In this document: in pieces, positions 1 through 64,000 of the stretch
Layout: each line of letters opens with the position of its first letter
Numbering within the stretch: the stretch's first letter is position 1
Source: Sedimenticola selenatireducens
Lineage (GTDB): Bacteria > Pseudomonadota > Gammaproteobacteria > Chromatiales > Chromatiaceae
DNA: 64,000 nucleotides
Assembly (NCBI RefSeq): GCF_007625115.1
Contig: NZ_VMNH01000023.1
Span: forward strand, 1 to 64,000
Reading direction: 5' to 3'
Program-made: the position numbers and the translations under genes
Notes under the pieces: model-generated
What the model saw: the letters and a program-made list of their open reading frames with translations, nothing else
Databases searched by the model: none
What the model was told of the DNA's origin: nothing

Positions 1-135
<135 letters not shown>

Positions 136-162
136 CATCCTGGGGGCTTAACGCTCCACATG

Positions 163-192
163 AAAGGCCGGCTCTTTGAGCCGGCCTTTTTT
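163..192 (+). terminator. Rho-independent terminator after the norB-like gene
   Basis: A perfect 12-bp stem (AAAGGCCGGCTC / GAGCCGGCCTTT) with a TTT loop runs into a T tract. It lies 28 bp after the stop codon of the truncated oxidase gene and separates it from norE. Confidence 0.9.
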
Positions 193-284
193 ATGTCCAG
201 GGAGGGACGTATACCGCGAAGCACAGGGATGTGCGGGAGCAAATTGCCAAGGGCGTGTCACGCCTATTTTCAGGACATCATCAC

Positions 285-309
285 TTACTTGACTAAAATA
301 GTTGGATAT
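285..309 (+). promoter_or_regulatory. IscR-type (Rrf2 family) operator-like site upstream of norE
   Basis: The 25 bases from 285 to 309 match the published E. coli IscR type 1 consensus (ATASYYGACTRWWWYAGTCRRSTAT) at about 22 positions, including the GACT-N5-AGT core. The site also contains TTGACT, a possible -35 element. It lies about 135 bp before norE. The family link is from known motifs; binding is inferred. The rest of the 136-442 gap holds the terminator at 163-192, an AT-rich stretch, and a TTGAT-N9-ATCAA repeat at 317-335 whose spacing is too long for an FNR/DNR box. No gene is visible in this gap. Confidence 0.4.
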
Positions 310-442
310 TTTTTCATTGATTTAACATTTATCAATTCTTCCCCCACGCCCTTTCTGTTACCTTAGCCTTCCATCATGTATTAACCTGCTGATTTGTAAG
401 ATCTAATACACACCCAGCAGCTTTCCCAATGGAATCAAACCG

Positions 443-1036
443 ATGACACAGGCAGTAGACGCCATCAACCTGAACACAGTCAATCGCTACCCTCCGGGTG
501 ATCTGGCGATCTGGATATTTATCCTCGCAGAGCTGTCGGTATTTGCGGCCTTTTTTGGTGCCTATGCCTTTACCCGAATGAATAATGTGGCGCTGTTTAA
601 CGAGTTTCAACTCCACCTGGACCGTGAAGCCGCACTAATCAATACGCTGGCATTGATTACGAGCTCCTACTTTGTAGTGCGCGCCGTAGCCGCCATCAAG
701 GATGGCCATCACCTAATCTGTTCACGCTGGTTAGTTGCAGCCATGGGAATGGGCGCTGTCTTCCTGGTCGTTAAGGTGGGGGAGTACGCCCATCATTTTG
801 GTCAGGGCATCAACCTGAGTACCAATACCTTTTACATGTTCTACCTGTCATTGACCGTCTTCCATTTCATGCATGTCATCATGGGCATGGTGATTCTGGC
901 TGCAGTTGCTATCAAGGCAAAAAAAGGCGGCTATAACGCCACTGAACACACTGGCGTAGAGACAGGAGCCTCCTATTGGCATATGGTCGATCTGGTGTGG
1001 CTGATCCTCTTTCCCCTCGTCTACGTCATGCGCTAA
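443..1036 (+). CDS. norE: NorE, cytochrome c oxidase subunit III-like protein of the NO reductase cluster
   Basis: A 197-residue membrane protein with about five transmembrane segments and the subunit III fold of heme-copper oxidases. The conserved helix near residue 140 (FHFMHVIMGM) resembles those in CyoC/CoxC. NorE is not part of the purified NorBC enzyme but is needed for full NO reductase activity or assembly in Paracoccus-type systems. It is followed after 3 bp by norF, then norQ, a polyferredoxin and norD, all co-directional. The ATG start at 443 gives the normal family length. Confidence 0.85.
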   Translation: MTQAVDAINLNTVNRYPPGDLAIWIFILAELSVFAAFFGAYAFTRMNNVALFNEFQLHLDREAALINTLALITSSYFVVRAVAAIKDGHHLICSRWLVAAMGMGAVFLVVKVGEYAHHFGQGINLSTNTFYMFYLSLTVFHFMHVIMGMVILAAVAIKAKKGGYNATEHTGVETGASYWHMVDLVWLILFPLVYVMR

Positions 1037-1039
1037 GGA

Positions 1040-1321
1040 ATGACCATGAGCAAAAAAACTTTTTTAGGCATGCGCCCCTGCACTTGGGTATTTGTACTAC
1101 TGGTTACACTCACCTTTGTGACATTCTATATCGGTGAACAACAGATGGGTGGACTGACGATTGCCCTGTTCGTATTAGGTATTGCCATGATCAAGGGTCA
1201 CCTGGTAGGGGCCTATTTCATGGGTTTAGGCGGTCTTCGCGGCCTATGGCGCTGGCCTGTTTCAGTTTGGCTAATCATTCCAGGCAGCCTGATAACCACA
1301 GCCTTCATTCTTGCTCGATAA
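1040..1321 (+). CDS. norF: NorF, small membrane protein (prokaryotic subunit IV family)
   Basis: A 93-residue protein with three predicted membrane helices, of the cytochrome c oxidase subunit IV / NorF type, including the conserved stretch around IKGHLVGAYFMGL. In other denitrifiers norEF supports NorCB activity. An ATG at 1046 is an alternative start two codons in. The gene starts 3 bp after norE and was probably translated from the same message. Confidence 0.8.
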   Translation: MTMSKKTFLGMRPCTWVFVLLVTLTFVTFYIGEQQMGGLTIALFVLGIAMIKGHLVGAYFMGLGGLRGLWRWPVSVWLIIPGSLITTAFILAR

Positions 1322-1349
1322 TAGTTTACTGACTACGGGACTTATCCGG

Positions 1350-2168
1350 ATGACCAATGCGACCCCAACCGCAGAACAGACGTTGAAAACAGAGACCCCT
1401 TTCTACAAGCCGCAGGGCAATGAAATTGAGCTGTTCGAGCATGCCTACAAACATCAGCTACCCATGCTGATTAAGGGTCCAACCGGCTGCGGTAAGACAC
1501 GATTCATCAATTACATGGCTGCTCGTATGAATCGACCGGTCTACACAGTCGCCTGCCATGACGACCTGACTGCGGCCGATCTGGTAGGCCGACATTTGAT
1601 TGGTGAGAATGGTACCTACTGGAGTGATGGTCCACTGACCAGGGCGGTCAGAGAGGGCGCCATCTGCTATCTGGATGAGGTGGTTGAGGCCCGTAAGGAT
1701 ACGACCGTGGTATTACATCCATTGACTGATGACAGACGTATTCTACCTATTGAACGAACGGGTGAAATTCTACATGCGCCACCCGAGTTCATGCTGGTCG
1801 TCTCCTATAATCCAGGTTATCAGAATCTGCTCAAGGGGATGAAGCCCAGCACCCGTCAACGCTTTGTAGCCGCGCGCTTTGACTTCCCCAATGCCGAGTT
1901 GGAGCAAGAGGTGATCATCGGTGAAACTGGCATTGATGGCATGATGGCCAAGCGGTTGGTCAATCTGGCTAATTCGCTTCGCGCACTGAAAGATCATGAT
2001 CTGGAAGAGGCTGCATCCACCCGCCTATTGGTCTATACCGCCACCCTGATACTCGGTGGTTATGACCCGGTAGAGGCGTGTCGGGCGGCCATGGTAGAAC
2101 CCCTCACGGATGACGATGAAACCACTCGTGCACTGATGGAAGTAGTGGAAATTGCGTTCGGACGCTAA
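1350..2168 (+). CDS. norQ: NorQ, MoxR/CbbQ-type AAA+ ATPase for NO reductase activation
   Basis: A 272-residue CbbQ/NirQ/NorQ family AAA+ ATPase. The Walker A motif GPTGCGKT is at residues 43-50 and the Walker B region reads CYLDEV. With the vWA protein NorD it is thought to insert the non-heme iron into NorB. I chose the ATG at 1350; the frame is open back to a TTG at 1311, but that start would overlap norF by 11 bp. It ends 6 bp before the polyferredoxin gene. Confidence 0.9.
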   Translation: MTNATPTAEQTLKTETPFYKPQGNEIELFEHAYKHQLPMLIKGPTGCGKTRFINYMAARMNRPVYTVACHDDLTAADLVGRHLIGENGTYWSDGPLTRAVREGAICYLDEVVEARKDTTVVLHPLTDDRRILPIERTGEILHAPPEFMLVVSYNPGYQNLLKGMKPSTRQRFVAARFDFPNAELEQEVIIGETGIDGMMAKRLVNLANSLRALKDHDLEEAASTRLLVYTATLILGGYDPVEACRAAMVEPLTDDDETTRALMEVVEIAFGR

Positions 2169-2174
2169 TGCCTG

Positions 2175-3170
2175 ATGAGCCTTGTCAGTCAAGCCACCAA
2201 ACAACAAAAAAATCGGTTCTGGTTTCAGGCCGGTTTTTTTACCCTGTTTGTTCTCGCCCCGCCTTTAGATCTGTTTCGATTCGATCTTACCCAGAATCAC
2301 TTCTTCTTTCTAGGCCAGCACTGGACACTTGGGCTGGATGCCTTTATCGCTGGGGAGATTGGCCCCGGCGAAGCCGCCTTCAATCTGATTGTTCGGGGAT
2401 TTCTCCCACTTGCCCTGGTGGGTGGCGGGTTGATCTGGAGCGCTTGGCGTTTTGGCAGGCTCTATTGTGGCTGGCTCTGCCCACACTTTTCAGTCGTGGA
2501 GACGATCAACAAACTGATGTATCGCGCCAGCGGCAAACCCAGTATCTGGGAGAAAAACCCACTACCTGAACTGCAACCCAATGGAAAGATACAGAAACCC
2601 GATAGGCGTTATTGGCCAGTCACGATCCTGGCTGCATTACTCTTCGCGTTCCTCTGGGCACTATCATTGCTTACTTACCTGTTACCCCCGTTTGAGATCT
2701 ATCAGAACCTCTTGACGGCTTCATTGACACCTAATCAGATGCGGTTTCTCGGTGTAGGAACGCTGCTACTTTTTATCGAGTTCATGTTTGCCCGCCATCT
2801 GTTTTGTCGTTTTGGCTGTGCCGTGGGACTTTTTCAAAGTCTTGCCTGGATGGCCAATAATAAAGGGATGGTTGTCGGTTTTGACAGAAACCGGGCCAAC
2901 CTCTGTTCTGATTGCAATAACGCCTGTGACAATGTCTGCCCCATGCGACTCAAGCCCCGCTCTATCAAGCGCAAGATGTTTACTTGCACTGAATGCGCCC
3001 AATGCATCTCGGCCTGTAATCAGGTACAAGCACAGGAGAAACGCCCTGGATTACTAAAATGGGTGGATGACCTGGAAGCCATTCCCGTGGTTACTGGCCG
3101 GGACAGCAACGGAAAACGGACCAGACAGCCTAATTCCGACGATCGTAACCAGCAAACCGGAGAAACCTAA
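2175..3170 (+). CDS. NapH/CcoG-like membrane polyferredoxin in the nor cluster
   Basis: A 331-residue membrane protein with about five hydrophobic helices and two types of cysteine motif. Membrane-embedded CGWLCP and CRFGCAVG motifs are typical of NapH, NosR and CcoG. A C-terminal soluble domain carries two 4Fe-4S ferredoxin motifs (CSDCNNACDNVCP and CTECAQCISACN). It could pass electrons from the quinol pool or act in metal-centre maturation, as proposed for CcoG with copper. It sits between norQ and norD, 6 bp and 2 bp away, so a role in NO reductase function or assembly is likely but inferred. Confidence 0.8.
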   Translation: MSLVSQATKQQKNRFWFQAGFFTLFVLAPPLDLFRFDLTQNHFFFLGQHWTLGLDAFIAGEIGPGEAAFNLIVRGFLPLALVGGGLIWSAWRFGRLYCGWLCPHFSVVETINKLMYRASGKPSIWEKNPLPELQPNGKIQKPDRRYWPVTILAALLFAFLWALSLLTYLLPPFEIYQNLLTASLTPNQMRFLGVGTLLLFIEFMFARHLFCRFGCAVGLFQSLAWMANNKGMVVGFDRNRANLCSDCNNACDNVCPMRLKPRSIKRKMFTCTECAQCISACNQVQAQEKRPGLLKWVDDLEAIPVVTGRDSNGKRTRQPNSDDRNQQTGET

Positions 3171-3172
3171 CA

Positions 3173-5008
3173 TTGGAAGAGAAAGTTGGTGAACTCTGGC
3201 ACCGGATGATTACACGTGCGGCGGAAACCCGCTATCCCGAAGCGGCCGTGCATCTGGAAGATATCGAGCAGATTATGGGCGTTATGTTCCGTGCCTTGGG
3301 AGGTGATGGCGGGCTCGAAGTCGCCGCCGCCAATGCCACAGAACATGGTGCACGGCGGGGATTGCTACAGCGCATTGCCGGAAGTAACCGACGCGTTGAA
3401 CTGGCGTGGCGCGATGAGCAGTCACTTCGACTACCGGCAGTGATCGATTATTTCCCAGAAAGACAACTCAACCACTACCTCTACACCTGGCTTGCTGCCC
3501 TGGCTGTCGGCGACCATCAGGAAGAGGAGGCATGGTTGAACAAGAACCAACGCCTGACGATAAAAACATTACATAACTATCCAGGCATTGCTAAACGCTA
3601 TGCAGCGTTGGTAGACGCCCATCTGGCAGAACGCACACCAGAAGATAAACTCCCACCGGCTGAAGCAGCCCAGGAACACGCTATCCGGCAGGCCCTACTC
3701 GAACCAGGAAGCGTTGAAAAACTGCCTGCAGCAAAAAGACCTCCACAGCCGGTACCCCTCTGGCTACACCCCTTCCCTCCCATATCTGCGCCCTCAACCA
3801 GTCGCGCGGGTGACGAAGAGGGTGAGCGAGGCCAGGGCGAAACAAAAGAGATTGAAGACATGCAGCGCCACAAATCTGAGCGCGCCAAGAAACCGGAACA
3901 AGAAGATAAGGGGCTGATCACCGTTCGCATGGAGAATATCTTCACCTGGGGCGAATTTGCCAACCTGGACCGGGGCTCTGAAGAGAATGAAGATCTTGAC
4001 AGTGCCGCAGATGCGCTCAAAGACATGGATAACCTCAGCGTAAGCCGCGATGCCAAGGCCTCCGCAGGCAAACTACGCTTTGATTTGGATCTACCCTCTG
4101 AGGCGAATGATGATCTGGTGCTGGGTGAAGGTATACTACTACCGGAGTGGGACTTCAAAAAACAGAAGCTGATCCCAGACCACTGCCGAATCGTGCCAAT
4201 GATGGCCGCAGACGCCCAGCCCAGGGATCTACCAGAAACACTACGAAAAACGGCCAGAAAATTGCGCGCTCAGTTTCAACACCTGATGCCCGCACGCATC
4301 TGGCATCGCGGGCAACAAGATGGCTGTGAAGTGGATATTGATGCCTATCTGCGTTATGCCACAGACCGAGCCGCAGGGCATACCTCGGCCAGTGACGGCC
4401 TCTACAAAGATCTCCGTGTTGGCGCTCGCGATCTGGCCTGTCTGCTGCTTGCCGATCTATCACTTTCGACTGATACCTGGGTCAACAACCACGCCAGGGT
4501 CATTGATGTCATTCGGGACTCACTCTACTTGTTCGCGGAAAGTCTTGCCGCCACGGGGGATCAGTTCGCCATGTACGGATTCTCTTCACGCAAGCGGGAT
4601 CCTGTCCGCGTTCATCAGATAAAAAGCTTTGATGAGCACTACTCAGGGATGATCAGAGGACGCATAGATGCCATCAAACCAGGCTATTACACACGCATGG
4701 GTGCCGCAATCAGACACAGCAGCGAACTACTGAAAAACCAACCTTCTGGGCGTCGACTGTTATTGATACTTACTGACGGCAAACCGAACGATTTAGATAA
4801 ATATGAGGGGCGTTATGGTATTGAAGATACACGCCAGGCTATTCATGAAGCAAGGCAACTCGGACTACAACCTTTCTGTGTCACGATCGATGCAAAGGCC
4901 AATGACTATCTGCCCCATCTCTTTGGAACAGGCAGTTACGTGGTGATCCACAAGCCATCACAGCTACCTCGTGAATTACCGCTTTTGTATGTAAAACTGA
5001 CGGCATGA
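3173..5008 (+). CDS. norD: NorD, vWA-domain NO reductase activation protein
   Basis: A 611-residue NorD/CbbO family protein. The C-terminal von Willebrand factor A domain begins near residue 420 with the MIDAS sequence DLSLST at 428-433; LTDGK follows near 534. The middle (about 200-260) is charged and low-complexity. With NorQ it forms the MoxR-vWA chaperone pair that activates NorCB. The start is a TTG at 3173, 2 bp after the upstream stop, with GGAG about 10 bp before it; no upstream ATG is available in this frame. Confidence 0.9.
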   Translation: MEEKVGELWHRMITRAAETRYPEAAVHLEDIEQIMGVMFRALGGDGGLEVAAANATEHGARRGLLQRIAGSNRRVELAWRDEQSLRLPAVIDYFPERQLNHYLYTWLAALAVGDHQEEEAWLNKNQRLTIKTLHNYPGIAKRYAALVDAHLAERTPEDKLPPAEAAQEHAIRQALLEPGSVEKLPAAKRPPQPVPLWLHPFPPISAPSTSRAGDEEGERGQGETKEIEDMQRHKSERAKKPEQEDKGLITVRMENIFTWGEFANLDRGSEENEDLDSAADALKDMDNLSVSRDAKASAGKLRFDLDLPSEANDDLVLGEGILLPEWDFKKQKLIPDHCRIVPMMAADAQPRDLPETLRKTARKLRAQFQHLMPARIWHRGQQDGCEVDIDAYLRYATDRAAGHTSASDGLYKDLRVGARDLACLLLADLSLSTDTWVNNHARVIDVIRDSLYLFAESLAATGDQFAMYGFSSRKRDPVRVHQIKSFDEHYSGMIRGRIDAIKPGYYTRMGAAIRHSSELLKNQPSGRRLLLILTDGKPNDLDKYEGRYGIEDTRQAIHEARQLGLQPFCVTIDAKANDYLPHLFGTGSYVVIHKPSQLPRELPLLYVKLTA

Positions 5009-5162
5009 GAATCATTCCAATTTATCGCAAAAAAACCATTCAATTTTCTGATCGCAGCACAGCAAAAATGAATGCGCAAAAAAATTCTATCCGAATAACA
5101 TAGCATTATTTTTTATAATCAATGAATTACGCTATTACCTAGCATTCCGCTCCCGCAATTAA

Positions 5163-5336
5163 CCCCCGCCAAAAACAACTAGTGGAAAACCTTTAGCTGC
5201 TTTGCAAAAAGCCATAATATCCCGTACCATCATTGTGAATAATAAAGATAAATTCTATGTAAGAGAGGCGTTACAGGCGGGGAAGCAGGTTAATGAAATT
5301 GGCAGCATAATTGTATATGTAAGCCAATCATTTTAG
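5163..5336 (+). pseudogene. Possible short gene relic in the 5009-5399 gap
   Basis: This AT-rich gap of about 390 bp has no convincing gene. One frame stays open for 57 codons between TAA at 5160 and TAG at 5334. Its last part reads like a real protein (for example FYVREALQAGKQVNEIG), but it has no ATG or ribosome binding site; the only start is a GTG at 5235. It may be a decayed fragment or chance. No function is assigned. Confidence 0.15.
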
Positions 5337-5341
5337 CCGAC

Positions 5342-5399
5342 ACACTACCCCTAGCGTTGTTTGACCCTTTGATCCATGGAAACGTTTTGAGGGTAGTGT
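5342..5399 (+). promoter_or_regulatory. Inverted repeat whose right arm covers the ribosome binding site of the tetraheme cytochrome gene
   Basis: ACACTACCC (5342-5350) and GGGTAGTGT (5391-5399) are a perfect 9-bp inverted repeat, with a second short CGTT/AACG pairing inside. The right arm holds the likely Shine-Dalgarno GAGGG and ends directly at the ATG at 5400. As RNA it could hide the translation start; as DNA it could be an operator. Neither is proven. Confidence 0.4.
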
Positions 5400-5978
5400 A
5401 TGGCAAGCAGTTCCACCAGCGGGACCATCTCACGAAAAAAATTCGTTCTCATTCTTGTGCTTGTATTTTCGGCAGGCGTACTCTTTACCGGCTTATTTAA
5501 TATGGGACTCTCTGCAACCAATGAGATGGAGTTCTGCACCTCCTGTCACTCCATGAAAGTCAATCTGGAAGAGTACAAAGAGACCGTTCACTACCAGAAC
5601 ATCTCCGGTGTTCGCGCCACCTGCTCTGACTGCCATGTACCCAAAGAATTTGGCCCAAAAATGGTCGCCAAGGTACTGGCCTACAAAGATGTCCTGCACG
5701 AAATTCTCGGCACCATCGATACAAAAGAAAAGTACGAAGCACACCGCTGGGACATGGCCAGTCGCGTCTGGGCCAAGATGAAGGCGACTAATTCCAGAGA
5801 ATGCCGGAGTTGCCACGATTTTAGCCAGATGGACCTGAGTTCACAGGATCGGATGGCGCGTAAACGTCACTCCACGGCGGTTGATGAAGGTGAAACCTGT
5901 ATTGATTGCCATAAAGGCATCGCTCATACAGAACCTGACGAACCCGAAGAAACCGTCAATGAAGAGAATAAAGGTTGA
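5400..5978 (+). CDS. NapC/NirT-type membrane-anchored tetraheme cytochrome c
   Basis: A 192-residue protein with an N-terminal membrane anchor (about 14-36) and four CXXCH heme motifs at residues 46-50, 75-79, 135-139 and 167-171. Length and layout match the NapC/NirT/NrfH quinol dehydrogenase family, which passes electrons from quinol to periplasmic reductases. No partner reductase (napA, nirS, nrfA) adjoins it. An exported ankyrin protein and the sulfide dehydrogenase fccAB follow, so its partner is unclear. Start at ATG 5400, inside a hairpin-forming region. Confidence 0.85.
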   Translation: MASSSTSGTISRKKFVLILVLVFSAGVLFTGLFNMGLSATNEMEFCTSCHSMKVNLEEYKETVHYQNISGVRATCSDCHVPKEFGPKMVAKVLAYKDVLHEILGTIDTKEKYEAHRWDMASRVWAKMKATNSRECRSCHDFSQMDLSSQDRMARKRHSTAVDEGETCIDCHKGIAHTEPDEPEETVNEENKG

Positions 5979-6015
5979 ACTTTTCAGGGTATAACCAGAG
6001 AAACGGTAGAGATCA

Positions 6016-6957
6016 ATGAAGCAGATAAGGGTCTTCGCCATACTGTTTAGCCTTATTCTTACCAGCCCAGCATGGGCAAGTGAGAACCCGAAAGAGGCTG
6101 AATATCGATTGGCTGCCAGTATCGGGGATATCGATACAGTCACCCGACTGCTGGATGAAGGGATCAACATCAACAGCGGCAACCAGTTTGGCGTGACTGC
6201 CCTGATGATGGCGATCCAAAACAACAATATTGAAACCACAGCATTGCTACTTTCCCGCGGCGCTGATGTGAACGCCAAAGCCAGTGCAGGCTGTACCGCC
6301 CTCACCTTTGCGGCAGAGAATGGCCACTCCGCACTCACAGCGATGTTGCTGGAGCGTGGTGCAGATTTGAATGCCCGAACACGGGCGGGTTGGGATTCAC
6401 TCATTATTGCCGCCCGATACGGGCTGACCGACATGGTTGAACAGCTGCTGTATAAGGGCGCCAATCCAAACCTGGGTGACAATGAAGGTAAAACAGCGCT
6501 GATACATGCCGCAGAAAAAGGACACTTCGAAACGGCAGCCATGTTGATTGATCATGCCGCAGATATTGAAGCGCGCGATAATCATGGTACATCGGCACTC
6601 ATCATGGCCGCCGATAAAGGTCATATCCAGGTAATGGAAGTGCTGCTTGCACGTGGAGCGAACGTTAACGCGCATGACATGGATGGCGCCACCCCGCTTA
6701 TTTGGGCAGTCGGGCAAGGGCATTTAGAGGCCGTTGAACTATTGCTCCGACGTAAGGCTGATGTCAATATAGCTGATAATGATGGTGTTACAGCGCTTAT
6801 GGAAGCAGCGACCACGCGCAATGAGCCGCTGGTAAAACTACTATTAATAAATGGTGCTGATATCAATAAAACAGATCATAGCGGCCGCACAGCCGTTGAT
6901 ATCGCCAAAAAGAAAAGAAATAAGAAAGTCATCGCAATCCTGAAGGGTGAACCCTGA
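6016..6957 (+). CDS. Exported ankyrin-repeat protein
   Basis: 313 residues. A clear signal peptide (about 1-22, ending ..SPAWAS) precedes roughly eight ankyrin repeats of 33 residues (GxTALxxAAxxGH and LLxxGADVN patterns) that fill the rest. Export to the periplasm is likely. Ankyrin proteins bind other proteins, so it may scaffold or protect periplasmic enzymes; some periplasmic ankyrin proteins support catalases. It starts 37 bp after the tetraheme cytochrome and 183 bp before fccA. The specific role is unknown. Confidence 0.85.
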   Translation: MKQIRVFAILFSLILTSPAWASENPKEAEYRLAASIGDIDTVTRLLDEGININSGNQFGVTALMMAIQNNNIETTALLLSRGADVNAKASAGCTALTFAAENGHSALTAMLLERGADLNARTRAGWDSLIIAARYGLTDMVEQLLYKGANPNLGDNEGKTALIHAAEKGHFETAAMLIDHAADIEARDNHGTSALIMAADKGHIQVMEVLLARGANVNAHDMDGATPLIWAVGQGHLEAVELLLRRKADVNIADNDGVTALMEAATTRNEPLVKLLLINGADINKTDHSGRTAVDIAKKKRNKKVIAILKGEP

Positions 6958-6984
6958 AAATAGGGTGTGCGAACTAAATTGTAT

Positions 6985-7066
6985 CCGGAATTCCGGTACA
7001 TCCAGACATGAGAACAGACTATTCATGTCAGTAAAGTGATGCAGGACACTCCAGACAATCTGGAGT
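6985..7066 (+). promoter_or_regulatory. Cluster of three inverted repeats in the fccAB upstream region
   Basis: Within 82 bp there are the palindrome CCGGAATTCCGG (6985-6996), GACATGA/TCATGTC (7005-7011 with 7023-7029) and ACTCCAGA-CAA-TCTGGAGT (7048-7066). The last can be lengthened by TGCA/TGCA pairing. None is followed directly by a T run. They may be regulator sites or a structured leader for fccAB, or the end of the ankyrin transcript. Confidence 0.35.
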
Positions 7067-7140
7067 TCATGCATTGTAAAAAAGAGTGCATTTACATCTT
7101 CTCTTTTTAACAAAAAAGCCTGAAAACCAAAGGAGGTATC

Positions 7141-7764
7141 ATGGCGTATAAAACCTTAACGAAGGCCGCATTGGTTGCTGGATTAGCGGTTGGGGCCGCA
7201 TTTTCAGCATTTGCTACCGATGATAAGCCAAAAATGATGATGGGCGCTGACGCCGCCATGCTAGCTAATACCTGTGCCGGTTGTCATGGCACGGGCGGCA
7301 ACAGTATGGGACCAGCCGCTCCATCTATCGCAGGACTCTCACCAACCTACTTCAATGAGACCATGGCCGGATTCGCCAGTGGTGAAATCCCCTCTACCAT
7401 CATGGGTCGTATCGCCAAGGGTTACACCGAAGACGAAATCAAGGCGATGTCCAGTTTCTACAGTGGCAAAAAGTTCATGAAGGCCAAACAGGATTTCGAT
7501 CCTGCTTTAGCCGACAAAGGCGCCAAGCTCCACGACAAGTACTGTGAGAAATGCCATGCCGACGGCGGTCAATCAGCCGAAGATGATGCTGGCGTACTGG
7601 CCGGCCAGTGGACGCCGTATGTCAACTGGACACTGGCTGATTACAAAGCAGGTGATCGCGAAGCCACGAAAAAGATGAAGAAGAAACTGGAAGAGATGCT
7701 TGAACGTGAAGGTAGTGATGGCGTCATTGCTCTGCTCAACTTCTATGCAAGCCAGCAGAAATAA
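7141..7764 (+). CDS. fccA: FccA, diheme cytochrome subunit of flavocytochrome c sulfide dehydrogenase
   Basis: 207 residues with a cleavable signal peptide (about 1-26) and two CXXCH heme motifs, CAGCH at 45-49 and CEKCH at 135-139. This is the diheme c4-like subunit that takes electrons from the FAD subunit and passes them to soluble cytochromes. A strong AGGAGG lies just before the ATG at 7141. fccB follows after 12 bp. Sulfide is oxidised to sulfur in the periplasm by the FccAB complex. Confidence 0.92.
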   Translation: MAYKTLTKAALVAGLAVGAAFSAFATDDKPKMMMGADAAMLANTCAGCHGTGGNSMGPAAPSIAGLSPTYFNETMAGFASGEIPSTIMGRIAKGYTEDEIKAMSSFYSGKKFMKAKQDFDPALADKGAKLHDKYCEKCHADGGQSAEDDAGVLAGQWTPYVNWTLADYKAGDREATKKMKKKLEEMLEREGSDGVIALLNFYASQQK

Positions 7765-7776
7765 GACAGGGGACAT

Positions 7777-9072
7777 ATGAACATGAAGATTACACGTCGA
7801 GGATTTATTCAAACCGCTGGTGCTGCAACAGCAGCCGGCATGATCGGTGTACCCTACATTGCTCTGGGCGCTTCCAAAAAGGTCGTTGTAGTTGGCGGCG
7901 GTACTGCTGGCGCTACGGCTGCAAAGTATCTCCGTATGGCTGATCCGACCATGGATGTGACGCTGATCGAAGCCAACAGCAACTACTACACCTGCTACAT
8001 GAGCAACGAAGTATTGGGTGGCGAACGCTCCATGGACTCCATCAAGTTCGGCTATACCGGGCTCGGAAAGCATGGCGTAAAAGTCGTCCATGATAAGGTA
8101 ACGGGTATTGACGCCAAGGCACGGGTCGTAAAGACCTCCAGTGGCAGCACATACGCCTACGACCGCTGCATTGTCGCTCCCGGCATTGACTTCCAATGGG
8201 ACAAGATCGAAGGCTACGACGCCACGGTGGCTGAGAAGATTCCACACGCCTGGAAGGCCGGCCCACAAACTGCCATGCTGCGTAAACAGTTGGAAGACAT
8301 GAAGGATGGCGGTACCGTCGTCATTGCGGCACCACCCAACCCTTTCCGTTGCCCTCCTGGACCTTACGAGCGTGCCAGTCAGATCGCTATGTATCTGAAG
8401 CATCACAAGCCTAAATCAAAGGTTATGATCTTTGATCCAAAGCCTAAGTTCTCCAAGCAAGGCCTGTTCACCGGCGCCTGGAAAAAGATGTATGGCTATC
8501 AGACCGACAATGCCATGATCGAATGGCATGGCCAGCAGGAAGAGGCTGGTGTTGTGAAGGTCAATGCAGCCAACAACTCCATCGTTACCGCCTTTGGTGA
8601 TGAGATCAAGGCCGACGTTCTCAATGTTATCCCACCCCAAAAGGCCGGTGCTATCGCCTTTGCAGCGGGACTGACCAACGACAGCGGCTGGTGCCCCATT
8701 GACCTGGGTACGTTTGAATCCAAGATTCATCCCAATATCCATGTTATTGGTGATGCGAGTATCGCATCCAGCATGCCTAAGTCAGGTTACTCTGGTAACT
8801 CGCAGGCCAAGGTCTGTGCAGCCGCCATCGTAGCCATGATGAATGGTCAAGAGCCCGGTACGCCGTCCTACGTCAATACCTGCTACTCGATTGCGGGCAA
8901 AGACTATGGATTCTCTGTCGCGGCCGTTTACCGTTTGACGGAAGACCGCTCCAAGATCGCTTCCGTCTCTGGTGGCCTGACACCCGGCGATGCCAGTCCA
9001 GAAGTGTTCAAACGTGAAGTACTTTATGCACACAGCTGGTTCAAAAACATCACCCACGATATCTTTGGTTGA
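7777..9072 (+). CDS. fccB: FccB, FAD-binding subunit of flavocytochrome c sulfide dehydrogenase
   Basis: 431 residues. A Tat-type leader (RRGFIQ at 7-12) is followed by the FAD-binding glycine motif ([12 protein letters not shown], 38-49). YYTCY puts Cys73 at the site of the covalent cysteinyl-FAD known from Allochromatium. The two catalytic disulfide cysteines of the family are both visible, in NPFRCPPGP (Cys192) and [13 protein letters not shown] (Cys369). The protein should therefore be an active sulfide:cytochrome c oxidoreductase in the periplasm. It is co-transcribed with fccA and ends at a terminator. Confidence 0.95.
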
Positions 9073-9090
9073 TAGAACCTTAGCGCAATA

Positions 9091-9120
9091 AAGAAACGGG
9101 GCCATCTGGCCCCGTTTCTT
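9091..9120 (+). terminator. Bidirectional terminator between fccB and the minus-strand cytochrome gene
   Basis: A perfect 14-bp stem (AAGAAACGGGGCCA / TGGCCCCGTTTCTT) with A-rich and T-rich ends. It lies between two convergent genes, 18 bp after the fccB stop and 24 bp from the end of the cytochrome gene. Confidence 0.85.
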
Positions 9121-9143
9121 ATTAATATCCATCTAACAACAAC

Positions 9144-9938
9144 TCACCGAGGCATTTGTGGCATCGGCATCTGCGGCATGGGCATTTGAGGCATCTGCGG
9201 CATCGGCATTTGCGGCCATGGGTTACGCGCATAATTGGGGAAATCTGGGTTCAACCAACCCGGCGTGGCGAGCTTTTCCTTTGGTGGTTCAATCCTCGAT
9301 ACATAGTCCAGCACAGCCAGCTCTTCACGTGGAGTAAACCGCTGGATCTGCTTTACCATCTTAGAATCCGCATTTCGCCGCTTACCTGAACGAATCCAAT
9401 CAAACTGACGAATCAGATAATAGTAATTTTGACCCTGAATCATCGGAATATGATCTTTTATATCTCCCTCGCCTGACTTACCATGACACTCAGCACACTC
9501 CTCCGCATACAGCTTCTCCCCCATGGCCAAGTCATAACCAGGTCCAACAGTATTATTTGGACTCATGGGTAATTGGGAAATATAGGCGGCGACATCGGCA
9601 ATCTCTTGGGCACCCCCCAATAATCTTGGAGAGGTGAACGGCAACATGGTTGGGTTATCACGATTTCTGGCTCGTATATCAGCCAATTGCTTAATCAGTA
9701 CGCTGGCCCGCTGCCCGGCAATCTGTGGATACATGCCATCCGGGCTGGCCCAGCCCTCCGGCCGATGACAAACCGTGCAAATCATGTAGACCTTCTTGCC
9801 GTTTTGTATATCAGGCGTCAAGTGAATAGCTTTCTCGACTTCGCGCGCGGCCTCTTCTAAGCCTTGTGCTGATAATAAACTGGCATTGACACTCAGCACT
9901 GCAAAGAGAATGCTTTTTACGCCTTTTCCAAACACCAT
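9144..9938 (-). CDS. Periplasmic diheme cytochrome c with a Met/Pro/Gln-rich C-terminal tail
   Basis: 264 residues from the ATG at 9938, which has AGGGAGG upstream and begins a signal peptide (about 1-25); the frame is open further to 10010. Two class I heme motifs are visible, CTVCH at 54-58 and CAECH at 148-152, giving a c4/c553-like diheme cytochrome. The last 24 residues are almost only M, P and Q (repeats of MPQ and MPMPQ). Such methionine-rich tails can bind Cu(I), but that is inference. It faces fccAB tail to tail, so it could accept electrons from sulfide oxidation; this is not shown. Confidence 0.82.
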   Translation of the reverse strand: MVFGKGVKSILFAVLSVNASLLSAQGLEEAAREVEKAIHLTPDIQNGKKVYMICTVCHRPEGWASPDGMYPQIAGQRASVLIKQLADIRARNRDNPTMLPFTSPRLLGGAQEIADVAAYISQLPMSPNNTVGPGYDLAMGEKLYAEECAECHGKSGEGDIKDHIPMIQGQNYYYLIRQFDWIRSGKRRNADSKMVKQIQRFTPREELAVLDYVSRIEPPKEKLATPGWLNPDFPNYARNPWPQMPMPQMPQMPMPQMPMPQMPR

Positions 9939-10180
9939 TTCCGCCTCCCTATTGGTACCCTTTCGGAACTGTTGCATATAATTATTATATGACCGCAATG
10001 TTACAGGCACGTAGCTTTGAAGCGTAACTGTTACAAATATGAGACATCAATAGGGTATTTCCCTTAGCAGTAGAATAAATAGAAATATCAAAAGGGCTTA
10101 TGATGTCTCACTATCGGTGCCAGATCACTTCTAATGTACACTAGGCTTCCGTGAAATCTGGCTAGGACAATCATGTCAAA

Positions 10181-12184
10181 ATGAATATCCGATGGAAACT
10201 CTTCACCACCATCAGCACAGCCTTGGTCATTAATTTAGCTGTCGGCTTTTATGCTTCAATCAGTTTCAAGCAGGCGACAAATAATGCAAGCCAGATAGCC
10301 GAGCAGACCTTCCAGATTGTAACGGAAAGTCTTGCCACCCAAGTCCACTTCAAAAAACAGGTTCAAGAGTGGAAAAACATATTGATTCGAGGTCATCAAC
10401 CGCTCCTCTACCAGAAATACCTGGATCAATTTCAGCAAGAAGAGCAAAAAACACAACACAGCATTGTTACTCTATTGAGTAAGCTGGAACCTAATACACC
10501 GGCCTGGCAGGCCGCCTCTGATTTTAAAATGGCCCACCTCAACCTGGGTCAACAATACCGACAGGCACTCGATTCTATTAAAGAGATCAGTAGCGATACC
10601 ACTATCGAAGTCGATAGGCAGGTTAGGGGAATAGATCGTCAACCCACTGAACTGATGGACCAAGTTGTCGCGTCCGCAGTAATGTACAAACAGGAAAAAC
10701 TCGAAAAACTGACGCATCATCAGCGAGAGATTGAACAGCGTATTCTTATTGCCGTTATCAGCCTGTTAACTCTGACAATCATTACACTGGTTTGGCTTGC
10801 CGATCGAATGATCGCGCATCCCATTGTTCAAGCCACAAACGTTGCCCGGCGCATCACCCAGGGAAACCTCACAGGCCCCATACCGGAAAGAGGCAACGAT
10901 GAGGCCGGTGAACTGTTACAAGCACTCAAAACCATGCAAGAGAGTCTGGCCGGTTCGCAGAATGAACTGAAGCATGAGAAATCCTTACTGTCTGAACGGG
11001 TAGAGCGGAGAACACTTGCACTCAACATTGCCAACGCTGAGTTAGCACAAGCCGCCAAGACCAAAGATATGTTCCTGGCGACGATGAGTCATGAATTGCG
11101 TACACCACTGACTACGGTCATGGGACTGACTGAAATGCTTCAAGATGCGTTATACGGCCCTGTAAACAGCGGCCAGAATCGTGCGTTGGGCACGATTCAA
11201 GAAAGCTCACGCCACTTGCTAACGCTAATCAACGATATCCTGGATGTCGCCAAGGTCGAATCAGGAAAAATGGAGCTGAAATGGGACTATCTCCCGGTAG
11301 ACCAGCTTGTCGAAGCCAGCCTGAGGCTGGTTCGCCAACCCGCTAATATGAAACGCCATCATCTTGAACAGCAGATTGACCCTTCAGTAAAACTGATCCA
11401 TGGTGACGGGCGGCGCTTGAAGCAACTGCTGGTCAATCTATTGAGCAATGCCATCAAATTCACCCCAGAAGGCGGCAAGATTGGCCTTCAGATTAAAGGT
11501 AACGATGAGCAGGGCCAGGTTGAACTCTCCGTTTGGGATGATGGAATTGGTATTGAGACCACACAACTGCAACACCTGTTTGAACCTTTTGTACAGTTGG
11601 ATAATGAATCAACCCGCCGATACAGCGGCACCGGATTGGGTCTCACCCTAGTAAAACGTATGGCGCAACTGCACGGCGGTGATGTGGCAGTTGAAAGTGA
11701 AGTGGGTAAAGGCAGTCGCTTTACCGTTACGCTCCCTTGGTCCAGGGATGACAACTGCGCCCATCACCAAAAGCTGACCGAAGCACACTTGGCCGGATCA
11801 CCTGCACAACACCAGTCGATACAAGGCGTCACTCTCCTGCTGACAGAAGATAACCCGGCCAACCAAGCCATGATGAGTGATTTTCTGCGCCTTCAAGGGT
11901 TTAATGTTGTGAGTGCGGGCAGCGGCATTGAAGCATTAAAGCTGGCCTATGAGCATCTTCCGGGTATTATCCTGATGGACATCCAGCTGAGCGATATGGA
12001 TGGCTTGGAGGTCACCCGCCAACTACGAAACCACCCTGTTCTGGCGAACACCCCAATAATAGCACTGACCGCACTGGCCATGCCGGGTGACCGTGAACGA
12101 TGCCTTGATGCGGGGATGAATGATTACCTCAGCAAGCCGGTTGGACTGAAAGAGATCTATCACAGACTGCTGACCTATCTGTAG
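10181..12184 (+). CDS. Hybrid sensor histidine kinase with receiver domain
   Basis: 667 residues. One membrane segment near 9-28 and a second near 188-207 enclose a helical periplasmic region of about 160 residues with no recognised ligand pocket. HAMP (about 210-262) and a coiled coil follow. HisKA has its phospho-acceptor at His304 (MSHELRTPL). The ATPase domain has N and G boxes (LLSNAIKF, GTGLGLTLV). A receiver domain carries its phospho-Asp near 600 (LMDIQLSD). A diguanylate cyclase follows 54 bp later, so the pair may link a signal to c-di-GMP. The signal is unknown. Confidence 0.88.
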   Translation: MNIRWKLFTTISTALVINLAVGFYASISFKQATNNASQIAEQTFQIVTESLATQVHFKKQVQEWKNILIRGHQPLLYQKYLDQFQQEEQKTQHSIVTLLSKLEPNTPAWQAASDFKMAHLNLGQQYRQALDSIKEISSDTTIEVDRQVRGIDRQPTELMDQVVASAVMYKQEKLEKLTHHQREIEQRILIAVISLLTLTIITLVWLADRMIAHPIVQATNVARRITQGNLTGPIPERGNDEAGELLQALKTMQESLAGSQNELKHEKSLLSERVERRTLALNIANAELAQAAKTKDMFLATMSHELRTPLTTVMGLTEMLQDALYGPVNSGQNRALGTIQESSRHLLTLINDILDVAKVESGKMELKWDYLPVDQLVEASLRLVRQPANMKRHHLEQQIDPSVKLIHGDGRRLKQLLVNLLSNAIKFTPEGGKIGLQIKGNDEQGQVELSVWDDGIGIETTQLQHLFEPFVQLDNESTRRYSGTGLGLTLVKRMAQLHGGDVAVESEVGKGSRFTVTLPWSRDDNCAHHQKLTEAHLAGSPAQHQSIQGVTLLLTEDNPANQAMMSDFLRLQGFNVVSAGSGIEALKLAYEHLPGIILMDIQLSDMDGLEVTRQLRNHPVLANTPIIALTALAMPGDRERCLDAGMNDYLSKPVGLKEIYHRLLTYL

Positions 12185-12238
12185 ACACGCTTACCATGTA
12201 TGTGGTGTATGATTGGCCAGCCGAAGGAAAAACCTTAT

Positions 12239-13363
12239 ATGGATCATCAGGAAATCATAGAGCGCGAAAATCAAGCCATGCGGGCCACCTATGCCCAGCA
12301 GTTACGTTTTCGGCGCTATCTAATGGCAGTAACAAGCTATCTGATTGGCGCCTTCATGGTAGGCCTACTGGTCTGGCTCGGATATCTCACAATGGAGTAC
12401 TACCTCTACTTCATTGGCCTGATGGTTTTAATCAACGCACTCTTTTTCGTGCTATTCAAAACCGGTCTCAATCTGCGCTTCAGTGACCCCAGCCTGACAT
12501 CATTGCAGATTGTTGCCAGTACGATTTTAACGGTACAGATTTCATACTTGGTCACGGATGGCCGCGGCATACTGTTACTCCTCTACCTTACCAGTCATCT
12601 CTTCGGCGTTTTCAGGCTCAGCTTTCGACAATTTCTGCTGTTAGATGCCTTTTCCATTGCCGCCTATGGCTTGATGCTACAACTCCTCATACAGAATCGC
12701 CCTGAGACGATCGACATCAATCTTGAGATCTTGTACTGGGCTGCCCTTATTATTGTACTACCCTCATTTGCCCTGATGGGTGCTTATCTGAATCGACTAC
12801 GTGAGCGGTTGAATGAGCGAAACACCCATCTCAACAAGGCTTTGAAGAAGATTCAAGAATTGGCCGTTACGGACGAACTTACCGGCCTGCATAATCGACG
12901 TTCAATCATGAGCGAACTTTCCAAGGAGTGGGAGCGAACAGAACGAAGTGGCAATCATTTCTGCATTGCCCTGATGGATCTGGATCTGTTCAAAGAAATT
13001 AACGATACCTACGGTCATCATGCTGGCGATACTGTTCTGAAACGATTCGCCAGTCTGGTATCAAAGGAACTGCGTAGCCCTGACAGTATTGGCCGTTATG
13101 GCGGAGAAGAGTTCCTCCTGATTATGCCGAACACTCGAATCATAGAAGCAAAAACGGTTACCGAACGTATCAGAGAAAAGGTTGCTGGATATACTCACGA
13201 TGATATTGACCAGGGACTCACCATTCACGTTTCCATCGGCATTGCTGAATACCAAAACCAGTCAACCCAAGAGTTGCTAAAACAGGCTGATACGGCGCTC
13301 TATGAATCAAAGAACAACGGGCGTAATCGAGTCTCTATTCACACAACACACCTCTTTGATTAA
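12239..13363 (+). CDS. Membrane-bound diguanylate cyclase (GGDEF)
   Basis: 374 residues from the ATG at 12239, preceded by GAAGGA; the frame is open further to 12200. The N-terminal half has about five or six transmembrane helices, followed by a coiled coil. The GGDEF domain has the active signature GGEEF at 288-292 and an RxxD inhibitory site (RSPD, 279-282) five residues before it. It should make c-di-GMP under product control. It follows the hybrid kinase and probably shares its transcript. Confidence 0.9.
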   Translation: MDHQEIIERENQAMRATYAQQLRFRRYLMAVTSYLIGAFMVGLLVWLGYLTMEYYLYFIGLMVLINALFFVLFKTGLNLRFSDPSLTSLQIVASTILTVQISYLVTDGRGILLLLYLTSHLFGVFRLSFRQFLLLDAFSIAAYGLMLQLLIQNRPETIDINLEILYWAALIIVLPSFALMGAYLNRLRERLNERNTHLNKALKKIQELAVTDELTGLHNRRSIMSELSKEWERTERSGNHFCIALMDLDLFKEINDTYGHHAGDTVLKRFASLVSKELRSPDSIGRYGGEEFLLIMPNTRIIEAKTVTERIREKVAGYTHDDIDQGLTIHVSIGIAEYQNQSTQELLKQADTALYESKNNGRNRVSIHTTHLFD

Positions 13364-13395
13364 CTCCGAGACAGCAGAGATCACCGTTATTTAGA

Positions 13396-14691
13396 TCAGG
13401 CAGCAGGTGTTGAGTTATCCATCAGATACTCAGCGAGAAGTTCAGTTAATCCGATAACCTCAACATCCATCTCGCGATCCTCTATTCCCTCCTCCAACAC
13501 TATGCGACAGTTAGCGCAGGAGGTAACCATTGTTGTCACACCGAGCGATTCAATCTGCTGCTTTTTGCGATCAAACACCTTCAATCGCAAATCTTCCGCT
13601 CGTTCGTTGGCACTGACACCGCCACCGCCACCGCAGCACCAGTTCATACTCCCATGGTCAGTCATCTCGACAAATCCAGATGAGACTGAATCAAGCAGTG
13701 TTCTCGGGGACTCTATAACGCCACCACGACGCACTATTTGGCAAGGATCATGGAAGGTTAAAGGCGTGTCGGTTTTACCCGTAAATTGCAGGCGACCCTC
13801 CTTTTGCAATTGATCAAGTAACTCCAGTATATGAATAACTTCAAATTTATATGCACGACCGATTAGATTGGGGCCTTCCCAACGAATCGCAGTATAGGCA
13901 TGTCCGCATTCGGGGCTAATGACATACTTGACGCCTAATGCCTCAGCCGCAATTACAACCCGGCTAACGATCTCTTTGGCAGCGTCATGACTACCTATTT
14001 GTATCCCACTGTTGGTCGCCTCAAACGCCTCACTGCTGATTGTCCAGGAGACATTAGCTGCAGCAAAAATGCGTGCAACGCTTTCAATATATTCTGGAAA
14101 ATTCACCACCTCCATCGATGAAAACAGGGCCATGTAATCCGCACCTGACTGATCAAGCGGGATCTTCAGACCAGTACTCTTCTCAACATGGACTAATGCC
14201 GCCTTGAGGGTCTTCAATGTAACCCCCATTGGGCTACCAATGGTCAATGCGCGCTTGGTTGCCTCCTGCAAGCCCACAGGCGTGTACCCAGCAGCAGAAA
14301 ATCCTTCACGTTCCTTGCGAATCATGTAAGTAATATCGATACCAACTGGGCAGACCATGGAACAACGACCACACATGGTGCAACTGTCATAGACAAGCGT
14401 TTCCCAATCCGCAAAGTCCTGCTCTTTTAGCGGTTGACTCAAGCCCATCTTGATCAAAAATTTTCCCCAAAATGTATGCTTTTCACGCCATAACCGGCGC
14501 ATAGGCTCCAGCTTATAGATCGGGGTATAACGAGGATCACTGGTCTCGGTATAAAACAAACATGCCTCGGCACAGAGACCGCAATGAACGCAGGAGGAGA
14601 AATAGGCCTCAATTCTAGAATCAATTTGCTGATCAAGAACTTCGATACCTTTTGCGAAATTATAACTCATAGTCTCTCCCATCTTAGGCAT
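13396..14691 (-). CDS. DsrK/HdrD-like iron-sulfur protein at the end of the formate dehydrogenase operon
   Basis: 431 residues, or 424 if translation starts at the ATG at 14670, which has the better ribosome site (GGGAG). Two 4Fe-4S ferredoxin motifs are visible, CVHCGLCAEAC near residue 35 and CTMCGRCSMVCP near 105. The C-terminal half has the CCG-type cysteine-rich layout of HdrD/DsrK/GlpC: a degenerate first copy with ISPECGHAY, and a second with WCCGGGGG and SCANC. DsrK-type proteins reduce disulfides or trisulfides at a noncubane cluster with electrons from a DsrM-type cytochrome. It overlaps the DsrM-like gene by 8 bp if the first start is used. No dsrAB is in the window, so the substrate is unknown. 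Confidence 0.8.
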   Translation of the reverse strand: MPKMGETMSYNFAKGIEVLDQQIDSRIEAYFSSCVHCGLCAEACLFYTETSDPRYTPIYKLEPMRRLWREKHTFWGKFLIKMGLSQPLKEQDFADWETLVYDSCTMCGRCSMVCPVGIDITYMIRKEREGFSAAGYTPVGLQEATKRALTIGSPMGVTLKTLKAALVHVEKSTGLKIPLDQSGADYMALFSSMEVVNFPEYIESVARIFAAANVSWTISSEAFEATNSGIQIGSHDAAKEIVSRVVIAAEALGVKYVISPECGHAYTAIRWEGPNLIGRAYKFEVIHILELLDQLQKEGRLQFTGKTDTPLTFHDPCQIVRRGGVIESPRTLLDSVSSGFVEMTDHGSMNWCCGGGGGVSANERAEDLRLKVFDRKKQQIESLGVTTMVTSCANCRIVLEEGIEDREMDVEVIGLTELLAEYLMDNSTPAA

Positions 14692-15325
14692 TCACACCTT
14701 TGCGCGCCATTGTTGCACCGGTATAGGCACGACTAAACGCAAAGGTAAAAGCGTGCATCAGGTTGCTAAATGGGAAATAAATCAGTAGTAGTTCAGCAAG
14801 AAACAGATGCAGCAACCGCAATGGTTCAAAAGCCTGCGCCAATGCCAGACAACCCGTAAGCATTACCAGAAAGACCAACCCGATTCCGACATAGTCATCA
14901 ATGGATGAGAGCAAGCGGGTAACCGGATGCAATACCCGATGTAACCAGAGCAAGAGTAGACCAATAAAGGCCAGTTCCGCACTGACAATAAAGGCCCAAT
15001 AGGGCAAAGCAGGCCAGCTAAAACCCGTTATTCTCTCCGAGAAAAACGTCACGTGCGGTTGCGCAAAAATAAGCAGTGCAAATAATCCCAGGTGAAATAG
15101 ATAACCTGCAATTACAGTGAGTCGGCCGCGAGTGGCAACATCACGCCTTGGTATAAACCGGCTGAATAGAGTACGTAGCGCACCGGCAGAACCTTCCGCC
15201 CGAGGGCGTGAAAAATCCTTTTTTAATCCCGCACGTAGAATCGAAATAATCCGATAGATCACGCCGAGTACAAAAACTCCAAACGCAAAATACCATAAAG
15301 GACCATCAATCAGCTCCCCGATCAT
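14684..15325 (-). CDS. DsrM/NarI-like membrane cytochrome b
   Basis: A 213-residue membrane protein with five predicted helices and scattered histidines (for example FHLGLFALL, WLHRVLHP, NLMHAF), fitting the NarI/DsrM heme b quinol oxidoreductase family. It starts in a 4-bp ATGA overlap with the formate dehydrogenase cytochrome b gene and overlaps the DsrK-like gene, so translation is coupled. The pair resembles DsrMK, which moves electrons between the quinone pool and a cytoplasmic thiol/disulfide site. Confidence 0.8.
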   Translation of the reverse strand: MIGELIDGPLWYFAFGVFVLGVIYRIISILRAGLKKDFSRPRAEGSAGALRTLFSRFIPRRDVATRGRLTVIAGYLFHLGLFALLIFAQPHVTFFSERITGFSWPALPYWAFIVSAELAFIGLLLLWLHRVLHPVTRLLSSIDDYVGIGLVFLVMLTGCLALAQAFEPLRLLHLFLAELLLIYFPFSNLMHAFTFAFSRAYTGATMARKGVNA

Positions 15326-16419
15326 TGCCCTGTCTCCTGCGTTAGACTCGATGGCATTGAATTGGCTTTAGTGTCACCCTGCAATCGAGATACCTCATCT
15401 TCCATAATGACCTCATTCTGCTCTTCACAAAGCTCGGCCCATTGCTCGTGATGCTCTTTCGCCCAATTCAGATCGCAATAACCTGTGGTCATACCATCAA
15501 GGGCTCCCTCCATACCCACAGAGCCGATATAGATGTGTCCCATGATGACCACAATCATTACCAGCGTCGTAATGCCATGGGAAACATGCGACAACTCCAT
15601 CAGCACACGTCCTTGCCCAAACACAGGAAAAACCAGCACAAGACCGGAGCCGACAATCACGCCCCCAACCAACACCAGCATCCAGAACATGCTTTTCTCA
15701 CCCATGTTGAAAAAATTAGACGGCACATGGCCCTTGCCAATCAAGCCTCCACCTTTCAACAACCAGGTAAGATCACCCTTTTGATAAATGTTACGCCGCA
15801 CAAAACGAAAGAAAACCAGGACCAGTGCCACAGCAAACAATGGCCCAAACAGGTTATGCCCCTCCTTGCTCGCAGAGGCGAGTAGCGAGAAGAACTCTTG
15901 ACCCACTATTGGTATCAACAGAGAACGACCAAATAGCAATATCAATCCAGTGAAGGCTAAAAACAGGAAAATTGCAGCCAAGCACCAGTGAATGGTTCGC
16001 TCGTAGAGAGAATAGCGAAACAGCTTTTTATCACTCATGCCCGACACGACCTTTATGCGGCCGCGTACTATAAAAAAGATGATCAGCAGTAACAGCATAC
16101 CGGCCAATAGGTAACCACCATAAGGTATCAGTTGCGTCATGCGGAAATTCCGCCACTTATCACCATACGGATTAATGAGTACACCACTGTCGGCACTCTT
16201 AACTTGGCTATTACCTACAGCAATAGCGTCGCGTTGGCGCACCTCTCGCCACAGGTCAGCAGATGGATTGGGAATTTGAATAGGTTGTGTATTTTTGCCG
16301 GATTCAGCACTTGCCGTTGACATCACTAGCAGAGGTGACAGCATTATCAGGATGAGCAGATAAAAAACCCAGTCGTCACCTATGCCATACCCCTTATGTG
16401 GGATTAAAGCCCTTCTCAT
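15322..16419 (-). CDS. fdhC: Formate dehydrogenase cytochrome b subunit (gamma)
   Basis: 365 residues. An N-terminal signal-like segment (about 18-38) and a periplasmic stretch precede four core helices of the FdhI/FdnI cytochrome b556 family. Histidines suited to bind heme b are seen in YERTIHWCLA, KEGHNLFGP, SHVSHGI and MGHIYIGS. It should anchor FdhAB and pass electrons to quinone. A long charged C-terminal tail (about 315-365) is cytoplasmic and longer than usual. AGGAGA precedes the ATG. It lies 195 bp after fdhB with a strong hairpin in the gap. Confidence 0.88.
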   Translation of the reverse strand: MRRALIPHKGYGIGDDWVFYLLILIMLSPLLVMSTASAESGKNTQPIQIPNPSADLWREVRQRDAIAVGNSQVKSADSGVLINPYGDKWRNFRMTQLIPYGGYLLAGMLLLLIIFFIVRGRIKVVSGMSDKKLFRYSLYERTIHWCLAAIFLFLAFTGLILLFGRSLLIPIVGQEFFSLLASASKEGHNLFGPLFAVALVLVFFRFVRRNIYQKGDLTWLLKGGGLIGKGHVPSNFFNMGEKSMFWMLVLVGGVIVGSGLVLVFPVFGQGRVLMELSHVSHGITTLVMIVVIMGHIYIGSVGMEGALDGMTTGYCDLNWAKEHHEQWAELCEEQNEVIMEDEVSRLQGDTKANSMPSSLTQETGQ

Positions 16420-16552
16420 CAGTATCTCCTAAAAGACCAGCTAGTAGCGTAAAGATGCAGTGGCCGTACGAACATAAAAATCTCCTAGCGCTGTAACCAC
16501 CACCTAAGTCAATCTCTTTATCCGTGTTTCACCGCAGTAATCTATAGCCCCA

Positions 16553-16591
16553 TGATGAGCCAGCCAGATTAAACATATGGCTGGCTCATCA
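16553..16591 (-). other. Strong hairpin between fdhB and fdhC
   Basis: A perfect 14-bp inverted repeat (TGATGAGCCAGCCA with TGGCTGGCTCATCA, 11-bp loop) lies 24 bp after the fdhB stop, inside the formate dehydrogenase operon. There is no T run after it in the direction of transcription, so it fits a partial terminator or an mRNA processing/stabilising structure that sets different levels for fdhAB and the downstream membrane genes. Confidence 0.5.
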
Positions 16592-16614
16592 ATAAGCGCA
16601 ATATCTAACGGTCG

Positions 16615-17244
16615 CTACTTCTTATTGCTGGCCTTACCTTCCATACCACGCGTCTGACGAAGTGAGGCATTTTGATATGAGACGCCTCTGTTCAACACAC
16701 TCGCACCACGGTTAATGACGCGTTCACGATAGATGTTGGAGACCACATTGGCATCACCCGCCAACAACGCCTTGGTTGAACACATCTCGGCACACAATGG
16801 CAGCTTGCCTTCTGCCAAGCGGTTGGCGCCGTACTTGCTGTATTCTTCATGGCTGTGATCTTCCTCTGGCCCACCGGCACAGAAGGTACACTTATCCATC
16901 TTGCCACGCGAGGCAAAGGCACCGTCTTCAGGAAACTGTGGCGCACCAAACGGACAGGCATAGAAACAGTAGCCACAACCAATGCAGATATCCTTGTCAT
17001 GCAGCACCACACCGTCCGCCGTGGTATAGAAACAGTCAACCGGGCAGACCGCTGCACAGGGCGCATCGGAGCAATGCATACAGGCTACAGAGAGCGAGCG
17101 CTCGCCCGGCTCACCATCTTTGATGGTGACAACGCGACGCCGATTAACACCCCAGGGCACTTCATTTTCATTTTTACAGGCAGTAACACAGCCGTTGCAT
17201 TCGATGCAGCGTTCAGCGTCACAATAGAATTTCATTCGAGCCAT
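16615..17244 (-). CDS. fdhB: Formate dehydrogenase iron-sulfur subunit (beta)
   Basis: 209 residues with four 4Fe-4S motif groups in the DMSO reductase beta-subunit pattern: CIECNGCVTAC, CMHCSDAPCAAVCP, CIGCGYCFYACP and the final C..C set (CTFCAGG ... CAEMC). It carries electrons from the Mo subunit to the cytochrome b subunit. It starts 16 bp after fdhA. There is no membrane helix at the C-terminus, unlike E. coli FdnH, so it depends on FdhC for anchoring. Confidence 0.93.
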   Translation of the reverse strand: MARMKFYCDAERCIECNGCVTACKNENEVPWGVNRRRVVTIKDGEPGERSLSVACMHCSDAPCAAVCPVDCFYTTADGVVLHDKDICIGCGYCFYACPFGAPQFPEDGAFASRGKMDKCTFCAGGPEEDHSHEEYSKYGANRLAEGKLPLCAEMCSTKALLAGDANVVSNIYRERVINRGASVLNRGVSYQNASLRQTRGMEGKASNKK

Positions 17245-17260
17245 TTTTTTATCCTCGTGT

Positions 17261-20155
17261 TTACGCTTTGCTGATCTTGCAGAGACTGCACTTGGTTTCC
17301 TGCATCTGAGTCACCGAGTCATAACCATAGGTCATGGCACTATTGGCGGCTTCACCCAGCACAACAGGGTCAGCACCTGCAGGATACTTGGAACGCAGAT
17401 CCTTACCCTCGAAGTGTCCACCAAAGTGGAACGGCATAAAGGCGACACCTGACGCAACACGACGGGTAATCATTGCCTTCACCTTCACCTTGGTTCCTTC
17501 GGCACCCTCAACCCAGACATCATCGCCTTCTTTCACGCCTGCATTGTTCGCATCACGTGGATGAATCTCGACAAACATATCTTGTTGTAATTCAGCCAAC
17601 CAAGGATTGGAGCGCGTCTCATCACCACCCCCCTCATACTCAACCAAACGACCTGAGGTAAGAATAATGGGGTAATCTTTTGAGTAATCCTTGGCCTGAA
17701 TAGAGCCATAGCGAGTCGGCAGACGGTAGAACGACTTCCGATCTTCATAAGTCGGGTATTTCTCAACCAGGTCACGTCGACTGGTGTAGAGTGGCTCACG
17801 ATGGACAGGCACGGGATCAGGGAATGTCCAGACTACGGTACGTGCTTTGGCATTACCAAAGGGGGCACAACCATGTTTGATCGCCACACGCTGGATGCCA
17901 CCGGAAAGATCCGTCTTCCAATTTTTACCCTCAGCAAGTTTTTGCTCATCGGGTGTCAGGTCATTCCACCAACCCAGTTTCTTCAGCAACTTATCGGTGA
18001 ACTCGGGATAACCATCTTTGATCTCCGACCCCTTGGAATACGAACCATTGGCCAGCAAACTCTCACCGTTACGCTCAACGCCAAATCGGGCACGGAAGGT
18101 CAGACCACCATCAGCGACTGCCTTACTGGGATCATACAGATTGGGTGTACCCGGATGCCCCATCTCAGCAGTACCCCAACAGGGCCAGGGCAGGCCAAAG
18201 TATTCACCATCGCAGGCCCCGCCTTCGGCTAACAACGTATCGTAGTTGAAGTTACCCCAGTTCTGCTGTTGCTTCTTCATCCGTTCAGGACTTTGACCGG
18301 TATAACCAATGGTCCACATGCCCTTGTTGAATTCACGGGTAATGTCTTCGATCAGCGGCTCTTCACCATTGATCTTAACGTTCTTAAACAGCTGTTCAGC
18401 AAATCCAAGTTTCTTGGAAAGTTTATACATGATGGTCTGATCAGGCAGCGACTCAAACAGGGGTTCGATGACCTTGTCCCGCCACTGCAATGACCGATTG
18501 GATGCCGTCACGGAACCGTAGGTTTCAAATTGCGTGGCCGCCGGCAACAGATAGACACCATCGGTTCGATCATGCATCACCGCAGAGACGGTCGGATAGG
18601 GATCAATGATCACCATCATGTCCAGTTTCTCCATGGCCTTCTTCATCTCTTTGCCACGGGTCTGACTGTTGGGTGCATGTCCCCAGAAAACCATTGCCCG
18701 TAGATTATCCTTCTGGGCAATATTTCCCTTCTCTTCCAAGACACCGTCAATCCAGCGTGACACTGGGATACCATTGGTATACATGGGACTGATGTCTTTA
18801 TCCTTACTCTTCTCATAAGAGGCCGAATCGAATTGACCTTTTATCCAGTCAAGATCCACACCCCAAACTTTTGACCAGTGGCCCCACGCGCCGGCAGAAA
18901 GCCCATAGTAACCTGGTAGCGTATGTGAAAGGACACCAAAATCGGTGGCTCCCTGAACATTATCATGTCCCCGGAAAATATTAGTTCCACCACCCGAGAC
19001 ACCCACATTACCCAGCGCTAACTGGAAGGCACAATAAGCCCGTGTGTTGTTATTACCAACCGTGTGCTGAGTACCACCCATACACCAGATAAAGGTACCC
19101 GGACGGTTGTCAGCCATTGCCTTGGCGGCAGCAAATACTTGGTTTTCAGGTACGCCCGTTACCCGCTCAACTTCATCCGGGGTCCACTTGGCGACTTCCG
19201 CCTTCACCTCATCCAGACCGTAAACCCGCTGACTGATGTACTCTTTGTCTTCCCAGCCATTTTTGAAAATATGGTAGAGCATGCCCCAAATGATCGGCAC
19301 ATCGGTTCCAGGACGAATTTGCAGGAAGTGATCAGCATGGGCTGCCGTCCGGGTAAACCGGGGATCAATCACTATCACGGGTGCATTGTTCTGCTCTTTC
19401 GCCTTAAAAATATGCTGCAGAGCAATCGGGTGGGCTTCAGCAGGATTACTGCCTATCAACAGAATCGCTTGTGAATGGTGGATGTCATTATAGGAGTTGG
19501 TCATCGCACCGTAGCCCCAGGTGTTGGCAACACCGGCAACCGTGGTGGAGTGACAGATTCGTGCCTGATGATCTACATTGTTGGTGCCCCACATGGCCGC
19601 CAACTTACGAAATGTATAGGCTTGTTCGTTGTTGTGCTTGGCTGAACCAAGCCAGTAAACTGAATCAGGGCCCGACTCATTACGGATCTGCAACATCTTG
19701 TCACCGATCTCATTGATCGCCTCATCCCAACTGACCCGTTTCCATTTACCATCAACCAGTTTGGTCGGATACTTCAGGCGACGTTCGCCGTGTCCATGCT
19801 CACGCACTGAAGCACCCTTGGCACAATGCGCACCCCGATTGAACGGATGATCAAACGCGGGCTCCTGACCCGTCCAGACACCGTTTTGTACCTCTGCCAC
19901 AATGCCGCAACCCACGGAGCAGTGCGTGCAGATGGTCTTCACCTGCTGAGTAGAACCCGCCGGTGCGGATTGCGCCTCAACCTTTTTCATAATGCCCGGT
20001 GTAAATCCACCCGCCAATACCGCACCCCCTGTCATCAGACTGGAGTTGCGCAGGAAGGCACGTCGGCTGATTGCATTACCTTTGACTTTTGTCGACTGCT
20101 GTGTGGCATCAGACGGTAGTCCAGGTTTCTGATCTAATCGTTTCTTCAGTTTCAT
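17261..20155 (-). CDS. fdhA: Formate dehydrogenase catalytic subunit, Mo/W bis-MGD, cysteine type
   Basis: 964 residues. A Tat signal (SRRAFLRNS, about 30-38) targets it to the periplasm. A 4Fe-4S cluster is formed by Cys76, Cys79, Cys83 and Cys111. The metal ligand is Cys201 in QARICHSTTV, where the E. coli enzyme has selenocysteine, so no UGA recoding is needed. Molybdopterin oxidoreductase and dinucleotide-binding domains fill the rest, and the C-terminus has a short extra cysteine pair (CSLCK). It oxidises formate to CO2. The small Tat protein precedes it by 30 bp and fdhB follows. Confidence 0.95.
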   Translation of the reverse strand: MKLKKRLDQKPGLPSDATQQSTKVKGNAISRRAFLRNSSLMTGGAVLAGGFTPGIMKKVEAQSAPAGSTQQVKTICTHCSVGCGIVAEVQNGVWTGQEPAFDHPFNRGAHCAKGASVREHGHGERRLKYPTKLVDGKWKRVSWDEAINEIGDKMLQIRNESGPDSVYWLGSAKHNNEQAYTFRKLAAMWGTNNVDHQARICHSTTVAGVANTWGYGAMTNSYNDIHHSQAILLIGSNPAEAHPIALQHIFKAKEQNNAPVIVIDPRFTRTAAHADHFLQIRPGTDVPIIWGMLYHIFKNGWEDKEYISQRVYGLDEVKAEVAKWTPDEVERVTGVPENQVFAAAKAMADNRPGTFIWCMGGTQHTVGNNNTRAYCAFQLALGNVGVSGGGTNIFRGHDNVQGATDFGVLSHTLPGYYGLSAGAWGHWSKVWGVDLDWIKGQFDSASYEKSKDKDISPMYTNGIPVSRWIDGVLEEKGNIAQKDNLRAMVFWGHAPNSQTRGKEMKKAMEKLDMMVIIDPYPTVSAVMHDRTDGVYLLPAATQFETYGSVTASNRSLQWRDKVIEPLFESLPDQTIMYKLSKKLGFAEQLFKNVKINGEEPLIEDITREFNKGMWTIGYTGQSPERMKKQQQNWGNFNYDTLLAEGGACDGEYFGLPWPCWGTAEMGHPGTPNLYDPSKAVADGGLTFRARFGVERNGESLLANGSYSKGSEIKDGYPEFTDKLLKKLGWWNDLTPDEQKLAEGKNWKTDLSGGIQRVAIKHGCAPFGNAKARTVVWTFPDPVPVHREPLYTSRRDLVEKYPTYEDRKSFYRLPTRYGSIQAKDYSKDYPIILTSGRLVEYEGGGDETRSNPWLAELQQDMFVEIHPRDANNAGVKEGDDVWVEGAEGTKVKVKAMITRRVASGVAFMPFHFGGHFEGKDLRSKYPAGADPVVLGEAANSAMTYGYDSVTQMQETKCSLCKISKA

Positions 20156-20185
20156 CTCTATCCCCTGTTACGCTACCGGAGCGAC

Positions 20186-20395
20186 TCAGCTAGCCATTGT
20201 TTTGTAGTAATCAAGGATGTGCTGAGTCAGGTGATACCCTTTCTGCCCTTCCTCTTTCGTAGCGACATCACTCTCCACCGCCAGCACAGTACCCGGTAGT
20301 ACAGCCGCTGCGGCCACACCCACTCCGGTCACCAGTGAACCACGAATAAATTTTCGCCGATCGGTAGCCAGCGCTTGCTTCTTATCTTTTTTCAT
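20186..20395 (-). CDS. Small Tat-signal protein of formate dehydrogenase operons
   Basis: 69 residues: a twin-arginine leader (DRRKFIRGS, about 12-20) with a hydrophobic stretch, then a short charged segment. It matches the small 'formate dehydrogenase region Tat target' family that sits directly before fdhA in many proteobacteria. A good ribosome site (GGAGGAG) precedes the ATG. The function is not established; a small partner or maturation subunit of FdhAB is the usual guess. Confidence 0.8.
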   Translation of the reverse strand: MKKDKKQALATDRRKFIRGSLVTGVGVAAAAVLPGTVLAVESDVATKEEGQKGYHLTQHILDYYKTMAS

Positions 20396-20427
20396 TACGT
20401 CTCCTCCACGAGAGGGATAAAGGGTGA

Positions 20428-21090
20428 TTAAACCTGCATAGCCAGGTAACGCGCTTCCAGCTCGACAAATGAAATACCGAAGCGACCTACTGCCCGATAA
20501 AATACTGCCGATTTCGCTTGACTGAGATCGTTAAAAAAGCGCTGCGCCCAACCTGACATATGTGTATTGAAGAAGTGTGCTTGCCGTTCATGGGACTGGC
20601 CTTCAAGGATCAACAATTGCATCACCTCACAAAGCGCCGCCATATGGTCTTCTGGTTCATGGACGTCAGGATCACGCTGGAAACCCAGGGCGAACAGATC
20701 ATCGCGCAATCGACCCAGGGGACGCTCCATTAGAAATCCCGTGAGATACCAGGAGCCATAAGGAACCAACTCACCCCGACCCAAACCAATAAAGAGATCA
20801 TGAAACTCATCATCAATCGATTCTGTTCGACAAGTGGCTGCCGCCAGTCCAAGCATCGACATGGAGAGCGCCATCTCACCACCGGCCTGGTCAATGGATG
20901 AGAAGCCTGCAATCTGTTCCAGCACGCGCTGATCAGGCGTTCTGGCAAGTAATGCGGCCAATACGCCATAGGCACCTGCACGGTAGCCCTGCTCCTCAGA
21001 GAGCATCGACCCATTATGGGCATGCAGCTCGTTAGTCTGAACGTCCTCTGCTATTAATTCACTCTGCATCGCTTCACTCTGATTTGCCAT
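20428..21090 (-). CDS. TorD/DmsD-family chaperone for the formate dehydrogenase
   Basis: 220 residues from the ATG at 21090 (GAGGAAG upstream); the frame is open to 21120. All-helical TorD family features are visible, including the E-P-E-D-H-M stretch near 150 that belongs to the family signature. Such chaperones bind the Tat leader and help insert the bis-MGD cofactor into the apo-enzyme in the cytoplasm. Its place between the FeS protein and the Tat target/fdhA supports a role with FdhA. Confidence 0.85.
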   Translation of the reverse strand: MANQSEAMQSELIAEDVQTNELHAHNGSMLSEEQGYRAGAYGVLAALLARTPDQRVLEQIAGFSSIDQAGGEMALSMSMLGLAAATCRTESIDDEFHDLFIGLGRGELVPYGSWYLTGFLMERPLGRLRDDLFALGFQRDPDVHEPEDHMAALCEVMQLLILEGQSHERQAHFFNTHMSGWAQRFFNDLSQAKSAVFYRAVGRFGISFVELEARYLAMQV

Positions 21091-21185
21091 CACAACTTCC
21101 TCAGGAATTATATTGAGCAATCAATGGGCCAATAAGGCATGGAAAAAAATGACAAAAAGGGAGTGAAATAACCTATTCACCATCC

Positions 21186-22811
21186 TCATTGGAGCGTTTC
21201 GCCCATCATTCCCTGGGCCATCGCCTCAGGATCTTGCGCAATATCCACCACCCGGCAATCCTGACACAGAGTCAGACGATTCCGGGATCGGGCGTCTTTA
21301 AACATCCAGTGGCCTTCTAGTTTTTTAAGCATATTCTCGATCACAGAACGGGTTGCAAACGGTTTGCCGCATTCGGTACAGCAGAACGGTGGCTCTTCAT
21401 GTAACAGACGAATCTTCGCCCTCGCCTCACGATCAAACAGCAGCCGGGGGGTAATCCAGATGGCATCTTCAGGACAGGTGCGAGTACACATACCGCACTG
21501 AATACAGTTCGCCTCGATAAAGCGAAGCTGAGGTGCGTCCTGCCCGGCCAGCAACGCCTTACCAGGACAAGCCCCCACACAGGAGAGGCAGAGGGTGCAA
21601 GCACTGGCATCTACCTGCGCCATACCAAATGGCGCGCCTACTGAGAGACTCGCCATCGGTCGCGCTCGCGCCGCTTGTTCAAACAAGTGATCTATCGCCA
21701 TGTAGGCGGTTGGCCGTTTGCCCCCCAAACCAGAGAAATTGGCCTGTTTAATGGCTGGCATGTGCACCTCGGGCCCGCTGCACTCAACAGCCTGCTTATC
21801 AACCAGCCGTAGGGCCGAGCTGGGATAGCCCATGGCAGACAGCAGTTCTTGAGCCGTAACAAACTGCTGTTGCAAGGCATCCAGAACGCGTTGGGGCATG
21901 GCATCGTCTTCAAGCAACCAGACACTACTGGCACCATAGGCCAGCGCAGAAAGCCACACCTCCAAACCCACACTGGCCAACTCCTCAATCCTTATCGGGA
22001 GGTGATTCCCCTGAAGCGGAATATCCGTCACCTCATCCTGAGTCGTGAAAACGACTATCGGGTCAATACCACCCGCTTCGCGGTAGTGCTTCAGCATCAA
22101 CCGTATCTGTTCCAGCGTATCTTTCGCCTGTGGATAGCTGTAACGCATGGCACCACTCGGACAGACCGTGGCACACACACCACCACCCTGACAACGATTC
22201 GAATCCACCGTAACTTTTTCAAGCAGTGAACTGATCGCCTCTGCCGGGCAAGCCTCTATACAACGGGTACAAGCAACATGCCCAGAACGTTTATGCGCAC
22301 AGATTGATGCGTCATAATTGAAATAACGTGGCTTATCAAAGACACCTACCAGATCACGCAACTGCTCATCCGCCTCAATCAGACTCAGCTCATCGGTCTT
22401 TGCAACGATATAACCCGGTGGCTTCATGGGCATGGTTAACTGCGGCTCTAACCCCAGATCCAGAATCAGATCAGCCGATAATGTCTCGGCATTGGGTTTT
22501 CCGGCCTCACCCAACTGAACAGTGAAGGCACCTAAATGGCCGGTTATCTGCACAGACCTACCACCCTGCGAAATAACCGGAACACCGGGCAACTCTTCCC
22601 CTTCAAGCAACAATAGTTGCGGCTGTAGCGGTGCCGTTAAACGTGGCGCAAACTCCATCGCTTCCACGTTACCAATGACAATGACGCGTCCTCGTGACTG
22701 AAACTCCACCAGATCGGTCGGCTCTAGTACTACCTGTTGTGCTGCCGAAAGTGCCGCCTCTTTGGCCTTGGCATTTCTGACTTTTCTGGAATCTGTTATC
22801 TGGTCACTCAT
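21186..22811 (-). CDS. Multi-cluster 4Fe-4S protein of the formate dehydrogenase operon
   Basis: 541 residues, soluble. Four ferredoxin-type cysteine groups are seen: two near 170-225 (CTRCIEACPAEA, then CQGGGVCATVCP) and two near 400-450 (CTLCLSCVGACP, CIQCGMCTRTCP). A C-terminal zinc-ribbon-like pair follows (CCTECGKPF and CQDC). It overlaps the DUF3306 gene by 8 bp and belongs to a conserved DUF3305-DUF3306-ferredoxin-TorD-fdhA gene string. A role in cytoplasmic electron delivery or in maturation of the enzyme is likely; the exact reaction is unknown. Confidence 0.8.
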   Translation of the reverse strand: MSDQITDSRKVRNAKAKEAALSAAQQVVLEPTDLVEFQSRGRVIVIGNVEAMEFAPRLTAPLQPQLLLLEGEELPGVPVISQGGRSVQITGHLGAFTVQLGEAGKPNAETLSADLILDLGLEPQLTMPMKPPGYIVAKTDELSLIEADEQLRDLVGVFDKPRYFNYDASICAHKRSGHVACTRCIEACPAEAISSLLEKVTVDSNRCQGGGVCATVCPSGAMRYSYPQAKDTLEQIRLMLKHYREAGGIDPIVVFTTQDEVTDIPLQGNHLPIRIEELASVGLEVWLSALAYGASSVWLLEDDAMPQRVLDALQQQFVTAQELLSAMGYPSSALRLVDKQAVECSGPEVHMPAIKQANFSGLGGKRPTAYMAIDHLFEQAARARPMASLSVGAPFGMAQVDASACTLCLSCVGACPGKALLAGQDAPQLRFIEANCIQCGMCTRTCPEDAIWITPRLLFDREARAKIRLLHEEPPFCCTECGKPFATRSVIENMLKKLEGHWMFKDARSRNRLTLCQDCRVVDIAQDPEAMAQGMMGETLQ

Positions 22812-23409
22812 TTTCTATCCTGCCTTCTGTCTCGGGTTGCTCAGCCATCAGCAAATCATCCACATTTGATTCGTCTGGAAATCCATCTAACAAAGGTATG
22901 GCTTCATTATTTGGCTCTTCCGCAACGTCTACCCCACTCACACCATCTGCCGCCTGCTGATCGTTATCTTCTGCAGCTACTTCAGCATCCGATTCCAACT
23001 GCAGCGCAGCCTCGAGCTTCTCTTTTGCAACAGCCATCTGATGCCGCATATCCGAGGTAATAATCGAACCCAATTTGGCAAAGCTGGTAAAGTCATCGGC
23101 ATAATCATCAAGGCCATCACAGACATTGAAAGAGGCACTGTGAAACAGCTTTCTGAGGGCCTGCTGACGTAATGCCTCACTGACTTTCTCAGAGAAAAAA
23201 ACGCTGTAATCAGACGCTTCAGTCAGCGATTCAATCGGCGGCATATCTTCATCACTGAGAGGCGGGGCTTCAACAGTGGCCTCATCATCCGAAGTAGCCA
23301 TTTCCGTTGATTCGTCCTGTTGCTGTGTGGCCTGTTTCATTCTTGACCAGCGCGAGATGAATCCACCCTGATCCTCAGCAATAGAATATTCCCGATCGCG
23401 ACTACTCAT
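22804..23409 (-). CDS. DUF3306 family protein
   Basis: 201 residues. The N-terminus (about 15-26) has the family's FISRWSRMKQ-type motif, followed by an acidic region and a central helical core (about 60-120). The C-terminus is acidic and low-complexity, rich in E, D and A. It overlaps DUF3305 by ATGA and the FeS gene by 8 bp. DUF3306 proteins occur next to DUF3305 in formate dehydrogenase operons; their function is not known. Confidence 0.75.
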   Translation of the reverse strand: MSSRDREYSIAEDQGGFISRWSRMKQATQQQDESTEMATSDDEATVEAPPLSDEDMPPIESLTEASDYSVFFSEKVSEALRQQALRKLFHSASFNVCDGLDDYADDFTSFAKLGSIITSDMRHQMAVAKEKLEAALQLESDAEVAAEDNDQQAADGVSGVDVAEEPNNEAIPLLDGFPDESNVDDLLMAEQPETEGRIENE

Positions 23410-23930
23410 TGCTCACGCCCACTCTTGTCATTCGCACTCCAATCCGTTAAACGTCGCTTCTTTTTCAACACAGGTACATAGTGATTCAGCACAAACAGCT
23501 CACACCACCGATATAACTCCGGGGGAATCGCAACGGCATACACCATCTCATCACACTCCAGATAGGCGTGTGCCTCATCAAAACTGAGTGAGACAACCTT
23601 TGGCACCGGAACACCCTGATCATCTTCTGTGGCAATGACAAAGCAGCGCGGGGAATCAGAACAAAGATTGTGGTAATAGCTTTCACACTCATCCACATGC
23701 AGCTGCAGTTGATAACCGCTATTGAGGAATTGCTGTGTCTCCCCCTGCTCGTGTATCAACGTGACCTGATGTGATGCAGCGGCCTCACTCCACAGTTGAG
23801 CCGTCACGCCCACGGCCGTCCAAGAGGCATCAAGCCACGGGCTCTGACAAGGCTTGCGCTCCATAACGACCGAGATTAAGAATTCAGAGGGGACGCTCTC
23901 ATCTAAATCCTCAACAGGCTCTTGAAACAT
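23406..23930 (-). CDS. DUF3305 family protein, first gene of the formate dehydrogenase operon
   Basis: 174 residues, soluble, with the family start (VVMERKPCQSPWLDASW, about 22-38). The C-terminal segment (WCELFVLNHYVPVLKKKRR) is also typical. It is the first gene of the ten-gene minus-strand operon; a good sigma-54 promoter lies about 40-58 bp upstream of its ATG. Function unknown; it is conserved with DUF3306. Confidence 0.75.
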   Translation of the reverse strand: MFQEPVEDLDESVPSEFLISVVMERKPCQSPWLDASWTAVGVTAQLWSEAAASHQVTLIHEQGETQQFLNSGYQLQLHVDECESYYHNLCSDSPRCFVIATEDDQGVPVPKVVSLSFDEAHAYLECDEMVYAVAIPPELYRWCELFVLNHYVPVLKKKRRLTDWSANDKSGREQ

Positions 23931-23969
23931 GGCCGACCACCTCTTTATTGCATAATGTGTTACGGTTTC

Positions 23970-23988
23970 GACGCAAAGACCGTACCAG
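23970..23988 (-). promoter_or_regulatory. Sigma-54 (-24/-12) promoter of the formate dehydrogenase operon
   Basis: On the minus strand the sequence reads TGGTACGGTCTTTGCG, against the sigma-54 consensus TGGCACG-N4-TTGCW. GG and GC are exactly 10 bp apart. The -12 element is about 43 bp upstream of the DUF3305 start, so the leader is about 30 nt. It points to RpoN-dependent transcription that needs an enhancer-binding activator. Confidence 0.65.
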
Positions 23989-24142
23989 CCTGCACAAAGC
24001 CAGTTTTTCAGCCCCGCTGACGCTTATTACCCCAGACAATAAAATATAAAAGCGATGAAAATTGCGGCAAAATGTCACAGTCCATCTGGACTAACTGAGA
24101 CAAATAGAACCTATCTGCGGTGGCCCTGCGGGTTGTAAATCG

Positions 24143-24155
24143 AGACAATTTGTCT
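24143..24155. promoter_or_regulatory. Palindrome AGACAATTTGTCT, candidate enhancer site between fdh and moaA
   Basis: A perfect palindrome with 6-bp arms in the 23931-24241 divergent region. A related half (AGACAAAT) lies at 24098-24105, and AGTCCA-TC-TGGACT at 24079-24092 is another perfect palindrome. The 11-mer GAGACAATTTG recurs upstream of mobB (39678-39688), and the 9-mer CAATTTGTC recurs upstream of the HTH/PBP regulator (34501-34509). It is a candidate binding site for a shared regulator. No gene is visible in the gap. Confidence 0.45.
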
Positions 24156-24187
24156 AATCAGCCCACTACTGCAATAACCCTAGTAAA

Positions 24188-24204
24188 TGGGTATGGTATT
24201 TGCC
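24188..24204 (+). promoter_or_regulatory. Weak sigma-54-like promoter of moaA
   Basis: GGGTATGGTATTTGCC has GG and GC 10 bp apart and the TTGC of the -12 element, but the -24 half is poor. It lies about 40 bp before the moaA ATG. Its near twin (AGGTATGATTTTTGCG) lies before the gene at 34687, which raises the chance that both are real. Confidence 0.4.
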
Positions 24205-24241
24205 TGTAGCTCACTCTAAACTCAGTCTTATAGGAGCACGC

Positions 24242-25270
24242 ATGGATCAAACTCAGGTAAACGGTGTCGACACAAATCTGCATCAGCCACTGATAGACAG
24301 GTACGGCAGGCAGATCAAATACCTCCGGATTTCTGTTACTGACCGGTGTGACCTGCGCTGTGTCTACTGTATGTCAGAAGATATGCAGTTTGTCCCACGC
24401 TCACAGCTTCTCACCTTGGAAGAGTTGCAACGCATCGGAAAAACCTTTGTAGAACTGGGTGTCAACAAGATCAGGATCACGGGTGGCGAACCGCTCACCC
24501 GACGCAATGTCATTCAGCTGTTTGATTCACTCGGTCAACTGGAGGGCCTGAATGACTTCACCCTGACCACCAATGGCACGCTGTTGCCGCAATATGCCAA
24601 AGAGCTCAAATCAGCCGGTGTAACGCGCATCAACATCAGCCTGGATACCCTGCAGCCAGAACGATTCCATGAAATCACCCGGGTGGGGGAAATCAAAAAG
24701 ACACTGGATGGCATCGAAGCCGCACGGACAGTCGGCTTTAAACGCATCAAGATCAACTCGGTCATCCTGAAGAATCGCAACCATGATGAGGTGAATGACC
24801 TGGTCCAGTTCGCCCTGGATCGTGGCATGGATATCAGCTTTATCGAAGAGATGCCCCTCGGTGTTATCAGCGAGCATGATCGTGCGGACGCCTACTATTC
24901 CAGTGACCAAATCCTGCACGATATAGAAAAGCAACACAGCCTGATCCCAACCACTGAAACGACTGGCGGCCCTTCCCGTTACTATCGAATAGATGGCACT
25001 GAAACCCGTGTCGGGTTTATCTCACCCCACAGCCATAACTTTTGTGATAGCTGCAATCGGGTTCGCCTGACCGCAGAGGGTCGCTTGCTGCTCTGCCTGG
25101 GGCAAGAGCATTCTGTTGACCTTCGCCGCGTACTCCGTGCCCATCCACTGGACAACGAACCACTGCGGGATGCCATTATTCAATCGATGGATCTGAAACC
25201 GAAAGGTCATGATTTTGATCTCACATCCCAACCAGTGCTGTTCCGGCATATGAATGCAACAGGCGGTTAG
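24242..25270 (+). CDS. moaA: MoaA, GTP 3',8-cyclase (molybdenum cofactor synthesis)
   Basis: 342 residues from the ATG at 24242, preceded by AGGAG; the frame is open to 24200. The radical SAM motif CDLRCVYC lies near residue 37, with GGEPL near 87. The second, C-terminal 4Fe-4S site is CDSCNRVRL followed by CLG. With MoaC it turns GTP into cyclic pyranopterin monophosphate, the first step of molybdopterin. It lacks the usual C-terminal GG dipeptide only in part, ending in NATGG. It is divergent from the formate dehydrogenase operon, which needs this cofactor. Confidence 0.93.
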   Translation: MDQTQVNGVDTNLHQPLIDRYGRQIKYLRISVTDRCDLRCVYCMSEDMQFVPRSQLLTLEELQRIGKTFVELGVNKIRITGGEPLTRRNVIQLFDSLGQLEGLNDFTLTTNGTLLPQYAKELKSAGVTRINISLDTLQPERFHEITRVGEIKKTLDGIEAARTVGFKRIKINSVILKNRNHDEVNDLVQFALDRGMDISFIEEMPLGVISEHDRADAYYSSDQILHDIEKQHSLIPTTETTGGPSRYYRIDGTETRVGFISPHSHNFCDSCNRVRLTAEGRLLLCLGQEHSVDLRRVLRAHPLDNEPLRDAIIQSMDLKPKGHDFDLTSQPVLFRHMNATGG

Positions 25271-25380
25271 TTCTCCGGAACCAATAACCTCACCAATTTC
25301 AGATGATTTGCATCAACGCAATGATGATTGTCATCTGACATAGTTAGGCTAAGAGGAAAACCAACTGGAGGGACCAGATT

Positions 25381-25659
25381 ATGCTAACACTTGAAGACTG
25401 CCTGGGCCTATGCGAACTGGATGAAGAAGAGATTCTGGCAATCGCAGAGCACGAACACGTCCCGGAAATTGTAGCCCTGGAGATGGCGCAATATATGGTG
25501 CATCTCCCGGAAGGAACTGTAATGATCAAACGAATGATCCTTGAAGATATTCAGCATGCCAAGCAAAATAATAATCAGTCACATGCCGAAGTTCTCGAGA
25601 AAGCGCTGAAACACTTCATCGTGAATCATCCTGAATTTAAAGCTCCATCTACCCAGTAA
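25381..25659 (+). CDS. Small acidic helical protein of unknown function
   Basis: 92 residues, all-helical by composition, no membrane segment or cysteine motif except two N-terminal cysteines (CLGLC). A clear ribosome site (GGAGG) lies just before the ATG. It follows moaA by 110 bp; that gap holds CAGATGA/TCATCTG (25300-25337). Not recognised beyond a small conserved hypothetical protein; its place suggests a link with the formate dehydrogenase region. Confidence 0.6.
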   Translation: MLTLEDCLGLCELDEEEILAIAEHEHVPEIVALEMAQYMVHLPEGTVMIKRMILEDIQHAKQNNNQSHAEVLEKALKHFIVNHPEFKAPSTQ

Positions 25660-25766
25660 ATTTTGAACCCGGGAGCGCAGCCGGTTGTAGAGACATCGAT
25701 TTTTAAGGATGAAACTCTACATGACAGTCTTGCTGCCTCACCCGTCCCAGCCCAGTCTGACAAAAA

Positions 25767-25816
25767 TCCCACTCTCAATTAATCAGTTACTGAGCGACTG
25801 GGAGCATTTTTATTTT
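25767..25816 (+). terminator. Possible weak terminator in the 25660-25977 gap
   Basis: TCCCACTC pairs imperfectly with GAG..TGGGA over a loop of about 17 nt and is followed by TTTTTATTTT. It would end the transcript of the small gene at 25381. The rest of this 318-bp gap shows no gene and nothing else clear. Confidence 0.35.
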
Positions 25817-25977
25817 CCAAGCTTGCCCATTCAGAATAGCCAGCCCCATTAAAAGGAGCGCGTGCTGGCGGACGGTGTTATACCCCCCTTCCACATTCAA
25901 CTCTTTCATATCTACATTTATCAACATTCAATAACTCAGTGACCGTCAATACCCTATTCTGTTGAATCCCTTAAAAC

Positions 25978-27003
25978 TCATGATTTGTTCAGAGGGGCAA
26001 TTTCGTACACCCAATAGCCACTCTGCTGGGCTACCAATTTAACACCCTCCATGCCTTTTGGTCCCTGCTTGTTGAAAGGTAGCAAACGACTTACCAGGCG
26101 ATCACCATCGCTCTCTTCTGTGAGAAAATAGACCCTCACCAACTCTTCCGAAGGGCGCAGTACAGCATAGTGTTTATAACCTTCTTCCTGAAGCCAATCC
26201 TTTACCCGCTGAATCATGCCATGCATATCACCGGTTCCAGGAAAATCCTTGAAACCAATCCCAATCTGATCTGGCATGAGCGTACCAAGTTTATAGGCAT
26301 CCGTAATATTCAGGATCAGCAGCAGCGATTTTTCACCCGACATCTCACGTAAGCGGTTCAATCCCGCATCTGACTCCATAGCAAGTGCGGCTGCATAGCG
26401 TGAAAAAACGTTACCCTCTTTTGCCGATCCGACCTGCCAGAACGCTTGCTCTTTTTTCTCCACCTGATCCTGCTTTGCCAACCACGGCAGTGGTACGATC
26501 AAGGGTGTTGCCTGGTGGGGTATTGTAAGGGGCTGGCACTGACACACAATTGACAAGATACGCATTGTGTCCCACCAACCAAGCACAGGGACATCCCCCT
26601 CGGCCTGCTTCTCCAGCACAGGCACCATCTCTAACAGTGCAGCGAGATTACCTGTTTCATAAAGCACCGGCTCTGCCAGCAGATTATTCCATTGTAGAAG
26701 TACCGGGGATTCAGCATCAGGATAGGCCACATAGGCAACGGCTAAAGGCTGCGTGTTATCAGGCATTTTTAATTGGAAGCGAGACACACTGACGGACTGG
26801 GCTTTTTCACTCGCACCCAGCTCTTTAAAATCGCCAAGCACACCATTGGTTTCCAAATGATACTCATAGACAGGGACAACAGGGCGCATAAGTTCCATCC
26901 CCACCCAAACCAACATCATGATACCGATGGATACCAGCAGAACAGCGGCAAGTGGGTAATGACGTTTGAGCCGCTGTTCTCTCTCAATAGCTATGGCAGT
27001 CAT
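25978..27003 (-). CDS. haoB: HaoB-like membrane-anchored protein next to hydroxylamine oxidoreductase
   Basis: 341 residues with one N-terminal membrane anchor (about 17-37) and a large soluble domain on the outer side, without heme motifs. The start overlaps the haoA stop in ATGA, so the two are translationally coupled. Size, anchor and position fit HaoB, the conserved protein encoded after haoA in ammonia oxidisers and methanotrophs. Its function is not settled. The name rests mainly on context and overall shape, not on a diagnostic motif. Confidence 0.65.
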   Translation of the reverse strand: MTAIAIEREQRLKRHYPLAAVLLVSIGIMMLVWVGMELMRPVVPVYEYHLETNGVLGDFKELGASEKAQSVSVSRFQLKMPDNTQPLAVAYVAYPDAESPVLLQWNNLLAEPVLYETGNLAALLEMVPVLEKQAEGDVPVLGWWDTMRILSIVCQCQPLTIPHQATPLIVPLPWLAKQDQVEKKEQAFWQVGSAKEGNVFSRYAAALAMESDAGLNRLREMSGEKSLLLILNITDAYKLGTLMPDQIGIGFKDFPGTGDMHGMIQRVKDWLQEEGYKHYAVLRPSEELVRVYFLTEESDGDRLVSRLLPFNKQGPKGMEGVKLVAQQSGYWVYEIAPLNKS

Positions 27004-28733
27004 GCCTCCTCCCCGGACTGTTCTTTGCGCCGGCGCACACCGATCATGGCCAGTGAACCGGCCAGTAGCAAACCGCCGCCCAAGCCACCTATCGAGGCCT
27101 TCTTCTCAAAGGTATCCAGATTGAACATGCTGTGTTTGGAGCTGGCTTCCAGATCCGCCACACGTTTTTTGAGTGCCGCCATATCACGCAACTTTGTGTC
27201 TTCATCCATAATCCGCGCATAGTCGCCAATCAGTGGTGACCAACCCTCAGTGTATGTATAACCACCGGGGCTACCATGCGTTACACCTTTATAGAGTTTG
27301 ATCAGATCATGCTCCCACATCTGTGCATGGTCACGCTCAATAGTTGTCGGATTGTTACCCTTTGCCCAGAAGAGCTGAAAGAAACCGCCCGGCGCATCTT
27401 CAATTGGCTCAGGGGGTTTCGGACGATTGGTTTTTTGCCCCGGCAATAACCCATCATCATAGAGCTTGGTTAGAACCGCCTTGGCCTCTTGCTCTTTGGC
27501 AATACCCTGTTTGATGCTGCCATCAATGATTTCAAAATAGGACTTGGCAAACTTCGGAGAATGGCAAGTATCACACGTATCGATCCACGCCTCCTCACGC
27601 TCCTTAAACCACTTGTGATTTAAATTATCGGCTATAGCAGGCGTGGGATTAAACGCCCAACGCACTTTGCGAACCACGTTATGGCCGAACTTCCCCTTGT
27701 ACTCCATATGGCATAGCGCACAGGTGGGACCGGTTTGGCCACCTTTCTCAATAGCCTTTTCAAGCGGCTGCTCCCAATCCCATCCATCTCCATGCGCCTG
27801 ATAGACCGTTCCATGCTTGGAGAGTAAAAACTGCTCATACTCATTATGGTCAACACCATTATGACAAGTGGCACAAGCCTCTGGTTTGCGCGCTTCGGCT
27901 GCAGAGAACTGGTGCCTGGAGTGACAGGTATCGCACTTCGGTGCGTTGACATGACACATCGTGCAACCCGAGGCAATCTCACGTTCCTCAATAGCCGCCC
28001 AGGTGGCCAACTCAACATTCGCCTGATAACCCAGCGCATGTGAGGGTCTGCCATCAGGCCATTGATCTTGTGGCCAATCCATCGTATCCCGCTCAGACTC
28101 ACGCTCTGCAAATTGCTTCAGATGACATTGACCACAAACAGCCGCATCCGGCATACGCAGATCTTTGTCATGCTTGCCCTTCTTCGCACCTATCCCCACA
28201 TGACAATCAATACAGGAGACCTGATTGAGCTGTTCATGCTTGTCCAGTTTCCCCAAAGACCTTAGATTTTTTTCCGCTTCTTCTAGCAGTGCCTTCTTGT
28301 AATAACGGGGGTCATCTGGTGGTAAATTACGCAGCGCCGTCAGATTGGAGTGCGTGCTTTTACGCCAGGCTGCCACCGCCCCAGGGGTTTCATCCCGATC
28401 TTCATGGCAGGTGATACACTCCTGCCCCGTAGAGGCGTGTGTCTCAGTTGTCGGGGGTTTATAGAAACTCAATGGATTGAAATATTGATCGATGGACATC
28501 GGCTCCCATTTATCGGCAAATTTTCCTTTGCCCGCCCCCTGCTTGGGATCGGTGTAGCGATCAACCAACTTGTCATAGAGCTGTTTCGGTGATGCCGACT
28601 CTTCGTTCAATCCCAAGGCCTTATAGGTCTCTTTAGGGATATCACCCCAAGTGGGGCTGAGTGTCAGAATGCCTATCAGAACAAGCAACAACTTGCTTGC
28701 GATAAGTAAGTTTCTCTTTTTTGTGCTGCACAT
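27000..28733 (-). CDS. haoA: Octaheme hydroxylamine oxidoreductase (HAO), membrane-anchored
   Basis: 577 residues with an N-terminal signal (about 8-30) and eight CXXCH motifs, starting at residues 106, 174, 200, 257, 267, 287, 338 and 387. This spacing fits the HAO family. The fourth heme is the place of the P460 centre. Tyr492 and Tyr494 in PGGYTYTEGW are candidates for the tyrosine that cross-links to heme P460 in oxidative HAO and is missing in reductive epsilonproteobacterial forms. A hydrophobic helix near 549-567 followed by RRRKEQ anchors the C-terminus. It may oxidise hydroxylamine or handle NO and nitrite. No amo, cytochrome c554 or cM552 gene adjoins it. Confidence 0.88.
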   Translation of the reverse strand: MCSTKKRNLLIASKLLLVLIGILTLSPTWGDIPKETYKALGLNEESASPKQLYDKLVDRYTDPKQGAGKGKFADKWEPMSIDQYFNPLSFYKPPTTETHASTGQECITCHEDRDETPGAVAAWRKSTHSNLTALRNLPPDDPRYYKKALLEEAEKNLRSLGKLDKHEQLNQVSCIDCHVGIGAKKGKHDKDLRMPDAAVCGQCHLKQFAERESERDTMDWPQDQWPDGRPSHALGYQANVELATWAAIEEREIASGCTMCHVNAPKCDTCHSRHQFSAAEARKPEACATCHNGVDHNEYEQFLLSKHGTVYQAHGDGWDWEQPLEKAIEKGGQTGPTCALCHMEYKGKFGHNVVRKVRWAFNPTPAIADNLNHKWFKEREEAWIDTCDTCHSPKFAKSYFEIIDGSIKQGIAKEQEAKAVLTKLYDDGLLPGQKTNRPKPPEPIEDAPGGFFQLFWAKGNNPTTIERDHAQMWEHDLIKLYKGVTHGSPGGYTYTEGWSPLIGDYARIMDEDTKLRDMAALKKRVADLEASSKHSMFNLDTFEKKASIGGLGGGLLLAGSLAMIGVRRRKEQSGEEA

Positions 28734-28843
28734 AACCTCTCCCCCCGTGAGCTACTGCCCATGACAAAGTCGGACACCTCGTGTCCTGGTGTCATAAAAA
28801 ACTAGATATGGGGAGGAATAAAGGACCAATCCGGAATAAAAAA

Positions 28844-28912
28844 ATGGTACCAGCAGGAGAAGGGGCGCTATTTCCACCCTGGTATTATGGAAATTTTCTA
28901 TACTGGTACTAT
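28844..28912. promoter_or_regulatory. Three CTGGTAYYAT repeats between haoA and the MocR gene
   Basis: CTGGTACCAT (28844-28853, minus strand), CTGGTATTAT (28879-28888, plus) and CTGGTACTAT (28903-28912, plus) share the form CTGGTAYYAT. They lie 60-130 bp before the regulator ATG and on the haoA side of the gap. Repeated short boxes upstream of a mocR gene are usual for autoregulation, so these are likely operator sites for the divergent regulator. Confidence 0.5.
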
Positions 28913-28972
28913 CGGAAGAACGCATACACTACTTATGATAGGGCCAGAGCCATTGGCCACAGAGGTTGAGCG

Positions 28973-30499
28973 ATGACAAACCAGCTTCCTTTGACGATTA
29001 ACAAGGATGATCAAAGCACCCTTCAAAATCAACTCTTTAATGAGATCCGGCGACTCATTCTGAATGGCGGACTAAAACCCGGAATCGCGATGCCCGCCAC
29101 CCGGGAATTGGCAACCCAACTCAATGTCTCACGTAATACCACCCTTCTGGCTTATGAGCGACTGATTGCAGAAGGCTATCTTGAAACAAAACCGGCGGTG
29201 GGCACCTTTGTGACCAGCCATATCCCGGAAGCCTCATTACTACTGGATGCCTGTCCTGAACAACACAAAAAACAGGACATCTCTCAGCAGAGCCGATGCC
29301 TGCCCCGCTTCAGTGGCACTCCTCATACCGTATACAAACCAAAATCAGAAGAGATCGATATCGACTTCAAAGTGGGGCGACCTGACCCGCGCTCATTTCC
29401 TGTCAGTCGCTGGCGCCAACTGACCATCCGTCAACTTCAGCTCGCCCATGACAACCTGACAGAGTACAACGACCCATCCGGTATCTTTCGTCTGCGCAAG
29501 GCCATAGTCGATCATCTGGGTCCAGCAAGAGGAATTTCGGTTAGCCCTGAACAGGTGCTGATCGTTGCAGGTTGTCAGGAAGCGCTGAATATTATTGCGC
29601 GACTGTTTATCACTGAAGAGACAGAAGTTGTCATTGAGTGTCCAGCCTACCAAGGTGCGGCTAATGTCTTCGAGAGTTACGGTGCAAAGCTGAATCCTAT
29701 TGCAGTTGATATTGAAGGACTGACAACCGCCCATCTTCCGAAAGGTGAGATCAAGCTGGCCTACCTGACGCCTTCCCATCAATATCCGCTCGGATATACC
29801 CTGTCACTCAAGCGCCGACTGGAATTACTGGAATGGGCCAACCAGACTGGGGCCTACTTGATCGAAGATGATTATGACAGCGATTTTCGCCACCACGGAT
29901 CGCCTCTGACAGCGCTGAAGGGTCTCGATCATAACGACAGTGTCATCTATCTTGGCACGTTCTCAAAGTCTATAGGTGCCTCGTTAAGAATGGGTTATAT
30001 GGTTCTGCCGGAAGCATTGATAGAGCCAGCACGCACCGTCAAGACACTGCTCAATAACGGCCAGCCTTGGCTGGAACAAGCTGTTGTTGCAGAGTTTATC
30101 CGCTCGGGCGGCTTTGCCAATCACCTGCGACGTATTCGACACACCTATCTCAACAGACGAGACTGTCTTATCAAGACACTTCAGGAACAGTTTGAGGACG
30201 TCGAACTCACCGGTCTTGAAGGCGGCATGCACCTGACCTGGAAACTACCTGATCATTTTCCTGCTGCAACAAAACTCGAATCGATTGCAGCCCATGTCGG
30301 CGTGGGTATCTATTCACTGCCCAAGGGCGATGCCTATTGCTCAGGCAATAAAGAACAACACGAGCGTATGCTGATGCTCGGCTACTCATCGCTTACTGAG
30401 CAACAGATCAAAGAAGGTATTATCAGGATAGCAAGGGCATTAGAAAAAACAGAACACCCCACCGCGTTGACCCAAAAACACTATCTGGAGTTGGCTTAA
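28973..30499 (+). CDS. MocR/PdxR-type GntR regulator with aminotransferase fold
   Basis: 508 residues. A GntR winged helix-turn-helix (about 15-82; MPATRELATQLNVSRNT, YLETKPAVGTFV) is joined to a class I aminotransferase-like domain. The PLP lysine is in GTFSKSIGASLRMGY near residue 337. MocR proteins sense PLP or amine compounds and control vitamin B6, GABA, taurine or similar genes. It is divergent from haoAB with repeat boxes between them, so control of haoAB is possible. The effector is unknown. Confidence 0.88.
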   Translation: MTNQLPLTINKDDQSTLQNQLFNEIRRLILNGGLKPGIAMPATRELATQLNVSRNTTLLAYERLIAEGYLETKPAVGTFVTSHIPEASLLLDACPEQHKKQDISQQSRCLPRFSGTPHTVYKPKSEEIDIDFKVGRPDPRSFPVSRWRQLTIRQLQLAHDNLTEYNDPSGIFRLRKAIVDHLGPARGISVSPEQVLIVAGCQEALNIIARLFITEETEVVIECPAYQGAANVFESYGAKLNPIAVDIEGLTTAHLPKGEIKLAYLTPSHQYPLGYTLSLKRRLELLEWANQTGAYLIEDDYDSDFRHHGSPLTALKGLDHNDSVIYLGTFSKSIGASLRMGYMVLPEALIEPARTVKTLLNNGQPWLEQAVVAEFIRSGGFANHLRRIRHTYLNRRDCLIKTLQEQFEDVELTGLEGGMHLTWKLPDHFPAATKLESIAAHVGVGIYSLPKGDAYCSGNKEQHERMLMLGYSSLTEQQIKEGIIRIARALEKTEHPTALTQKHYLELA

Positions 30500-30681
30500 G
30501 CAAAGCATATCAAATTAGAGTATGCATAGGGTCGGTAATGGCTTAATGGGCAACCCTGAACATATATGTCCTATTTATCTCCGGTAATAATGTAAATCAT
30601 TATAAAAATAGAGTATGTACCCCGGGGAGTTTTACGACACCTGCCGCTGATTCCGACGCACTCCTGATAAATGTCCCCTGC

Positions 30682-31260
30682 TCACATAACAAAACCAGCA
30701 ACCGGTATCGCTCTCACAACAAATCGTCCTGGCCCACCGGGTATCAACGCATCAAACGGATAGCAGGTGATCAGGGTCAATCCATTGCTATTCTGCTCTA
30801 ACAGCCATGTATCCTGTTCATCGTACACATCCCTCTTAATTACGGCATACATCAAGGATTCACCTGTGGTCGGTGTTATCCTGATCTGATCGCCGGGTTG
30901 TAGATACTGAAGAAACTGAAAGTGTGTATCACGATGGCCGCTTACAGCACTGTTACCCAAGCCACCCAGTGGCGCTGTTCCAGCGATATGCCCAGGACCA
31001 AAGGCAAGTGATCTTCCACTCGAACCCTCAAGTACAATCTGATCAATCCCAAGCCGCTCAATCTCCATTCTTGCCACGGGCCAGGTGTCAGCCCAGGGCC
31101 ATGGACGGACACGACTGTTTCCTGCTTGCGTCTCTTCCCAGGCGCTCTTGAGGAGTTGTTGCGCGAGCAGGGCCTTGGCCTTGATGTAACCTCCTTCACT
31201 GATCTGCCAAAGCCCTACTAACACAAGAAAGGTGATGAATGGCGTTGTCCATTTTTTCAT
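30682..31260 (-). CDS. Class GN sortase (proteobacterial dedicated sortase)
   Basis: 192 residues with an N-terminal membrane anchor (about 7-25). The catalytic set of sortases is visible: His in AVSGHRDTHF (near 119), Cys in LITCYPFD (near 169) and Arg in GPGRFVVRA (near 183). This small sortase type occurs in gammaproteobacteria with a single dedicated target, which here lies just upstream (31272-33452). It should cut the LPQTA-like motif of that target. The 30500-30681 gap holds ATAATG-N5-CATTAT (30587-30603) and two copies of TAGAGTATG. Confidence 0.9.
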   Translation of the reverse strand: MKKWTTPFITFLVLVGLWQISEGGYIKAKALLAQQLLKSAWEETQAGNSRVRPWPWADTWPVARMEIERLGIDQIVLEGSSGRSLAFGPGHIAGTAPLGGLGNSAVSGHRDTHFQFLQYLQPGDQIRITPTTGESLMYAVIKRDVYDEQDTWLLEQNSNGLTLITCYPFDALIPGGPGRFVVRAIPVAGFVM

Positions 31261-31271
31261 GCCTTTTGCCT

Positions 31272-33452
31272 CTATCCCCGGCCAATGTTCAAACCTAACT
31301 TGTGCGTCGTGATGCGCTGATCACGTTGCCACCACTTAAACAATCCAGCCAACACTAACAGGAACAGACCCAGCAGAATATTCAGTTCTGCCGCTGTGGC
31401 CGTCTGCGGTAATTTGCCAAATACTTTTTCGGCATGCCAACCCTTGGGCAGATTGGTCGGCATGGCCTTGCTCTTTAGACCCTCTTGGATTGGGCGTGAG
31501 GGTGTTTTATCTACAGCCACCAGACTGGTGTATTGACTGACCAGTTTGTGTGGCAGGGCAACTGCCAACACATCATTGCGCACTTGCATCTCATCCCGCC
31601 CTCTGGCCTTTTCATTCATCAGCGCGGCAATTTTTCTGCGCGCCCAGAGGAGATGTACACCGGACTCCTGCGCACCACCCTTGAGCGTGACTTGTTGCTT
31701 CCATTCATTACCGGCAACCTGGCCTGTGATATCCAACTGGGTTGCTGACTGTTGCATTTTCACCGCCAGAACAATCGGCTCACCGGCATAAAGATCGGGT
31801 ATTCTTGACGGCCACATCTCTACACTTTGTCCTTCTGGCCACTGAATGGAGATATCCGTAAGGAGGGGTGTTTCTAATTTTGCAAACAGCGCCGCCATTT
31901 TTTCACCCACCTCTTCTACCTTGCCGATATAGGTAAAGGTGCCTCGACCAAACTCTGCCGCCCGGGTCATGAAAAAGCTGTTAGGTGCCGAACCAATGCC
32001 GATGGTGAACAGGCGACTCTCACCGAGCTGTTCGTGGATCAGTTTAAACAGTGCTTCTTCATTGCCAACACTGCCATCCGTTAGAAACACAACCTGACGC
32101 AGCACACCCTTTTCTGCATGCTGGCGCAGTGCCAACTGTAACGCCGGCAACATCTCGGTACCCCCATCGGCGAGCAAGCCATTGACATACTTTGTGGCCC
32201 ATTGAATGTTTTTTACACTGGCTTGTACGGCTTGAGGAAACAGCGCATCGGTCTGATGATTGAATTGAATCACATTGAATCGATCGTTGGGTGCTAATCG
32301 CTGTAGTGCCAACTTGAGTGCCTCTCTGGCTTGTACGATTGAATCACCGTGCATAGATCCAGAGGTATCAATCACATAGATCACTTCTCTTGGTACAGGA
32401 TTATCAATGGATTGCTGACTGACAGGTGGCATTACCATCAATAACGCATAGTCGCTGTTATCCCACTTTTCCGTAAACAGGGCGGCATGCGGTGCGGCTT
32501 CTGCACGCGGCACCCAGTGAAGTTCGAAATCCCGATCAGCGGGGACTGCGCTATCCTGCAAATGAATTTGATGCACCCCCTTTCCATCCTGTTCGACTGT
32601 GATCTTGTGATAACTACTCTCCAGTTTTGCCAGTGGCATCCCGGCATCCAGACCGATCTGTATACTGACGGGATTGATAGGACCTTCAGCGGGATCGACT
32701 ACCGGCGGGGTAATACGTGAGGCATCCGTTACCTGATCAGTATTATTTGCCCAGCCACTCCCTTGAAAGGCGACTATTTCAGAGGGCCCAGTGGGTATCC
32801 CAGGAATGTACCGGGGCGCCACTACCAAGGGGAAACGTAACCTGAAACCACCCTGGTCATAATGCAGTGTCTGTTGATATTCAATTTCGACTTGTACGGT
32901 TTCATTCGGTGCGATATTGGCAACGGCAGTCGTGAAGATATTGGGCCGCTCCTGACTCAGCAAGCTGGCTTTGCGCCCTTCTCGCTTTGCTTTTTCATAG
33001 GTTTTTTTCGCCTGTTCCTTCTCCTGTATTTCACCCTCAATAAAACGCTCACCGATGCGCAGACGCATCCGATCGACCGCCGCATCATCAGGTAGTGGAA
33101 ATACATAAGTACCCTCCACCCACTCTGAAGCCGTATTTTTGAACTGCTGCTTGACCACGACACGCGCCATTATGCCGCTGATGGTCATTTTCACATCGGT
33201 ATTCAACAAGGGCGCATCCACCGATACACCACCACTGGCAAGCTTCATCAAGAGACTGCCACGCTTTACTTCATCCATACGGATAGGCTGATAGTTTGAC
33301 TTATTGTTTAATTCGGCGGCTGCCGCACTGTTACTCCAGATAAACACGAGCAATCCCAAAAGCAGTGCCGTGACCATGCCAGCAAACAGGGAAGCCAGCG
33401 AAGTGAACAGCATGTCTTTACCTAAATGATTAATCGGCTTTTGCTCGGCCAT
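31272..33452 (-). CDS. Sortase target protein with VIT and vWA domains
   Basis: 726 residues from the ATG at 33452 (GGGAGA upstream); the frame is open to 33566. An N-terminal helix (about 15-40) is the signal or anchor. A VIT domain (about 60-200) and a vWA domain with MIDAS DTSGS at 362-366 follow. The sorting signal is LPQTA near 681, then a hydrophobic helix and a basic tail (KWWQRDQR). This matches the marine proteobacterial sortase target family. It is probably displayed or moved at the envelope by the adjacent class GN sortase. Confidence 0.92.
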   Translation of the reverse strand: MAEQKPINHLGKDMLFTSLASLFAGMVTALLLGLLVFIWSNSAAAAELNNKSNYQPIRMDEVKRGSLLMKLASGGVSVDAPLLNTDVKMTISGIMARVVVKQQFKNTASEWVEGTYVFPLPDDAAVDRMRLRIGERFIEGEIQEKEQAKKTYEKAKREGRKASLLSQERPNIFTTAVANIAPNETVQVEIEYQQTLHYDQGGFRLRFPLVVAPRYIPGIPTGPSEIVAFQGSGWANNTDQVTDASRITPPVVDPAEGPINPVSIQIGLDAGMPLAKLESSYHKITVEQDGKGVHQIHLQDSAVPADRDFELHWVPRAEAAPHAALFTEKWDNSDYALLMVMPPVSQQSIDNPVPREVIYVIDTSGSMHGDSIVQAREALKLALQRLAPNDRFNVIQFNHQTDALFPQAVQASVKNIQWATKYVNGLLADGGTEMLPALQLALRQHAEKGVLRQVVFLTDGSVGNEEALFKLIHEQLGESRLFTIGIGSAPNSFFMTRAAEFGRGTFTYIGKVEEVGEKMAALFAKLETPLLTDISIQWPEGQSVEMWPSRIPDLYAGEPIVLAVKMQQSATQLDITGQVAGNEWKQQVTLKGGAQESGVHLLWARRKIAALMNEKARGRDEMQVRNDVLAVALPHKLVSQYTSLVAVDKTPSRPIQEGLKSKAMPTNLPKGWHAEKVFGKLPQTATAAELNILLGLFLLVLAGLFKWWQRDQRITTHKLGLNIGRG

Positions 33453-33587
33453 GGTGGTCTCCCGCTTTTTGCTTTTGAGGTATCTTTTTGTTGTTACTGG
33501 GTATCGTTCGCTGTCGATAGAGATCCCGACACATGGCTTCCGGTGAACAGTAGAGAAAGTGCTCACTTAACGGCTGTATGACACGGC

Positions 33588-34343
33588 TCATGTGGCCTCC
33601 TGATAACAAAATCGAATAATCACTTGGCGGTCGTAACCCAGACCCTCAACATCACTCGGGTCATACTGAGCATTTGCTTCGCCATAGGCCTGGGTTTCTA
33701 TGCGCTTAAAGGGGACGCCCCACTGAACCAATTGATCAGTAACGCTCAGGGCACGCGCTTCAGTCAGTGTCTGATTGTTCGAGGTACGACCCCGCTTATC
33801 CGCAAAGGCTTGGACATGGACCCTGAGTGATTGCAGCGTGCCTAATGCTTGCGCCAGTGCTTTAAGCGCCTGCTGATCCTGTAGCTCCAGGGCACTCTGA
33901 TTGGTTCGGAATTGGATTCGATAGATAAAGCCCGATGCAATGGCCTGAAGCTGCTGTTTGTTATGCGAGTGAGCGGTGCGTAATTGTTGAGACAGCTCAG
34001 CCAGTTGGGCGACATCCTGTTTTCGTTGCTGTTGTAGGCGAGCCACCTCCTGCCGCGTGGTGTGCAAATCGGATTCCAGTCCAGAATTCCGTCCAGCCAA
34101 CACACCACCTGCGGCACCGATAATAAATCCGGGCGGGCCCGCCAGAATAACGCCAGCAATACCCCCAATACCGGCACCTTGCCACTCTTCTGAATAAGTT
34201 GGTGCAGTCTCCTGTTCATTGAAGTGACCACCCTGCCACTGCTCAACATCATGGACGGCATTGAGATAATTGCTTTCGTAGGCACTGGCGCAATTGCCCC
34301 ATGCCAATCCAGCCATAAGGGGAAAAAGTACTGCTCGGTTCAT
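33588..34343 (-). CDS. pdsO: PdsO, sortase-associated OmpA-like protein
   Basis: 251 residues from the ATG at 34343 (AGGAG upstream). Signal peptide (about 1-22), a glycine-zipper segment (about 58-82), a coiled coil (about 85-130) and a C-terminal OmpA/MotB peptidoglycan-binding domain (FRTNQSALE; ALSVTDQL; DRQVIIRF). It fits the PdsO member of the proteobacterial dedicated sortase system. It lies at the head of the pdsO-target-sortase operon. Confidence 0.85.
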   Translation of the reverse strand: MNRAVLFPLMAGLAWGNCASAYESNYLNAVHDVEQWQGGHFNEQETAPTYSEEWQGAGIGGIAGVILAGPPGFIIGAAGGVLAGRNSGLESDLHTTRQEVARLQQQRKQDVAQLAELSQQLRTAHSHNKQQLQAIASGFIYRIQFRTNQSALELQDQQALKALAQALGTLQSLRVHVQAFADKRGRTSNNQTLTEARALSVTDQLVQWGVPFKRIETQAYGEANAQYDPSDVEGLGYDRQVIIRFCYQEAT

Positions 34344-34498
34344 TACCTGCTCCTGATTGGTCCAGCGCACCTTCCCTGGTGTGTCAGTCATCCAGACTTG
34401 CGCCGGTTGCTTGTTATCTGTGGGCTATTAAACCCTGTTCAGGTGGCAAGCCGGTTTCGTCAAGCGGGCAGAGCGATGGCAGATTCGGGCAACAATGT

Positions 34499-34510
34499 GG
34501 CAATTTGTCC
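34499..34510. promoter_or_regulatory. Candidate enhancer half-site (CAATTTGTC) upstream of the HTH/PBP regulator
   Basis: GGCAATTTGTCC contains the same 9-mer CAATTTGTC as the palindrome between fdh and moaA. It lies about 125 bp before the sigma-54-like element at 34629-34644, a usual enhancer distance. Apart from these sites the 34344-34686 gap shows no gene. Confidence 0.35.
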
Positions 34511-34628
34511 AACTGTCCTGACCCTGTTGGTACAAATCAGACCACATCCCCTCTTTCTGATATCTATTTCGATAGCTGAATCACCGTAACGGAGGGGTTG
34601 GACGGAATACGGCAAGCAGAAACAAGAA

Positions 34629-34644
34629 AGGTATGATTTTTGCG
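34629..34644 (+). promoter_or_regulatory. Weak sigma-54-like promoter of the HTH/PBP regulator
   Basis: AGGTATGATTTTTGCG has GG and GC 10 bp apart and TTGC at -12. It is close to the element before moaA. The ATG at 34687 is 44 bp downstream of the GC. Confidence 0.4.
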
Positions 34645-34686
34645 TAAAAAGAAGACGGACCCGATGGTCATATAGGGAATAAACTG

Positions 34687-35601
34687 ATGGCAGCTGTAAT
34701 GTCACAACACAGCGATGTTTTTATGAGTGTTAAGCAGGTCGCTGAATACCTGCACCTGAATGAAAAGAAGATCTACGCCCTGGTGAATGAAGGCGGCATT
34801 CCCGCTACAAAAGTGACGGGTAAATGGATGTTTCCCCGAGAGCTGGTTGATCGCTGGATGCTCGACTCGACCCACGGAGGATTACTCACGGATCGACTGG
34901 TCATTTCAGGGGGTGGTGACCCCCTCTTGTACCGATTAATACAAGACTTCGCGCGACAGACGGGCGCCCATGCCCTTATCAGCTATACACCCACGGGTAC
35001 GCGACTTGGTTTGGATCTACTGCAGGCCAACCGTGTTGATGCCTGTGGCGTACACTGGGGACCGGATAGTGAGAGCCACCTGCGTCATCCCGCCCTGCTC
35101 AGCCAATACTCCCAACATCATCAATGGGTCTTAATCCGTGCATTCCGGCGCGAGCAAGGGCTTATGATCAGCCCCGAAATCAATATCAAATCCAGTGACG
35201 TCGATTTACTGTTTCACAATCGCTATCGCTGGGCGACACGACAAACCGGGTCAGGAAGTCAACGTTTTCTGCTCGAATTGTTAAGCCACTACAGCATCAG
35301 TAAAGATGAACTAAACAATCAGGTCAGCGCACTATCGGCGCGGGAAGCAGCAGCGGCAATCGCCATGAAGCAGTGTGATGTGGCGCCAGGAGCACGCGCC
35401 ATTGCCAAGGAATATGGCCTGGGTTTTATTACCTTTGGCTGGGAGTCGTTTGATATCGCCCTGCCAAGAAACATCTGGTTCAGGCGCCTGTTCCAGGACC
35501 TGATCACACGTCTAAAATCGCAACCCTGCCAATCCATGGCGGAACGTCTGACGGGTTATAACCTGGAGGGAGCTGGCGATCTGGTATGGGGTGATGATTA
35601 G
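34687..35601 (+). CDS. One-component regulator: helix-turn-helix plus periplasmic-binding-protein fold
   Basis: 304 residues. The N-terminus (about 10-60) is an excisionase/MerR-like helix-turn-helix (MSVKQVAEYLHLNEKKIYALV, shown here only as the region). The rest (about 70-295) resembles a type 2 periplasmic binding domain of the molybdate/tungstate-like group, with SGGGDPLL and TPTGTRLGLDLL near its start. It has no signal peptide, so it acts in the cytoplasm as a ligand sensor. Regulators of this build often control Mo- or W-dependent genes. Neighbouring mobB and the shared promoter type support that, but the ligand is inferred. Confidence 0.75.
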   Translation: MAAVMSQHSDVFMSVKQVAEYLHLNEKKIYALVNEGGIPATKVTGKWMFPRELVDRWMLDSTHGGLLTDRLVISGGGDPLLYRLIQDFARQTGAHALISYTPTGTRLGLDLLQANRVDACGVHWGPDSESHLRHPALLSQYSQHHQWVLIRAFRREQGLMISPEINIKSSDVDLLFHNRYRWATRQTGSGSQRFLLELLSHYSISKDELNNQVSALSAREAAAAIAMKQCDVAPGARAIAKEYGLGFITFGWESFDIALPRNIWFRRLFQDLITRLKSQPCQSMAERLTGYNLEGAGDLVWGDD

Positions 35602-35618
35602 AACAGGTAGGTGTTAGA

Positions 35619-35867
35619 TTAATCTGGGGTATTTAATCCCTTCAATGCACTTTCCAGCTTGGTTCCCTCTAAATACTGGAAACAGCGAGTACTCCATTCA
35701 TCGGCCGTCATACTGCCGTCGGCAATCATCGCGGCAACAACCTGACCCCATTGAATGAGATAGGCATTCTTCTCGAGAAGTCGGGTATGTTGATCTAAAA
35801 TTTCCCGGCGCTTTTCATCCAGCTTCTCGAGCTCTTTTTCAAGAAATAAACCATGTTCGTCGGTCAT
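35619..35867 (-). CDS. Small coiled-coil protein of unknown function
   Basis: 82 residues, strongly helical and charged in the first half (a coiled coil about 5-35), with no cysteine motif or membrane segment. It lies convergent to the HTH/PBP regulator, 17 bp from its stop, and upstream of the Cache kinase gene in the minus direction. Not recognised. Confidence 0.55.
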   Translation of the reverse strand: MTDEHGLFLEKELEKLDEKRREILDQHTRLLEKNAYLIQWGQVVAAMIADGSMTADEWSTRCFQYLEGTKLESALKGLNTPD

Positions 35868-35975
35868 AACCGTACCTTCTCTCTATCTCAATCTCTGCCA
35901 GCCTCATTGCGAATCATAGCGCAAAATACCCCAATACGCAGCTAACCTGAATATAACAACCGAACGCTGTTGCGT

Positions 35976-38102
35976 TTACCCTAGCGATTCTGATGGCTGG
36001 TCTTCATCCAATTCCTGTTGGCCATGCATGGACTGAAGCTGCTCTTCAATGGTCTCTTCGTCACTCGCCATCACCGGCACGCACAAAAGCCAGACGGTAA
36101 AACAGGAACCCACGCCGACCTCAGATTCGACTGTGATATTTCCACCATAGCGTCTCATCAAGCCATAGCTGACTGATAGACCCAAACCCGTTCCTTCACC
36201 CTGCTGCTTGGTACTGTAAAAGGGATTAAAGATACGACCCATCTCATTATCATCCATGCCTGACCCATTATCCTTTACCTGAAACTGAATACCTTTATCA
36301 CTCCAGTTTCGGCTAAGAATCTGTATCACACCAACGCGGCCTTTTAATGAGTGAATTGCGTTCACCACAAGGTTAACCAGCACCTGCTGCAACTCTTGTT
36401 CATTGATCTCTACCAATCTATCGGCCTGCAAATCAAGTGTAATCTCAAACTCAGACTTTTTACGTAAATGACGCACCAGGGCCAAGGTATGCTCAACCAC
36501 GCTATTCACATCAACATGGGTCAGATAACCTGCATACTCATCAGGCCTGGAGTATTGCAGCAGGTTATTGACAATATCCCTTATTCGATAAATCTGTTCG
36601 ATTACCAGTTTAATTTCATTCTCTACCGGTTGCAGTGCCGCGCCCAGCTCGGCAGTAATGACATCCAGATTACCCAGCATGACCGCCGTCGGATTGTTGA
36701 TTTCATGGGCGACACCAGCCGTTAGCTCACCCAGCGCCGCCAGCTTCTCTGCAATAACCAGTTGCTGGCGAGTTTCACGCAACGCCCGAATGGTCCGTTG
36801 CAGATCCTGGTTTTTACTTTGCAATTCAGCGGTACGTTCTTTGACTTTATCTTCCAATTGATCAGCCCAGGCCTGAATCTGCTGATTCCGCTCAGCCAAC
36901 AGATCCAGCATCGCATCAAACTCACGGGCCAACTCACCAATCTCATCCCTGGACGCGACAGAACCTATACGCCGCGCCTCACCTTCCCGGGTAGCCCTGA
37001 CCACCCGACTCATAGTCTCCAGTGGTTTGAAGATAGACTTGGCGCCCAAAACCGCCAACAGTGAGGAGATGCCCATCAGAATCAAAAACAGTAACACCAA
37101 TATGGCAAGCGCCTTCCAAAGCTCATTACGAAATGGCTTTTCCAGGAATCCGGCGTAGAGCATACCGATACGCTTTCCATGAACATCAATAATCGGCTCA
37201 TAGGCTGACAGGTACCAGTCATTCACCACAAAGGCACTGTCTATCCAGACCTCGCCCTCATCCAGTACCTTACTGCGCACTTCATTCGACACCCGGGTGC
37301 CGAGCGCCCGCTCTCCCGGCCTTAATGGGACATTGGTGGTAATACGCACATCGTCAATAAAGACCGTTACCGTTCCAATACTGCCCTCAGGCAAACTGCC
37401 TGGGCCGTACACCAGGTCACTGATGGTATCGACAAAACTGAAGTTATCATTAAGTGAAACCCCCCCATCGACTACGGCAACCACCTTTCCACTGAGATCG
37501 CGCACCGGATGTATGGCGCGAATCATCATCGCCCGATCCTCAATTGTTCGTTTGGTAGGTCGTGCCTTCTGGGTAGGGATCAAGGGCAGGTGATACTGTT
37601 GCGCAAGGTCTGCTGAAAGTAATTTGAGATCAGCCTGACTGAAAATTTCGACACCAACCCTGGGCTCGCCCTGGAGAGCCGCATCCAACGAAGGGGACGG
37701 GATATGTGTTGATTGCTCAGCAGATCGTGCCTGAACATCTTGCCCATGCTGGTCGAGCAATCGAAGATAACTAAAGCCTGACCCCGTCTTGAGGCTGAGT
37801 AACTGTGCTTCTATTGACGCATAATCCTGTTCTTCCAGAGCAGTGCGAAAGGCATAGGATTCAGTCAGATTCCCAACCTGCCCCAGATAATCCTGGCGCA
37901 TGCGCCGAAAAATATCATGCGAGACAGAAAGGTCTGTATTGACCTTTAGGTAGAGTTGATCGTAAGTGGCATTGGCCCCCCAGTAGATTGCCAATACCAG
38001 TGCAATCGGCATGATCAGTACAATTGGGAAGAGCACCAGGGTCAGTAGCTTGTAACGCAATGACCCATTGATCTGCTTAAAAATTTGCTGGAGAAGGCTC
38101 AC
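35976..38102 (-). CDS. Cache-domain sensor histidine kinase, partner of the sigma-54 regulator
   Basis: 708 residues. Two membrane helices (about 17-42 and 330-352) enclose a periplasmic Cache-type domain (about 45-325), a common sensor of small organic acids. HAMP (about 355-407), a coiled coil and a HisKA domain (VAHEINNPTAVMLG, near 472) follow, then an ATPase domain (GTGLGLSVSYGLM). The kinase starts 16 bp after the sigma-54 response regulator gene. It probably senses an external ligand, possibly formate or a related compound, but the ligand is a guess. Confidence 0.87.
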   Translation of the reverse strand: MSLLQQIFKQINGSLRYKLLTLVLFPIVLIMPIALVLAIYWGANATYDQLYLKVNTDLSVSHDIFRRMRQDYLGQVGNLTESYAFRTALEEQDYASIEAQLLSLKTGSGFSYLRLLDQHGQDVQARSAEQSTHIPSPSLDAALQGEPRVGVEIFSQADLKLLSADLAQQYHLPLIPTQKARPTKRTIEDRAMMIRAIHPVRDLSGKVVAVVDGGVSLNDNFSFVDTISDLVYGPGSLPEGSIGTVTVFIDDVRITTNVPLRPGERALGTRVSNEVRSKVLDEGEVWIDSAFVVNDWYLSAYEPIIDVHGKRIGMLYAGFLEKPFRNELWKALAILVLLFLILMGISSLLAVLGAKSIFKPLETMSRVVRATREGEARRIGSVASRDEIGELAREFDAMLDLLAERNQQIQAWADQLEDKVKERTAELQSKNQDLQRTIRALRETRQQLVIAEKLAALGELTAGVAHEINNPTAVMLGNLDVITAELGAALQPVENEIKLVIEQIYRIRDIVNNLLQYSRPDEYAGYLTHVDVNSVVEHTLALVRHLRKKSEFEITLDLQADRLVEINEQELQQVLVNLVVNAIHSLKGRVGVIQILSRNWSDKGIQFQVKDNGSGMDDNEMGRIFNPFYSTKQQGEGTGLGLSVSYGLMRRYGGNITVESEVGVGSCFTVWLLCVPVMASDEETIEEQLQSMHGQQELDEDQPSESLG

Positions 38103-38118
38103 CGTATATTAAGGCCGG

Positions 38119-39483
38119 TTAACACTCTCCCCAGGCCTGTACTTTCCGCTCCAGGGTCTTTCGTGAGATGCCCAATAGTCGCGCTGCCGCCGATTTATTT
38201 CCACCTTCACCTTCCAGTACACGCAGGATGTGATGCTTCTCCACTTGATCCAATTGCAGTGCATCACCTTCACTCTTTGAATCAGCCGGGTCATCTGAAA
38301 GTGAGGGCTTGCTGAGACATTGACTGGGACTGCTGTTAAGCAACAGACAGCGTTCGATGACATTTTTCAGTTCACGAACATTTCCCGGCCAGTCATAGTT
38401 GCGCAGACAGGCCAGATCTGCCTGAGAGAGTTGGGGAGGCTCCACACCCAATTCAGAGGCCAGCGACTTACTGAAATGAGCCGTCAGCTGAGGAATATCT
38501 TCCAATCGCTCCCGCAGTGACGGCATGCGGATTGAGAGGACATTAAGGCGATAATAGAGATCCTCTCTAAACTGACCATTTTTTACCTGCTCACTCAGAT
38601 CCCGATTAGTTGCAGCAATAATCCGCACCGCCACAGGCACCTCTTTATTGGAACCCACCGGGCGAACGGTCCGCTCTTCCAACACCCTCAGAAGATGCGC
38701 CTGCATGGAGAGAGGCATCTCACCAATCTCATCTAGGAAGAGCGTCCCCTCATTGGCATAGGTAAAGAGTCCTTCCCGGGCTTGGTGCGCCCCGGTAAAG
38801 GCGCCCTTAATATGGCCAAACAGTTCACTTTCCAGCAGTTCCGCCGAGATCGCTCCACAGTTGACCGGGACAAAACTACCGACACGACCACTCCATTCAT
38901 GAATCGCACGCGCTGCCAACTCCTTGCCGGTACCCGATTCACCTTCAATCAGCACAGTAGAGGGCATCGGAGCCACTCGCTTGATGACCTGACAGAGATT
39001 CTTAATCAGTTCACACTCACCCACCATGCCAGATTTGTCAAAGATGTGGTCTACCTGTCGACGTAGCACAAAATTTTCCCGCTGCATTTTCTGCCGATCC
39101 ATATAACGCTTAACTGAGGCCATCATCTGCTCCATGCGAAACGGTTTCATTATGAAATCTTCCGCGCCCGCCCGCAGCGCGGCAATAGCCGTCTCCAGAT
39201 CCGCATAAGCGGTCATGAAAATTACTCCTGTAGCAGTCCCCTGCTCCCGCAACTCGGTAACCCATTCAACACCGGTCCGACCAGGCAGGCGTATATCCGC
39301 AATAATGAGATCGAAATAACAGCGTTCATGCAGTATCTCCGCCGCCGCCGCATTTTCTGCAGTCTCAACCAAGCCAAAATACTTCTGCAAGCCTCGCTGT
39401 AAAAAACTACGGATACCCGGCTCATCATCCACAATCAATACCGAGGTCATGCGTGTACTTGACTCAATCTCTTGTTGATCCAT
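38119..39483 (-). CDS. NtrC-family sigma-54 response regulator
   Basis: 454 residues from the ATG at 39483; a GTG at 39507 and an ATG at 39450 are alternatives. A receiver domain (phospho-Asp in LIIADIRLPG) is followed by an AAA+ domain with GESGTGKE (Walker A), GAFTGA (the sigma-54 contact loop) and LFLDEIGEMP (Walker B). A Fis-type helix-turn-helix (NKSAAARLLGISRKTLERK) ends it. The complete GAFTGA means it can activate sigma-54 promoters. It is the nearest enhancer-binding protein to the -24/-12 elements in this window. Confidence 0.92.
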   Translation of the reverse strand: MDQQEIESSTRMTSVLIVDDEPGIRSFLQRGLQKYFGLVETAENAAAAEILHERCYFDLIIADIRLPGRTGVEWVTELREQGTATGVIFMTAYADLETAIAALRAGAEDFIMKPFRMEQMMASVKRYMDRQKMQRENFVLRRQVDHIFDKSGMVGECELIKNLCQVIKRVAPMPSTVLIEGESGTGKELAARAIHEWSGRVGSFVPVNCGAISAELLESELFGHIKGAFTGAHQAREGLFTYANEGTLFLDEIGEMPLSMQAHLLRVLEERTVRPVGSNKEVPVAVRIIAATNRDLSEQVKNGQFREDLYYRLNVLSIRMPSLRERLEDIPQLTAHFSKSLASELGVEPPQLSQADLACLRNYDWPGNVRELKNVIERCLLLNSSPSQCLSKPSLSDDPADSKSEGDALQLDQVEKHHILRVLEGEGGNKSAAARLLGISRKTLERKVQAWGEC

Positions 39484-39677
39484 TACCTGCTCTGCCACAG
39501 AAATCACCCTTGGTTGATTTACAATTATTGTCTTCAGCGCGCGTCACCATGACAGCCGCTTTATTTCTACCCGAAAATAATCATTCATTCAGCCCTGATG
39601 CATGGCACCTGACCTGAACACTGATCCTGCATATAACCAGTATGGGACATTTTGACCCGATTTCCAGTCAAACCCTT

Positions 39678-39772
39678 GAGACAATTTGGTGTGAAATGGC
39701 TCATCTACTTGACTAAAAAATAGACCCTACACGCCAAAACATCCCAGATTCACCCATAAATCTCAGACAAAT
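39678..39772. promoter_or_regulatory. Candidate enhancer sites upstream of mobB
   Basis: GAGACAATTTG (39678-39688) is identical to 11 bases of the palindrome between fdh and moaA; AGACAAAT (39765-39772) is a further half-site. They lie about 170 and 85 bp upstream of the sigma-54 promoter at 39852. Between them CTACTTGACTAAAA (39705-39718) matches 13 of 14 bases of the IscR-like site before norE, but its second half is out of phase. No gene is visible between 39508 and 39956. Confidence 0.4.
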
Positions 39773-39851
39773 CACCCCTTTTAACGACTTTATTCTTATT
39801 TAACGCAAAGAATCGGAAGGCAATAATCGAACCAAATCCATTCCAATCAAT

Positions 39852-39867
39852 TGGCACTCTTATTGCT
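39852..39867 (+). promoter_or_regulatory. Sigma-54 promoter of mobB
   Basis: TGGCACTCTTATTGCT matches the sigma-54 consensus TGGCACG-N4-TTGCW at all fixed positions but one. The ATG of mobB is 89 bp downstream, and the divergent sigma-54 response regulator starts about 370 bp upstream. Confidence 0.7.
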
Positions 39868-39956
39868 GCCTTGATTTACCAACGGTGTAGCACTGATACC
39901 GAATCATCAGAACTTCGGATCAATTAACGCCCTTTACTGCCACTGGAGGCTGATAC

Positions 39957-40535
39957 ATGATCTCGTTCCCGTTACCACTCATAGGTTTTAGTGCATTCAG
40001 TGGCACCGGGAAAACTACCTTGTTAGCACAGCTGCTGCCACTGCTCAAAGAACAGGGATTGCGTGTTGGCGCGGTTAAACATGCCCACCACAAATTTGAG
40101 ATAGACCATCCAACCAAAGACAGCTATCGCCTGCGTAAAGCGGGGGCTGACCAGATGCTGGTGGCATCCCGCAATTGCATCGCCCTGATTACTGAACGGG
40201 AAGATCAACGAGCCGAACCTGAGTTGGGCGATCTACTGCAGGCACTGGATACCCGGACACTCGACTTGGTGCTTGTGGAGGGTTTTAAGCGGGAACAGTT
40301 CCCCAAGATCGAACTGCACAGACCCTCGCTCGGCAAACCACTGCTCTATCCGAATGACCCGAACATCATTGCCATCGCAACAGATGAGCGGCTCTCTACG
40401 ACACCCTGCCATATCCCTGTACTCGATCTGAATAATCCATCCGCTATGGTCGACTTTCTGCTCAGCCATCTCTTCCATTCTGAAAAACAGCCCGTTCGGC
40501 AGTATCCTCTCCAGGGACAGCAACGCTTTCAATAA
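39957..40535 (+). CDS. mobB: MobB, molybdopterin-guanine dinucleotide synthesis GTP-binding protein
   Basis: 192 residues. A P-loop GFSAFSGTGKTT near residues 10-21, then KHAHHKFEID and the LVEGFKREQFPKIEL stretch near 107 are all typical of MobB. It assists MobA in forming the bis-MGD cofactor used by DMSO reductase family enzymes such as the formate dehydrogenase of this window. It stands alone, with its own strong sigma-54 promoter and GGAGG before the ATG; pdsR follows after 127 bp. Confidence 0.92.
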   Translation: MISFPLPLIGFSAFSGTGKTTLLAQLLPLLKEQGLRVGAVKHAHHKFEIDHPTKDSYRLRKAGADQMLVASRNCIALITEREDQRAEPELGDLLQALDTRTLDLVLVEGFKREQFPKIELHRPSLGKPLLYPNDPNIIAIATDERLSTTPCHIPVLDLNNPSAMVDFLLSHLFHSEKQPVRQYPLQGQQRFQ

Positions 40536-40662
40536 GGGGGATGTGTCGCTCTCTGCTGGCATGCAGTTCCGGTGTTTTTGTGCGTTCTATTTCATGTTAA
40601 AGGTTTTATTTCGCCTGGGTTTTTGGTGTAGAGTGTGCGCAATCAAACCGGCCTGAAGCCTA

Positions 40663-41376
40663 ATGAAAAAACAGATAGCCATTGTTGAGGATGAACCCGC
40701 TATTCGGGAAAACTATGTCGACCTACTGAACCGGCAAGGCTATCAGGTCAGTGGTTATGCCTCCCGGACAGAGGCAATCACCGCCTTTCGCAAGCAGTTA
40801 CCTGATCTGGCCATCCTGGATATCGGCCTGAATGATGAGATGGAGGGTGGATTTGAGCTCTGCCGTGAGCTCCGCTCCCTCTCCACGACGCTACCGATAA
40901 TCTTCCTCACCGCCAGGGACAGCGAACTGGATACCGTTTCAGGATTGCGATTGGGTGCAGACGACTATCTCACCAAAGACATCACCCTGGCCCATCTCGC
41001 CGCACGCATTTCTGCCCTATTCCGTCGTATGGACGCGTTGAAACAGCCGATCCAGAAAGAGCAGGTCATTGAACGCGGCGGGCTCAAGCTTGACCTGGAT
41101 CGATTTCAGGTGACTTGGGAGGAGACACCCATTGACCTGACACTCACCGAATTCTGGTTTGTCCACGCACTCTGCATCCACCCCGGCCACGTCCGAAGTC
41201 GCGATCAACTGATGGACGCTGCCAATATCCTGGTGGATGCCACCAGCATCAGCACCCATATCAAACGCATCCGGCGCAAGTTTGAAGAGATTGACCGTCA
41301 CTTCAACGCCATTGAAACTGTCTATGGCATAGGCTATCGCTGGAACATGGCAGCGCCAGTTCTCAGCAAAGAATGA
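40663..41376 (+). CDS. pdsR: PdsR, response regulator of the dedicated sortase system
   Basis: 237 residues: an OmpR-type receiver domain (phospho-Asp in LAILDIGLND near 53; TARDSE) and a winged-helix DNA-binding domain (about 130-230; ISTHIKRIRRKF). It overlaps the kinase gene pdsS by ATGA. The naming follows the proteobacterial dedicated sortase system, whose target, sortase and PdsO genes lie about 6 kb away. Confidence 0.82.
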   Translation: MKKQIAIVEDEPAIRENYVDLLNRQGYQVSGYASRTEAITAFRKQLPDLAILDIGLNDEMEGGFELCRELRSLSTTLPIIFLTARDSELDTVSGLRLGADDYLTKDITLAHLAARISALFRRMDALKQPIQKEQVIERGGLKLDLDRFQVTWEETPIDLTLTEFWFVHALCIHPGHVRSRDQLMDAANILVDATSISTHIKRIRRKFEEIDRHFNAIETVYGIGYRWNMAAPVLSKE

Positions 41377-43502
41377 ATCATCAACGCAGTTTTTTTCGCA
41401 GCATCCGTTTCAAACTGCTGTTGGTATCCTTGACATTATTGGCCATCCCATGGGCAGGCTACCGTTACATCCAGGAGACCGAACGATTTCTCCGTCAGAC
41501 CCAGGAAACCATGCTACTCGGCACGGCACAAGCGGTCGCAGCCATACTGCATAACAGCCCAACGCTCCTCACTACATCGAACGATAGAAAGGATGATTCA
41601 GACGAGCCGCTCATCTATCTCAACCCACTCACTCAATCCATACAACTGGATGGCTATAGTGAAGACTGGCTGCCCTACCTGGGAAACATTGAACGCTATC
41701 CAGAGCAGGGGGAGTGGCAGTTTGAAAGCATCCTTGGGGAGTACGGCAGCCATCTCTACCTGTTCATCCGGATAAAGGATGACCGGGTGTTGCACCTGCC
41801 CCCTGGTGCAACTCGAATGGATCTCGGCGACTCTGTGCGGATCAGCATTCAGCAGGCGAGTGGACAGCAAGTGGATTATCGCATTGCCACGACGGCGCCG
41901 GGTTGGGTCACTGCCCAGCAGATGCCTACCCGTAAAAATGATCCCTACCCCGTGCGCAGAGAAGATAGAATTCAGGGTGAATGGCAAACATCCGAACACG
42001 GTTATACGCTGGAACTGCGAATTCCTCAGTATCTCGTGGGTGACCGCATCGCCCTAAGCGTATCCGATCTGGATGATCCCACTAAACCTGAAACGGCAAA
42101 GTTCATATCAACGGTATCGGACGGGAGTCAACCCCTGCTGGGGCGTATCATCCGGCCCGATCCAGAGATAGGCCGTATGATCGGCGGACTACAGCATGAA
42201 AATGCGCGTATCTGGGTGCTCAATCGGCAGCAATTGGTATTGGCCAGGAGGGGGCGACTACAGCCAGTAGACGATGCCATAACCGCGGAGGATATGCCGT
42301 TGCCCTCACCGCTACAACCCTTGCTGCGACTCATACTGGACCAACCCAGTCATCACTTTGAAGATGAGTTCAGTCGCAGCGCCCGCTTAAAAGGTGGCGA
42401 AATCGAAGCCGCACTCTCGGGACAACCTCAAACACGTCGACGACACACACCGGACGAAAAGGCCGTCATACTCTCGGCGGCCTGGCCTATCGAGTCAGAT
42501 CATGGCGTCGTCGGTGCAGTGCTGGTTGAGCAGAGCACCAATGAGATATTAACCCTGCAGAACCAGGCGCTGGAGAAGATCACCGGCATTACGCTGATGT
42601 TGTTTCTCTTCACCGGGTTGGCGATTCTTGGTTTTGCCACACTGCTGACCCGACGCATTCGACATCTTAGCAGCCACATAGAGGCCGCTGTCACGCCTGA
42701 CGGACGCATCCAGGGAAGACTGAAGCCAGACCAGGCAGAAGATGAGATTGGCGATCTCAGCCGGAGCTTCTCCAGCGTGCTCAATAGGCTGTCTGAATAC
42801 AATCGCTACCTGGAGGCAATGGCATCACGACTCGCCCATGAGTTCAGAACGCCGCTGACGATCGTCAAATCCTCTCTTGAAAACCTGAACGATAATAGTG
42901 ATCCTGAGGCCCAATCTCGCTATATACAGCGTGCAGAAGAAGGCGTCAGTCGATTGGGGCTGATATTGCATCGCATGCGTGAAGCGACGCGTCTGGAACA
43001 ACAATTGATACAAACTGAGATCGAAACGTTTGACCTTAATGCCATGCTTGAGATGGCACTGGAGGGCTATCGACAGGCATTCAGTAACGTCACCTTTAAT
43101 CTCAAAGGGCTCGACCGACAACTGTTCATCAAAGGAGCACCCGACTTGATCAGTCAGGCACTGGACAAACTGATCAGTAATGCGGTTGATTTTCATCTTT
43201 ATGAAACAACCATTGAGTTGATACTCACCGAACAAAGCACCAGCTTACTCAGGCTAGCCGTTCGCAACCAGGGCCCCGTACTGCCACCCGGTATGGAGCA
43301 GGAGCTGTTCGCCTCCATGGTCTCCATTCGCGAGAGCAAACAGGGAGAACCCCATCTGGGCCTGGGCCTCTATCTCGTACGCTTAATCAGTGAATTCCAC
43401 GGCGGCCATACTGAAGCCCGCAATCTGCCATCTGGAAAGGGGGTAGAATTCAGCCTGGTACTACCGATTTTAAAAACGGCCCGTCCACACACCGATGGTT
43501 GA
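41373..43502 (+). CDS. pdsS: PdsS, sensor histidine kinase of the dedicated sortase system
   Basis: 709 residues. A membrane helix near 12-30 and a second near 400-422 flank a large extracytoplasmic domain of about 370 residues. HAMP, HisKA (RLAHEFRTPLTIV near 489) and an ATPase domain (HLGLGLYLVRLI) follow. The large outer domain includes a predicted beta-rich carbohydrate-binding-like part (YSEDW ... YLFIRIKDD, about 90-230). It fits PdsS and should phosphorylate PdsR in response to an envelope signal. Confidence 0.82.
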   Translation: MNHQRSFFRSIRFKLLLVSLTLLAIPWAGYRYIQETERFLRQTQETMLLGTAQAVAAILHNSPTLLTTSNDRKDDSDEPLIYLNPLTQSIQLDGYSEDWLPYLGNIERYPEQGEWQFESILGEYGSHLYLFIRIKDDRVLHLPPGATRMDLGDSVRISIQQASGQQVDYRIATTAPGWVTAQQMPTRKNDPYPVRREDRIQGEWQTSEHGYTLELRIPQYLVGDRIALSVSDLDDPTKPETAKFISTVSDGSQPLLGRIIRPDPEIGRMIGGLQHENARIWVLNRQQLVLARRGRLQPVDDAITAEDMPLPSPLQPLLRLILDQPSHHFEDEFSRSARLKGGEIEAALSGQPQTRRRHTPDEKAVILSAAWPIESDHGVVGAVLVEQSTNEILTLQNQALEKITGITLMLFLFTGLAILGFATLLTRRIRHLSSHIEAAVTPDGRIQGRLKPDQAEDEIGDLSRSFSSVLNRLSEYNRYLEAMASRLAHEFRTPLTIVKSSLENLNDNSDPEAQSRYIQRAEEGVSRLGLILHRMREATRLEQQLIQTEIETFDLNAMLEMALEGYRQAFSNVTFNLKGLDRQLFIKGAPDLISQALDKLISNAVDFHLYETTIELILTEQSTSLLRLAVRNQGPVLPPGMEQELFASMVSIRESKQGEPHLGLGLYLVRLISEFHGGHTEARNLPSGKGVEFSLVLPILKTARPHTDG

Positions 43503-43563
43503 GCTATTATCAATAAATGTAGCCATGCATGTCTGCCGTTTAAAATAACCTCAGGAAACTCGC

Positions 43564-44307
43564 ATGACCAGCAGAGTCTACAACAACACCCTATATGGCA
43601 TGACACTCATTTCATTGCTCATCTTTCCAGCTATAAGTTGGGCAGATGATTCCACACCTGAAATTGAATATGCTTATCCAAATCAATCGGTCTGGACTAT
43701 TCGTACCGATGATAAAGGCATTTTAAAGAACCCATTACTTGATTTTGCAGCGACGCTCTTTAGTCAGGCCAACATGAAATGGCACTCCGCCCCTTATCCA
43801 GCAAAAAGACTCTTTAGTAATCTAAAAAATGGCATTTCAAACTTCGCCATACTGGTTCGCGCAAACTCCTTAAAAGAGTGCTGCATCTTTAGCCAGGCAC
43901 CCGTCACCCGTACAGAGTTGCGGGTCTATAGACTCAATAATGCAGCACCCATTCAAAGCATGGATGACTTAAAGGGTAAACGAGTCATCACCATTCTTGG
44001 TTATAGCTACGGCACACTGGGGCGATTCATACGAAACAAAGAGAACAAAATCGAACGCTTCAACGCCCCAAATCATCAGAGCGCCTTCGCGATGCTGGCA
44101 CACAAGCGTGCCGAATACCTGCTCGATTACACGGGCCCCTCTGCGGAGGTCTTAGCCGACAATCCCATTGAGGGTGTGCAAGACCATATACTCTCGCAGC
44201 TGGACGTCTATCTCGTACTGAATAAAAACTACCCTGATGTCCAGAGGGTAATGGATCGACTTGAGACAATCGCACGGGATATCCCACTGGACATCCCCCG
44301 CCGATGA
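43564..44307 (+). CDS. Periplasmic solute-binding protein, family 3-like
   Basis: 247 residues with a signal peptide (about 1-27, ending in SWA). The rest fits a type 2 periplasmic binding fold of the amino-acid (SBP_bac_3) kind, for example DLKGKRVITILGYSYGTLGRF is its central region (positions about 136-156). No transporter subunits of that type adjoin it, so it may be a stand-alone sensor or binding protein. It lies after pdsS and convergent to an ABC exporter. Confidence 0.75.
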   Translation: MTSRVYNNTLYGMTLISLLIFPAISWADDSTPEIEYAYPNQSVWTIRTDDKGILKNPLLDFAATLFSQANMKWHSAPYPAKRLFSNLKNGISNFAILVRANSLKECCIFSQAPVTRTELRVYRLNNAAPIQSMDDLKGKRVITILGYSYGTLGRFIRNKENKIERFNAPNHQSAFAMLAHKRAEYLLDYTGPSAEVLADNPIEGVQDHILSQLDVYLVLNKNYPDVQRVMDRLETIARDIPLDIPRR

Positions 44308-44310
44308 ACC

Positions 44311-45087
44311 TCAGGTCTTGATGCCAATACCCCGACTGAGCAACATCAGGCTAAAGGTTGTAAGCGCAAGTATAAACAACACCACAATCCCTAATGCCGC
44401 GACCATTGATATATCCGACACCCCGAGCAATCCATAGCGAAAGGCATTAACCATGTAGAGGATTGGATTAGCCAGAGACACTTGCTGCCAGAATTCAGGC
44501 AGCATGTTGATTGAGTAAAACACCCCGCCCAGATAGGTGAGTGGCGTCAAAATAAAGGTCGGAACGATAGTAATGTCATCAAAACTATTGGCATAAACAG
44601 CATTGATAAAACCCGCCAGTGAAAAAAGTATTGCGGTCAATACAAATACCATCAGGGTCCAGCCATAACTTTGTACTTGAATATCAGTGAAGAATAACGA
44701 AACAGCTGTAACCGTTACCCCGACCAATACCCCACGTGAGACCCCTCCGGCAACATAGCCCGCAAGAATGATCCAGTTAGGCACGGGAGAGATAATCAAC
44801 TCCTCCACATGATGCTGGTATTTACTGCTGAAGAAAGAGGAGACCACATTGGAGTATGAGTTGGTAATCACCGCCATCAGTATCAGACCCGGGACAATAA
44901 AATCGATATAACTGAAACCATCCATCTCACCTATCCGGGAACCTATCAGATTGCCGAAGATGATGTAATAGAGCGTAGTGGTAATGGCAGGCGGTAATAT
45001 TGTTTGCAACCAGATCCGGGTAAAGCGTAATAACTCTTTGGTAAATATAGTGAGGAAGGCCGTCCAATAGCGGCTATAGCGGGTCAT
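44311..45087 (-). CDS. ABC-2 type transporter permease (YadH-like)
   Basis: 258 residues with six predicted membrane helices and the ABC-2 family signature region (FILTPLTYLGGVFYSINMLP). It overlaps the ATPase gene by 4 bp. With that subunit it forms an exporter; the YadGH pair in E. coli is similar, with no firm substrate. Confidence 0.87.
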   Translation of the reverse strand: MTRYSRYWTAFLTIFTKELLRFTRIWLQTILPPAITTTLYYIIFGNLIGSRIGEMDGFSYIDFIVPGLILMAVITNSYSNVVSSFFSSKYQHHVEELIISPVPNWIILAGYVAGGVSRGVLVGVTVTAVSLFFTDIQVQSYGWTLMVFVLTAILFSLAGFINAVYANSFDDITIVPTFILTPLTYLGGVFYSINMLPEFWQQVSLANPILYMVNAFRYGLLGVSDISMVAALGIVVLFILALTTFSLMLLSRGIGIKT

Positions 45088-46013
45088 TGTGCCGCTCCAT
45101 TGCGTGAATTCTCGAGCATATTTATAAACAGCTGTTCAAGACGATTCTGCTTGTTACGCATTGACGTAATACCTACCCCTTTATTGGTGAGTTGTTCAAA
45201 CAGGTGATTAATACTCTGATCACTATTAATCGCCACCTCTATGCGCTGCTCATCCAGTCGCTTGAGTTGAAAACCATCAAGACCGGGAAGATCAGCCAAA
45301 GGATCACGCAAGTTCAGCACAAAGGTCTCGGTATGCAGCTGACGTAACAATTGATCCATCCGCGTATTCTCAACAATCCGTCCCTGATTGATAATGGCGA
45401 TATTTCGACAAAGGCTCTCGGCCTCTTCCAAATAATGGGTGGTGAGAATGATGGTGGTCCCCTGCGCATTCAGTTCACTCATAAACGCCCACATGGAGCG
45501 ACGTATCTCAATATCCACGCCCGCAGTCGGCTCATCCAATATCAAAAGCTTGGGTCGATGCACCAAGGCACGGGCAATCATCAGCCGACGTTTCATACCG
45601 CCCGACAGGGTTCTGGACATCTGATTGCGCTTGTCCCACAAATCCAGTTGTTTCAGGCTCGCTTCGGCCCTTCGCCAGGCCTCTTTTCGCGGAATCCCGT
45701 AAAAACCGGCCTGATTGACGACAATCTCGCCAATCCGTTCCCACATGTTGAAATTGAACTCTTGTGGCACCAGACCAATACAGGACTTGACCGCCTCAGG
45801 GTCCTTATCCAGGTCATGGCCAAACACCTCGACCTGACCGGATGTTTTATTTACTAGCGAGCTGATGATACCTATGGCGGTCGATTTTCCGGCGCCATTA
45901 GGCCCAAGCAGGGCAAAAAAATCACCCTCCGCGACATTGATATCAATCCCCTTGAGGGCTTCAAATCCGTTCTTGTAGACCTTTCGCAGATCAGAGATGG
46001 CGAGTGCATTCAT
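45084..46013 (-). CDS. ABC transporter ATP-binding protein (YadG-like)
   Basis: 309 residues. Walker A GPNGAGKST (near 38), signature LSGGMKRRL (near 140), Walker B LLILDEPTAGVD (near 160), and an H-loop in LTTHYLEEAE. The C-terminal 80 residues are typical of export ATPases of the DrrA/YadG kind. It is co-transcribed with the ABC-2 permease. The substrate is unknown. Confidence 0.9.
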   Translation of the reverse strand: MNALAISDLRKVYKNGFEALKGIDINVAEGDFFALLGPNGAGKSTAIGIISSLVNKTSGQVEVFGHDLDKDPEAVKSCIGLVPQEFNFNMWERIGEIVVNQAGFYGIPRKEAWRRAEASLKQLDLWDKRNQMSRTLSGGMKRRLMIARALVHRPKLLILDEPTAGVDIEIRRSMWAFMSELNAQGTTIILTTHYLEEAESLCRNIAIINQGRIVENTRMDQLLRQLHTETFVLNLRDPLADLPGLDGFQLKRLDEQRIEVAINSDQSINHLFEQLTNKGVGITSMRNKQNRLEQLFINMLENSRNGAAQ

Positions 46014-46273
46014 TAGTTAAATATATCCGGGTATTGTTTTGAGCGACATTCAAACGGCCAACCGATCTTGAAGAGGTGATTTGTGTGATTAAGCTTACCC
46101 ACACTATATGGAGCCGGCACCAATGAAATCAACCGCCTATCGCATGACTAAACTTATCACCCTGACAGATGCCCCCAATGTATCCCTTTCGATACAGGGG
46201 AAATGATCAGGCAAAAAAAGATATAATGCGCCAAAAGCGCTAGACACAAGATAATATATTCGAGGTATAAGGC

Positions 46274-47401
46274 ATGAAGAGAATCACCCTTGTCGGTGCT
46301 GGTTTTGCGGCACTGACAGCCGTTCAAAAACTGCGCGCCGCTGATCCAGCACTGGAAATCACCCTGGTGGCACCAGCGCCCGAATTCTCCTACCTACCCG
46401 GCACTATCTGGATTCCTTCTGGTCTGAGAAAACCGGAAGATCTGCAGATCAATCTGAGCAATTTTTTCCACCGACAAAATGTTAAGTACTTTCAAGGCTC
46501 AGCCATTGGATTGAAACAGGATGGTCGGATTCTGGTGACCGACCAGGGAGATATTGAGAATGATGGCCTGATTATCTGTTCTGGTGGCCGCTTCATCAAG
46601 AAGCTCCCCGGTATCGAACACGCGATCACCCCCTGCGAGGGCATCCCGGCGGCGATAAAGATCCGTGACCGACTGAAAGCCATGACCGGCGGCACCATTG
46701 CTGTGGGCTTTTCCGGAAACCCCAAAGAGCCATCCGCGATGCGCGGGGGACCCATGTTTGAGTTTCTGTTTGGTATCGACCAGCAACTCCGCCGGGAAGG
46801 GCGCCGTGAAAAATTCAAACTCATCTTCTTCACTCCCGCCGCTGAGCCTGGAAAAAGGCTCGGGCCAAAGGCCGTAAAAGGCCTACTGGGTGAGATGAAA
46901 AAACGCGGCATCGAAACCCATCTGGGTCATAAGATGAAACAGTTCACCGAGACCAAGGTGATCACCGAAGGTGGAGAGTTTGATGCAGACCTGATCCTCT
47001 TTATGCCGGGCATGACGGGCAATCAGTGGTTTGATAATACCGAACTACCCCGCTCAGAAGGAGGCCTGATCAAAGCCGATAAGCGCTGTCGGGTCGAAGG
47101 CATGACCCAGGTCTACGTCGCGGGTGATTCAGGCAGCTATCCCGGCCCGGAATGGATGCCAAAACAAGCTCATATGGCAGACCTTCAGGCCGAAGCAGCT
47201 GCAGCCAACCTGCTGGCAGAACTGGATGGCAAACAGCCGACCCATACATTCAAGGTCGAGCTGTTTTGCATTGTTGACAGTCAGAGCCGCGGCAGCCTGG
47301 TCGCCCGAACACCCGGCTATAACATCGCACTGCCACAGATGCGGCTATTCCATTGGTTGAAGCGTCTATTTGAGTGGTGGTATCTGCGCCAGTATCGTTA
47401 G
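46274..47401 (+). CDS. SQR/FCSD-like FAD oxidoreductase lacking one catalytic cysteine
   Basis: 375 residues. FAD-binding motif VGAGFAALTAV at the N-terminus, second nucleotide motif near 150 (IAVGFSGNP), and VAGDSGSYPG near 280. The fold resembles sulfide:quinone reductase and FccB. The later redox cysteine is present (ELFCIVDSQSRG), but the earlier one is absent: the region aligned with FccB's NPFRC reads NPKEPSAMRGGP. The C-terminal amphipathic part (LFHWLKRLFEWWYL) may bind membrane. It is soluble or peripheral, without a signal peptide. It may be a quinone reductase of another substrate. Confidence 0.78.
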   Translation: MKRITLVGAGFAALTAVQKLRAADPALEITLVAPAPEFSYLPGTIWIPSGLRKPEDLQINLSNFFHRQNVKYFQGSAIGLKQDGRILVTDQGDIENDGLIICSGGRFIKKLPGIEHAITPCEGIPAAIKIRDRLKAMTGGTIAVGFSGNPKEPSAMRGGPMFEFLFGIDQQLRREGRREKFKLIFFTPAAEPGKRLGPKAVKGLLGEMKKRGIETHLGHKMKQFTETKVITEGGEFDADLILFMPGMTGNQWFDNTELPRSEGGLIKADKRCRVEGMTQVYVAGDSGSYPGPEWMPKQAHMADLQAEAAAANLLAELDGKQPTHTFKVELFCIVDSQSRGSLVARTPGYNIALPQMRLFHWLKRLFEWWYLRQYR

Positions 47402-47409
47402 GCAGAAGC

Positions 47410-49674
47410 CTATTTACCGGGGCGTATCAAACCACCCAGACCCATATCATCGAGCGCCTTCTCCATCAGACCACGCACCTGTCGGGCATCGGTCATACGC
47501 AGGGCGGCCTGTAGCAGGCTTTTTGCCCGTGCCCGACTGAAACTGCGAATAACCCACTTAATCTTGAGCAGACTTCCCGCACTCATGCTGAGACTATCGA
47601 CCCCCATACCGAGCAACAGGATGGCCGCCAGAGGATTTCCCGCCAATTCGCCGCAGACACTGACCGGGCGGCGATAGAGTGCCGCACCCTCAACAATCTG
47701 GCTAATCGCACGCAGCACGGCCGGGTGCATATCATCAAAGATATCCGCAACCCGTGGATTGTTCCGGTCAACGGCCAACAAGTACTGAGTCAGATCGTTA
47801 GTACCGACGGAGAGAAAATCGACCCGCCGGGCAATCTCATCAATCTGATAAACCGCCGCAGGCACCTCGATCATGACCCCTACCGGGGGCATTGATACCT
47901 CATACTCCTCTTCAATCAACTCATCGTAGGCACGCTGAATCAACATCTGCAGCTCATCAACCTCAGACACCATACTGACCATCGGCAACATGATCTGCAG
48001 ATTATTCAACCCTATATCAGCCCGTATCATCGCGCGAATCTGGGTCAAAAAGATCTCAGGATGATCCAGAGAGATTCTCACACCGCGCCACCCCAGAAAG
48101 GGATTCGACTCAGAAAACGGAAAATAGGGAAGCGGCTTGTCACCACCAATATCGAGGGTGCGCAAGATGACCGGACGAGGATTGAATGAGCTCAATAACT
48201 GCCGATAACTCTCCACCTGAACATCTTCACCAGGAAAACGGTCACGGGTAATATAGAGCAATTCTGTTCGATGCAGACCGACCCCTTCAGACTCCTCCAA
48301 CCCAAGCGTCATGACATCCGATATCAGACCGGTATTCAGATACAGTGGGATAGCGGTGCCATCGGTTGTTTCAGCCTTAAGGCCTTTCATGGCCTCAAGT
48401 TCTACCGCTATCTCGGTCTCTTCTTTGGCGAGACGCGCATACTCATCCCTGACCGATGGATCGGGAGTCACATAGACGCGCCCACGATAGCCATCGATAA
48501 TGACATCCAGGCCCTCCAGACGTCCTACCGGCAGATCGGTCACACCCATTACCGCCGGGATACCCATAGCACGGGCCAGAATCGCCACGTGGGATGAACT
48601 GGAACCCATGGCAGAGACGATACCGGTCAGCCGCTCAATCGGCACCTCGGCCAATTGCACGGCACTGATATCTTCACCCACCAGGATCGTCTTATCCGGA
48701 TAAAGAATCTCCCTGGGCTTATCCAGCTGAAGATGCATCAGAATACGCCGACCCAGGTCCCGAATATCAGAGGCCCGTTCGCGCAGATAGACATCATCCA
48801 TGTTATCAAAGACCCGGGCATGCGCTTCAATGGTGTGATGAAGGGCGCCCTGTGCCCACTGCCCCTGCTCAATACGTTCAACTGTCTGGCTGATCAGGGT
48901 ATCGCTACCGAGCATCAACAACAGGGCATCAAACAGCGCCTGCTCTTCAACCGGCAATTCGGCAGAGAGACGCAACTTGAGGCTTTTCAACTCCTGTTGC
49001 GTCAGGGCCACTGCCTCTTTCAAGGCGGTAATCTCAGCCCCAGGGTCATCCGTTGTACGATCAGGTACGGCATCCAGGTCCGCAAGCTGATAGGCCACAA
49101 CCGCCTGCCCGGTAGTCACACCCGGCGCACTCGGCTGACCACTGAGATAACGGTTTAGGGGACTGCGGGTATGCTGGATCTGATTGAGTTCACCACTGGC
49201 TCTGGCGTAAGTGATGGCACCCGCTAACTGAGCCGCAAGCGTAAACAGGAAGGTAACTTCATCATCGTCAAATTTACGGGGCTCTACTTGGCGAACAACC
49301 AGTACGCCTAGCACCTTACGATTCTGGATAATCGGCACACCCAGAAATCCCCGATACTGGGTTTCGCCGGTTGCATGGATAAACAGATAACGGGGATGTG
49401 AAGTGGCATCATCCAGATTCACGGGTTCTGCACGTTCACAGACCAGACCCACCAGACCGCGATGCATAGGTAAGCTAACCTTACCCACGGCATCCGGATT
49501 CAGACCCTCTGTGGCAAGCAGGATGTGCTCTCGCCGATCAAAATCGGTCAAATAGACAGAACATACGTCAGCACTGATCGCCTGCTTTACCCGCTGCACA
49601 ATCAGCCGTAGTGCCTCACCCAAATCGGGAGCGGCATTGACCTCCTGGACAATACGATGAAGTGTCTCCAGCAC
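47410..49674 (-). CDS. ptsP: PtsP, enzyme I of the nitrogen phosphotransferase system
   Basis: 754 residues from a GTG at 49674. An N-terminal GAF domain (about 1-160) precedes the PTS enzyme I domains. The phospho-His lies in SSSHVAILARAMGIPAVMG near 358, and the PEP-binding barrel has TNDLTQYLLAVDR and the catalytic Cys in VSVCGELAG near 690. It transfers phosphate from PEP to NPr. It lies 6 bp after rppH, the usual gammaproteobacterial arrangement. Confidence 0.93.
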   Translation of the reverse strand: MLETLHRIVQEVNAAPDLGEALRLIVQRVKQAISADVCSVYLTDFDRREHILLATEGLNPDAVGKVSLPMHRGLVGLVCERAEPVNLDDATSHPRYLFIHATGETQYRGFLGVPIIQNRKVLGVLVVRQVEPRKFDDDEVTFLFTLAAQLAGAITYARASGELNQIQHTRSPLNRYLSGQPSAPGVTTGQAVVAYQLADLDAVPDRTTDDPGAEITALKEAVALTQQELKSLKLRLSAELPVEEQALFDALLLMLGSDTLISQTVERIEQGQWAQGALHHTIEAHARVFDNMDDVYLRERASDIRDLGRRILMHLQLDKPREILYPDKTILVGEDISAVQLAEVPIERLTGIVSAMGSSSSHVAILARAMGIPAVMGVTDLPVGRLEGLDVIIDGYRGRVYVTPDPSVRDEYARLAKEETEIAVELEAMKGLKAETTDGTAIPLYLNTGLISDVMTLGLEESEGVGLHRTELLYITRDRFPGEDVQVESYRQLLSSFNPRPVILRTLDIGGDKPLPYFPFSESNPFLGWRGVRISLDHPEIFLTQIRAMIRADIGLNNLQIMLPMVSMVSEVDELQMLIQRAYDELIEEEYEVSMPPVGVMIEVPAAVYQIDEIARRVDFLSVGTNDLTQYLLAVDRNNPRVADIFDDMHPAVLRAISQIVEGAALYRRPVSVCGELAGNPLAAILLLGMGVDSLSMSAGSLLKIKWVIRSFSRARAKSLLQAALRMTDARQVRGLMEKALDDMGLGGLIRPGK

Positions 49675-49680
49675 TAGCCG

Positions 49681-50205
49681 CTAGCGCCTGTTCTGACGCA
49701 GATAATTGGCCTGTGTCCTATTAGGTGCACCGTCAGGGAACAACAGCGGCGCCAACTCTTCAAGCGCCTGTACATAGACCTTGCGTTTGAAATAGACCAC
49801 CTCACGCAGCGGATGCCAATATTTTACCCAACGCCAGCTATCAAATTCTGGCTTCGGGGCATGGTCAAGACAGAAATCTGTCTCCTCACATAACACCCGA
49901 AGCAGATACCAGATCTGTTTCTGGCCAATGCATAACGGCTTGCAGTGATGTCTCAAAAATCGTTTTGGCAAGCGATATCTGAGCCAATCGGACGTTACAC
50001 CCACCATTTCTACCTGGTGTTGCTTGAGTCCCACCTCTTCTTCTAATTCACGGTACATCGCCTGTTCAGGCGACTCTCCTTCGTTTATACCGCCTTGAGG
50101 GAACTGCCAGGCATCCTGCCCTATACGTCTCCCCCAGAAAAGCTGCCGCTGATGATTGCAAAGTATGATACCAACGTTAGGTCTATACCCTTCTGAATCA
50201 ATCAA
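49681..50205 (-). CDS. rppH: RppH, RNA 5'-pyrophosphohydrolase
   Basis: 174 residues with the Nudix box [20 protein letters not shown] (about 38-57) and the family start ([12 protein letters not shown]). It removes pyrophosphate from mRNA 5' ends and so starts decay. It stands before ptsP on the same strand, as in E. coli and relatives. Confidence 0.94.
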
Positions 50206-50392
50206 AAGAAAACCTATTTAAGAATCTATAAACTGGCTTGATTGTTCCACAAGTAACCATATCCCGGCAACCACTTGTAATATAGCCTTAATATTGGCAT
50301 TCGCTACAGTCCACCAGGAGTGGCCCTGACATTACACTCCACACCCGTTTCTGAGTTAAAATGGCCGCTTGATTCAACCAGGAGAAACTGCT

Positions 50393-51046
50393 TTGCCATT
50401 AGCTATATTTGATCTCGACAATACCCTACTCAATGGGGACTCGGACTACCTCTGGGGTGTGTTTCTCGCTGAGAAAGGCATCGTTGATGCGGCGTGGTAT
50501 GAAAAAGAGAACAACCGTTTCTATCAGGAGTACAAAGCAGGGCAGCTGGATATCTATGAATTTCTCCGTTTCTCGCTCAAACCATTAAGCCAACACCCGA
50601 TTGAACAACTGCAGGAATGGCACCATGAATTCATGCAGAAAAAGATCGCACCCATCTTGCTACCCGCCGCAAGGGCTTTGGTTGAGAAGCACAGGAAGGC
50701 GGGGGATACCCTGATGATTATTACCGCTACCAATGCCTTCGTTACCGCACCTATCGCCTCAGCCCTGGGAATTGAGCATCTGATTGCCACCGACCCGGAG
50801 ATGATCGATGGTCGCTATACGGGCGAGGTCGCAGGCATACCCAGCTTCCGTGAAGGCAAGGTATCACGACTAAACAGCTGGTTAGCGGCACATCAACAAG
50901 ATCTGTCTAACAGCAGCTTCTACAGTGACTCGCATAATGACCTGCCACTGCTTGAGCTTGTAGATAAACCGGTCGCCGTTGATCCCGATGAGATCTTAAT
51001 CCAAACAGCAGGACAGCGGGGTTGGCCCATCATTACCCTGCGGTAA
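50393..51046 (+). CDS. HAD-IB family hydrolase (SerB-like phosphatase)
   Basis: 217 residues from a TTG at 50393, which follows AGGAG by 8 bp; the frame is open to 50369 but an upstream start would include the ribosome site. HAD motif I FDLDNTLLNGD, motif II TAT, motif III with Lys in FREGKVSR, motif IV YSDSHNDLPLLE. The cap matches the HAD-IB hydrolase group near phosphoserine phosphatase. The substrate is a phosphate ester, not known. Confidence 0.88.
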   Translation: MPLAIFDLDNTLLNGDSDYLWGVFLAEKGIVDAAWYEKENNRFYQEYKAGQLDIYEFLRFSLKPLSQHPIEQLQEWHHEFMQKKIAPILLPAARALVEKHRKAGDTLMIITATNAFVTAPIASALGIEHLIATDPEMIDGRYTGEVAGIPSFREGKVSRLNSWLAAHQQDLSNSSFYSDSHNDLPLLELVDKPVAVDPDEILIQTAGQRGWPIITLR

Positions 51047-51096
51047 TGAGCTGATTGGTGTATTCTGAAGTGAAGCACTGATACTGGACAGAGCAT

Positions 51097-51303
51097 ATGG
51101 AACAAAAACCGTTTCTGCTGATAGTGGCCGTTCTGATTGGCGTGGTCATTTATGCCTATTATGCGCCCAAGGAGGCACCAGAGCGGGCGGCGACCCTCAC
51201 CCCCAAGCAATATATCGAACTGGTTGAACAGAAAAAGCAAGAACGCAAACAGGAGGCGGCCGAAGAGGCACGTTTGGAGAAGTTACAGGAGGCTAAGAAA
51301 TAG
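51097..51303 (+). CDS. Small membrane protein with charged coiled-coil tail
   Basis: 68 residues: one transmembrane helix (about 7-23), then a charged helical tail rich in E, K and Q (about 40-68). It starts 50 bp after the HAD gene. Not recognised. Confidence 0.6.
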   Translation: MEQKPFLLIVAVLIGVVIYAYYAPKEAPERAATLTPKQYIELVEQKKQERKQEAAEEARLEKLQEAKK

Positions 51304-51342
51304 TCTTTAACACACGCCCTTATAATTATCCGGTTTGTGCGC

Positions 51343-51370
51343 TCGTTCCCACGCTCCCGCGTGGGAACGA
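51343..51370. repeat. REP-like hairpin repeat
   Basis: TCGTTCCCACGC and GCGTGGGAACGA are a perfect 12-bp inverted repeat with a 4-base loop. Hairpins of this exact kind are dispersed in many gammaproteobacterial genomes. It lies after the small membrane protein gene and could also end that transcript, though no T run follows. It occurs once in this window. Confidence 0.6.
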
Positions 51371-51400
51371 TAATCAGGCTTTTCGCATTCTAAGATTGGC

Positions 51401-51808
51401 CTACAGACGCCTGCAGACAGAACGCTCATCAGGATTCTCAACGGCATCCACAATTGAATTGATAAACTGGCCTAATTCATCGGTACTGAGTACAACAAGG
51501 ATACGATTCAAAAGCGTGGGATCCACCATCGCCTGAACAACCTTTCCATCACTCAGATTGACGCTTACACCTGCAGCGTGCTGATGCTCTGACGGGTCAG
51601 CCTGCTCGATGAACAGCGCCTCGTTCATATCCAGCATTTCATCATAGTAAGCTTCGATGTCATCCATGAGCGCATCATCAGTCTCTTCCGGTAAACGGAC
51701 CATAAATCCCTGATCCTCCTGAGCCGAGAGTGGCTGAAGCCCTTTTTCTATTAAGTAGTCTATGAATAACCGCCACGGACGCTCATCAAAAAAGATATAT
51801 TCCAACAT
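51401..51808 (-). CDS. Conserved-looking protein of unknown function
   Basis: 135 residues from the ATG at 51808; the frame is open to 51877 but that would overlap the kinase gene. Soluble and acidic. The start reads YIFFDERPWRLFIDYL, a pattern of a small conserved proteobacterial family whose function I do not know. It follows the Ser/Thr kinase by 46 bp on the same strand. Confidence 0.6.
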   Translation of the reverse strand: MLEYIFFDERPWRLFIDYLIEKGLQPLSAQEDQGFMVRLPEETDDALMDDIEAYYDEMLDMNEALFIEQADPSEHQHAAGVSVNLSDGKVVQAMVDPTLLNRILVVLSTDELGQFINSIVDAVENPDERSVCRRL

Positions 51809-51854
51809 GCTGCCTTTTCCTACTTCAGCCTCAACCAGAGTGATGACAACATTT

Positions 51855-54242
51855 TCACATTCGTGCCCTGAACGCAAGAATCACCTGATTTCTGAGGGTT
51901 TTGATGAGGTTCAGTTGTTTGGCAGTCAACACAACTCCGTTTGGTTGAGAGTGATCGGCATAGATCAAACCCAGCGGACGCTGCTTGATTACCAAGGGGA
52001 ATATCAGAAACGACCCAGCATTTGAAATCTGTTTATACCACTCAGGCAGATCGGCTTGAATTTTTTCATCGTGGGCATTGGAGATTGCCAGGTCAACGCC
52101 ATTCTTCAACGCTGCATGAAATACATCGGCACTGTACTGTTTTGGGAAATTAAAGCGGGGTAAAAAATTGTCGATATCGGCACCGAAGCCAAGCTTGCCC
52201 TTCATCTGATTGGTCGCACGATCCTGCAGACAGAGAACAACACGCCGAAATGCCAGGGCGCGATAAATTGTCTCAAGGACAACATTAAAAATCTGCACAA
52301 CATTGGTTTCGTCATCCAACAGCATCCCGGTCACTTCCTGCAATCCCTCTGTTAGAACAATCTCTGCATTAATTGCCGGATCATCCGGTGCGGCCTCTGT
52401 AATCAGTGATTCAGAGGGGGGGAGATTGGCGGCCTGCTCAAGCGCGAGTGTTGTTGTGATGTCGTGCTTGACACTCTTTCCTTTAGCCACATGTGACGTA
52501 TCCGGCTTGGATGGCCGAGATAATCGCTCCATAAAAGGATTATTGCTTGCATGAGAGCCGAGGCTCCCACTCAACTCAACAAACTCACGCCGCGCCTCCT
52601 CTACCATTTTTTCAAAGCGTTTCTCACTGATGGCCAAACCCCGTCTATAGCGTTTAATCAGCTGCCTTATCTGGGGTTCACCACCATCACTTGATTCACC
52701 AATAATACGGGTAGCCTCGTTAGCAAAATTTGCAATCAGACGCAATTTAACGTCACTCTTTTTCAGTTCGCCGGGTGAAGCTGGGTCAACTTTTACCATG
52801 CCATGAGTTATGGTTGATGGAAAATTCCACTGCTCTGCAATAGCCACGCCCACATCCTGAAATGACATCCCGAGCACCCGCTGCTCGGCCTTCGCCTGAG
52901 GAATCGACTCCATCTTGACCAAGCGCAGAATCTCTTCACTCTCATCATTCAGGTAATAGGTCACCAGAATCTTTCCGAGGGTATGCAACATGCCACACAG
53001 AAACCCCTCCTCTACATGCTCCAACTCCGCATCTTCTGCAGCCTGGCGCGCCAGTGTGGCGCTAAAAATCGCGGCGGCGATTTCATTTTTTAGTTTAACG
53101 ACCTGTGTCTTGTTATGCAGATGCTCAAAGAAGATCAGTGACGCAGCAATGGATCGAATGGTTTGAATTCCGAGTACAACAATGGCTCGGGATATGGTCC
53201 CGATGCGGCCAGCAAAATGGCTATAGTAAGCTGAATTGACCACCTTCAGGATCTTGCTGGCGAGGGCAAAATCACGAATGATAATACTGGCAAGCTGATC
53301 CATCCCTTTATCATTGGATGCAGTCAATCGATTGAGGGTACGAATAGATTCAGAGAGCACAGGAAAATCACTCTTGTGCTGCATTCTTCGTAACAAAAAA
53401 TCAACTGTACCTTTGGTCGCCAGGCCCGTGTTCTCATCATCACTCTTGCGATACTCGCTAATGGCAACCAGCATTTCTCCGGCATTGGAAAATCGCTGAT
53501 CAGGCTCTTTCTCAAGCGCTTTCTGCACTATGGCATCCAGTGGCTGACCAATTTCTGAATTCAACTCCGAGGGGTTAACTACCGCACTGTCGCGAATATG
53601 TTTTAGCAGCGTCTGTTGATCGGGTGCATCGAATGCCACTCTTCCGGTTAACAGTTCATAAAAAATCGCCCCCAAAGCAAAGACGTCCGCCTGGGGACTT
53701 ACCTTCCCTTCGACAATATATTCAGGTGCCATATAACGTGGCGTACCTGTTAGTTCGACATCGGGGTTAGAGGTACCGGTAATAATCCTTGCAATACCGA
53801 AATCCATAATCTTTGGCGTACCCTCGCCATTCAAGATGATGTTGGCCGGCTTCAGATCACGGTGCACAATTCCTTTGCGGTGTACCTGGTCAATACCAGA
53901 CAAGATACCCACCAAGATATCCAATGACTCCTGAAGCGTCAGTTTATTACGCTTCATTCGATCAGAGAGTAATTCCCCTTTAACATATTCAAAAACCAGA
54001 TAGGGACGCTTTTTATCGTGGCCTACATCAAAAAGGGATACGATATTGGGGTGTTGAATCTGACTGATAGCCCGGGCCTCGCTAAGTAGGCTATCAACAC
54101 TATTGGAGACGCCCGACATCTGGCGATCAAGTAGTTTTATCGCTACTGACCGGTGTAATTCGGAATCAATACAGCGGTAAACCGTACCTTGATTACCGGC
54201 ACCCAACTTCTCTTTTACTTCAAACCGGCCTATCTTCGGCAT
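51855..54242 (-). CDS. Ser/Thr protein kinase fused to HDOD and GAF domains
   Basis: 795 residues from the ATG at 54242 (AGGA upstream); an ATG at 54263 is an alternative. The kinase domain (about 1-270) has the glycine loop GAGNQGTV, VAIKLL, HRDLKPAN and DFG motifs, all complete. An HDOD domain (about 285-490; LASKILKVVNSAYY, EHVEEGFLCGMLHTLG) and a C-terminal GAF domain (about 640-790) follow. Cytoplasmic. It would join eukaryote-type phosphorylation with a signalling output; targets are unknown. Confidence 0.87.
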   Translation of the reverse strand: MPKIGRFEVKEKLGAGNQGTVYRCIDSELHRSVAIKLLDRQMSGVSNSVDSLLSEARAISQIQHPNIVSLFDVGHDKKRPYLVFEYVKGELLSDRMKRNKLTLQESLDILVGILSGIDQVHRKGIVHRDLKPANIILNGEGTPKIMDFGIARIITGTSNPDVELTGTPRYMAPEYIVEGKVSPQADVFALGAIFYELLTGRVAFDAPDQQTLLKHIRDSAVVNPSELNSEIGQPLDAIVQKALEKEPDQRFSNAGEMLVAISEYRKSDDENTGLATKGTVDFLLRRMQHKSDFPVLSESIRTLNRLTASNDKGMDQLASIIIRDFALASKILKVVNSAYYSHFAGRIGTISRAIVVLGIQTIRSIAASLIFFEHLHNKTQVVKLKNEIAAAIFSATLARQAAEDAELEHVEEGFLCGMLHTLGKILVTYYLNDESEEILRLVKMESIPQAKAEQRVLGMSFQDVGVAIAEQWNFPSTITHGMVKVDPASPGELKKSDVKLRLIANFANEATRIIGESSDGGEPQIRQLIKRYRRGLAISEKRFEKMVEEARREFVELSGSLGSHASNNPFMERLSRPSKPDTSHVAKGKSVKHDITTTLALEQAANLPPSESLITEAAPDDPAINAEIVLTEGLQEVTGMLLDDETNVVQIFNVVLETIYRALAFRRVVLCLQDRATNQMKGKLGFGADIDNFLPRFNFPKQYSADVFHAALKNGVDLAISNAHDEKIQADLPEWYKQISNAGSFLIFPLVIKQRPLGLIYADHSQPNGVVLTAKQLNLIKTLRNQVILAFRARM

Positions 54243-54411
54243 ACTATTCCTACGCTTACCCATCTTCTAGATGATAAATATATCGGCAGCAATGGAAAAA
54301 ACTTTCCTTATTGATCCACGCCTAATTGTCAAAACAAATTATGCGGTATATTGAGGGTCGTGGCAGCTGGAAGCCTGTCCTGTCATATCACGGAAATCAA
54401 CGGACGCTATA

Positions 54412-56208
54412 ATGATTGCAGATGATGCACCACAAAGTACCACTCACATGACAAGCACGGGAGACGGAAGCGCGCATGAACTGCTACAGCGATTAATTGA
54501 GCTGCAGCAGACGTATCACCATATTCCCTGGACTGAAATAGAACGACTTTCACGACAATTAAGCCTAAGTCAGTCCCATATTGTCGGTGTTATTGAGTTT
54601 TATAGCTTTCTGCACACCACTCACCAAGGTGAATATGAAATTTTCATCAGTGACAACATCACCGACCAGATGCAGGGAAGCCGGCTACTGGCAGAGTTGT
54701 TAGCAAAGGGATTGGGGATTGAGATAGGCACAACCCGGGCAGATAAACGTGTCAGCCTGAACTATACCTCTTGCATCGGCATGGGCGATCAGGGACCCGC
54801 AGCACTGATTAATGGCTATACGCTTACCGCTCTAACTACCGAACGCATTAACCAGATTATTCAACGAGTAGACGCCAGCACACCTCTTGATCAATGGCCT
54901 AGATCATTGTTTGAGGTGTCTAGCAAAACGCGACGCAAAGATATTATCCTGAACAGCGAATACATCCCAGGTGCCGCCATCGCTGCCGGACTCAAAAACG
55001 GACCCACCAGCCTGCTCAATCAACTTGAACAATCAGGACTCCGCGGATGTGGGGGCGCTGGCTTTAGCACTGCATCGAAGTGGCGCTTCTGTGCCGCCGC
55101 TGATGCAGAAAAACGATTTGTCGTCTGCAACGCGGATGAAGGCGAACCAGGCACCTTCAAGGATCGTTATCTGCTCCAAGCGCATACAGACCGTCTGATT
55201 GAAGGCATGACCCTCTGCGCCGCTGTTATCGGTTCAAGTACAGGCTTTATTTATCTTCGGGGGGAATACCGTTACCTACTGCAGCCATTGAATGAAATCT
55301 TGGAACAACGCCGAAAGGCAGGGCTGCTGGGACAGTCCATACTGGGACAAGCCAATTTCAATTTTGATATTAAGATCCATCTCGGTGCAGGTGCCTATAT
55401 CTGCGGTGAAGAGTCGGCACTCATAGAATCCCTGGAAGGTAAGCGAGGCATTCCCCGCTCCCGCCCACCCTTTCCAGTGACACAGGGCTATTGCGGATTT
55501 CCTACCGTCGTCAACAATGTTGAAACCTTCTGCAATGCGGCAATGATTGCACAGCGTGGTCCAGAGTGGTTTCGACAAGTTGGAACCCCTGCCTCACCCG
55601 GCACTAAACTGCTCAGCATCTCGGGCGATTGCGAACGCCCCGGTATTTATGAGTTCCCATTTGGCACATCAATCCGTGACATCCTCCATGCATGTGGTGC
55701 CCAGCAAACCTTGGCGGTACAAATTGGTGGCGCGGCAGGACGCATGATTCCAGCTACAGAGTTTAACCGCACCATCGCCTTTGAAGATATTTCAACTGGC
55801 GGCTCTTTTATGATCTTCAACCAGAATCGAGAATTGTTACGGGCTATCGAAAATTTCACCCACTTTTTCCGTCATGAAAGCTGTGGTTTCTGCACCCCTT
55901 GTCGCGTAGGTAGTTCACTATTGGCCAAACAACTGAGTAAAGTGATGGTGGGGCACGCCACGGCTAAGGATCTGGATGAGATGAGTATCCTCGGTAGCCT
56001 TATGCAGAAGACCAGTCATTGCGGCCTGGGACAGACTGCAGCCAATCCAATACTGGATGGTCTGGGTAAATTTCCCAGCCTATTTCAGTCTCGACTCCGT
56101 GCCACGAGTTTTGAACCAGCCTTCGATCTTGACGCCTCTCTGGAGGAGGCCCGTCTACTGACCGGGCGAGACGACCCTGATGCACATCTGGAAGGGGGTG
56201 GCGTATGA
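54412..56208 (+). CDS. hoxF: HoxF, diaphorase subunit of the bidirectional NAD-reducing hydrogenase
   Basis: 598 residues. The first 160 residues resemble the 24-kDa NuoE domain but keep only one of the four cluster cysteines (SCIGMGDQGP near 121), so this part has no [2Fe-2S] cluster. The rest is NuoF-like: FMN and NAD sites at RGCGGAGFSTASKW (near 210) and NADEGEPGTFKDR, GAGAYICGEESAL, and the 4Fe-4S set ESCGFCTPCR with HCGLGQ. It reduces NAD+ with electrons from the HoxYH module in the cytoplasm. First gene of hoxFUYHW. Confidence 0.93.
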   Translation: MIADDAPQSTTHMTSTGDGSAHELLQRLIELQQTYHHIPWTEIERLSRQLSLSQSHIVGVIEFYSFLHTTHQGEYEIFISDNITDQMQGSRLLAELLAKGLGIEIGTTRADKRVSLNYTSCIGMGDQGPAALINGYTLTALTTERINQIIQRVDASTPLDQWPRSLFEVSSKTRRKDIILNSEYIPGAAIAAGLKNGPTSLLNQLEQSGLRGCGGAGFSTASKWRFCAAADAEKRFVVCNADEGEPGTFKDRYLLQAHTDRLIEGMTLCAAVIGSSTGFIYLRGEYRYLLQPLNEILEQRRKAGLLGQSILGQANFNFDIKIHLGAGAYICGEESALIESLEGKRGIPRSRPPFPVTQGYCGFPTVVNNVETFCNAAMIAQRGPEWFRQVGTPASPGTKLLSISGDCERPGIYEFPFGTSIRDILHACGAQQTLAVQIGGAAGRMIPATEFNRTIAFEDISTGGSFMIFNQNRELLRAIENFTHFFRHESCGFCTPCRVGSSLLAKQLSKVMVGHATAKDLDEMSILGSLMQKTSHCGLGQTAANPILDGLGKFPSLFQSRLRATSFEPAFDLDASLEEARLLTGRDDPDAHLEGGGV

Positions 56209-56927
56209 CAAATTCGTTCGAGATAGATGGCATCACAGTACCATTTAGCAACGGACAAACGATTATGGATGCGGCACTGACGGCCGGCATCTATATTCCT
56301 CATCTCTGCCACAATCCTGAATTCAAACCTCATGGGAGTTGCCGGCTCTGTACCGTCTTAATCAATGGTCGCAGTGTCGCCGCCTGCACGACTCCTGCCG
56401 GCGAAGGCATCGTGGTCGAAAATGAAACCCATGAGCTGGTGACGCAACGACGCCTGCTGCTGAAACTGCTGTTTGTTGAAGGAAATCACACCTGCCCAGG
56501 TTGTGAAAAAAGTGGCGCCTGCCAGCTACAGGCCGTGGCCTATCACTGTGGCATGCTGGCCCCGGAGTTTGTCCACTTCTATCCCAAGCGGTCCATAGAT
56601 GCCTCTCATCCGGATACCATTATCGATTTCAATCGCTGTATCTTGTGCGAACTCTGCGTCAGGGCCAGTCGTGACAGTGATAAAAAAGCGGTCTTCAACA
56701 TCAGCGGTCGTGGCATACAAGCCCATCTCACCATCGACTCACCCAGCGGTAAGCTGGCCGATTCTGCCTTTAACAGCAGCGACAAAGCCGCGCGGGTCTG
56801 CCCGGTAGGTGCCATCCTGCCCAAACATAAGGGGTATAACATACCGATTGGCCAACGACTCTATGATCAAGCCCCCATCAGCCAGGTCGGTGATGTTGCA
56901 AAACATCAGGAGGTAGCGGATGAGTAG
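56205..56927 (+). CDS. hoxU: HoxU, iron-sulfur subunit of the diaphorase module
   Basis: 240 residues, the NuoG N-terminal type. A [2Fe-2S] site (CHNPEFKPHGSCRLC near 38-52, with CTTPAG), a His/Cys-ligated 4Fe-4S site (NHTCPGCEKSGACQ near 93-106) and a ferredoxin motif (CILCELCVRASRD, then ARVCPVGAI) are visible. It overlaps hoxF by 4 bp and hoxY by 8 bp. Confidence 0.93.
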   Translation: MTNSFEIDGITVPFSNGQTIMDAALTAGIYIPHLCHNPEFKPHGSCRLCTVLINGRSVAACTTPAGEGIVVENETHELVTQRRLLLKLLFVEGNHTCPGCEKSGACQLQAVAYHCGMLAPEFVHFYPKRSIDASHPDTIIDFNRCILCELCVRASRDSDKKAVFNISGRGIQAHLTIDSPSGKLADSAFNSSDKAARVCPVGAILPKHKGYNIPIGQRLYDQAPISQVGDVAKHQEVADE

Positions 56928-57459
56928 TCCGATCAAGGTTGCCACTGCCTCACTGGCTGGTTGCTTCGGCTGTCACATGTCGCTATTGGATATTGATGAA
57001 AGACTTATCGATCTGGTTGGGCATATTCAATTCGACCGATCACCGCTGACGGATATTAAAAAAGTGGGCCCATGCGATCTGGGGCTGATTGAAGGCGGCG
57101 TCTGTAACGCCGAGAACGTCGAGATATTGAAGGCCTTTCGACGCCAGTGCAAGATTCTGGTGGCCGTCGGAGCCTGCGCCATCAATGGGGGCGTTCCCGC
57201 CATGCGGAATCAATACTCTCTGGCCGAGTGTCTGGAAGAGGCCTATCTTCATGGTACCGGGATCGATAACCCACAGATCCCCAATGACCCTGAACTCCCC
57301 CTGTTGCTGAATCAGGTGCACCCAATCCATGAAGTGGTATGGATTGACTACTTCCTGCCCGGTTGCCCACCCTCCGCCGACACCATTTTCACGTTCCTGG
57401 ATGAACTGCTCTCCGGCAGACCCATTCAGTTCGCCTATCAGCAGATTCACTATGATTGA
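56920..57459 (+). CDS. hoxY: HoxY, small subunit of the [NiFe] hydrogenase
   Basis: 179 residues. The proximal 4Fe-4S cluster cysteines are seen in LAGCFGCHMSLLD (near 14-22), in GGVCNAENV and GACAINGG, and in LPGCPPSADTI. Short, one-cluster small subunit of the cytoplasmic group 3d kind. It overlaps hoxH by 8 bp. Confidence 0.93.
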   Translation: MSSPIKVATASLAGCFGCHMSLLDIDERLIDLVGHIQFDRSPLTDIKKVGPCDLGLIEGGVCNAENVEILKAFRRQCKILVAVGACAINGGVPAMRNQYSLAECLEEAYLHGTGIDNPQIPNDPELPLLLNQVHPIHEVVWIDYFLPGCPPSADTIFTFLDELLSGRPIQFAYQQIHYD

Positions 57460-58957
57460 GCAAAGACCTGTAACTATCGAACAGCTGGAGACCGCAGCGC
57501 AGCCGGAAAAACTGCGCCGCATCGCCATCGAGCCACTGACCCGGGTTGAGGGCCATGGCAAGGTGACGCTTCTGCTGGATGATGAAAACCGTATCCAGCA
57601 GGCGCGCCTGCATATTGTCGAGTTTCGCGGCTTTGAGAAGTTTATCCAGGGTCGTCCCTACTGGGAACTGCCGGTACTGGTTCAACGACTCTGCGGCATC
57701 TGCCCGGTCAGTCACCATCTGGCGGCGGGCAAGGCGATTGATCAGCTAGTGGGCGTTGAACAACTCACGCCAACAGCCGAGAAAGTCCGCCGTCTGATGC
57801 ATTACGGTCAGATGCTTCAGTCTCACGCCCTGCACTTTTTTCACCTCTCTTCACCAGACCTGCTGTTTGGTTTTGACAGTGAGATCAGTCAACGCAACAT
57901 CGTCGGTTTGATCAATGCTCATCCTGATCTGGCAAAACAGGGCGTGTTGCTGCGCAAGTTTGGTCAGGAGGTCATTCGAGTTACCGCAGGCAAACGCATA
58001 CATGGCACCTGCGCCATACCTGGTGGCGTGAACAAGGCACTGGACAGCAGTGAGCGTGATTATCTGCAGCAGGATATCCATCAGATAATCACTTGGGGGC
58101 AGGGCGCACTGGAGCTGGCCAGGAAGCTCTTCATGGAGGCGCTGGAAACAAATCAACAGTTTGCCCGAATCGATACGCACATGATGAGTCTCTGCCAGGA
58201 TGATGGTGCGCTGGAGCTCTATCATGGTGGGTTGCGAGTTACAGCCAGCGATGGCAGTCGCATGATGGATAAGATCGACTACCGGGAGTATGACCAGCAC
58301 ATACGTGAAGAGGTCAAATCCTGGAGTTATATGAAGTTCCCCTATCTGCAACACCTCGGACCAGAGAAGGGCAGTTATCGGGTTGGACCACTGGCCCGCA
58401 TCAATAACTGTGACACCATCGATACCCCCTTGGCTGAAGCCGGCAGGATAGAGTTCCGCTCACTGAATAATCAGGGCCTGGTTCAATCCACCCTCGCCTA
58501 CCACTGGGCACGGATGATCGAACTACTACACTGCGCCGAAAAGATTGAACAGCTACTGGATGACCCTGATCTGCTTGGCACTGATCTAAAGTTGAGTGGT
58601 GAAATGCGCCAACGGGGTATCGGTGTCATTGAAGCACCCCGGGGAACCCTGATACATGATTATGAAATTGATGATGACGGGCTGGTCAGCCGGGCCAACC
58701 TGATCGTCTCAACCACCCACAATAACCGGGCGATGAATGAGTCGGTCAGAACGGTAGCGGCGGATCTATTCAATGGCCAGGAGATTACCGAGGGCATGCT
58801 TAACCATATCGAGGTCGCGATACGCGCCTATGACCCCTGCCTCTCCTGCGCTACCCATGCCCTGGGCAAGATGCCGTTGGTGATTGAACTGCAACAACCC
58901 GATGGCCAGATTGTTGACCGACTGATCAAGGATACTCAGGGTGAACTGAAACGGTGA
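57452..58957 (+). CDS. hoxH: HoxH, [NiFe] hydrogenase large subunit
   Basis: 501 residues from the ATG at 57452 (an upstream start would run through hoxY). The nickel ligands lie in RLCGICPVSHH (N-terminal) and DPCLSCATH (C-terminal). After that histidine a tail of about 33 residues remains for removal by the protease, so the protein is made as a precursor. With HoxY it oxidises or makes H2, coupled to NAD(H). No other hyp genes are in the window. Confidence 0.94.
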   Translation: MIEQRPVTIEQLETAAQPEKLRRIAIEPLTRVEGHGKVTLLLDDENRIQQARLHIVEFRGFEKFIQGRPYWELPVLVQRLCGICPVSHHLAAGKAIDQLVGVEQLTPTAEKVRRLMHYGQMLQSHALHFFHLSSPDLLFGFDSEISQRNIVGLINAHPDLAKQGVLLRKFGQEVIRVTAGKRIHGTCAIPGGVNKALDSSERDYLQQDIHQIITWGQGALELARKLFMEALETNQQFARIDTHMMSLCQDDGALELYHGGLRVTASDGSRMMDKIDYREYDQHIREEVKSWSYMKFPYLQHLGPEKGSYRVGPLARINNCDTIDTPLAEAGRIEFRSLNNQGLVQSTLAYHWARMIELLHCAEKIEQLLDDPDLLGTDLKLSGEMRQRGIGVIEAPRGTLIHDYEIDDDGLVSRANLIVSTTHNNRAMNESVRTVAADLFNGQEITEGMLNHIEVAIRAYDPCLSCATHALGKMPLVIELQQPDGQIVDRLIKDTQGELKR

Positions 58958-59442
58958 ACAGACCACCGATCGTAATAATTGGCTACGGCAATCCATCCCG
59001 GGGTGATGATGCCGTTGGGCCTCTGCTGATTGAAGAGCTAGAACAGGAAGAGCGGGCAATCCATAGCCCATCAGATTATGAACTAATTACTGACTTTCAG
59101 TTGCAGATCGAGCATGTCACCGATCTTGAAGAGAGAAATTTATTACTCTTTATCGATGCATCCCTGTCTGCAAAACCGCCTTTTGAATTCTCCAGGCTCA
59201 CGCCTGAGCAGGACCACAGTTACACAAGCCACAGCTTAACTCCAGCTACCTTGTTGAGTATCTTTGAGACCGTCTTCAAACAACCCTCGGCTCCGGCCTA
59301 TCTCCTGAAAATTCCAGGGTATCAGTTTGATCTCGGCATGCCACTCAGTCAGAAATCAAGCCATCATTTAAAGCAAGCAAAGCACTTTATTTACACGCTC
59401 ATTAAAGATCCAAGACAAGAGGCATGGGAGCATCAGCTTTAA
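58954..59442 (+). CDS. hoxW: HoxW, hydrogenase maturation protease
   Basis: 162 residues from a GTG at 58954 that overlaps the hoxH stop (GTGA). The HybD/HoxW family motifs GYGNPSRGDDAVGP (with the metal-binding acid) and LLFIDAS are clear. It should cut the C-terminal peptide of HoxH after nickel insertion. Last gene of the hox operon. Confidence 0.9.
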   Translation: MNRPPIVIIGYGNPSRGDDAVGPLLIEELEQEERAIHSPSDYELITDFQLQIEHVTDLEERNLLLFIDASLSAKPPFEFSRLTPEQDHSYTSHSLTPATLLSIFETVFKQPSAPAYLLKIPGYQFDLGMPLSQKSSHHLKQAKHFIYTLIKDPRQEAWEHQL

Positions 59443-59448
59443 AATAAA

Positions 59449-59471
59449 AACGCCGGCAGCATGCCGGCGTT
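59449..59471 (-). terminator. Terminator between hoxW and the TonB receptor gene
   Basis: A perfect 10-bp stem (AACGCCGGCA / TGCCGGCGTT, 3-base loop). On the minus strand it is followed by TTTATTTT, so it mainly ends the receptor gene; it may also stop hox transcription from the other side. Confidence 0.75.
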
Positions 59472-59497
59472 AATCATTCCGATGACAAAGTATCCGG

Positions 59498-61783
59498 TTA
59501 GAACTTGTAGTTCACGCCTGCATAGATCGATCGTCCCGCACCGGGAACAGGAACACCCCAAGGAACATCAGTACCTGACATGGTCTTACCCTGACCCGTG
59601 TAAGCCCCACCAAGTGGATGGTTATAGAACTTGTCGAACACATTCTCTATGCCAAAATCAATACCTACCTGCTTCCATTCATAACGGCTACGCAGATGCA
59701 GCAGGCCATACGACTTGGTCTCAAGTTCATTTCTCACTTGTGACACATCATCCTTCCCATCAACAAGCTCAACTTCCAGGGTATTTTTCCAATGCCCTGT
59801 GCTTTGCACGACCGCCAGCTTGGCATTCAGTGGCATGATGTTATAAAGATTGTCATCAGTAGTCCGGTTCTTACCGCGAACATAACTCAGCACACCTGTA
59901 GCAGTGAAATCACCATAAGAGGTATTCTCCGCCAACGGATAATGACCTGAAACATCCAATCCATACATATGCGCAGACTGGTTCACAAACTGCAAGTAGA
60001 CAAAGGCGTTAGTATCCGTCTGATTAGCCGCACCACAGTTACTATTGGCTGATGCACAACGCTGGGCATCAATATAGTCATTTACATAGGTATAGTATGG
60101 GGTCAATTTAAGGCCCCATTTATCCTGTGCAGGATCATGCCAGTCAAACGTAGCACTAAGGGTATGTGCCACTTCGGGCTCCAGATTAAGATTACCCACA
60201 TAGCCATTGCCATCACCGGCCATGTTGATCATGCGCATCGCCATGCCCCCTGTTGACCAGGTGTAGCGTTCATAGAGATTAGGGGAGCGAGTCTTTCGGG
60301 CATAGCCAAATTCAAGAGAGCGCGTATCATCCAGTGTCAAACGAGCCAAAGCGGTAAGATCGATATTATGATCCGTTTTTTCCCGGTCGGCGGCATTGAA
60401 CGCAGCCGATTCAGCCGCATACTGTGCAGAGGTGGTATTGTACCCTTGCACATCACCGGCATTCATATCTACTTTTTCATAACGCAAACCGAACTGCGTC
60501 AACCACTTGGGGTTCCATTGCGCTTCCCATTCAGCAAAGGCCGCCAGTCGATCACGTTCCCCATTATTGATATTCCAGAATGTGTTCGGCCACATCCCCT
60601 TACCTGAAGGATCCCACCAATCATCCAATCTATAGCGCTGTGCTTCACCACCGACCCGCAGCAGATCACGCTCTGACAGAGGAAGATCAGCCTTTACGAC
60701 CAGACCACTGTTTTTACCTTCCGTATCCATCGGCATGCCGGCGGCACATCCGTTCATACCCGCTGTAGGTGTACAGGGCACACCGTCAGTGAATGGAACA
60801 CCACTATTAGAGCCGTACCAGAAGAGTTTATCTTCACCAAACTGCATGACATGGCGAGTGTGCTCCCGATAGGCACGTGCCTCCAGCCCACCCCAATCAA
60901 ACTCACCCTCATAACGAAGATTCACTTGGGTACTGTCGTTGCCTGTCATATCCATGCGCTGATTAGGCCAGCCCTGATATGGGATATCCTGCAGCCCCAG
61001 CTTTAGCTCCATCAGATGATTTTCATGACGCATGGCCAAAGCCAGCGAATGATTCGTCGACTTATACATACTGGAGCCGACTTCATCACCATCCAGCCAC
61101 CCTCTGCCGGCTGCTGCGAGACCCGCAGGTTTAAAATCGTCTCCCGCCTTGTAGTCATCGGACTGGGCCGTTGACCCCCGATAGGTAAGACTGATTTTTT
61201 CATTGGCTATCGTTGCAGACAGATTACCACCATGGGCATCGCCATTACTCCGATAAAAAGCACCAACCTCACCCTTCTGCAATAACCCCTCACCAGCTTG
61301 GGCAAACTCTGGATCTGCCGAATCTACCAGAATGGCGCCACCAATACTGTCACCACCTACACTGACCGGCGTAATCCCAGCAAACACTTCAGCACTGCCA
61401 ACACTGGTCGGGTCGATATAGGAGAGGGGGGGATTCATATGATTTCCGCAGGCAGAAATCAGATCCATTCCATCGACCTTGATACGCAAACGATCATCTG
61501 CAAGACCATGAATCACGGGCAAACTGGAAACACCACCCGCACCATAAAGATTGACGCCTGGAATGTTTTTCAGCAGTGAAGCCGCATCACTGGTTGCCGG
61601 TCGCAGGGACTGCAAGGTATTTGCATCTACTTTGGTCGAATTTATCGTTTGCTCTTTTTGCAGGGGTTCAGCAGTGACTGTAATACTCGGTAATACCGTC
61701 TCTTCTGCAATCACACCTTGAGCAAGTGCAGTCGCAAGGGTTGCTAGAACGGTACGTTTAAGTGGGAACCGGTGATACTTCAT
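59498..61783 (-). CDS. TonB-dependent outer membrane receptor with OprC-type copper residues
   Basis: 761 residues: signal peptide (about 1-26), TonB-box region, plug domain (about 45-160) and a beta-barrel ending in aromatic YKF. The residues that bind copper in Pseudomonas OprC (a CxxxM and an HxM) have counterparts: Cys112-x3-Met116 in ACGNHMNPP, and His311-x-Met313 in RHVMQFG. It therefore belongs to the OprC/NosA-like group and should import copper or help copper enzymes; N2O reductase is one user known in denitrifiers but is not in this window. AGGAG precedes the ATG. Confidence 0.88.
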   Translation of the reverse strand: MKYHRFPLKRTVLATLATALAQGVIAEETVLPSITVTAEPLQKEQTINSTKVDANTLQSLRPATSDAASLLKNIPGVNLYGAGGVSSLPVIHGLADDRLRIKVDGMDLISACGNHMNPPLSYIDPTSVGSAEVFAGITPVSVGGDSIGGAILVDSADPEFAQAGEGLLQKGEVGAFYRSNGDAHGGNLSATIANEKISLTYRGSTAQSDDYKAGDDFKPAGLAAAGRGWLDGDEVGSSMYKSTNHSLALAMRHENHLMELKLGLQDIPYQGWPNQRMDMTGNDSTQVNLRYEGEFDWGGLEARAYREHTRHVMQFGEDKLFWYGSNSGVPFTDGVPCTPTAGMNGCAAGMPMDTEGKNSGLVVKADLPLSERDLLRVGGEAQRYRLDDWWDPSGKGMWPNTFWNINNGERDRLAAFAEWEAQWNPKWLTQFGLRYEKVDMNAGDVQGYNTTSAQYAAESAAFNAADREKTDHNIDLTALARLTLDDTRSLEFGYARKTRSPNLYERYTWSTGGMAMRMINMAGDGNGYVGNLNLEPEVAHTLSATFDWHDPAQDKWGLKLTPYYTYVNDYIDAQRCASANSNCGAANQTDTNAFVYLQFVNQSAHMYGLDVSGHYPLAENTSYGDFTATGVLSYVRGKNRTTDDNLYNIMPLNAKLAVVQSTGHWKNTLEVELVDGKDDVSQVRNELETKSYGLLHLRSRYEWKQVGIDFGIENVFDKFYNHPLGGAYTGQGKTMSGTDVPWGVPVPGAGRSIYAGVNYKF

Positions 61784-61863
61784 GATTGCTCCTGGTGTGG
61801 ATACTTCTCACTTCATTGGTAATTTTCTTTAAAAAAACCACAACCATCTTGAAAACTTTCTAA

Positions 61864-61900
61864 GTTTAAATTGACTTGCAAACGTAGGGTCAATTTAAAC
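61864..61900 (-). promoter_or_regulatory. 12-bp inverted repeat and promoter-like sequence before the TonB receptor
   Basis: GTTTAAATTGAC and GTCAATTTAAAC form a perfect 12-bp inverted repeat with a 13-bp spacer. On the minus strand it contains TTGACC, 17 bp, TTTAAA, a good -35/-10 pair about 80 bp before the gene. A regulator bound to the repeat would cover the promoter. Apart from this and the clpB hairpin the 61784-62120 gap holds nothing clear. Confidence 0.5.
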
Positions 61901-62080
61901 AGCTTCAATTAAGCCGGTTTTTGTTGGCGAAGAAAGGTACGCTCTTTAGCAGAAGTGTCACAGGGAGCTTTTAGTAGAATGGGCCAATACGCTATAAGGA
62001 TAGCCCGCATCCACGCACGCCAGAGGTATTTGGCATAAATGTCAGGTGAAATAACACAATAAAAAAGCGGATGATTTAAG

Positions 62081-62114
62081 ATATTCTTGCACAGCTATTG
62101 CTGTGCAAGAATAT
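62081..62114 (-). terminator. Terminator of clpB
   Basis: A perfect 15-bp stem (ATATTCTTGCACAGC / GCTGTGCAAGAATAT) with a 4-base loop lies 6 bp after the clpB stop. The T-rich CTTTTTTATTG follows some 10 bp later on the minus strand. Confidence 0.75.
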
Positions 62115-62120
62115 AGGCAG

Positions 62121-64000
62121 TTATGCCTTACTGAAAGTCAGTCCCGTGCCAGAGGAATCGACCTTGATGGTATCGCCCGGACCAAATCGTCCTCCCAGAA
62201 TCTCCTGGGCCAACGGATTTTCCAGCTGCTGGCGAATCGCCCGCTGCAGTGGTCTTGCCCCATAAACCGGATCAAAGCCCGCCTCACCGAGTCTGTCCAG
62301 TGCAGCTTCCGTCAATTCCAGTCCCATATCATGATCGCTCAGACGCTTCTCCAGATACTTCACCTGGATCACGGTAATGGCGCGAATCTGTTCACGCCCT
62401 AATGGATGGAATACCACAATATCATCCACGCGATTAATAAACTCGGGGCGAAAATGTTGCCCAACCACCTCCATCACAGCTGACTTCATCTTGTCATACT
62501 GCTCTTCACCCGCCATGGTCTGAATCAGATCTGACCCCAGATTCGATGTCATAATGATAACGGTATTGCGGAAATCAACGGTTCGGCCCTGACCATCCGT
62601 CAAACGCCCGTCATCCAATACCTGCAGTAGTACATTGAACACATCGGGATGGGCCTTCTCCACCTCGTCCAGCAGAATCACTGAGTAGGGGCGACGGCGC
62701 ACAGCCTCTGTGAGATAGCCCCCCTCTTCGTAGCCGACATAGCCAGGAGGCGCACCAATCAATCGGGCGACCGAATGTTTCTCCATGAACTCGGACATAT
62801 CGATGCGCACCATGGCGTCTTCTGTATCAAACAGGAAATCAGCCAAAGCCTTTGAAAGTTCTGTTTTACCCACACCGGTTGGGCCGAGGAACAGGAATGA
62901 ACCATTGGGCTGCTTGGGATCAGATAATCCAGCACGAGAACGCCTGATGGCATTTGATACGGCGGTAATGCCTTCCGTCTGCCCGATCACTCGCTTGCCC
63001 AGCTCATCTTCCAGCCGTAGCAGTTTGCCCCGCTCACCCTCCAGCATCTTGCTAACGGGGATACCGGTCCATTTGGAGATCACATCGGCGATCTCTTCAT
63101 CCGTGACCTTGTTACGCAGCAGTTTCATCTCCTGCATCTCGGCCTGTGACGCCATATCCAGCTGTTTTTCCAACTCGGGAATACGTCCATATTGCAACTC
63201 GGACATACGCCCCAGATCACCGGCACGGCGAGCGGTCTCCATATCCAGTCGTGCACGCTCCAGGTCTTCTTTGATGTGTGCCGTGCCCTGCAGGGCCGCT
63301 TTCTCCGATTTCCAGATTTCATCCAGATCGGAGAACTCACGATCCGCTTTTTCGATCTCGGCTTCCAGCTGAGACAGACGCTTTTTAGAGGCCTCATCCG
63401 ACTCTTTCTTCAACGCCTCCCGCTCAATCTTGAACTGAATCAGACGCCGTTCCAGCCGATCCATCTCTTCCGGTAGGGAGTCGATCTCCATACGGATCTG
63501 CGAGGCCGCTTCATCAATCAGATCAATCGCCTTATCCGGCAATTGCCTATCAGTGATATAGCGCGTAGAGAGTGTGGCCGCTGCCACAATGGCCGGATCG
63601 GTAATATCAACACCGTGATGCAATTCATAGCGCTCTTTCAAACCGCGTAAAATGGCAATGGTATCTTCAACCGTGGGCTCTTCTACCAGCACTTTCTGGA
63701 AGCGGCGTTCCAGTGCGGCATCTTTTTCAATATATTTGCGATACTCATCCAACGTGGTCGCACCCACACAGTGCAATTCACCCCGAGCCAGTGCAGGCTT
63801 TAGCATATTACCCGCATCCATGGCCCCTTCCGCCTTGCCGGCACCTACCATGGTATGCAGTTCATCGATAAACAGAATGATCTGCCCCTCTTGTTTGGAG
63901 AGGTCATTCAACACGGCCTTCAGACGCTCTTCGAATTCACCGCGGAATTTCGCACCCGCAATCAGTGAACCCATATCCAGCGAAAGGAGGCGCTTATTCT
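62121..64000 (-). CDS. clpB: ClpB disaggregase, 5' end outside the window
   Basis: About 625 codons are present. The frame continues past the internal Met at 63974 to the window edge ([12 protein letters not shown]), so roughly 235 N-terminal residues are missing. The rest of AAA-1 ([20 protein letters not shown]), the long coiled-coil middle domain, AAA-2 ([25 protein letters not shown]) and the C-terminal domain ([11 protein letters not shown]) are intact. It rescues aggregated proteins with DnaK. Confidence 0.95.

Follow-up and report, generated by a model that had tools for sequence, protein, structure and literature searches.

The window, a 64,000-nt stretch of a Sedimenticola selenatireducens contig, carries a formate dehydrogenase (fdh) operon, the divergent gene moaA and, further along, genes for a protein with HTH_17 and PBP_like domains (HTH/PBP), a sensor histidine kinase and an NtrC-type response regulator, followed by mobB (Table 1). 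FdhA begins with a Tat-type SRRAFL sequence, has Cys (RICH motif) rather than Sec and is matched best in NCBIfam by TIGR01591 (Fdh-alpha), at 480.5 bits under a cut-off of 666. A CCG protein and an unassigned ORF at 13396-15325 may also belong to the operon. A Moco riboswitch ahead of moaA was rejected, there being no Rfam match at gathering cut-offs between 12000 and 46000. Pfam confirms the Cache kinase and the GAFTGA-bearing sigma-54 response regulator that the original prediction had placed between the HTH/PBP gene and mobB, and the regulator has the features of the NtrC type (D27, D28, D71, T99, K121 and GAFTGA). The best NCBIfam matches of the pair are AtoS and AtoC, each below cut-off. 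The regulator is not a member of the FhlA family: it has a receiver domain, and NF011958 matches it only from residue 139 on, at 277 against a cut-off of 830 bits.

Table 1. Features of the fdh-mobB region. Scores of -24/-12 elements and of palindromic sites come from separate matrices; ranks are within the window, those of -24/-12 elements on both strands and approximate.
Feature	Positions	Strand	Basis and remarks
fdh operon	15322-23930	-	Pfam and NCBIfam; gene order same in relatives
Cytochrome b FdhC (fdh operon)	15322-16419	-	
FdhB (fdh operon)	16615-17244	-	
FdhA (fdh operon)	17261-20155	-	
TorD/NarJ-like chaperone (fdh operon)	20428-21120	-	
Poly-4Fe-4S protein (fdh operon)	21186-22811	-	
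DUF3306 (fdh operon)	22804-23409	-	
DUF3305 (fdh operon)	23406-23930	-	
fdh -24/-12 element	23972-23987	-	TGGTACGGTCTTTGCG; score 13.99, rank 2
Palindromic site, fdh/moaA intergenic	24062-24080		score 19.7, rank 2; centre 85 nt from fdh -24, 119 nt from moaA -24
Palindromic site, fdh/moaA intergenic	24095-24113		score 13.2, rank 5; centre 118 nt from fdh -24, 86 nt from moaA -24
Palindromic site, fdh/moaA intergenic	24140-24158		score 16.2, rank 4; centre 163 nt from fdh -24, 41 nt from moaA -24
moaA -24/-12 element (weak)	24189-24204	+	GGGTATGGTATTTGCC; score 9.80, rank 26
moaA	24242-25270 (start ~24242)	+	TIGR02666, 373 bits, above cut-off
Palindromic site upstream of HTH/PBP gene	34495-34513		score 18.0, rank 3; 126 nt from -24
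HTH/PBP gene -24/-12 element (weak)	34629-34644	+	AGGTATGATTTTTGCG; score 9.99, rank 22
HTH_17 + PBP_like regulator (HTH/PBP)	34687-35601	+	Pfam
Sensor histidine kinase	35976-38102	-	Pfam: sCache_3_3, HAMP, HisKA, HATPase
NtrC-type response regulator	38119-39507	-	Pfam: receiver, sigma-54 AAA+ with GAFTGA, Fis-HTH
Palindromic site, regulator/mobB intergenic	39642-39660		score 20.6, rank 1; 202 nt from mobB -24
Weaker palindromic site, regulator/mobB intergenic	39676-39694		score 9.0; 168 nt from mobB -24
mobB -24/-12 element	39852-39867	+	TGGCACTCTTATTGCT; score 15.01, rank 1
mobB	39957-40535	+	TIGR00176, 146.5 bits, above cut-off

A matrix scan of both strands of the window recovered all four predicted -24/-12 elements, each with GG-N10-GC in a TGGCACG-N4-TTGCW-like context. 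Those of fdh and mobB are strong and those of moaA and the HTH/PBP gene weak, again as proposed, judging by ranks that are approximate because the matrix was set by hand from general consensus frequencies. The window shows no excess of the plain consensus, which gives 43 matches at up to two mismatches versus 39.9 (sd 6.3) in shuffles; taken alone, the two weak elements are therefore not above chance and carry no meaning. Their support comes from conservation together with a shared upstream site.

The original prediction would fall if the elements were not conserved in relatives, a test that it passed. An element scoring at least 13 lies at -41 to -113 of the fdh operon in 19 of 20 rows, the exception (L036/G066) coming from a genome without a regulator match, and the mobB element is kept in 8/8 Sedimenticola rows. 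Of the weak elements, that of the HTH/PBP gene is found at -58/-59 in all eight Sedimenticola rows but in none of the ten outside the genus, and that of moaA (score at least 9.5 within 130 nt of the gene) in 11/16, being absent from L033, L040, L043 and L056 and scoring 8.2 in L054. Second copies were excluded from the rows (L018, L022 and L024, of L040, L038 and L041, respectively), L023 was taken in for the HTH/PBP element, and L026-L028 are remote kinase matches. A further -24/-12-like sequence directly at the TorD start is also conserved, without a palindromic site.

Common to all four units is a palindrome, approximately TGNGRCAWWWTGYCNCA, positioned 41-202 nt upstream of the -24/-12 elements. 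Enhancer sites are typically located at such distances. Site matches number 24 upstream of DUF3305 (3.6 expected), 21 upstream of moaA (3.0 expected; this stretch is shared with DUF3305), 19 upstream of mobB (3.4 expected) and 13 upstream of the HTH/PBP gene (3.4 expected), and control genes give 0 versus 3.5 expected (4Fe-4S protein), 3 versus 3.2 (FdhA) and 0 versus 1.4 (histidine kinase). With a matrix trained on the relatives' mobB sites alone, the window's four best-scoring sites all fall in the three intergenic stretches of the targets, which make up 1,055 of its 64,000 nt. These tests, and the site ranks of Table 1, are partly circular because the palindrome was first spotted by eye in the window and the training sites were chosen with that core. 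Across the host genome, the first pattern tried, GACAANTTGTC, was not enriched (84 matches versus 215 for the reversed control), and a longer one gave 16 versus 13; taken by itself the site is therefore uninformative, and it gains meaning from promoter context and conservation. Among 15 genomic site matches inspected, a -24/-12 score exceeding 11 occurs within 400 nt only at fdh/moaA and mobB (the HTH/PBP site has 10.0), and among 15 genomic -24/-12 matches only the one at fdh has the site, both patterns being of a kind that misses variants, including mobB's own promoter. At two other high-scoring genomic sites, L062 (18.6) and L066 (19.3), no -24/-12 score within 400 nt exceeds 8.

A cleaner test of the site is provided by 42 further fdh loci from across the class, scored with the matrix from near relatives at cut-offs (12 and 14) set after the scores had been seen. 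The site is present in 16 of the 17 loci with a -24/-12 element and in 3 of the 25 without (Fisher 8.8e-8, shared ancestry ignored). The regulator was found in 15/19 of these genomes with the site and in 6/23 without. In six genomes (G135, G161, G175, G281, G369 and G377) a regulator is present but DUF3305 is not preceded by the site, even though the kinase/regulator pair adjoins fdh at L166 and L167; four have the site but no regulator match at cut-off (G166, G275, G366 and G392). A piece of a regulator lies at a contig edge in G366. In a set of 112 genomes, regulator and fdh operon occur together in 18, regulator alone in 4, fdh alone in 2 and neither in 88 (Fisher 4.5e-15, shared ancestry ignored). 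With conserved elements, an upstream site linking all four units and a regulator that co-occurs with the fdh operon, the proposal of a common regulon is supported at the level of comparative genomics.

The regulator also appears to be tied to its neighbouring kinase. Key receiver residues are intact in 18/18 kinase-bearing loci (the kinase is a different one at L032 and lies on another contig at L055), while at least one is changed in 14/15 kinase-less loci (Fisher 1.8e-8, shared ancestry ignored); L044 is changed only by a mild T99A, and without it the count is 13/15. At L143 the phospho-acceptor Asp has become Glu, and at L171 GAFTGA is lost. Absence of the kinase was judged on the local stretch, alone for L030, L031, L050, L054, L133, L143, L145 and L171, and with the backing of a whole-genome search of 104 genomes (among the matches listed) for G002, G003, G005, G009, G013, G016 and G018. 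ORFs in gaps near the regulators (two of L053 and one each of L031, L054 and L171) contained no kinase.

That the four elements are chance matches in intergenic DNA with no regulon behind them would agree with the weakness of two of them and the unenriched consensus, but is extremely improbable given the conservation and the class-wide test. Another sigma-54 activator might drive these promoters, leaving the neighbouring pair to control something else, and the host genome does hold 25 sigma-54 activator domain matches, 17 of them with E <1e-48; we consider this very unlikely, however, as the regulator and fdh co-occur and the same site lies in the regulator's own divergent promoter. The palindrome could also be the operator of the HTH/PBP protein acting as a metal- or cofactor-responsive repressor or activator, instead of or in addition to the regulator's site, with both proteins acting on the same promoters. 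The model of this protein (pLDDT 85.5) resembles PBP and LysR-effector folds in a fold search that lists the tungstate-binding 3lr1 as one of many, at rank 33, and permits no ligand call; a link to molybdate, tungstate or the cofactor is what we infer. HTH/PBP tracks the site slightly better than the regulator does (16/19 class-wide genomes with the site, 4/23 without), it accompanies the site in G166, G366 and G392, which have no regulator match at cut-off, and at L171 the site is strong (21.6) despite the loss of GAFTGA, with no -24/-12 element seen. Against this, no HTH/PBP match was obtained in G129 (5 contigs, 99% complete) or in G351, both of which have the site, the element and the regulator; class-wide, the site accompanies -24/-12 elements, and its spacing is that usual for enhancer sites. 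An HTH/PBP operator is a rather unlikely alternative, and binding of the palindrome by the neighbouring regulator, rather than by the HTH/PBP protein, is the reading we favour.

If the regulon is real, its signal may still be something other than formate, the kinase responding to another small carboxylate or to an envelope signal. Formate binding is a prediction: in the Foldseek comparison of the sensor model (pLDDT 91.1), Cache sensors that bind other ligands rank level with the formate-bound ones, and the kinase of L148 lacks both Thr of the three residues reported to hold formate in PacF (Arg/Thr/Thr, in the accessible text of PMC12501870 and PMC12415202). At the sequence level, however, the only PDB matches up to E 1 are 8py1 (E 0.001) and 8py0 (E 0.0025), both titled 'in complex with formate' and both also among the Foldseek matches, and an artificial ankyrin (0.06). 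R253, T256 and T269 of the kinase align with the PacF residues at the same spacing, the three are kept in 16/18 kinase sensors, and the main target is formate dehydrogenase. A different signal therefore seems improbable to us, and the kinase probably binds formate.

The promoters, the shared site, their conservation, the co-occurrence, the joint decay of the partners and the retained residues, all read from sequence, point to a compact, dedicated sigma-54 regulon with a formate-sensing kinase and an NtrC-type regulator, to which we assign a probability of about 0.72. In this regulon, periplasmic formate would bind the Cache module of the kinase, which would phosphorylate the regulator; the phosphorylated protein would then bind the palindrome and remodel sigma-54 RNA polymerase at the promoters of the fdh operon, moaA (initial step of pterin cofactor synthesis), the HTH/PBP gene and mobB. 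In relatives, tupABC-mobAB is preceded by the same promoter type, an arrangement not seen at this place in Sedimenticola, and TupA matches fall below the equivalog cut-off; there, enzyme, cofactor assembly and metal uptake would be induced together with formate. The suggestion that the four units fit molybdenum cofactor and formate use needs correcting as to the metal, for which tungsten is a candidate, in relatives at any rate.

A Mu-like prophage interrupts rpoN in the sequenced strain, whereas relatives' rpoN is intact, and the regulon may be silent there: its output is predicted to be off as a consequence of this split. A regulated excision element like skin is not preferred because the insertion encodes the transposase, transposition protein and late activator of a Mu-like transposable phage and is flanked by a 5-base target duplication. 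A testable prediction on a natural rpoN mutant follows.

More tentatively, and with slightly less than even confidence, we propose that many Gammaproteobacteria use a periplasmic formate-sensing pair as the master switch of their tungsten/molybdenum formate dehydrogenase, one that induces the enzyme, cofactor assembly and metal uptake together. Repeated loss of the kinase would have left a phosphorylation-independent activator (as with the Glu of L143), control may have passed to HTH/PBP, and the sequenced strain would be a natural rpoN knock-out whose entire sigma-54 output was disabled by the prophage. If true, extracellular formate controls the formate dehydrogenase, its pterin cofactor and the uptake of metal through one switch, and the lineages form a series where a two-component system seems to turn one-component. 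Such a switch would also supply a sensor and promoter inducible by formate, as well as a candidate activator behind the RpoN dependence of the Vibrio cluster. A kinase/regulator pair (VC1521/VC1522) presumably adjoins the V. cholerae operon.

Escherichia coli FhlA is a one-component sigma-54 activator that senses cytoplasmic formate through N-terminal GAF domains and has no receiver. As proposed for the present system, it switches on a formate dehydrogenase system through sigma-54 in response to formate, but here a Cache sensor on a membrane-bound kinase and a regulator of the receiver type take its place. AtoSC and ZraSR have the same NtrC-type two-component domain layout and differ in sensor, site and targets. 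Among the open-access literature matches listed, none was found to describe this pair, the palindrome or formate sensing by a two-component system for formate dehydrogenase, and the accessible text of a Desulfovibrio regulator mapping (PMC3333781) has no formate dehydrogenase or Mo/W target. PacF and related Cache chemoreceptors (PMC12501870, PMC12415202; 8py0, 8py1) resemble the kinase in sensor fold and Arg/Thr/Thr but, as far as the accessible text goes, feed chemotaxis, whereas the domain considered here is part of a histidine kinase encoded next to a sigma-54 activator. In Vibrio parahaemolyticus, VP1510-VP1515, likened by annotation to the fdh operon (Fe-S protein, FDH-specific chaperone, large, Fe-S and cytochrome b subunits), are down in an rpoN deletion (log2 -3.2 to -4.8), an RpoN gel shift of the FDH promoter was negative, and V. 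cholerae formate dehydrogenase is cited as an RpoN ChIP-seq target; the accessible text names no activator, upstream site or cofactor genes for the Vibrio cluster (PMC9817140). Geobacter sulfurreducens fdnG (GSU0777) likewise has an RpoN promoter, by primer extension, with an activator gene upstream, which the accessible text does not tie to formate sensing or cofactor genes (PMC2725144). The original impression that the whole arrangement was undescribed must therefore be narrowed: sigma-54 control of formate dehydrogenase is known from Vibrio and Geobacter, and what still looks new is the two-component activator with the palindrome and the inclusion of cofactor genes.

Sequence comparison across relatives supports, with corrections, the original prediction that formate dehydrogenase (fdh), moaA, an HTH/PBP regulator gene and mobB form a sigma-54 regulon with its likely activator nearby. 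The window spans positions 1-64000 of contig 14 in a 4.03 Mb genome (G000). A periplasmic location of the enzyme is most likely, since FdhA begins with a Tat-type sequence and carries Cys in place of Sec. In Sedimenticola the fdh/cofactor neighbourhood also includes a dedicated sortase system (sortase, VIT/VWA protein, OmpA and response regulator TIGR03787), to which the stretches fetched from more distant relatives gave no hit. Near moaA lies a seven-times multi-haem cytochrome c (PF13447), with no match at the corresponding place in the fetched Sedimenticola relatives.

Features of the fdh/cofactor neighbourhood, the rpoN insertion and selected loci of relatives
Feature	Location	Strand	Remark
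fdh operon	window, from 23930	minus	first gene DUF3305
moaA			divergent from fdh operon
HTH_17/PBP_like gene	window 34687-35601	plus	same neighbourhood
Cache-sensor histidine kinase	window 35976-38102	minus	
NtrC-type regulator	window 38119-39507	minus	
mobB			divergent from kinase/regulator pair
-24/-12-like match at TorD start	window 21116-21131	minus	
Multi-haem cytochrome c	window 27000-28733		near moaA
Sortase system	window 30682-34391 and 40663-43502		
Mu-like prophage in rpoN	contig 14, ~178860-218530		roughly 39.7 kb (L088-L090); same contig, outside window
Extra site with -24/-12	L030 (G055) 8340-8451		between TorD and fdhA
Chemoreceptor-like protein	L053 (G018) 5052-6821	minus	MCPsignal
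Regulator with DACAGA	L171 (G419) 5837-7249		

A scan of both strands confirmed the four -24/-12 elements as described. Within the 64 kb they rank 1 (mobB), 2 (fdh), 22 (HTH/PBP) and 26 (moaA) and consensus counts in the window are at chance level; the latter two elements would not stand alone. The prediction had been staked on conservation in relatives, and at most 450 nt upstream of orthologues in fetched loci were scored. The DUF3305 element scored at least 13 at -41 to -113 in 19 of 20 loci, the only one without it (L036) coming from a genome with no regulator match (G066), and the mobB element was kept in 8/8 Sedimenticola loci (14.1-15.0). The HTH/PBP element stood at -58/-59 in 7/7 Sedimenticola loci (8/8 counting L023) and in 0/10 outside the genus at a score of at least 9.5 within 100 nt (L053 reached 9.2); that of moaA reached at least 9.5 within 130 nt in 11/16. 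A -24/-12-like match located directly at the start of TorD, also kept in Sedimenticola, has no palindromic site (see below) and could be either an internal promoter or a coding constraint; it serves as a control against over-reading -24/-12 conservation.

The target promoters share a palindromic site, spotted by eye first and then counted: observed against expected matches were 24 vs 3.6 for DUF3305 and 21 vs 3.0 for moaA (which share one upstream stretch), 19 vs 3.4 for mobB, 13 vs 3.4 for HTH/PBP and 27 vs 5.1 for the regulator's own upstream stretch (in the genus common with mobB), with no excess upstream of the 4Fe-4S, FdhA and kinase genes. The five best window matches of a symmetric matrix all fell inside the three target intergenics. 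To limit circularity, the matrix was also built from each promoter class of relatives separately: the four best matches in the 64 kb (mobB alone, DUF3305 alone) or the best three plus rank 6 (HTH/PBP alone) again lay there. A cleaner test than these used 42 fdh loci found class-wide via DUF3305 (46 of 369 genomes, the other four fetched before): at cut-offs chosen after scores were seen, 17 had a -24/-12 element (at least 12), and 16 of these also a site (at least 14; L162 at 14.0) lying 57-137 nt upstream, start to start, as opposed to 3 of the 25 loci lacking the element (L154, L161, L171). Outside the genus, the stretch divergent from the regulator carried an element (at least 10.5) with a site (at least 9.4) 41-191 nt upstream in 11 of 15 loci, the combination being absent from L031, L032, L033 and L053. 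Of the three loci typed in full, L047 and L050 have a tupA-tupB-tupC-mobA-mobB operon behind that promoter and L054 has mobA-mobB. The extra site and element in L030 suggest an internal promoter there.

Two proteins could bind this site. In whole-genome searches of the 42 class-wide genomes, with cut-offs at a visible score gap (regulator E 1e-115, HTH/PBP E 1e-60), the regulator occurred in 15/19 genomes with the site and 6/23 without it before DUF3305 (G135, G161, G175, G281, G369, G377), and the HTH/PBP protein in 16/19 and 4/23. The site accompanied the regulator alone in G129 and G351, HTH/PBP alone in G166, G366 (where a fragment of the regulator sits at the edge of a contig) and G392, and neither in G275. 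This supports a joint module in which either protein may be the binder. As far as our patterns see, the regulon appears local in G000: the site pattern gave 16 genome-wide matches vs 13 for the reversed control, three of them at target loci, and among 15 inspected a -24/-12 above 11 within 400 nt occurred only at fdh/moaA and mobB (best at HTH/PBP, 10.0). TGGYAYR-N4-TTGC gave 15 genome-wide matches, only the fdh one with a site.

Across 112 genomes the regulator was found in 22, DUF3305 in 20 and both in 18; in G004, a genome 65% complete, DUF3305 occurs without a regulator match, alongside a kinase piece. Kinase and regulator are likely partners, the strongest evidence being their co-decay: 18/18 kinase-bearing loci keep the receiver's acid pair, phospho-Asp, Thr/Ser and Lys, and at least one key residue is altered in 14 of the 15 loci with a regulator and no kinase (L044 only at T99, L143 D71E; L054 intact). 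This suggests that the regulator works without phosphorylation in some lineages. A chemoreceptor-like protein is encoded near the kinase-less regulator of L053. GAFTGA or a near form (GAYTGA in L031 and L145, GASTGA in L055, GSFTGA in L032) is kept except in L171, where DACAGA replaces it and the fdh promoter retains a strong site (21.6) with no -24/-12, which may mark a switch away from sigma-54 to a different mode of activation. L161, from the same genus, likewise has a strong site and no -24/-12.

The periplasmic part of the kinase (model pLDDT 91.1) matched PDB 8py1 and 8py0 by sequence, entries that the Foldseek output titles as formate complexes of chemoreceptor sensor domains, from Asticcacaulis benevestitus and Oscillibacter ruminantium. 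LuxQ, MkcA and other Cache sensors rank equal or above these in Foldseek, so fold alone gives no ligand. Excerpts of PMC12501870 report that changes of R142, T145 and T158 in PacF affect formate binding, and those of PMC12415202 that an sCache_3_3 domain with the reported residues binds formate. R253, T256 and T269 of the kinase have the same spacing, and 16 of 18 kinases retain Arg/Thr/Thr (the third residue is Ser in L025; L148 carries Ala and Glu), a count leaving aside the L032 kinase with its differing sensor.

In G000 a single RpoN DNA-binding domain was found, broken into two pieces that lie 39.7 kb from each other, and a family search of the genome found no second rpoN. The inserted stretch encodes Mu-like transposase, transposition protein, late activator, head protease, terminase and tape-measure proteins, and each of its ends bears two GATAAAT motifs, in inverted orientation, next to a target duplication of 5 bases; with the insert removed, the site encodes a 500-residue protein, which three relatives match around the junction. 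The domain was found in 32 of 38 genomes searched, 31 with at least one full-length match (that of G017 holds an internal stop), and is split only in G000. The split probably makes the sequenced strain a naturally occurring rpoN mutant; activity of the regulon would be expected in its relatives.

The arrangement had been thought undescribed. This appears to hold for the pair, its site and the cofactor genes, of which no account was found in the available portions of PMC9817140, PMC2725144, PMC12316311, PMC4464133 and PMC11733289; it does not hold for sigma-54 control of formate dehydrogenase, known in Vibrio and Geobacter. In those portions, DUF3305/DUF3306 are noted upstream of fdhGHI (PMC4464133), a PBP-like domain fused to MoeA co-occurs with TupA (PMC11733289), and predicted sigma-54 targets include formate dehydrogenases (PMC12316311). 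Deletion of rpoN in V. parahaemolyticus lowers VP1510-VP1515; the authors state that RpoN did not bind the promoter of this cluster in vitro and cite V. cholerae ChIP-seq as direct evidence (PMC9817140). For Geobacter fdnG an RpoN promoter has been mapped, and an activator gene lies upstream (PMC2725144).
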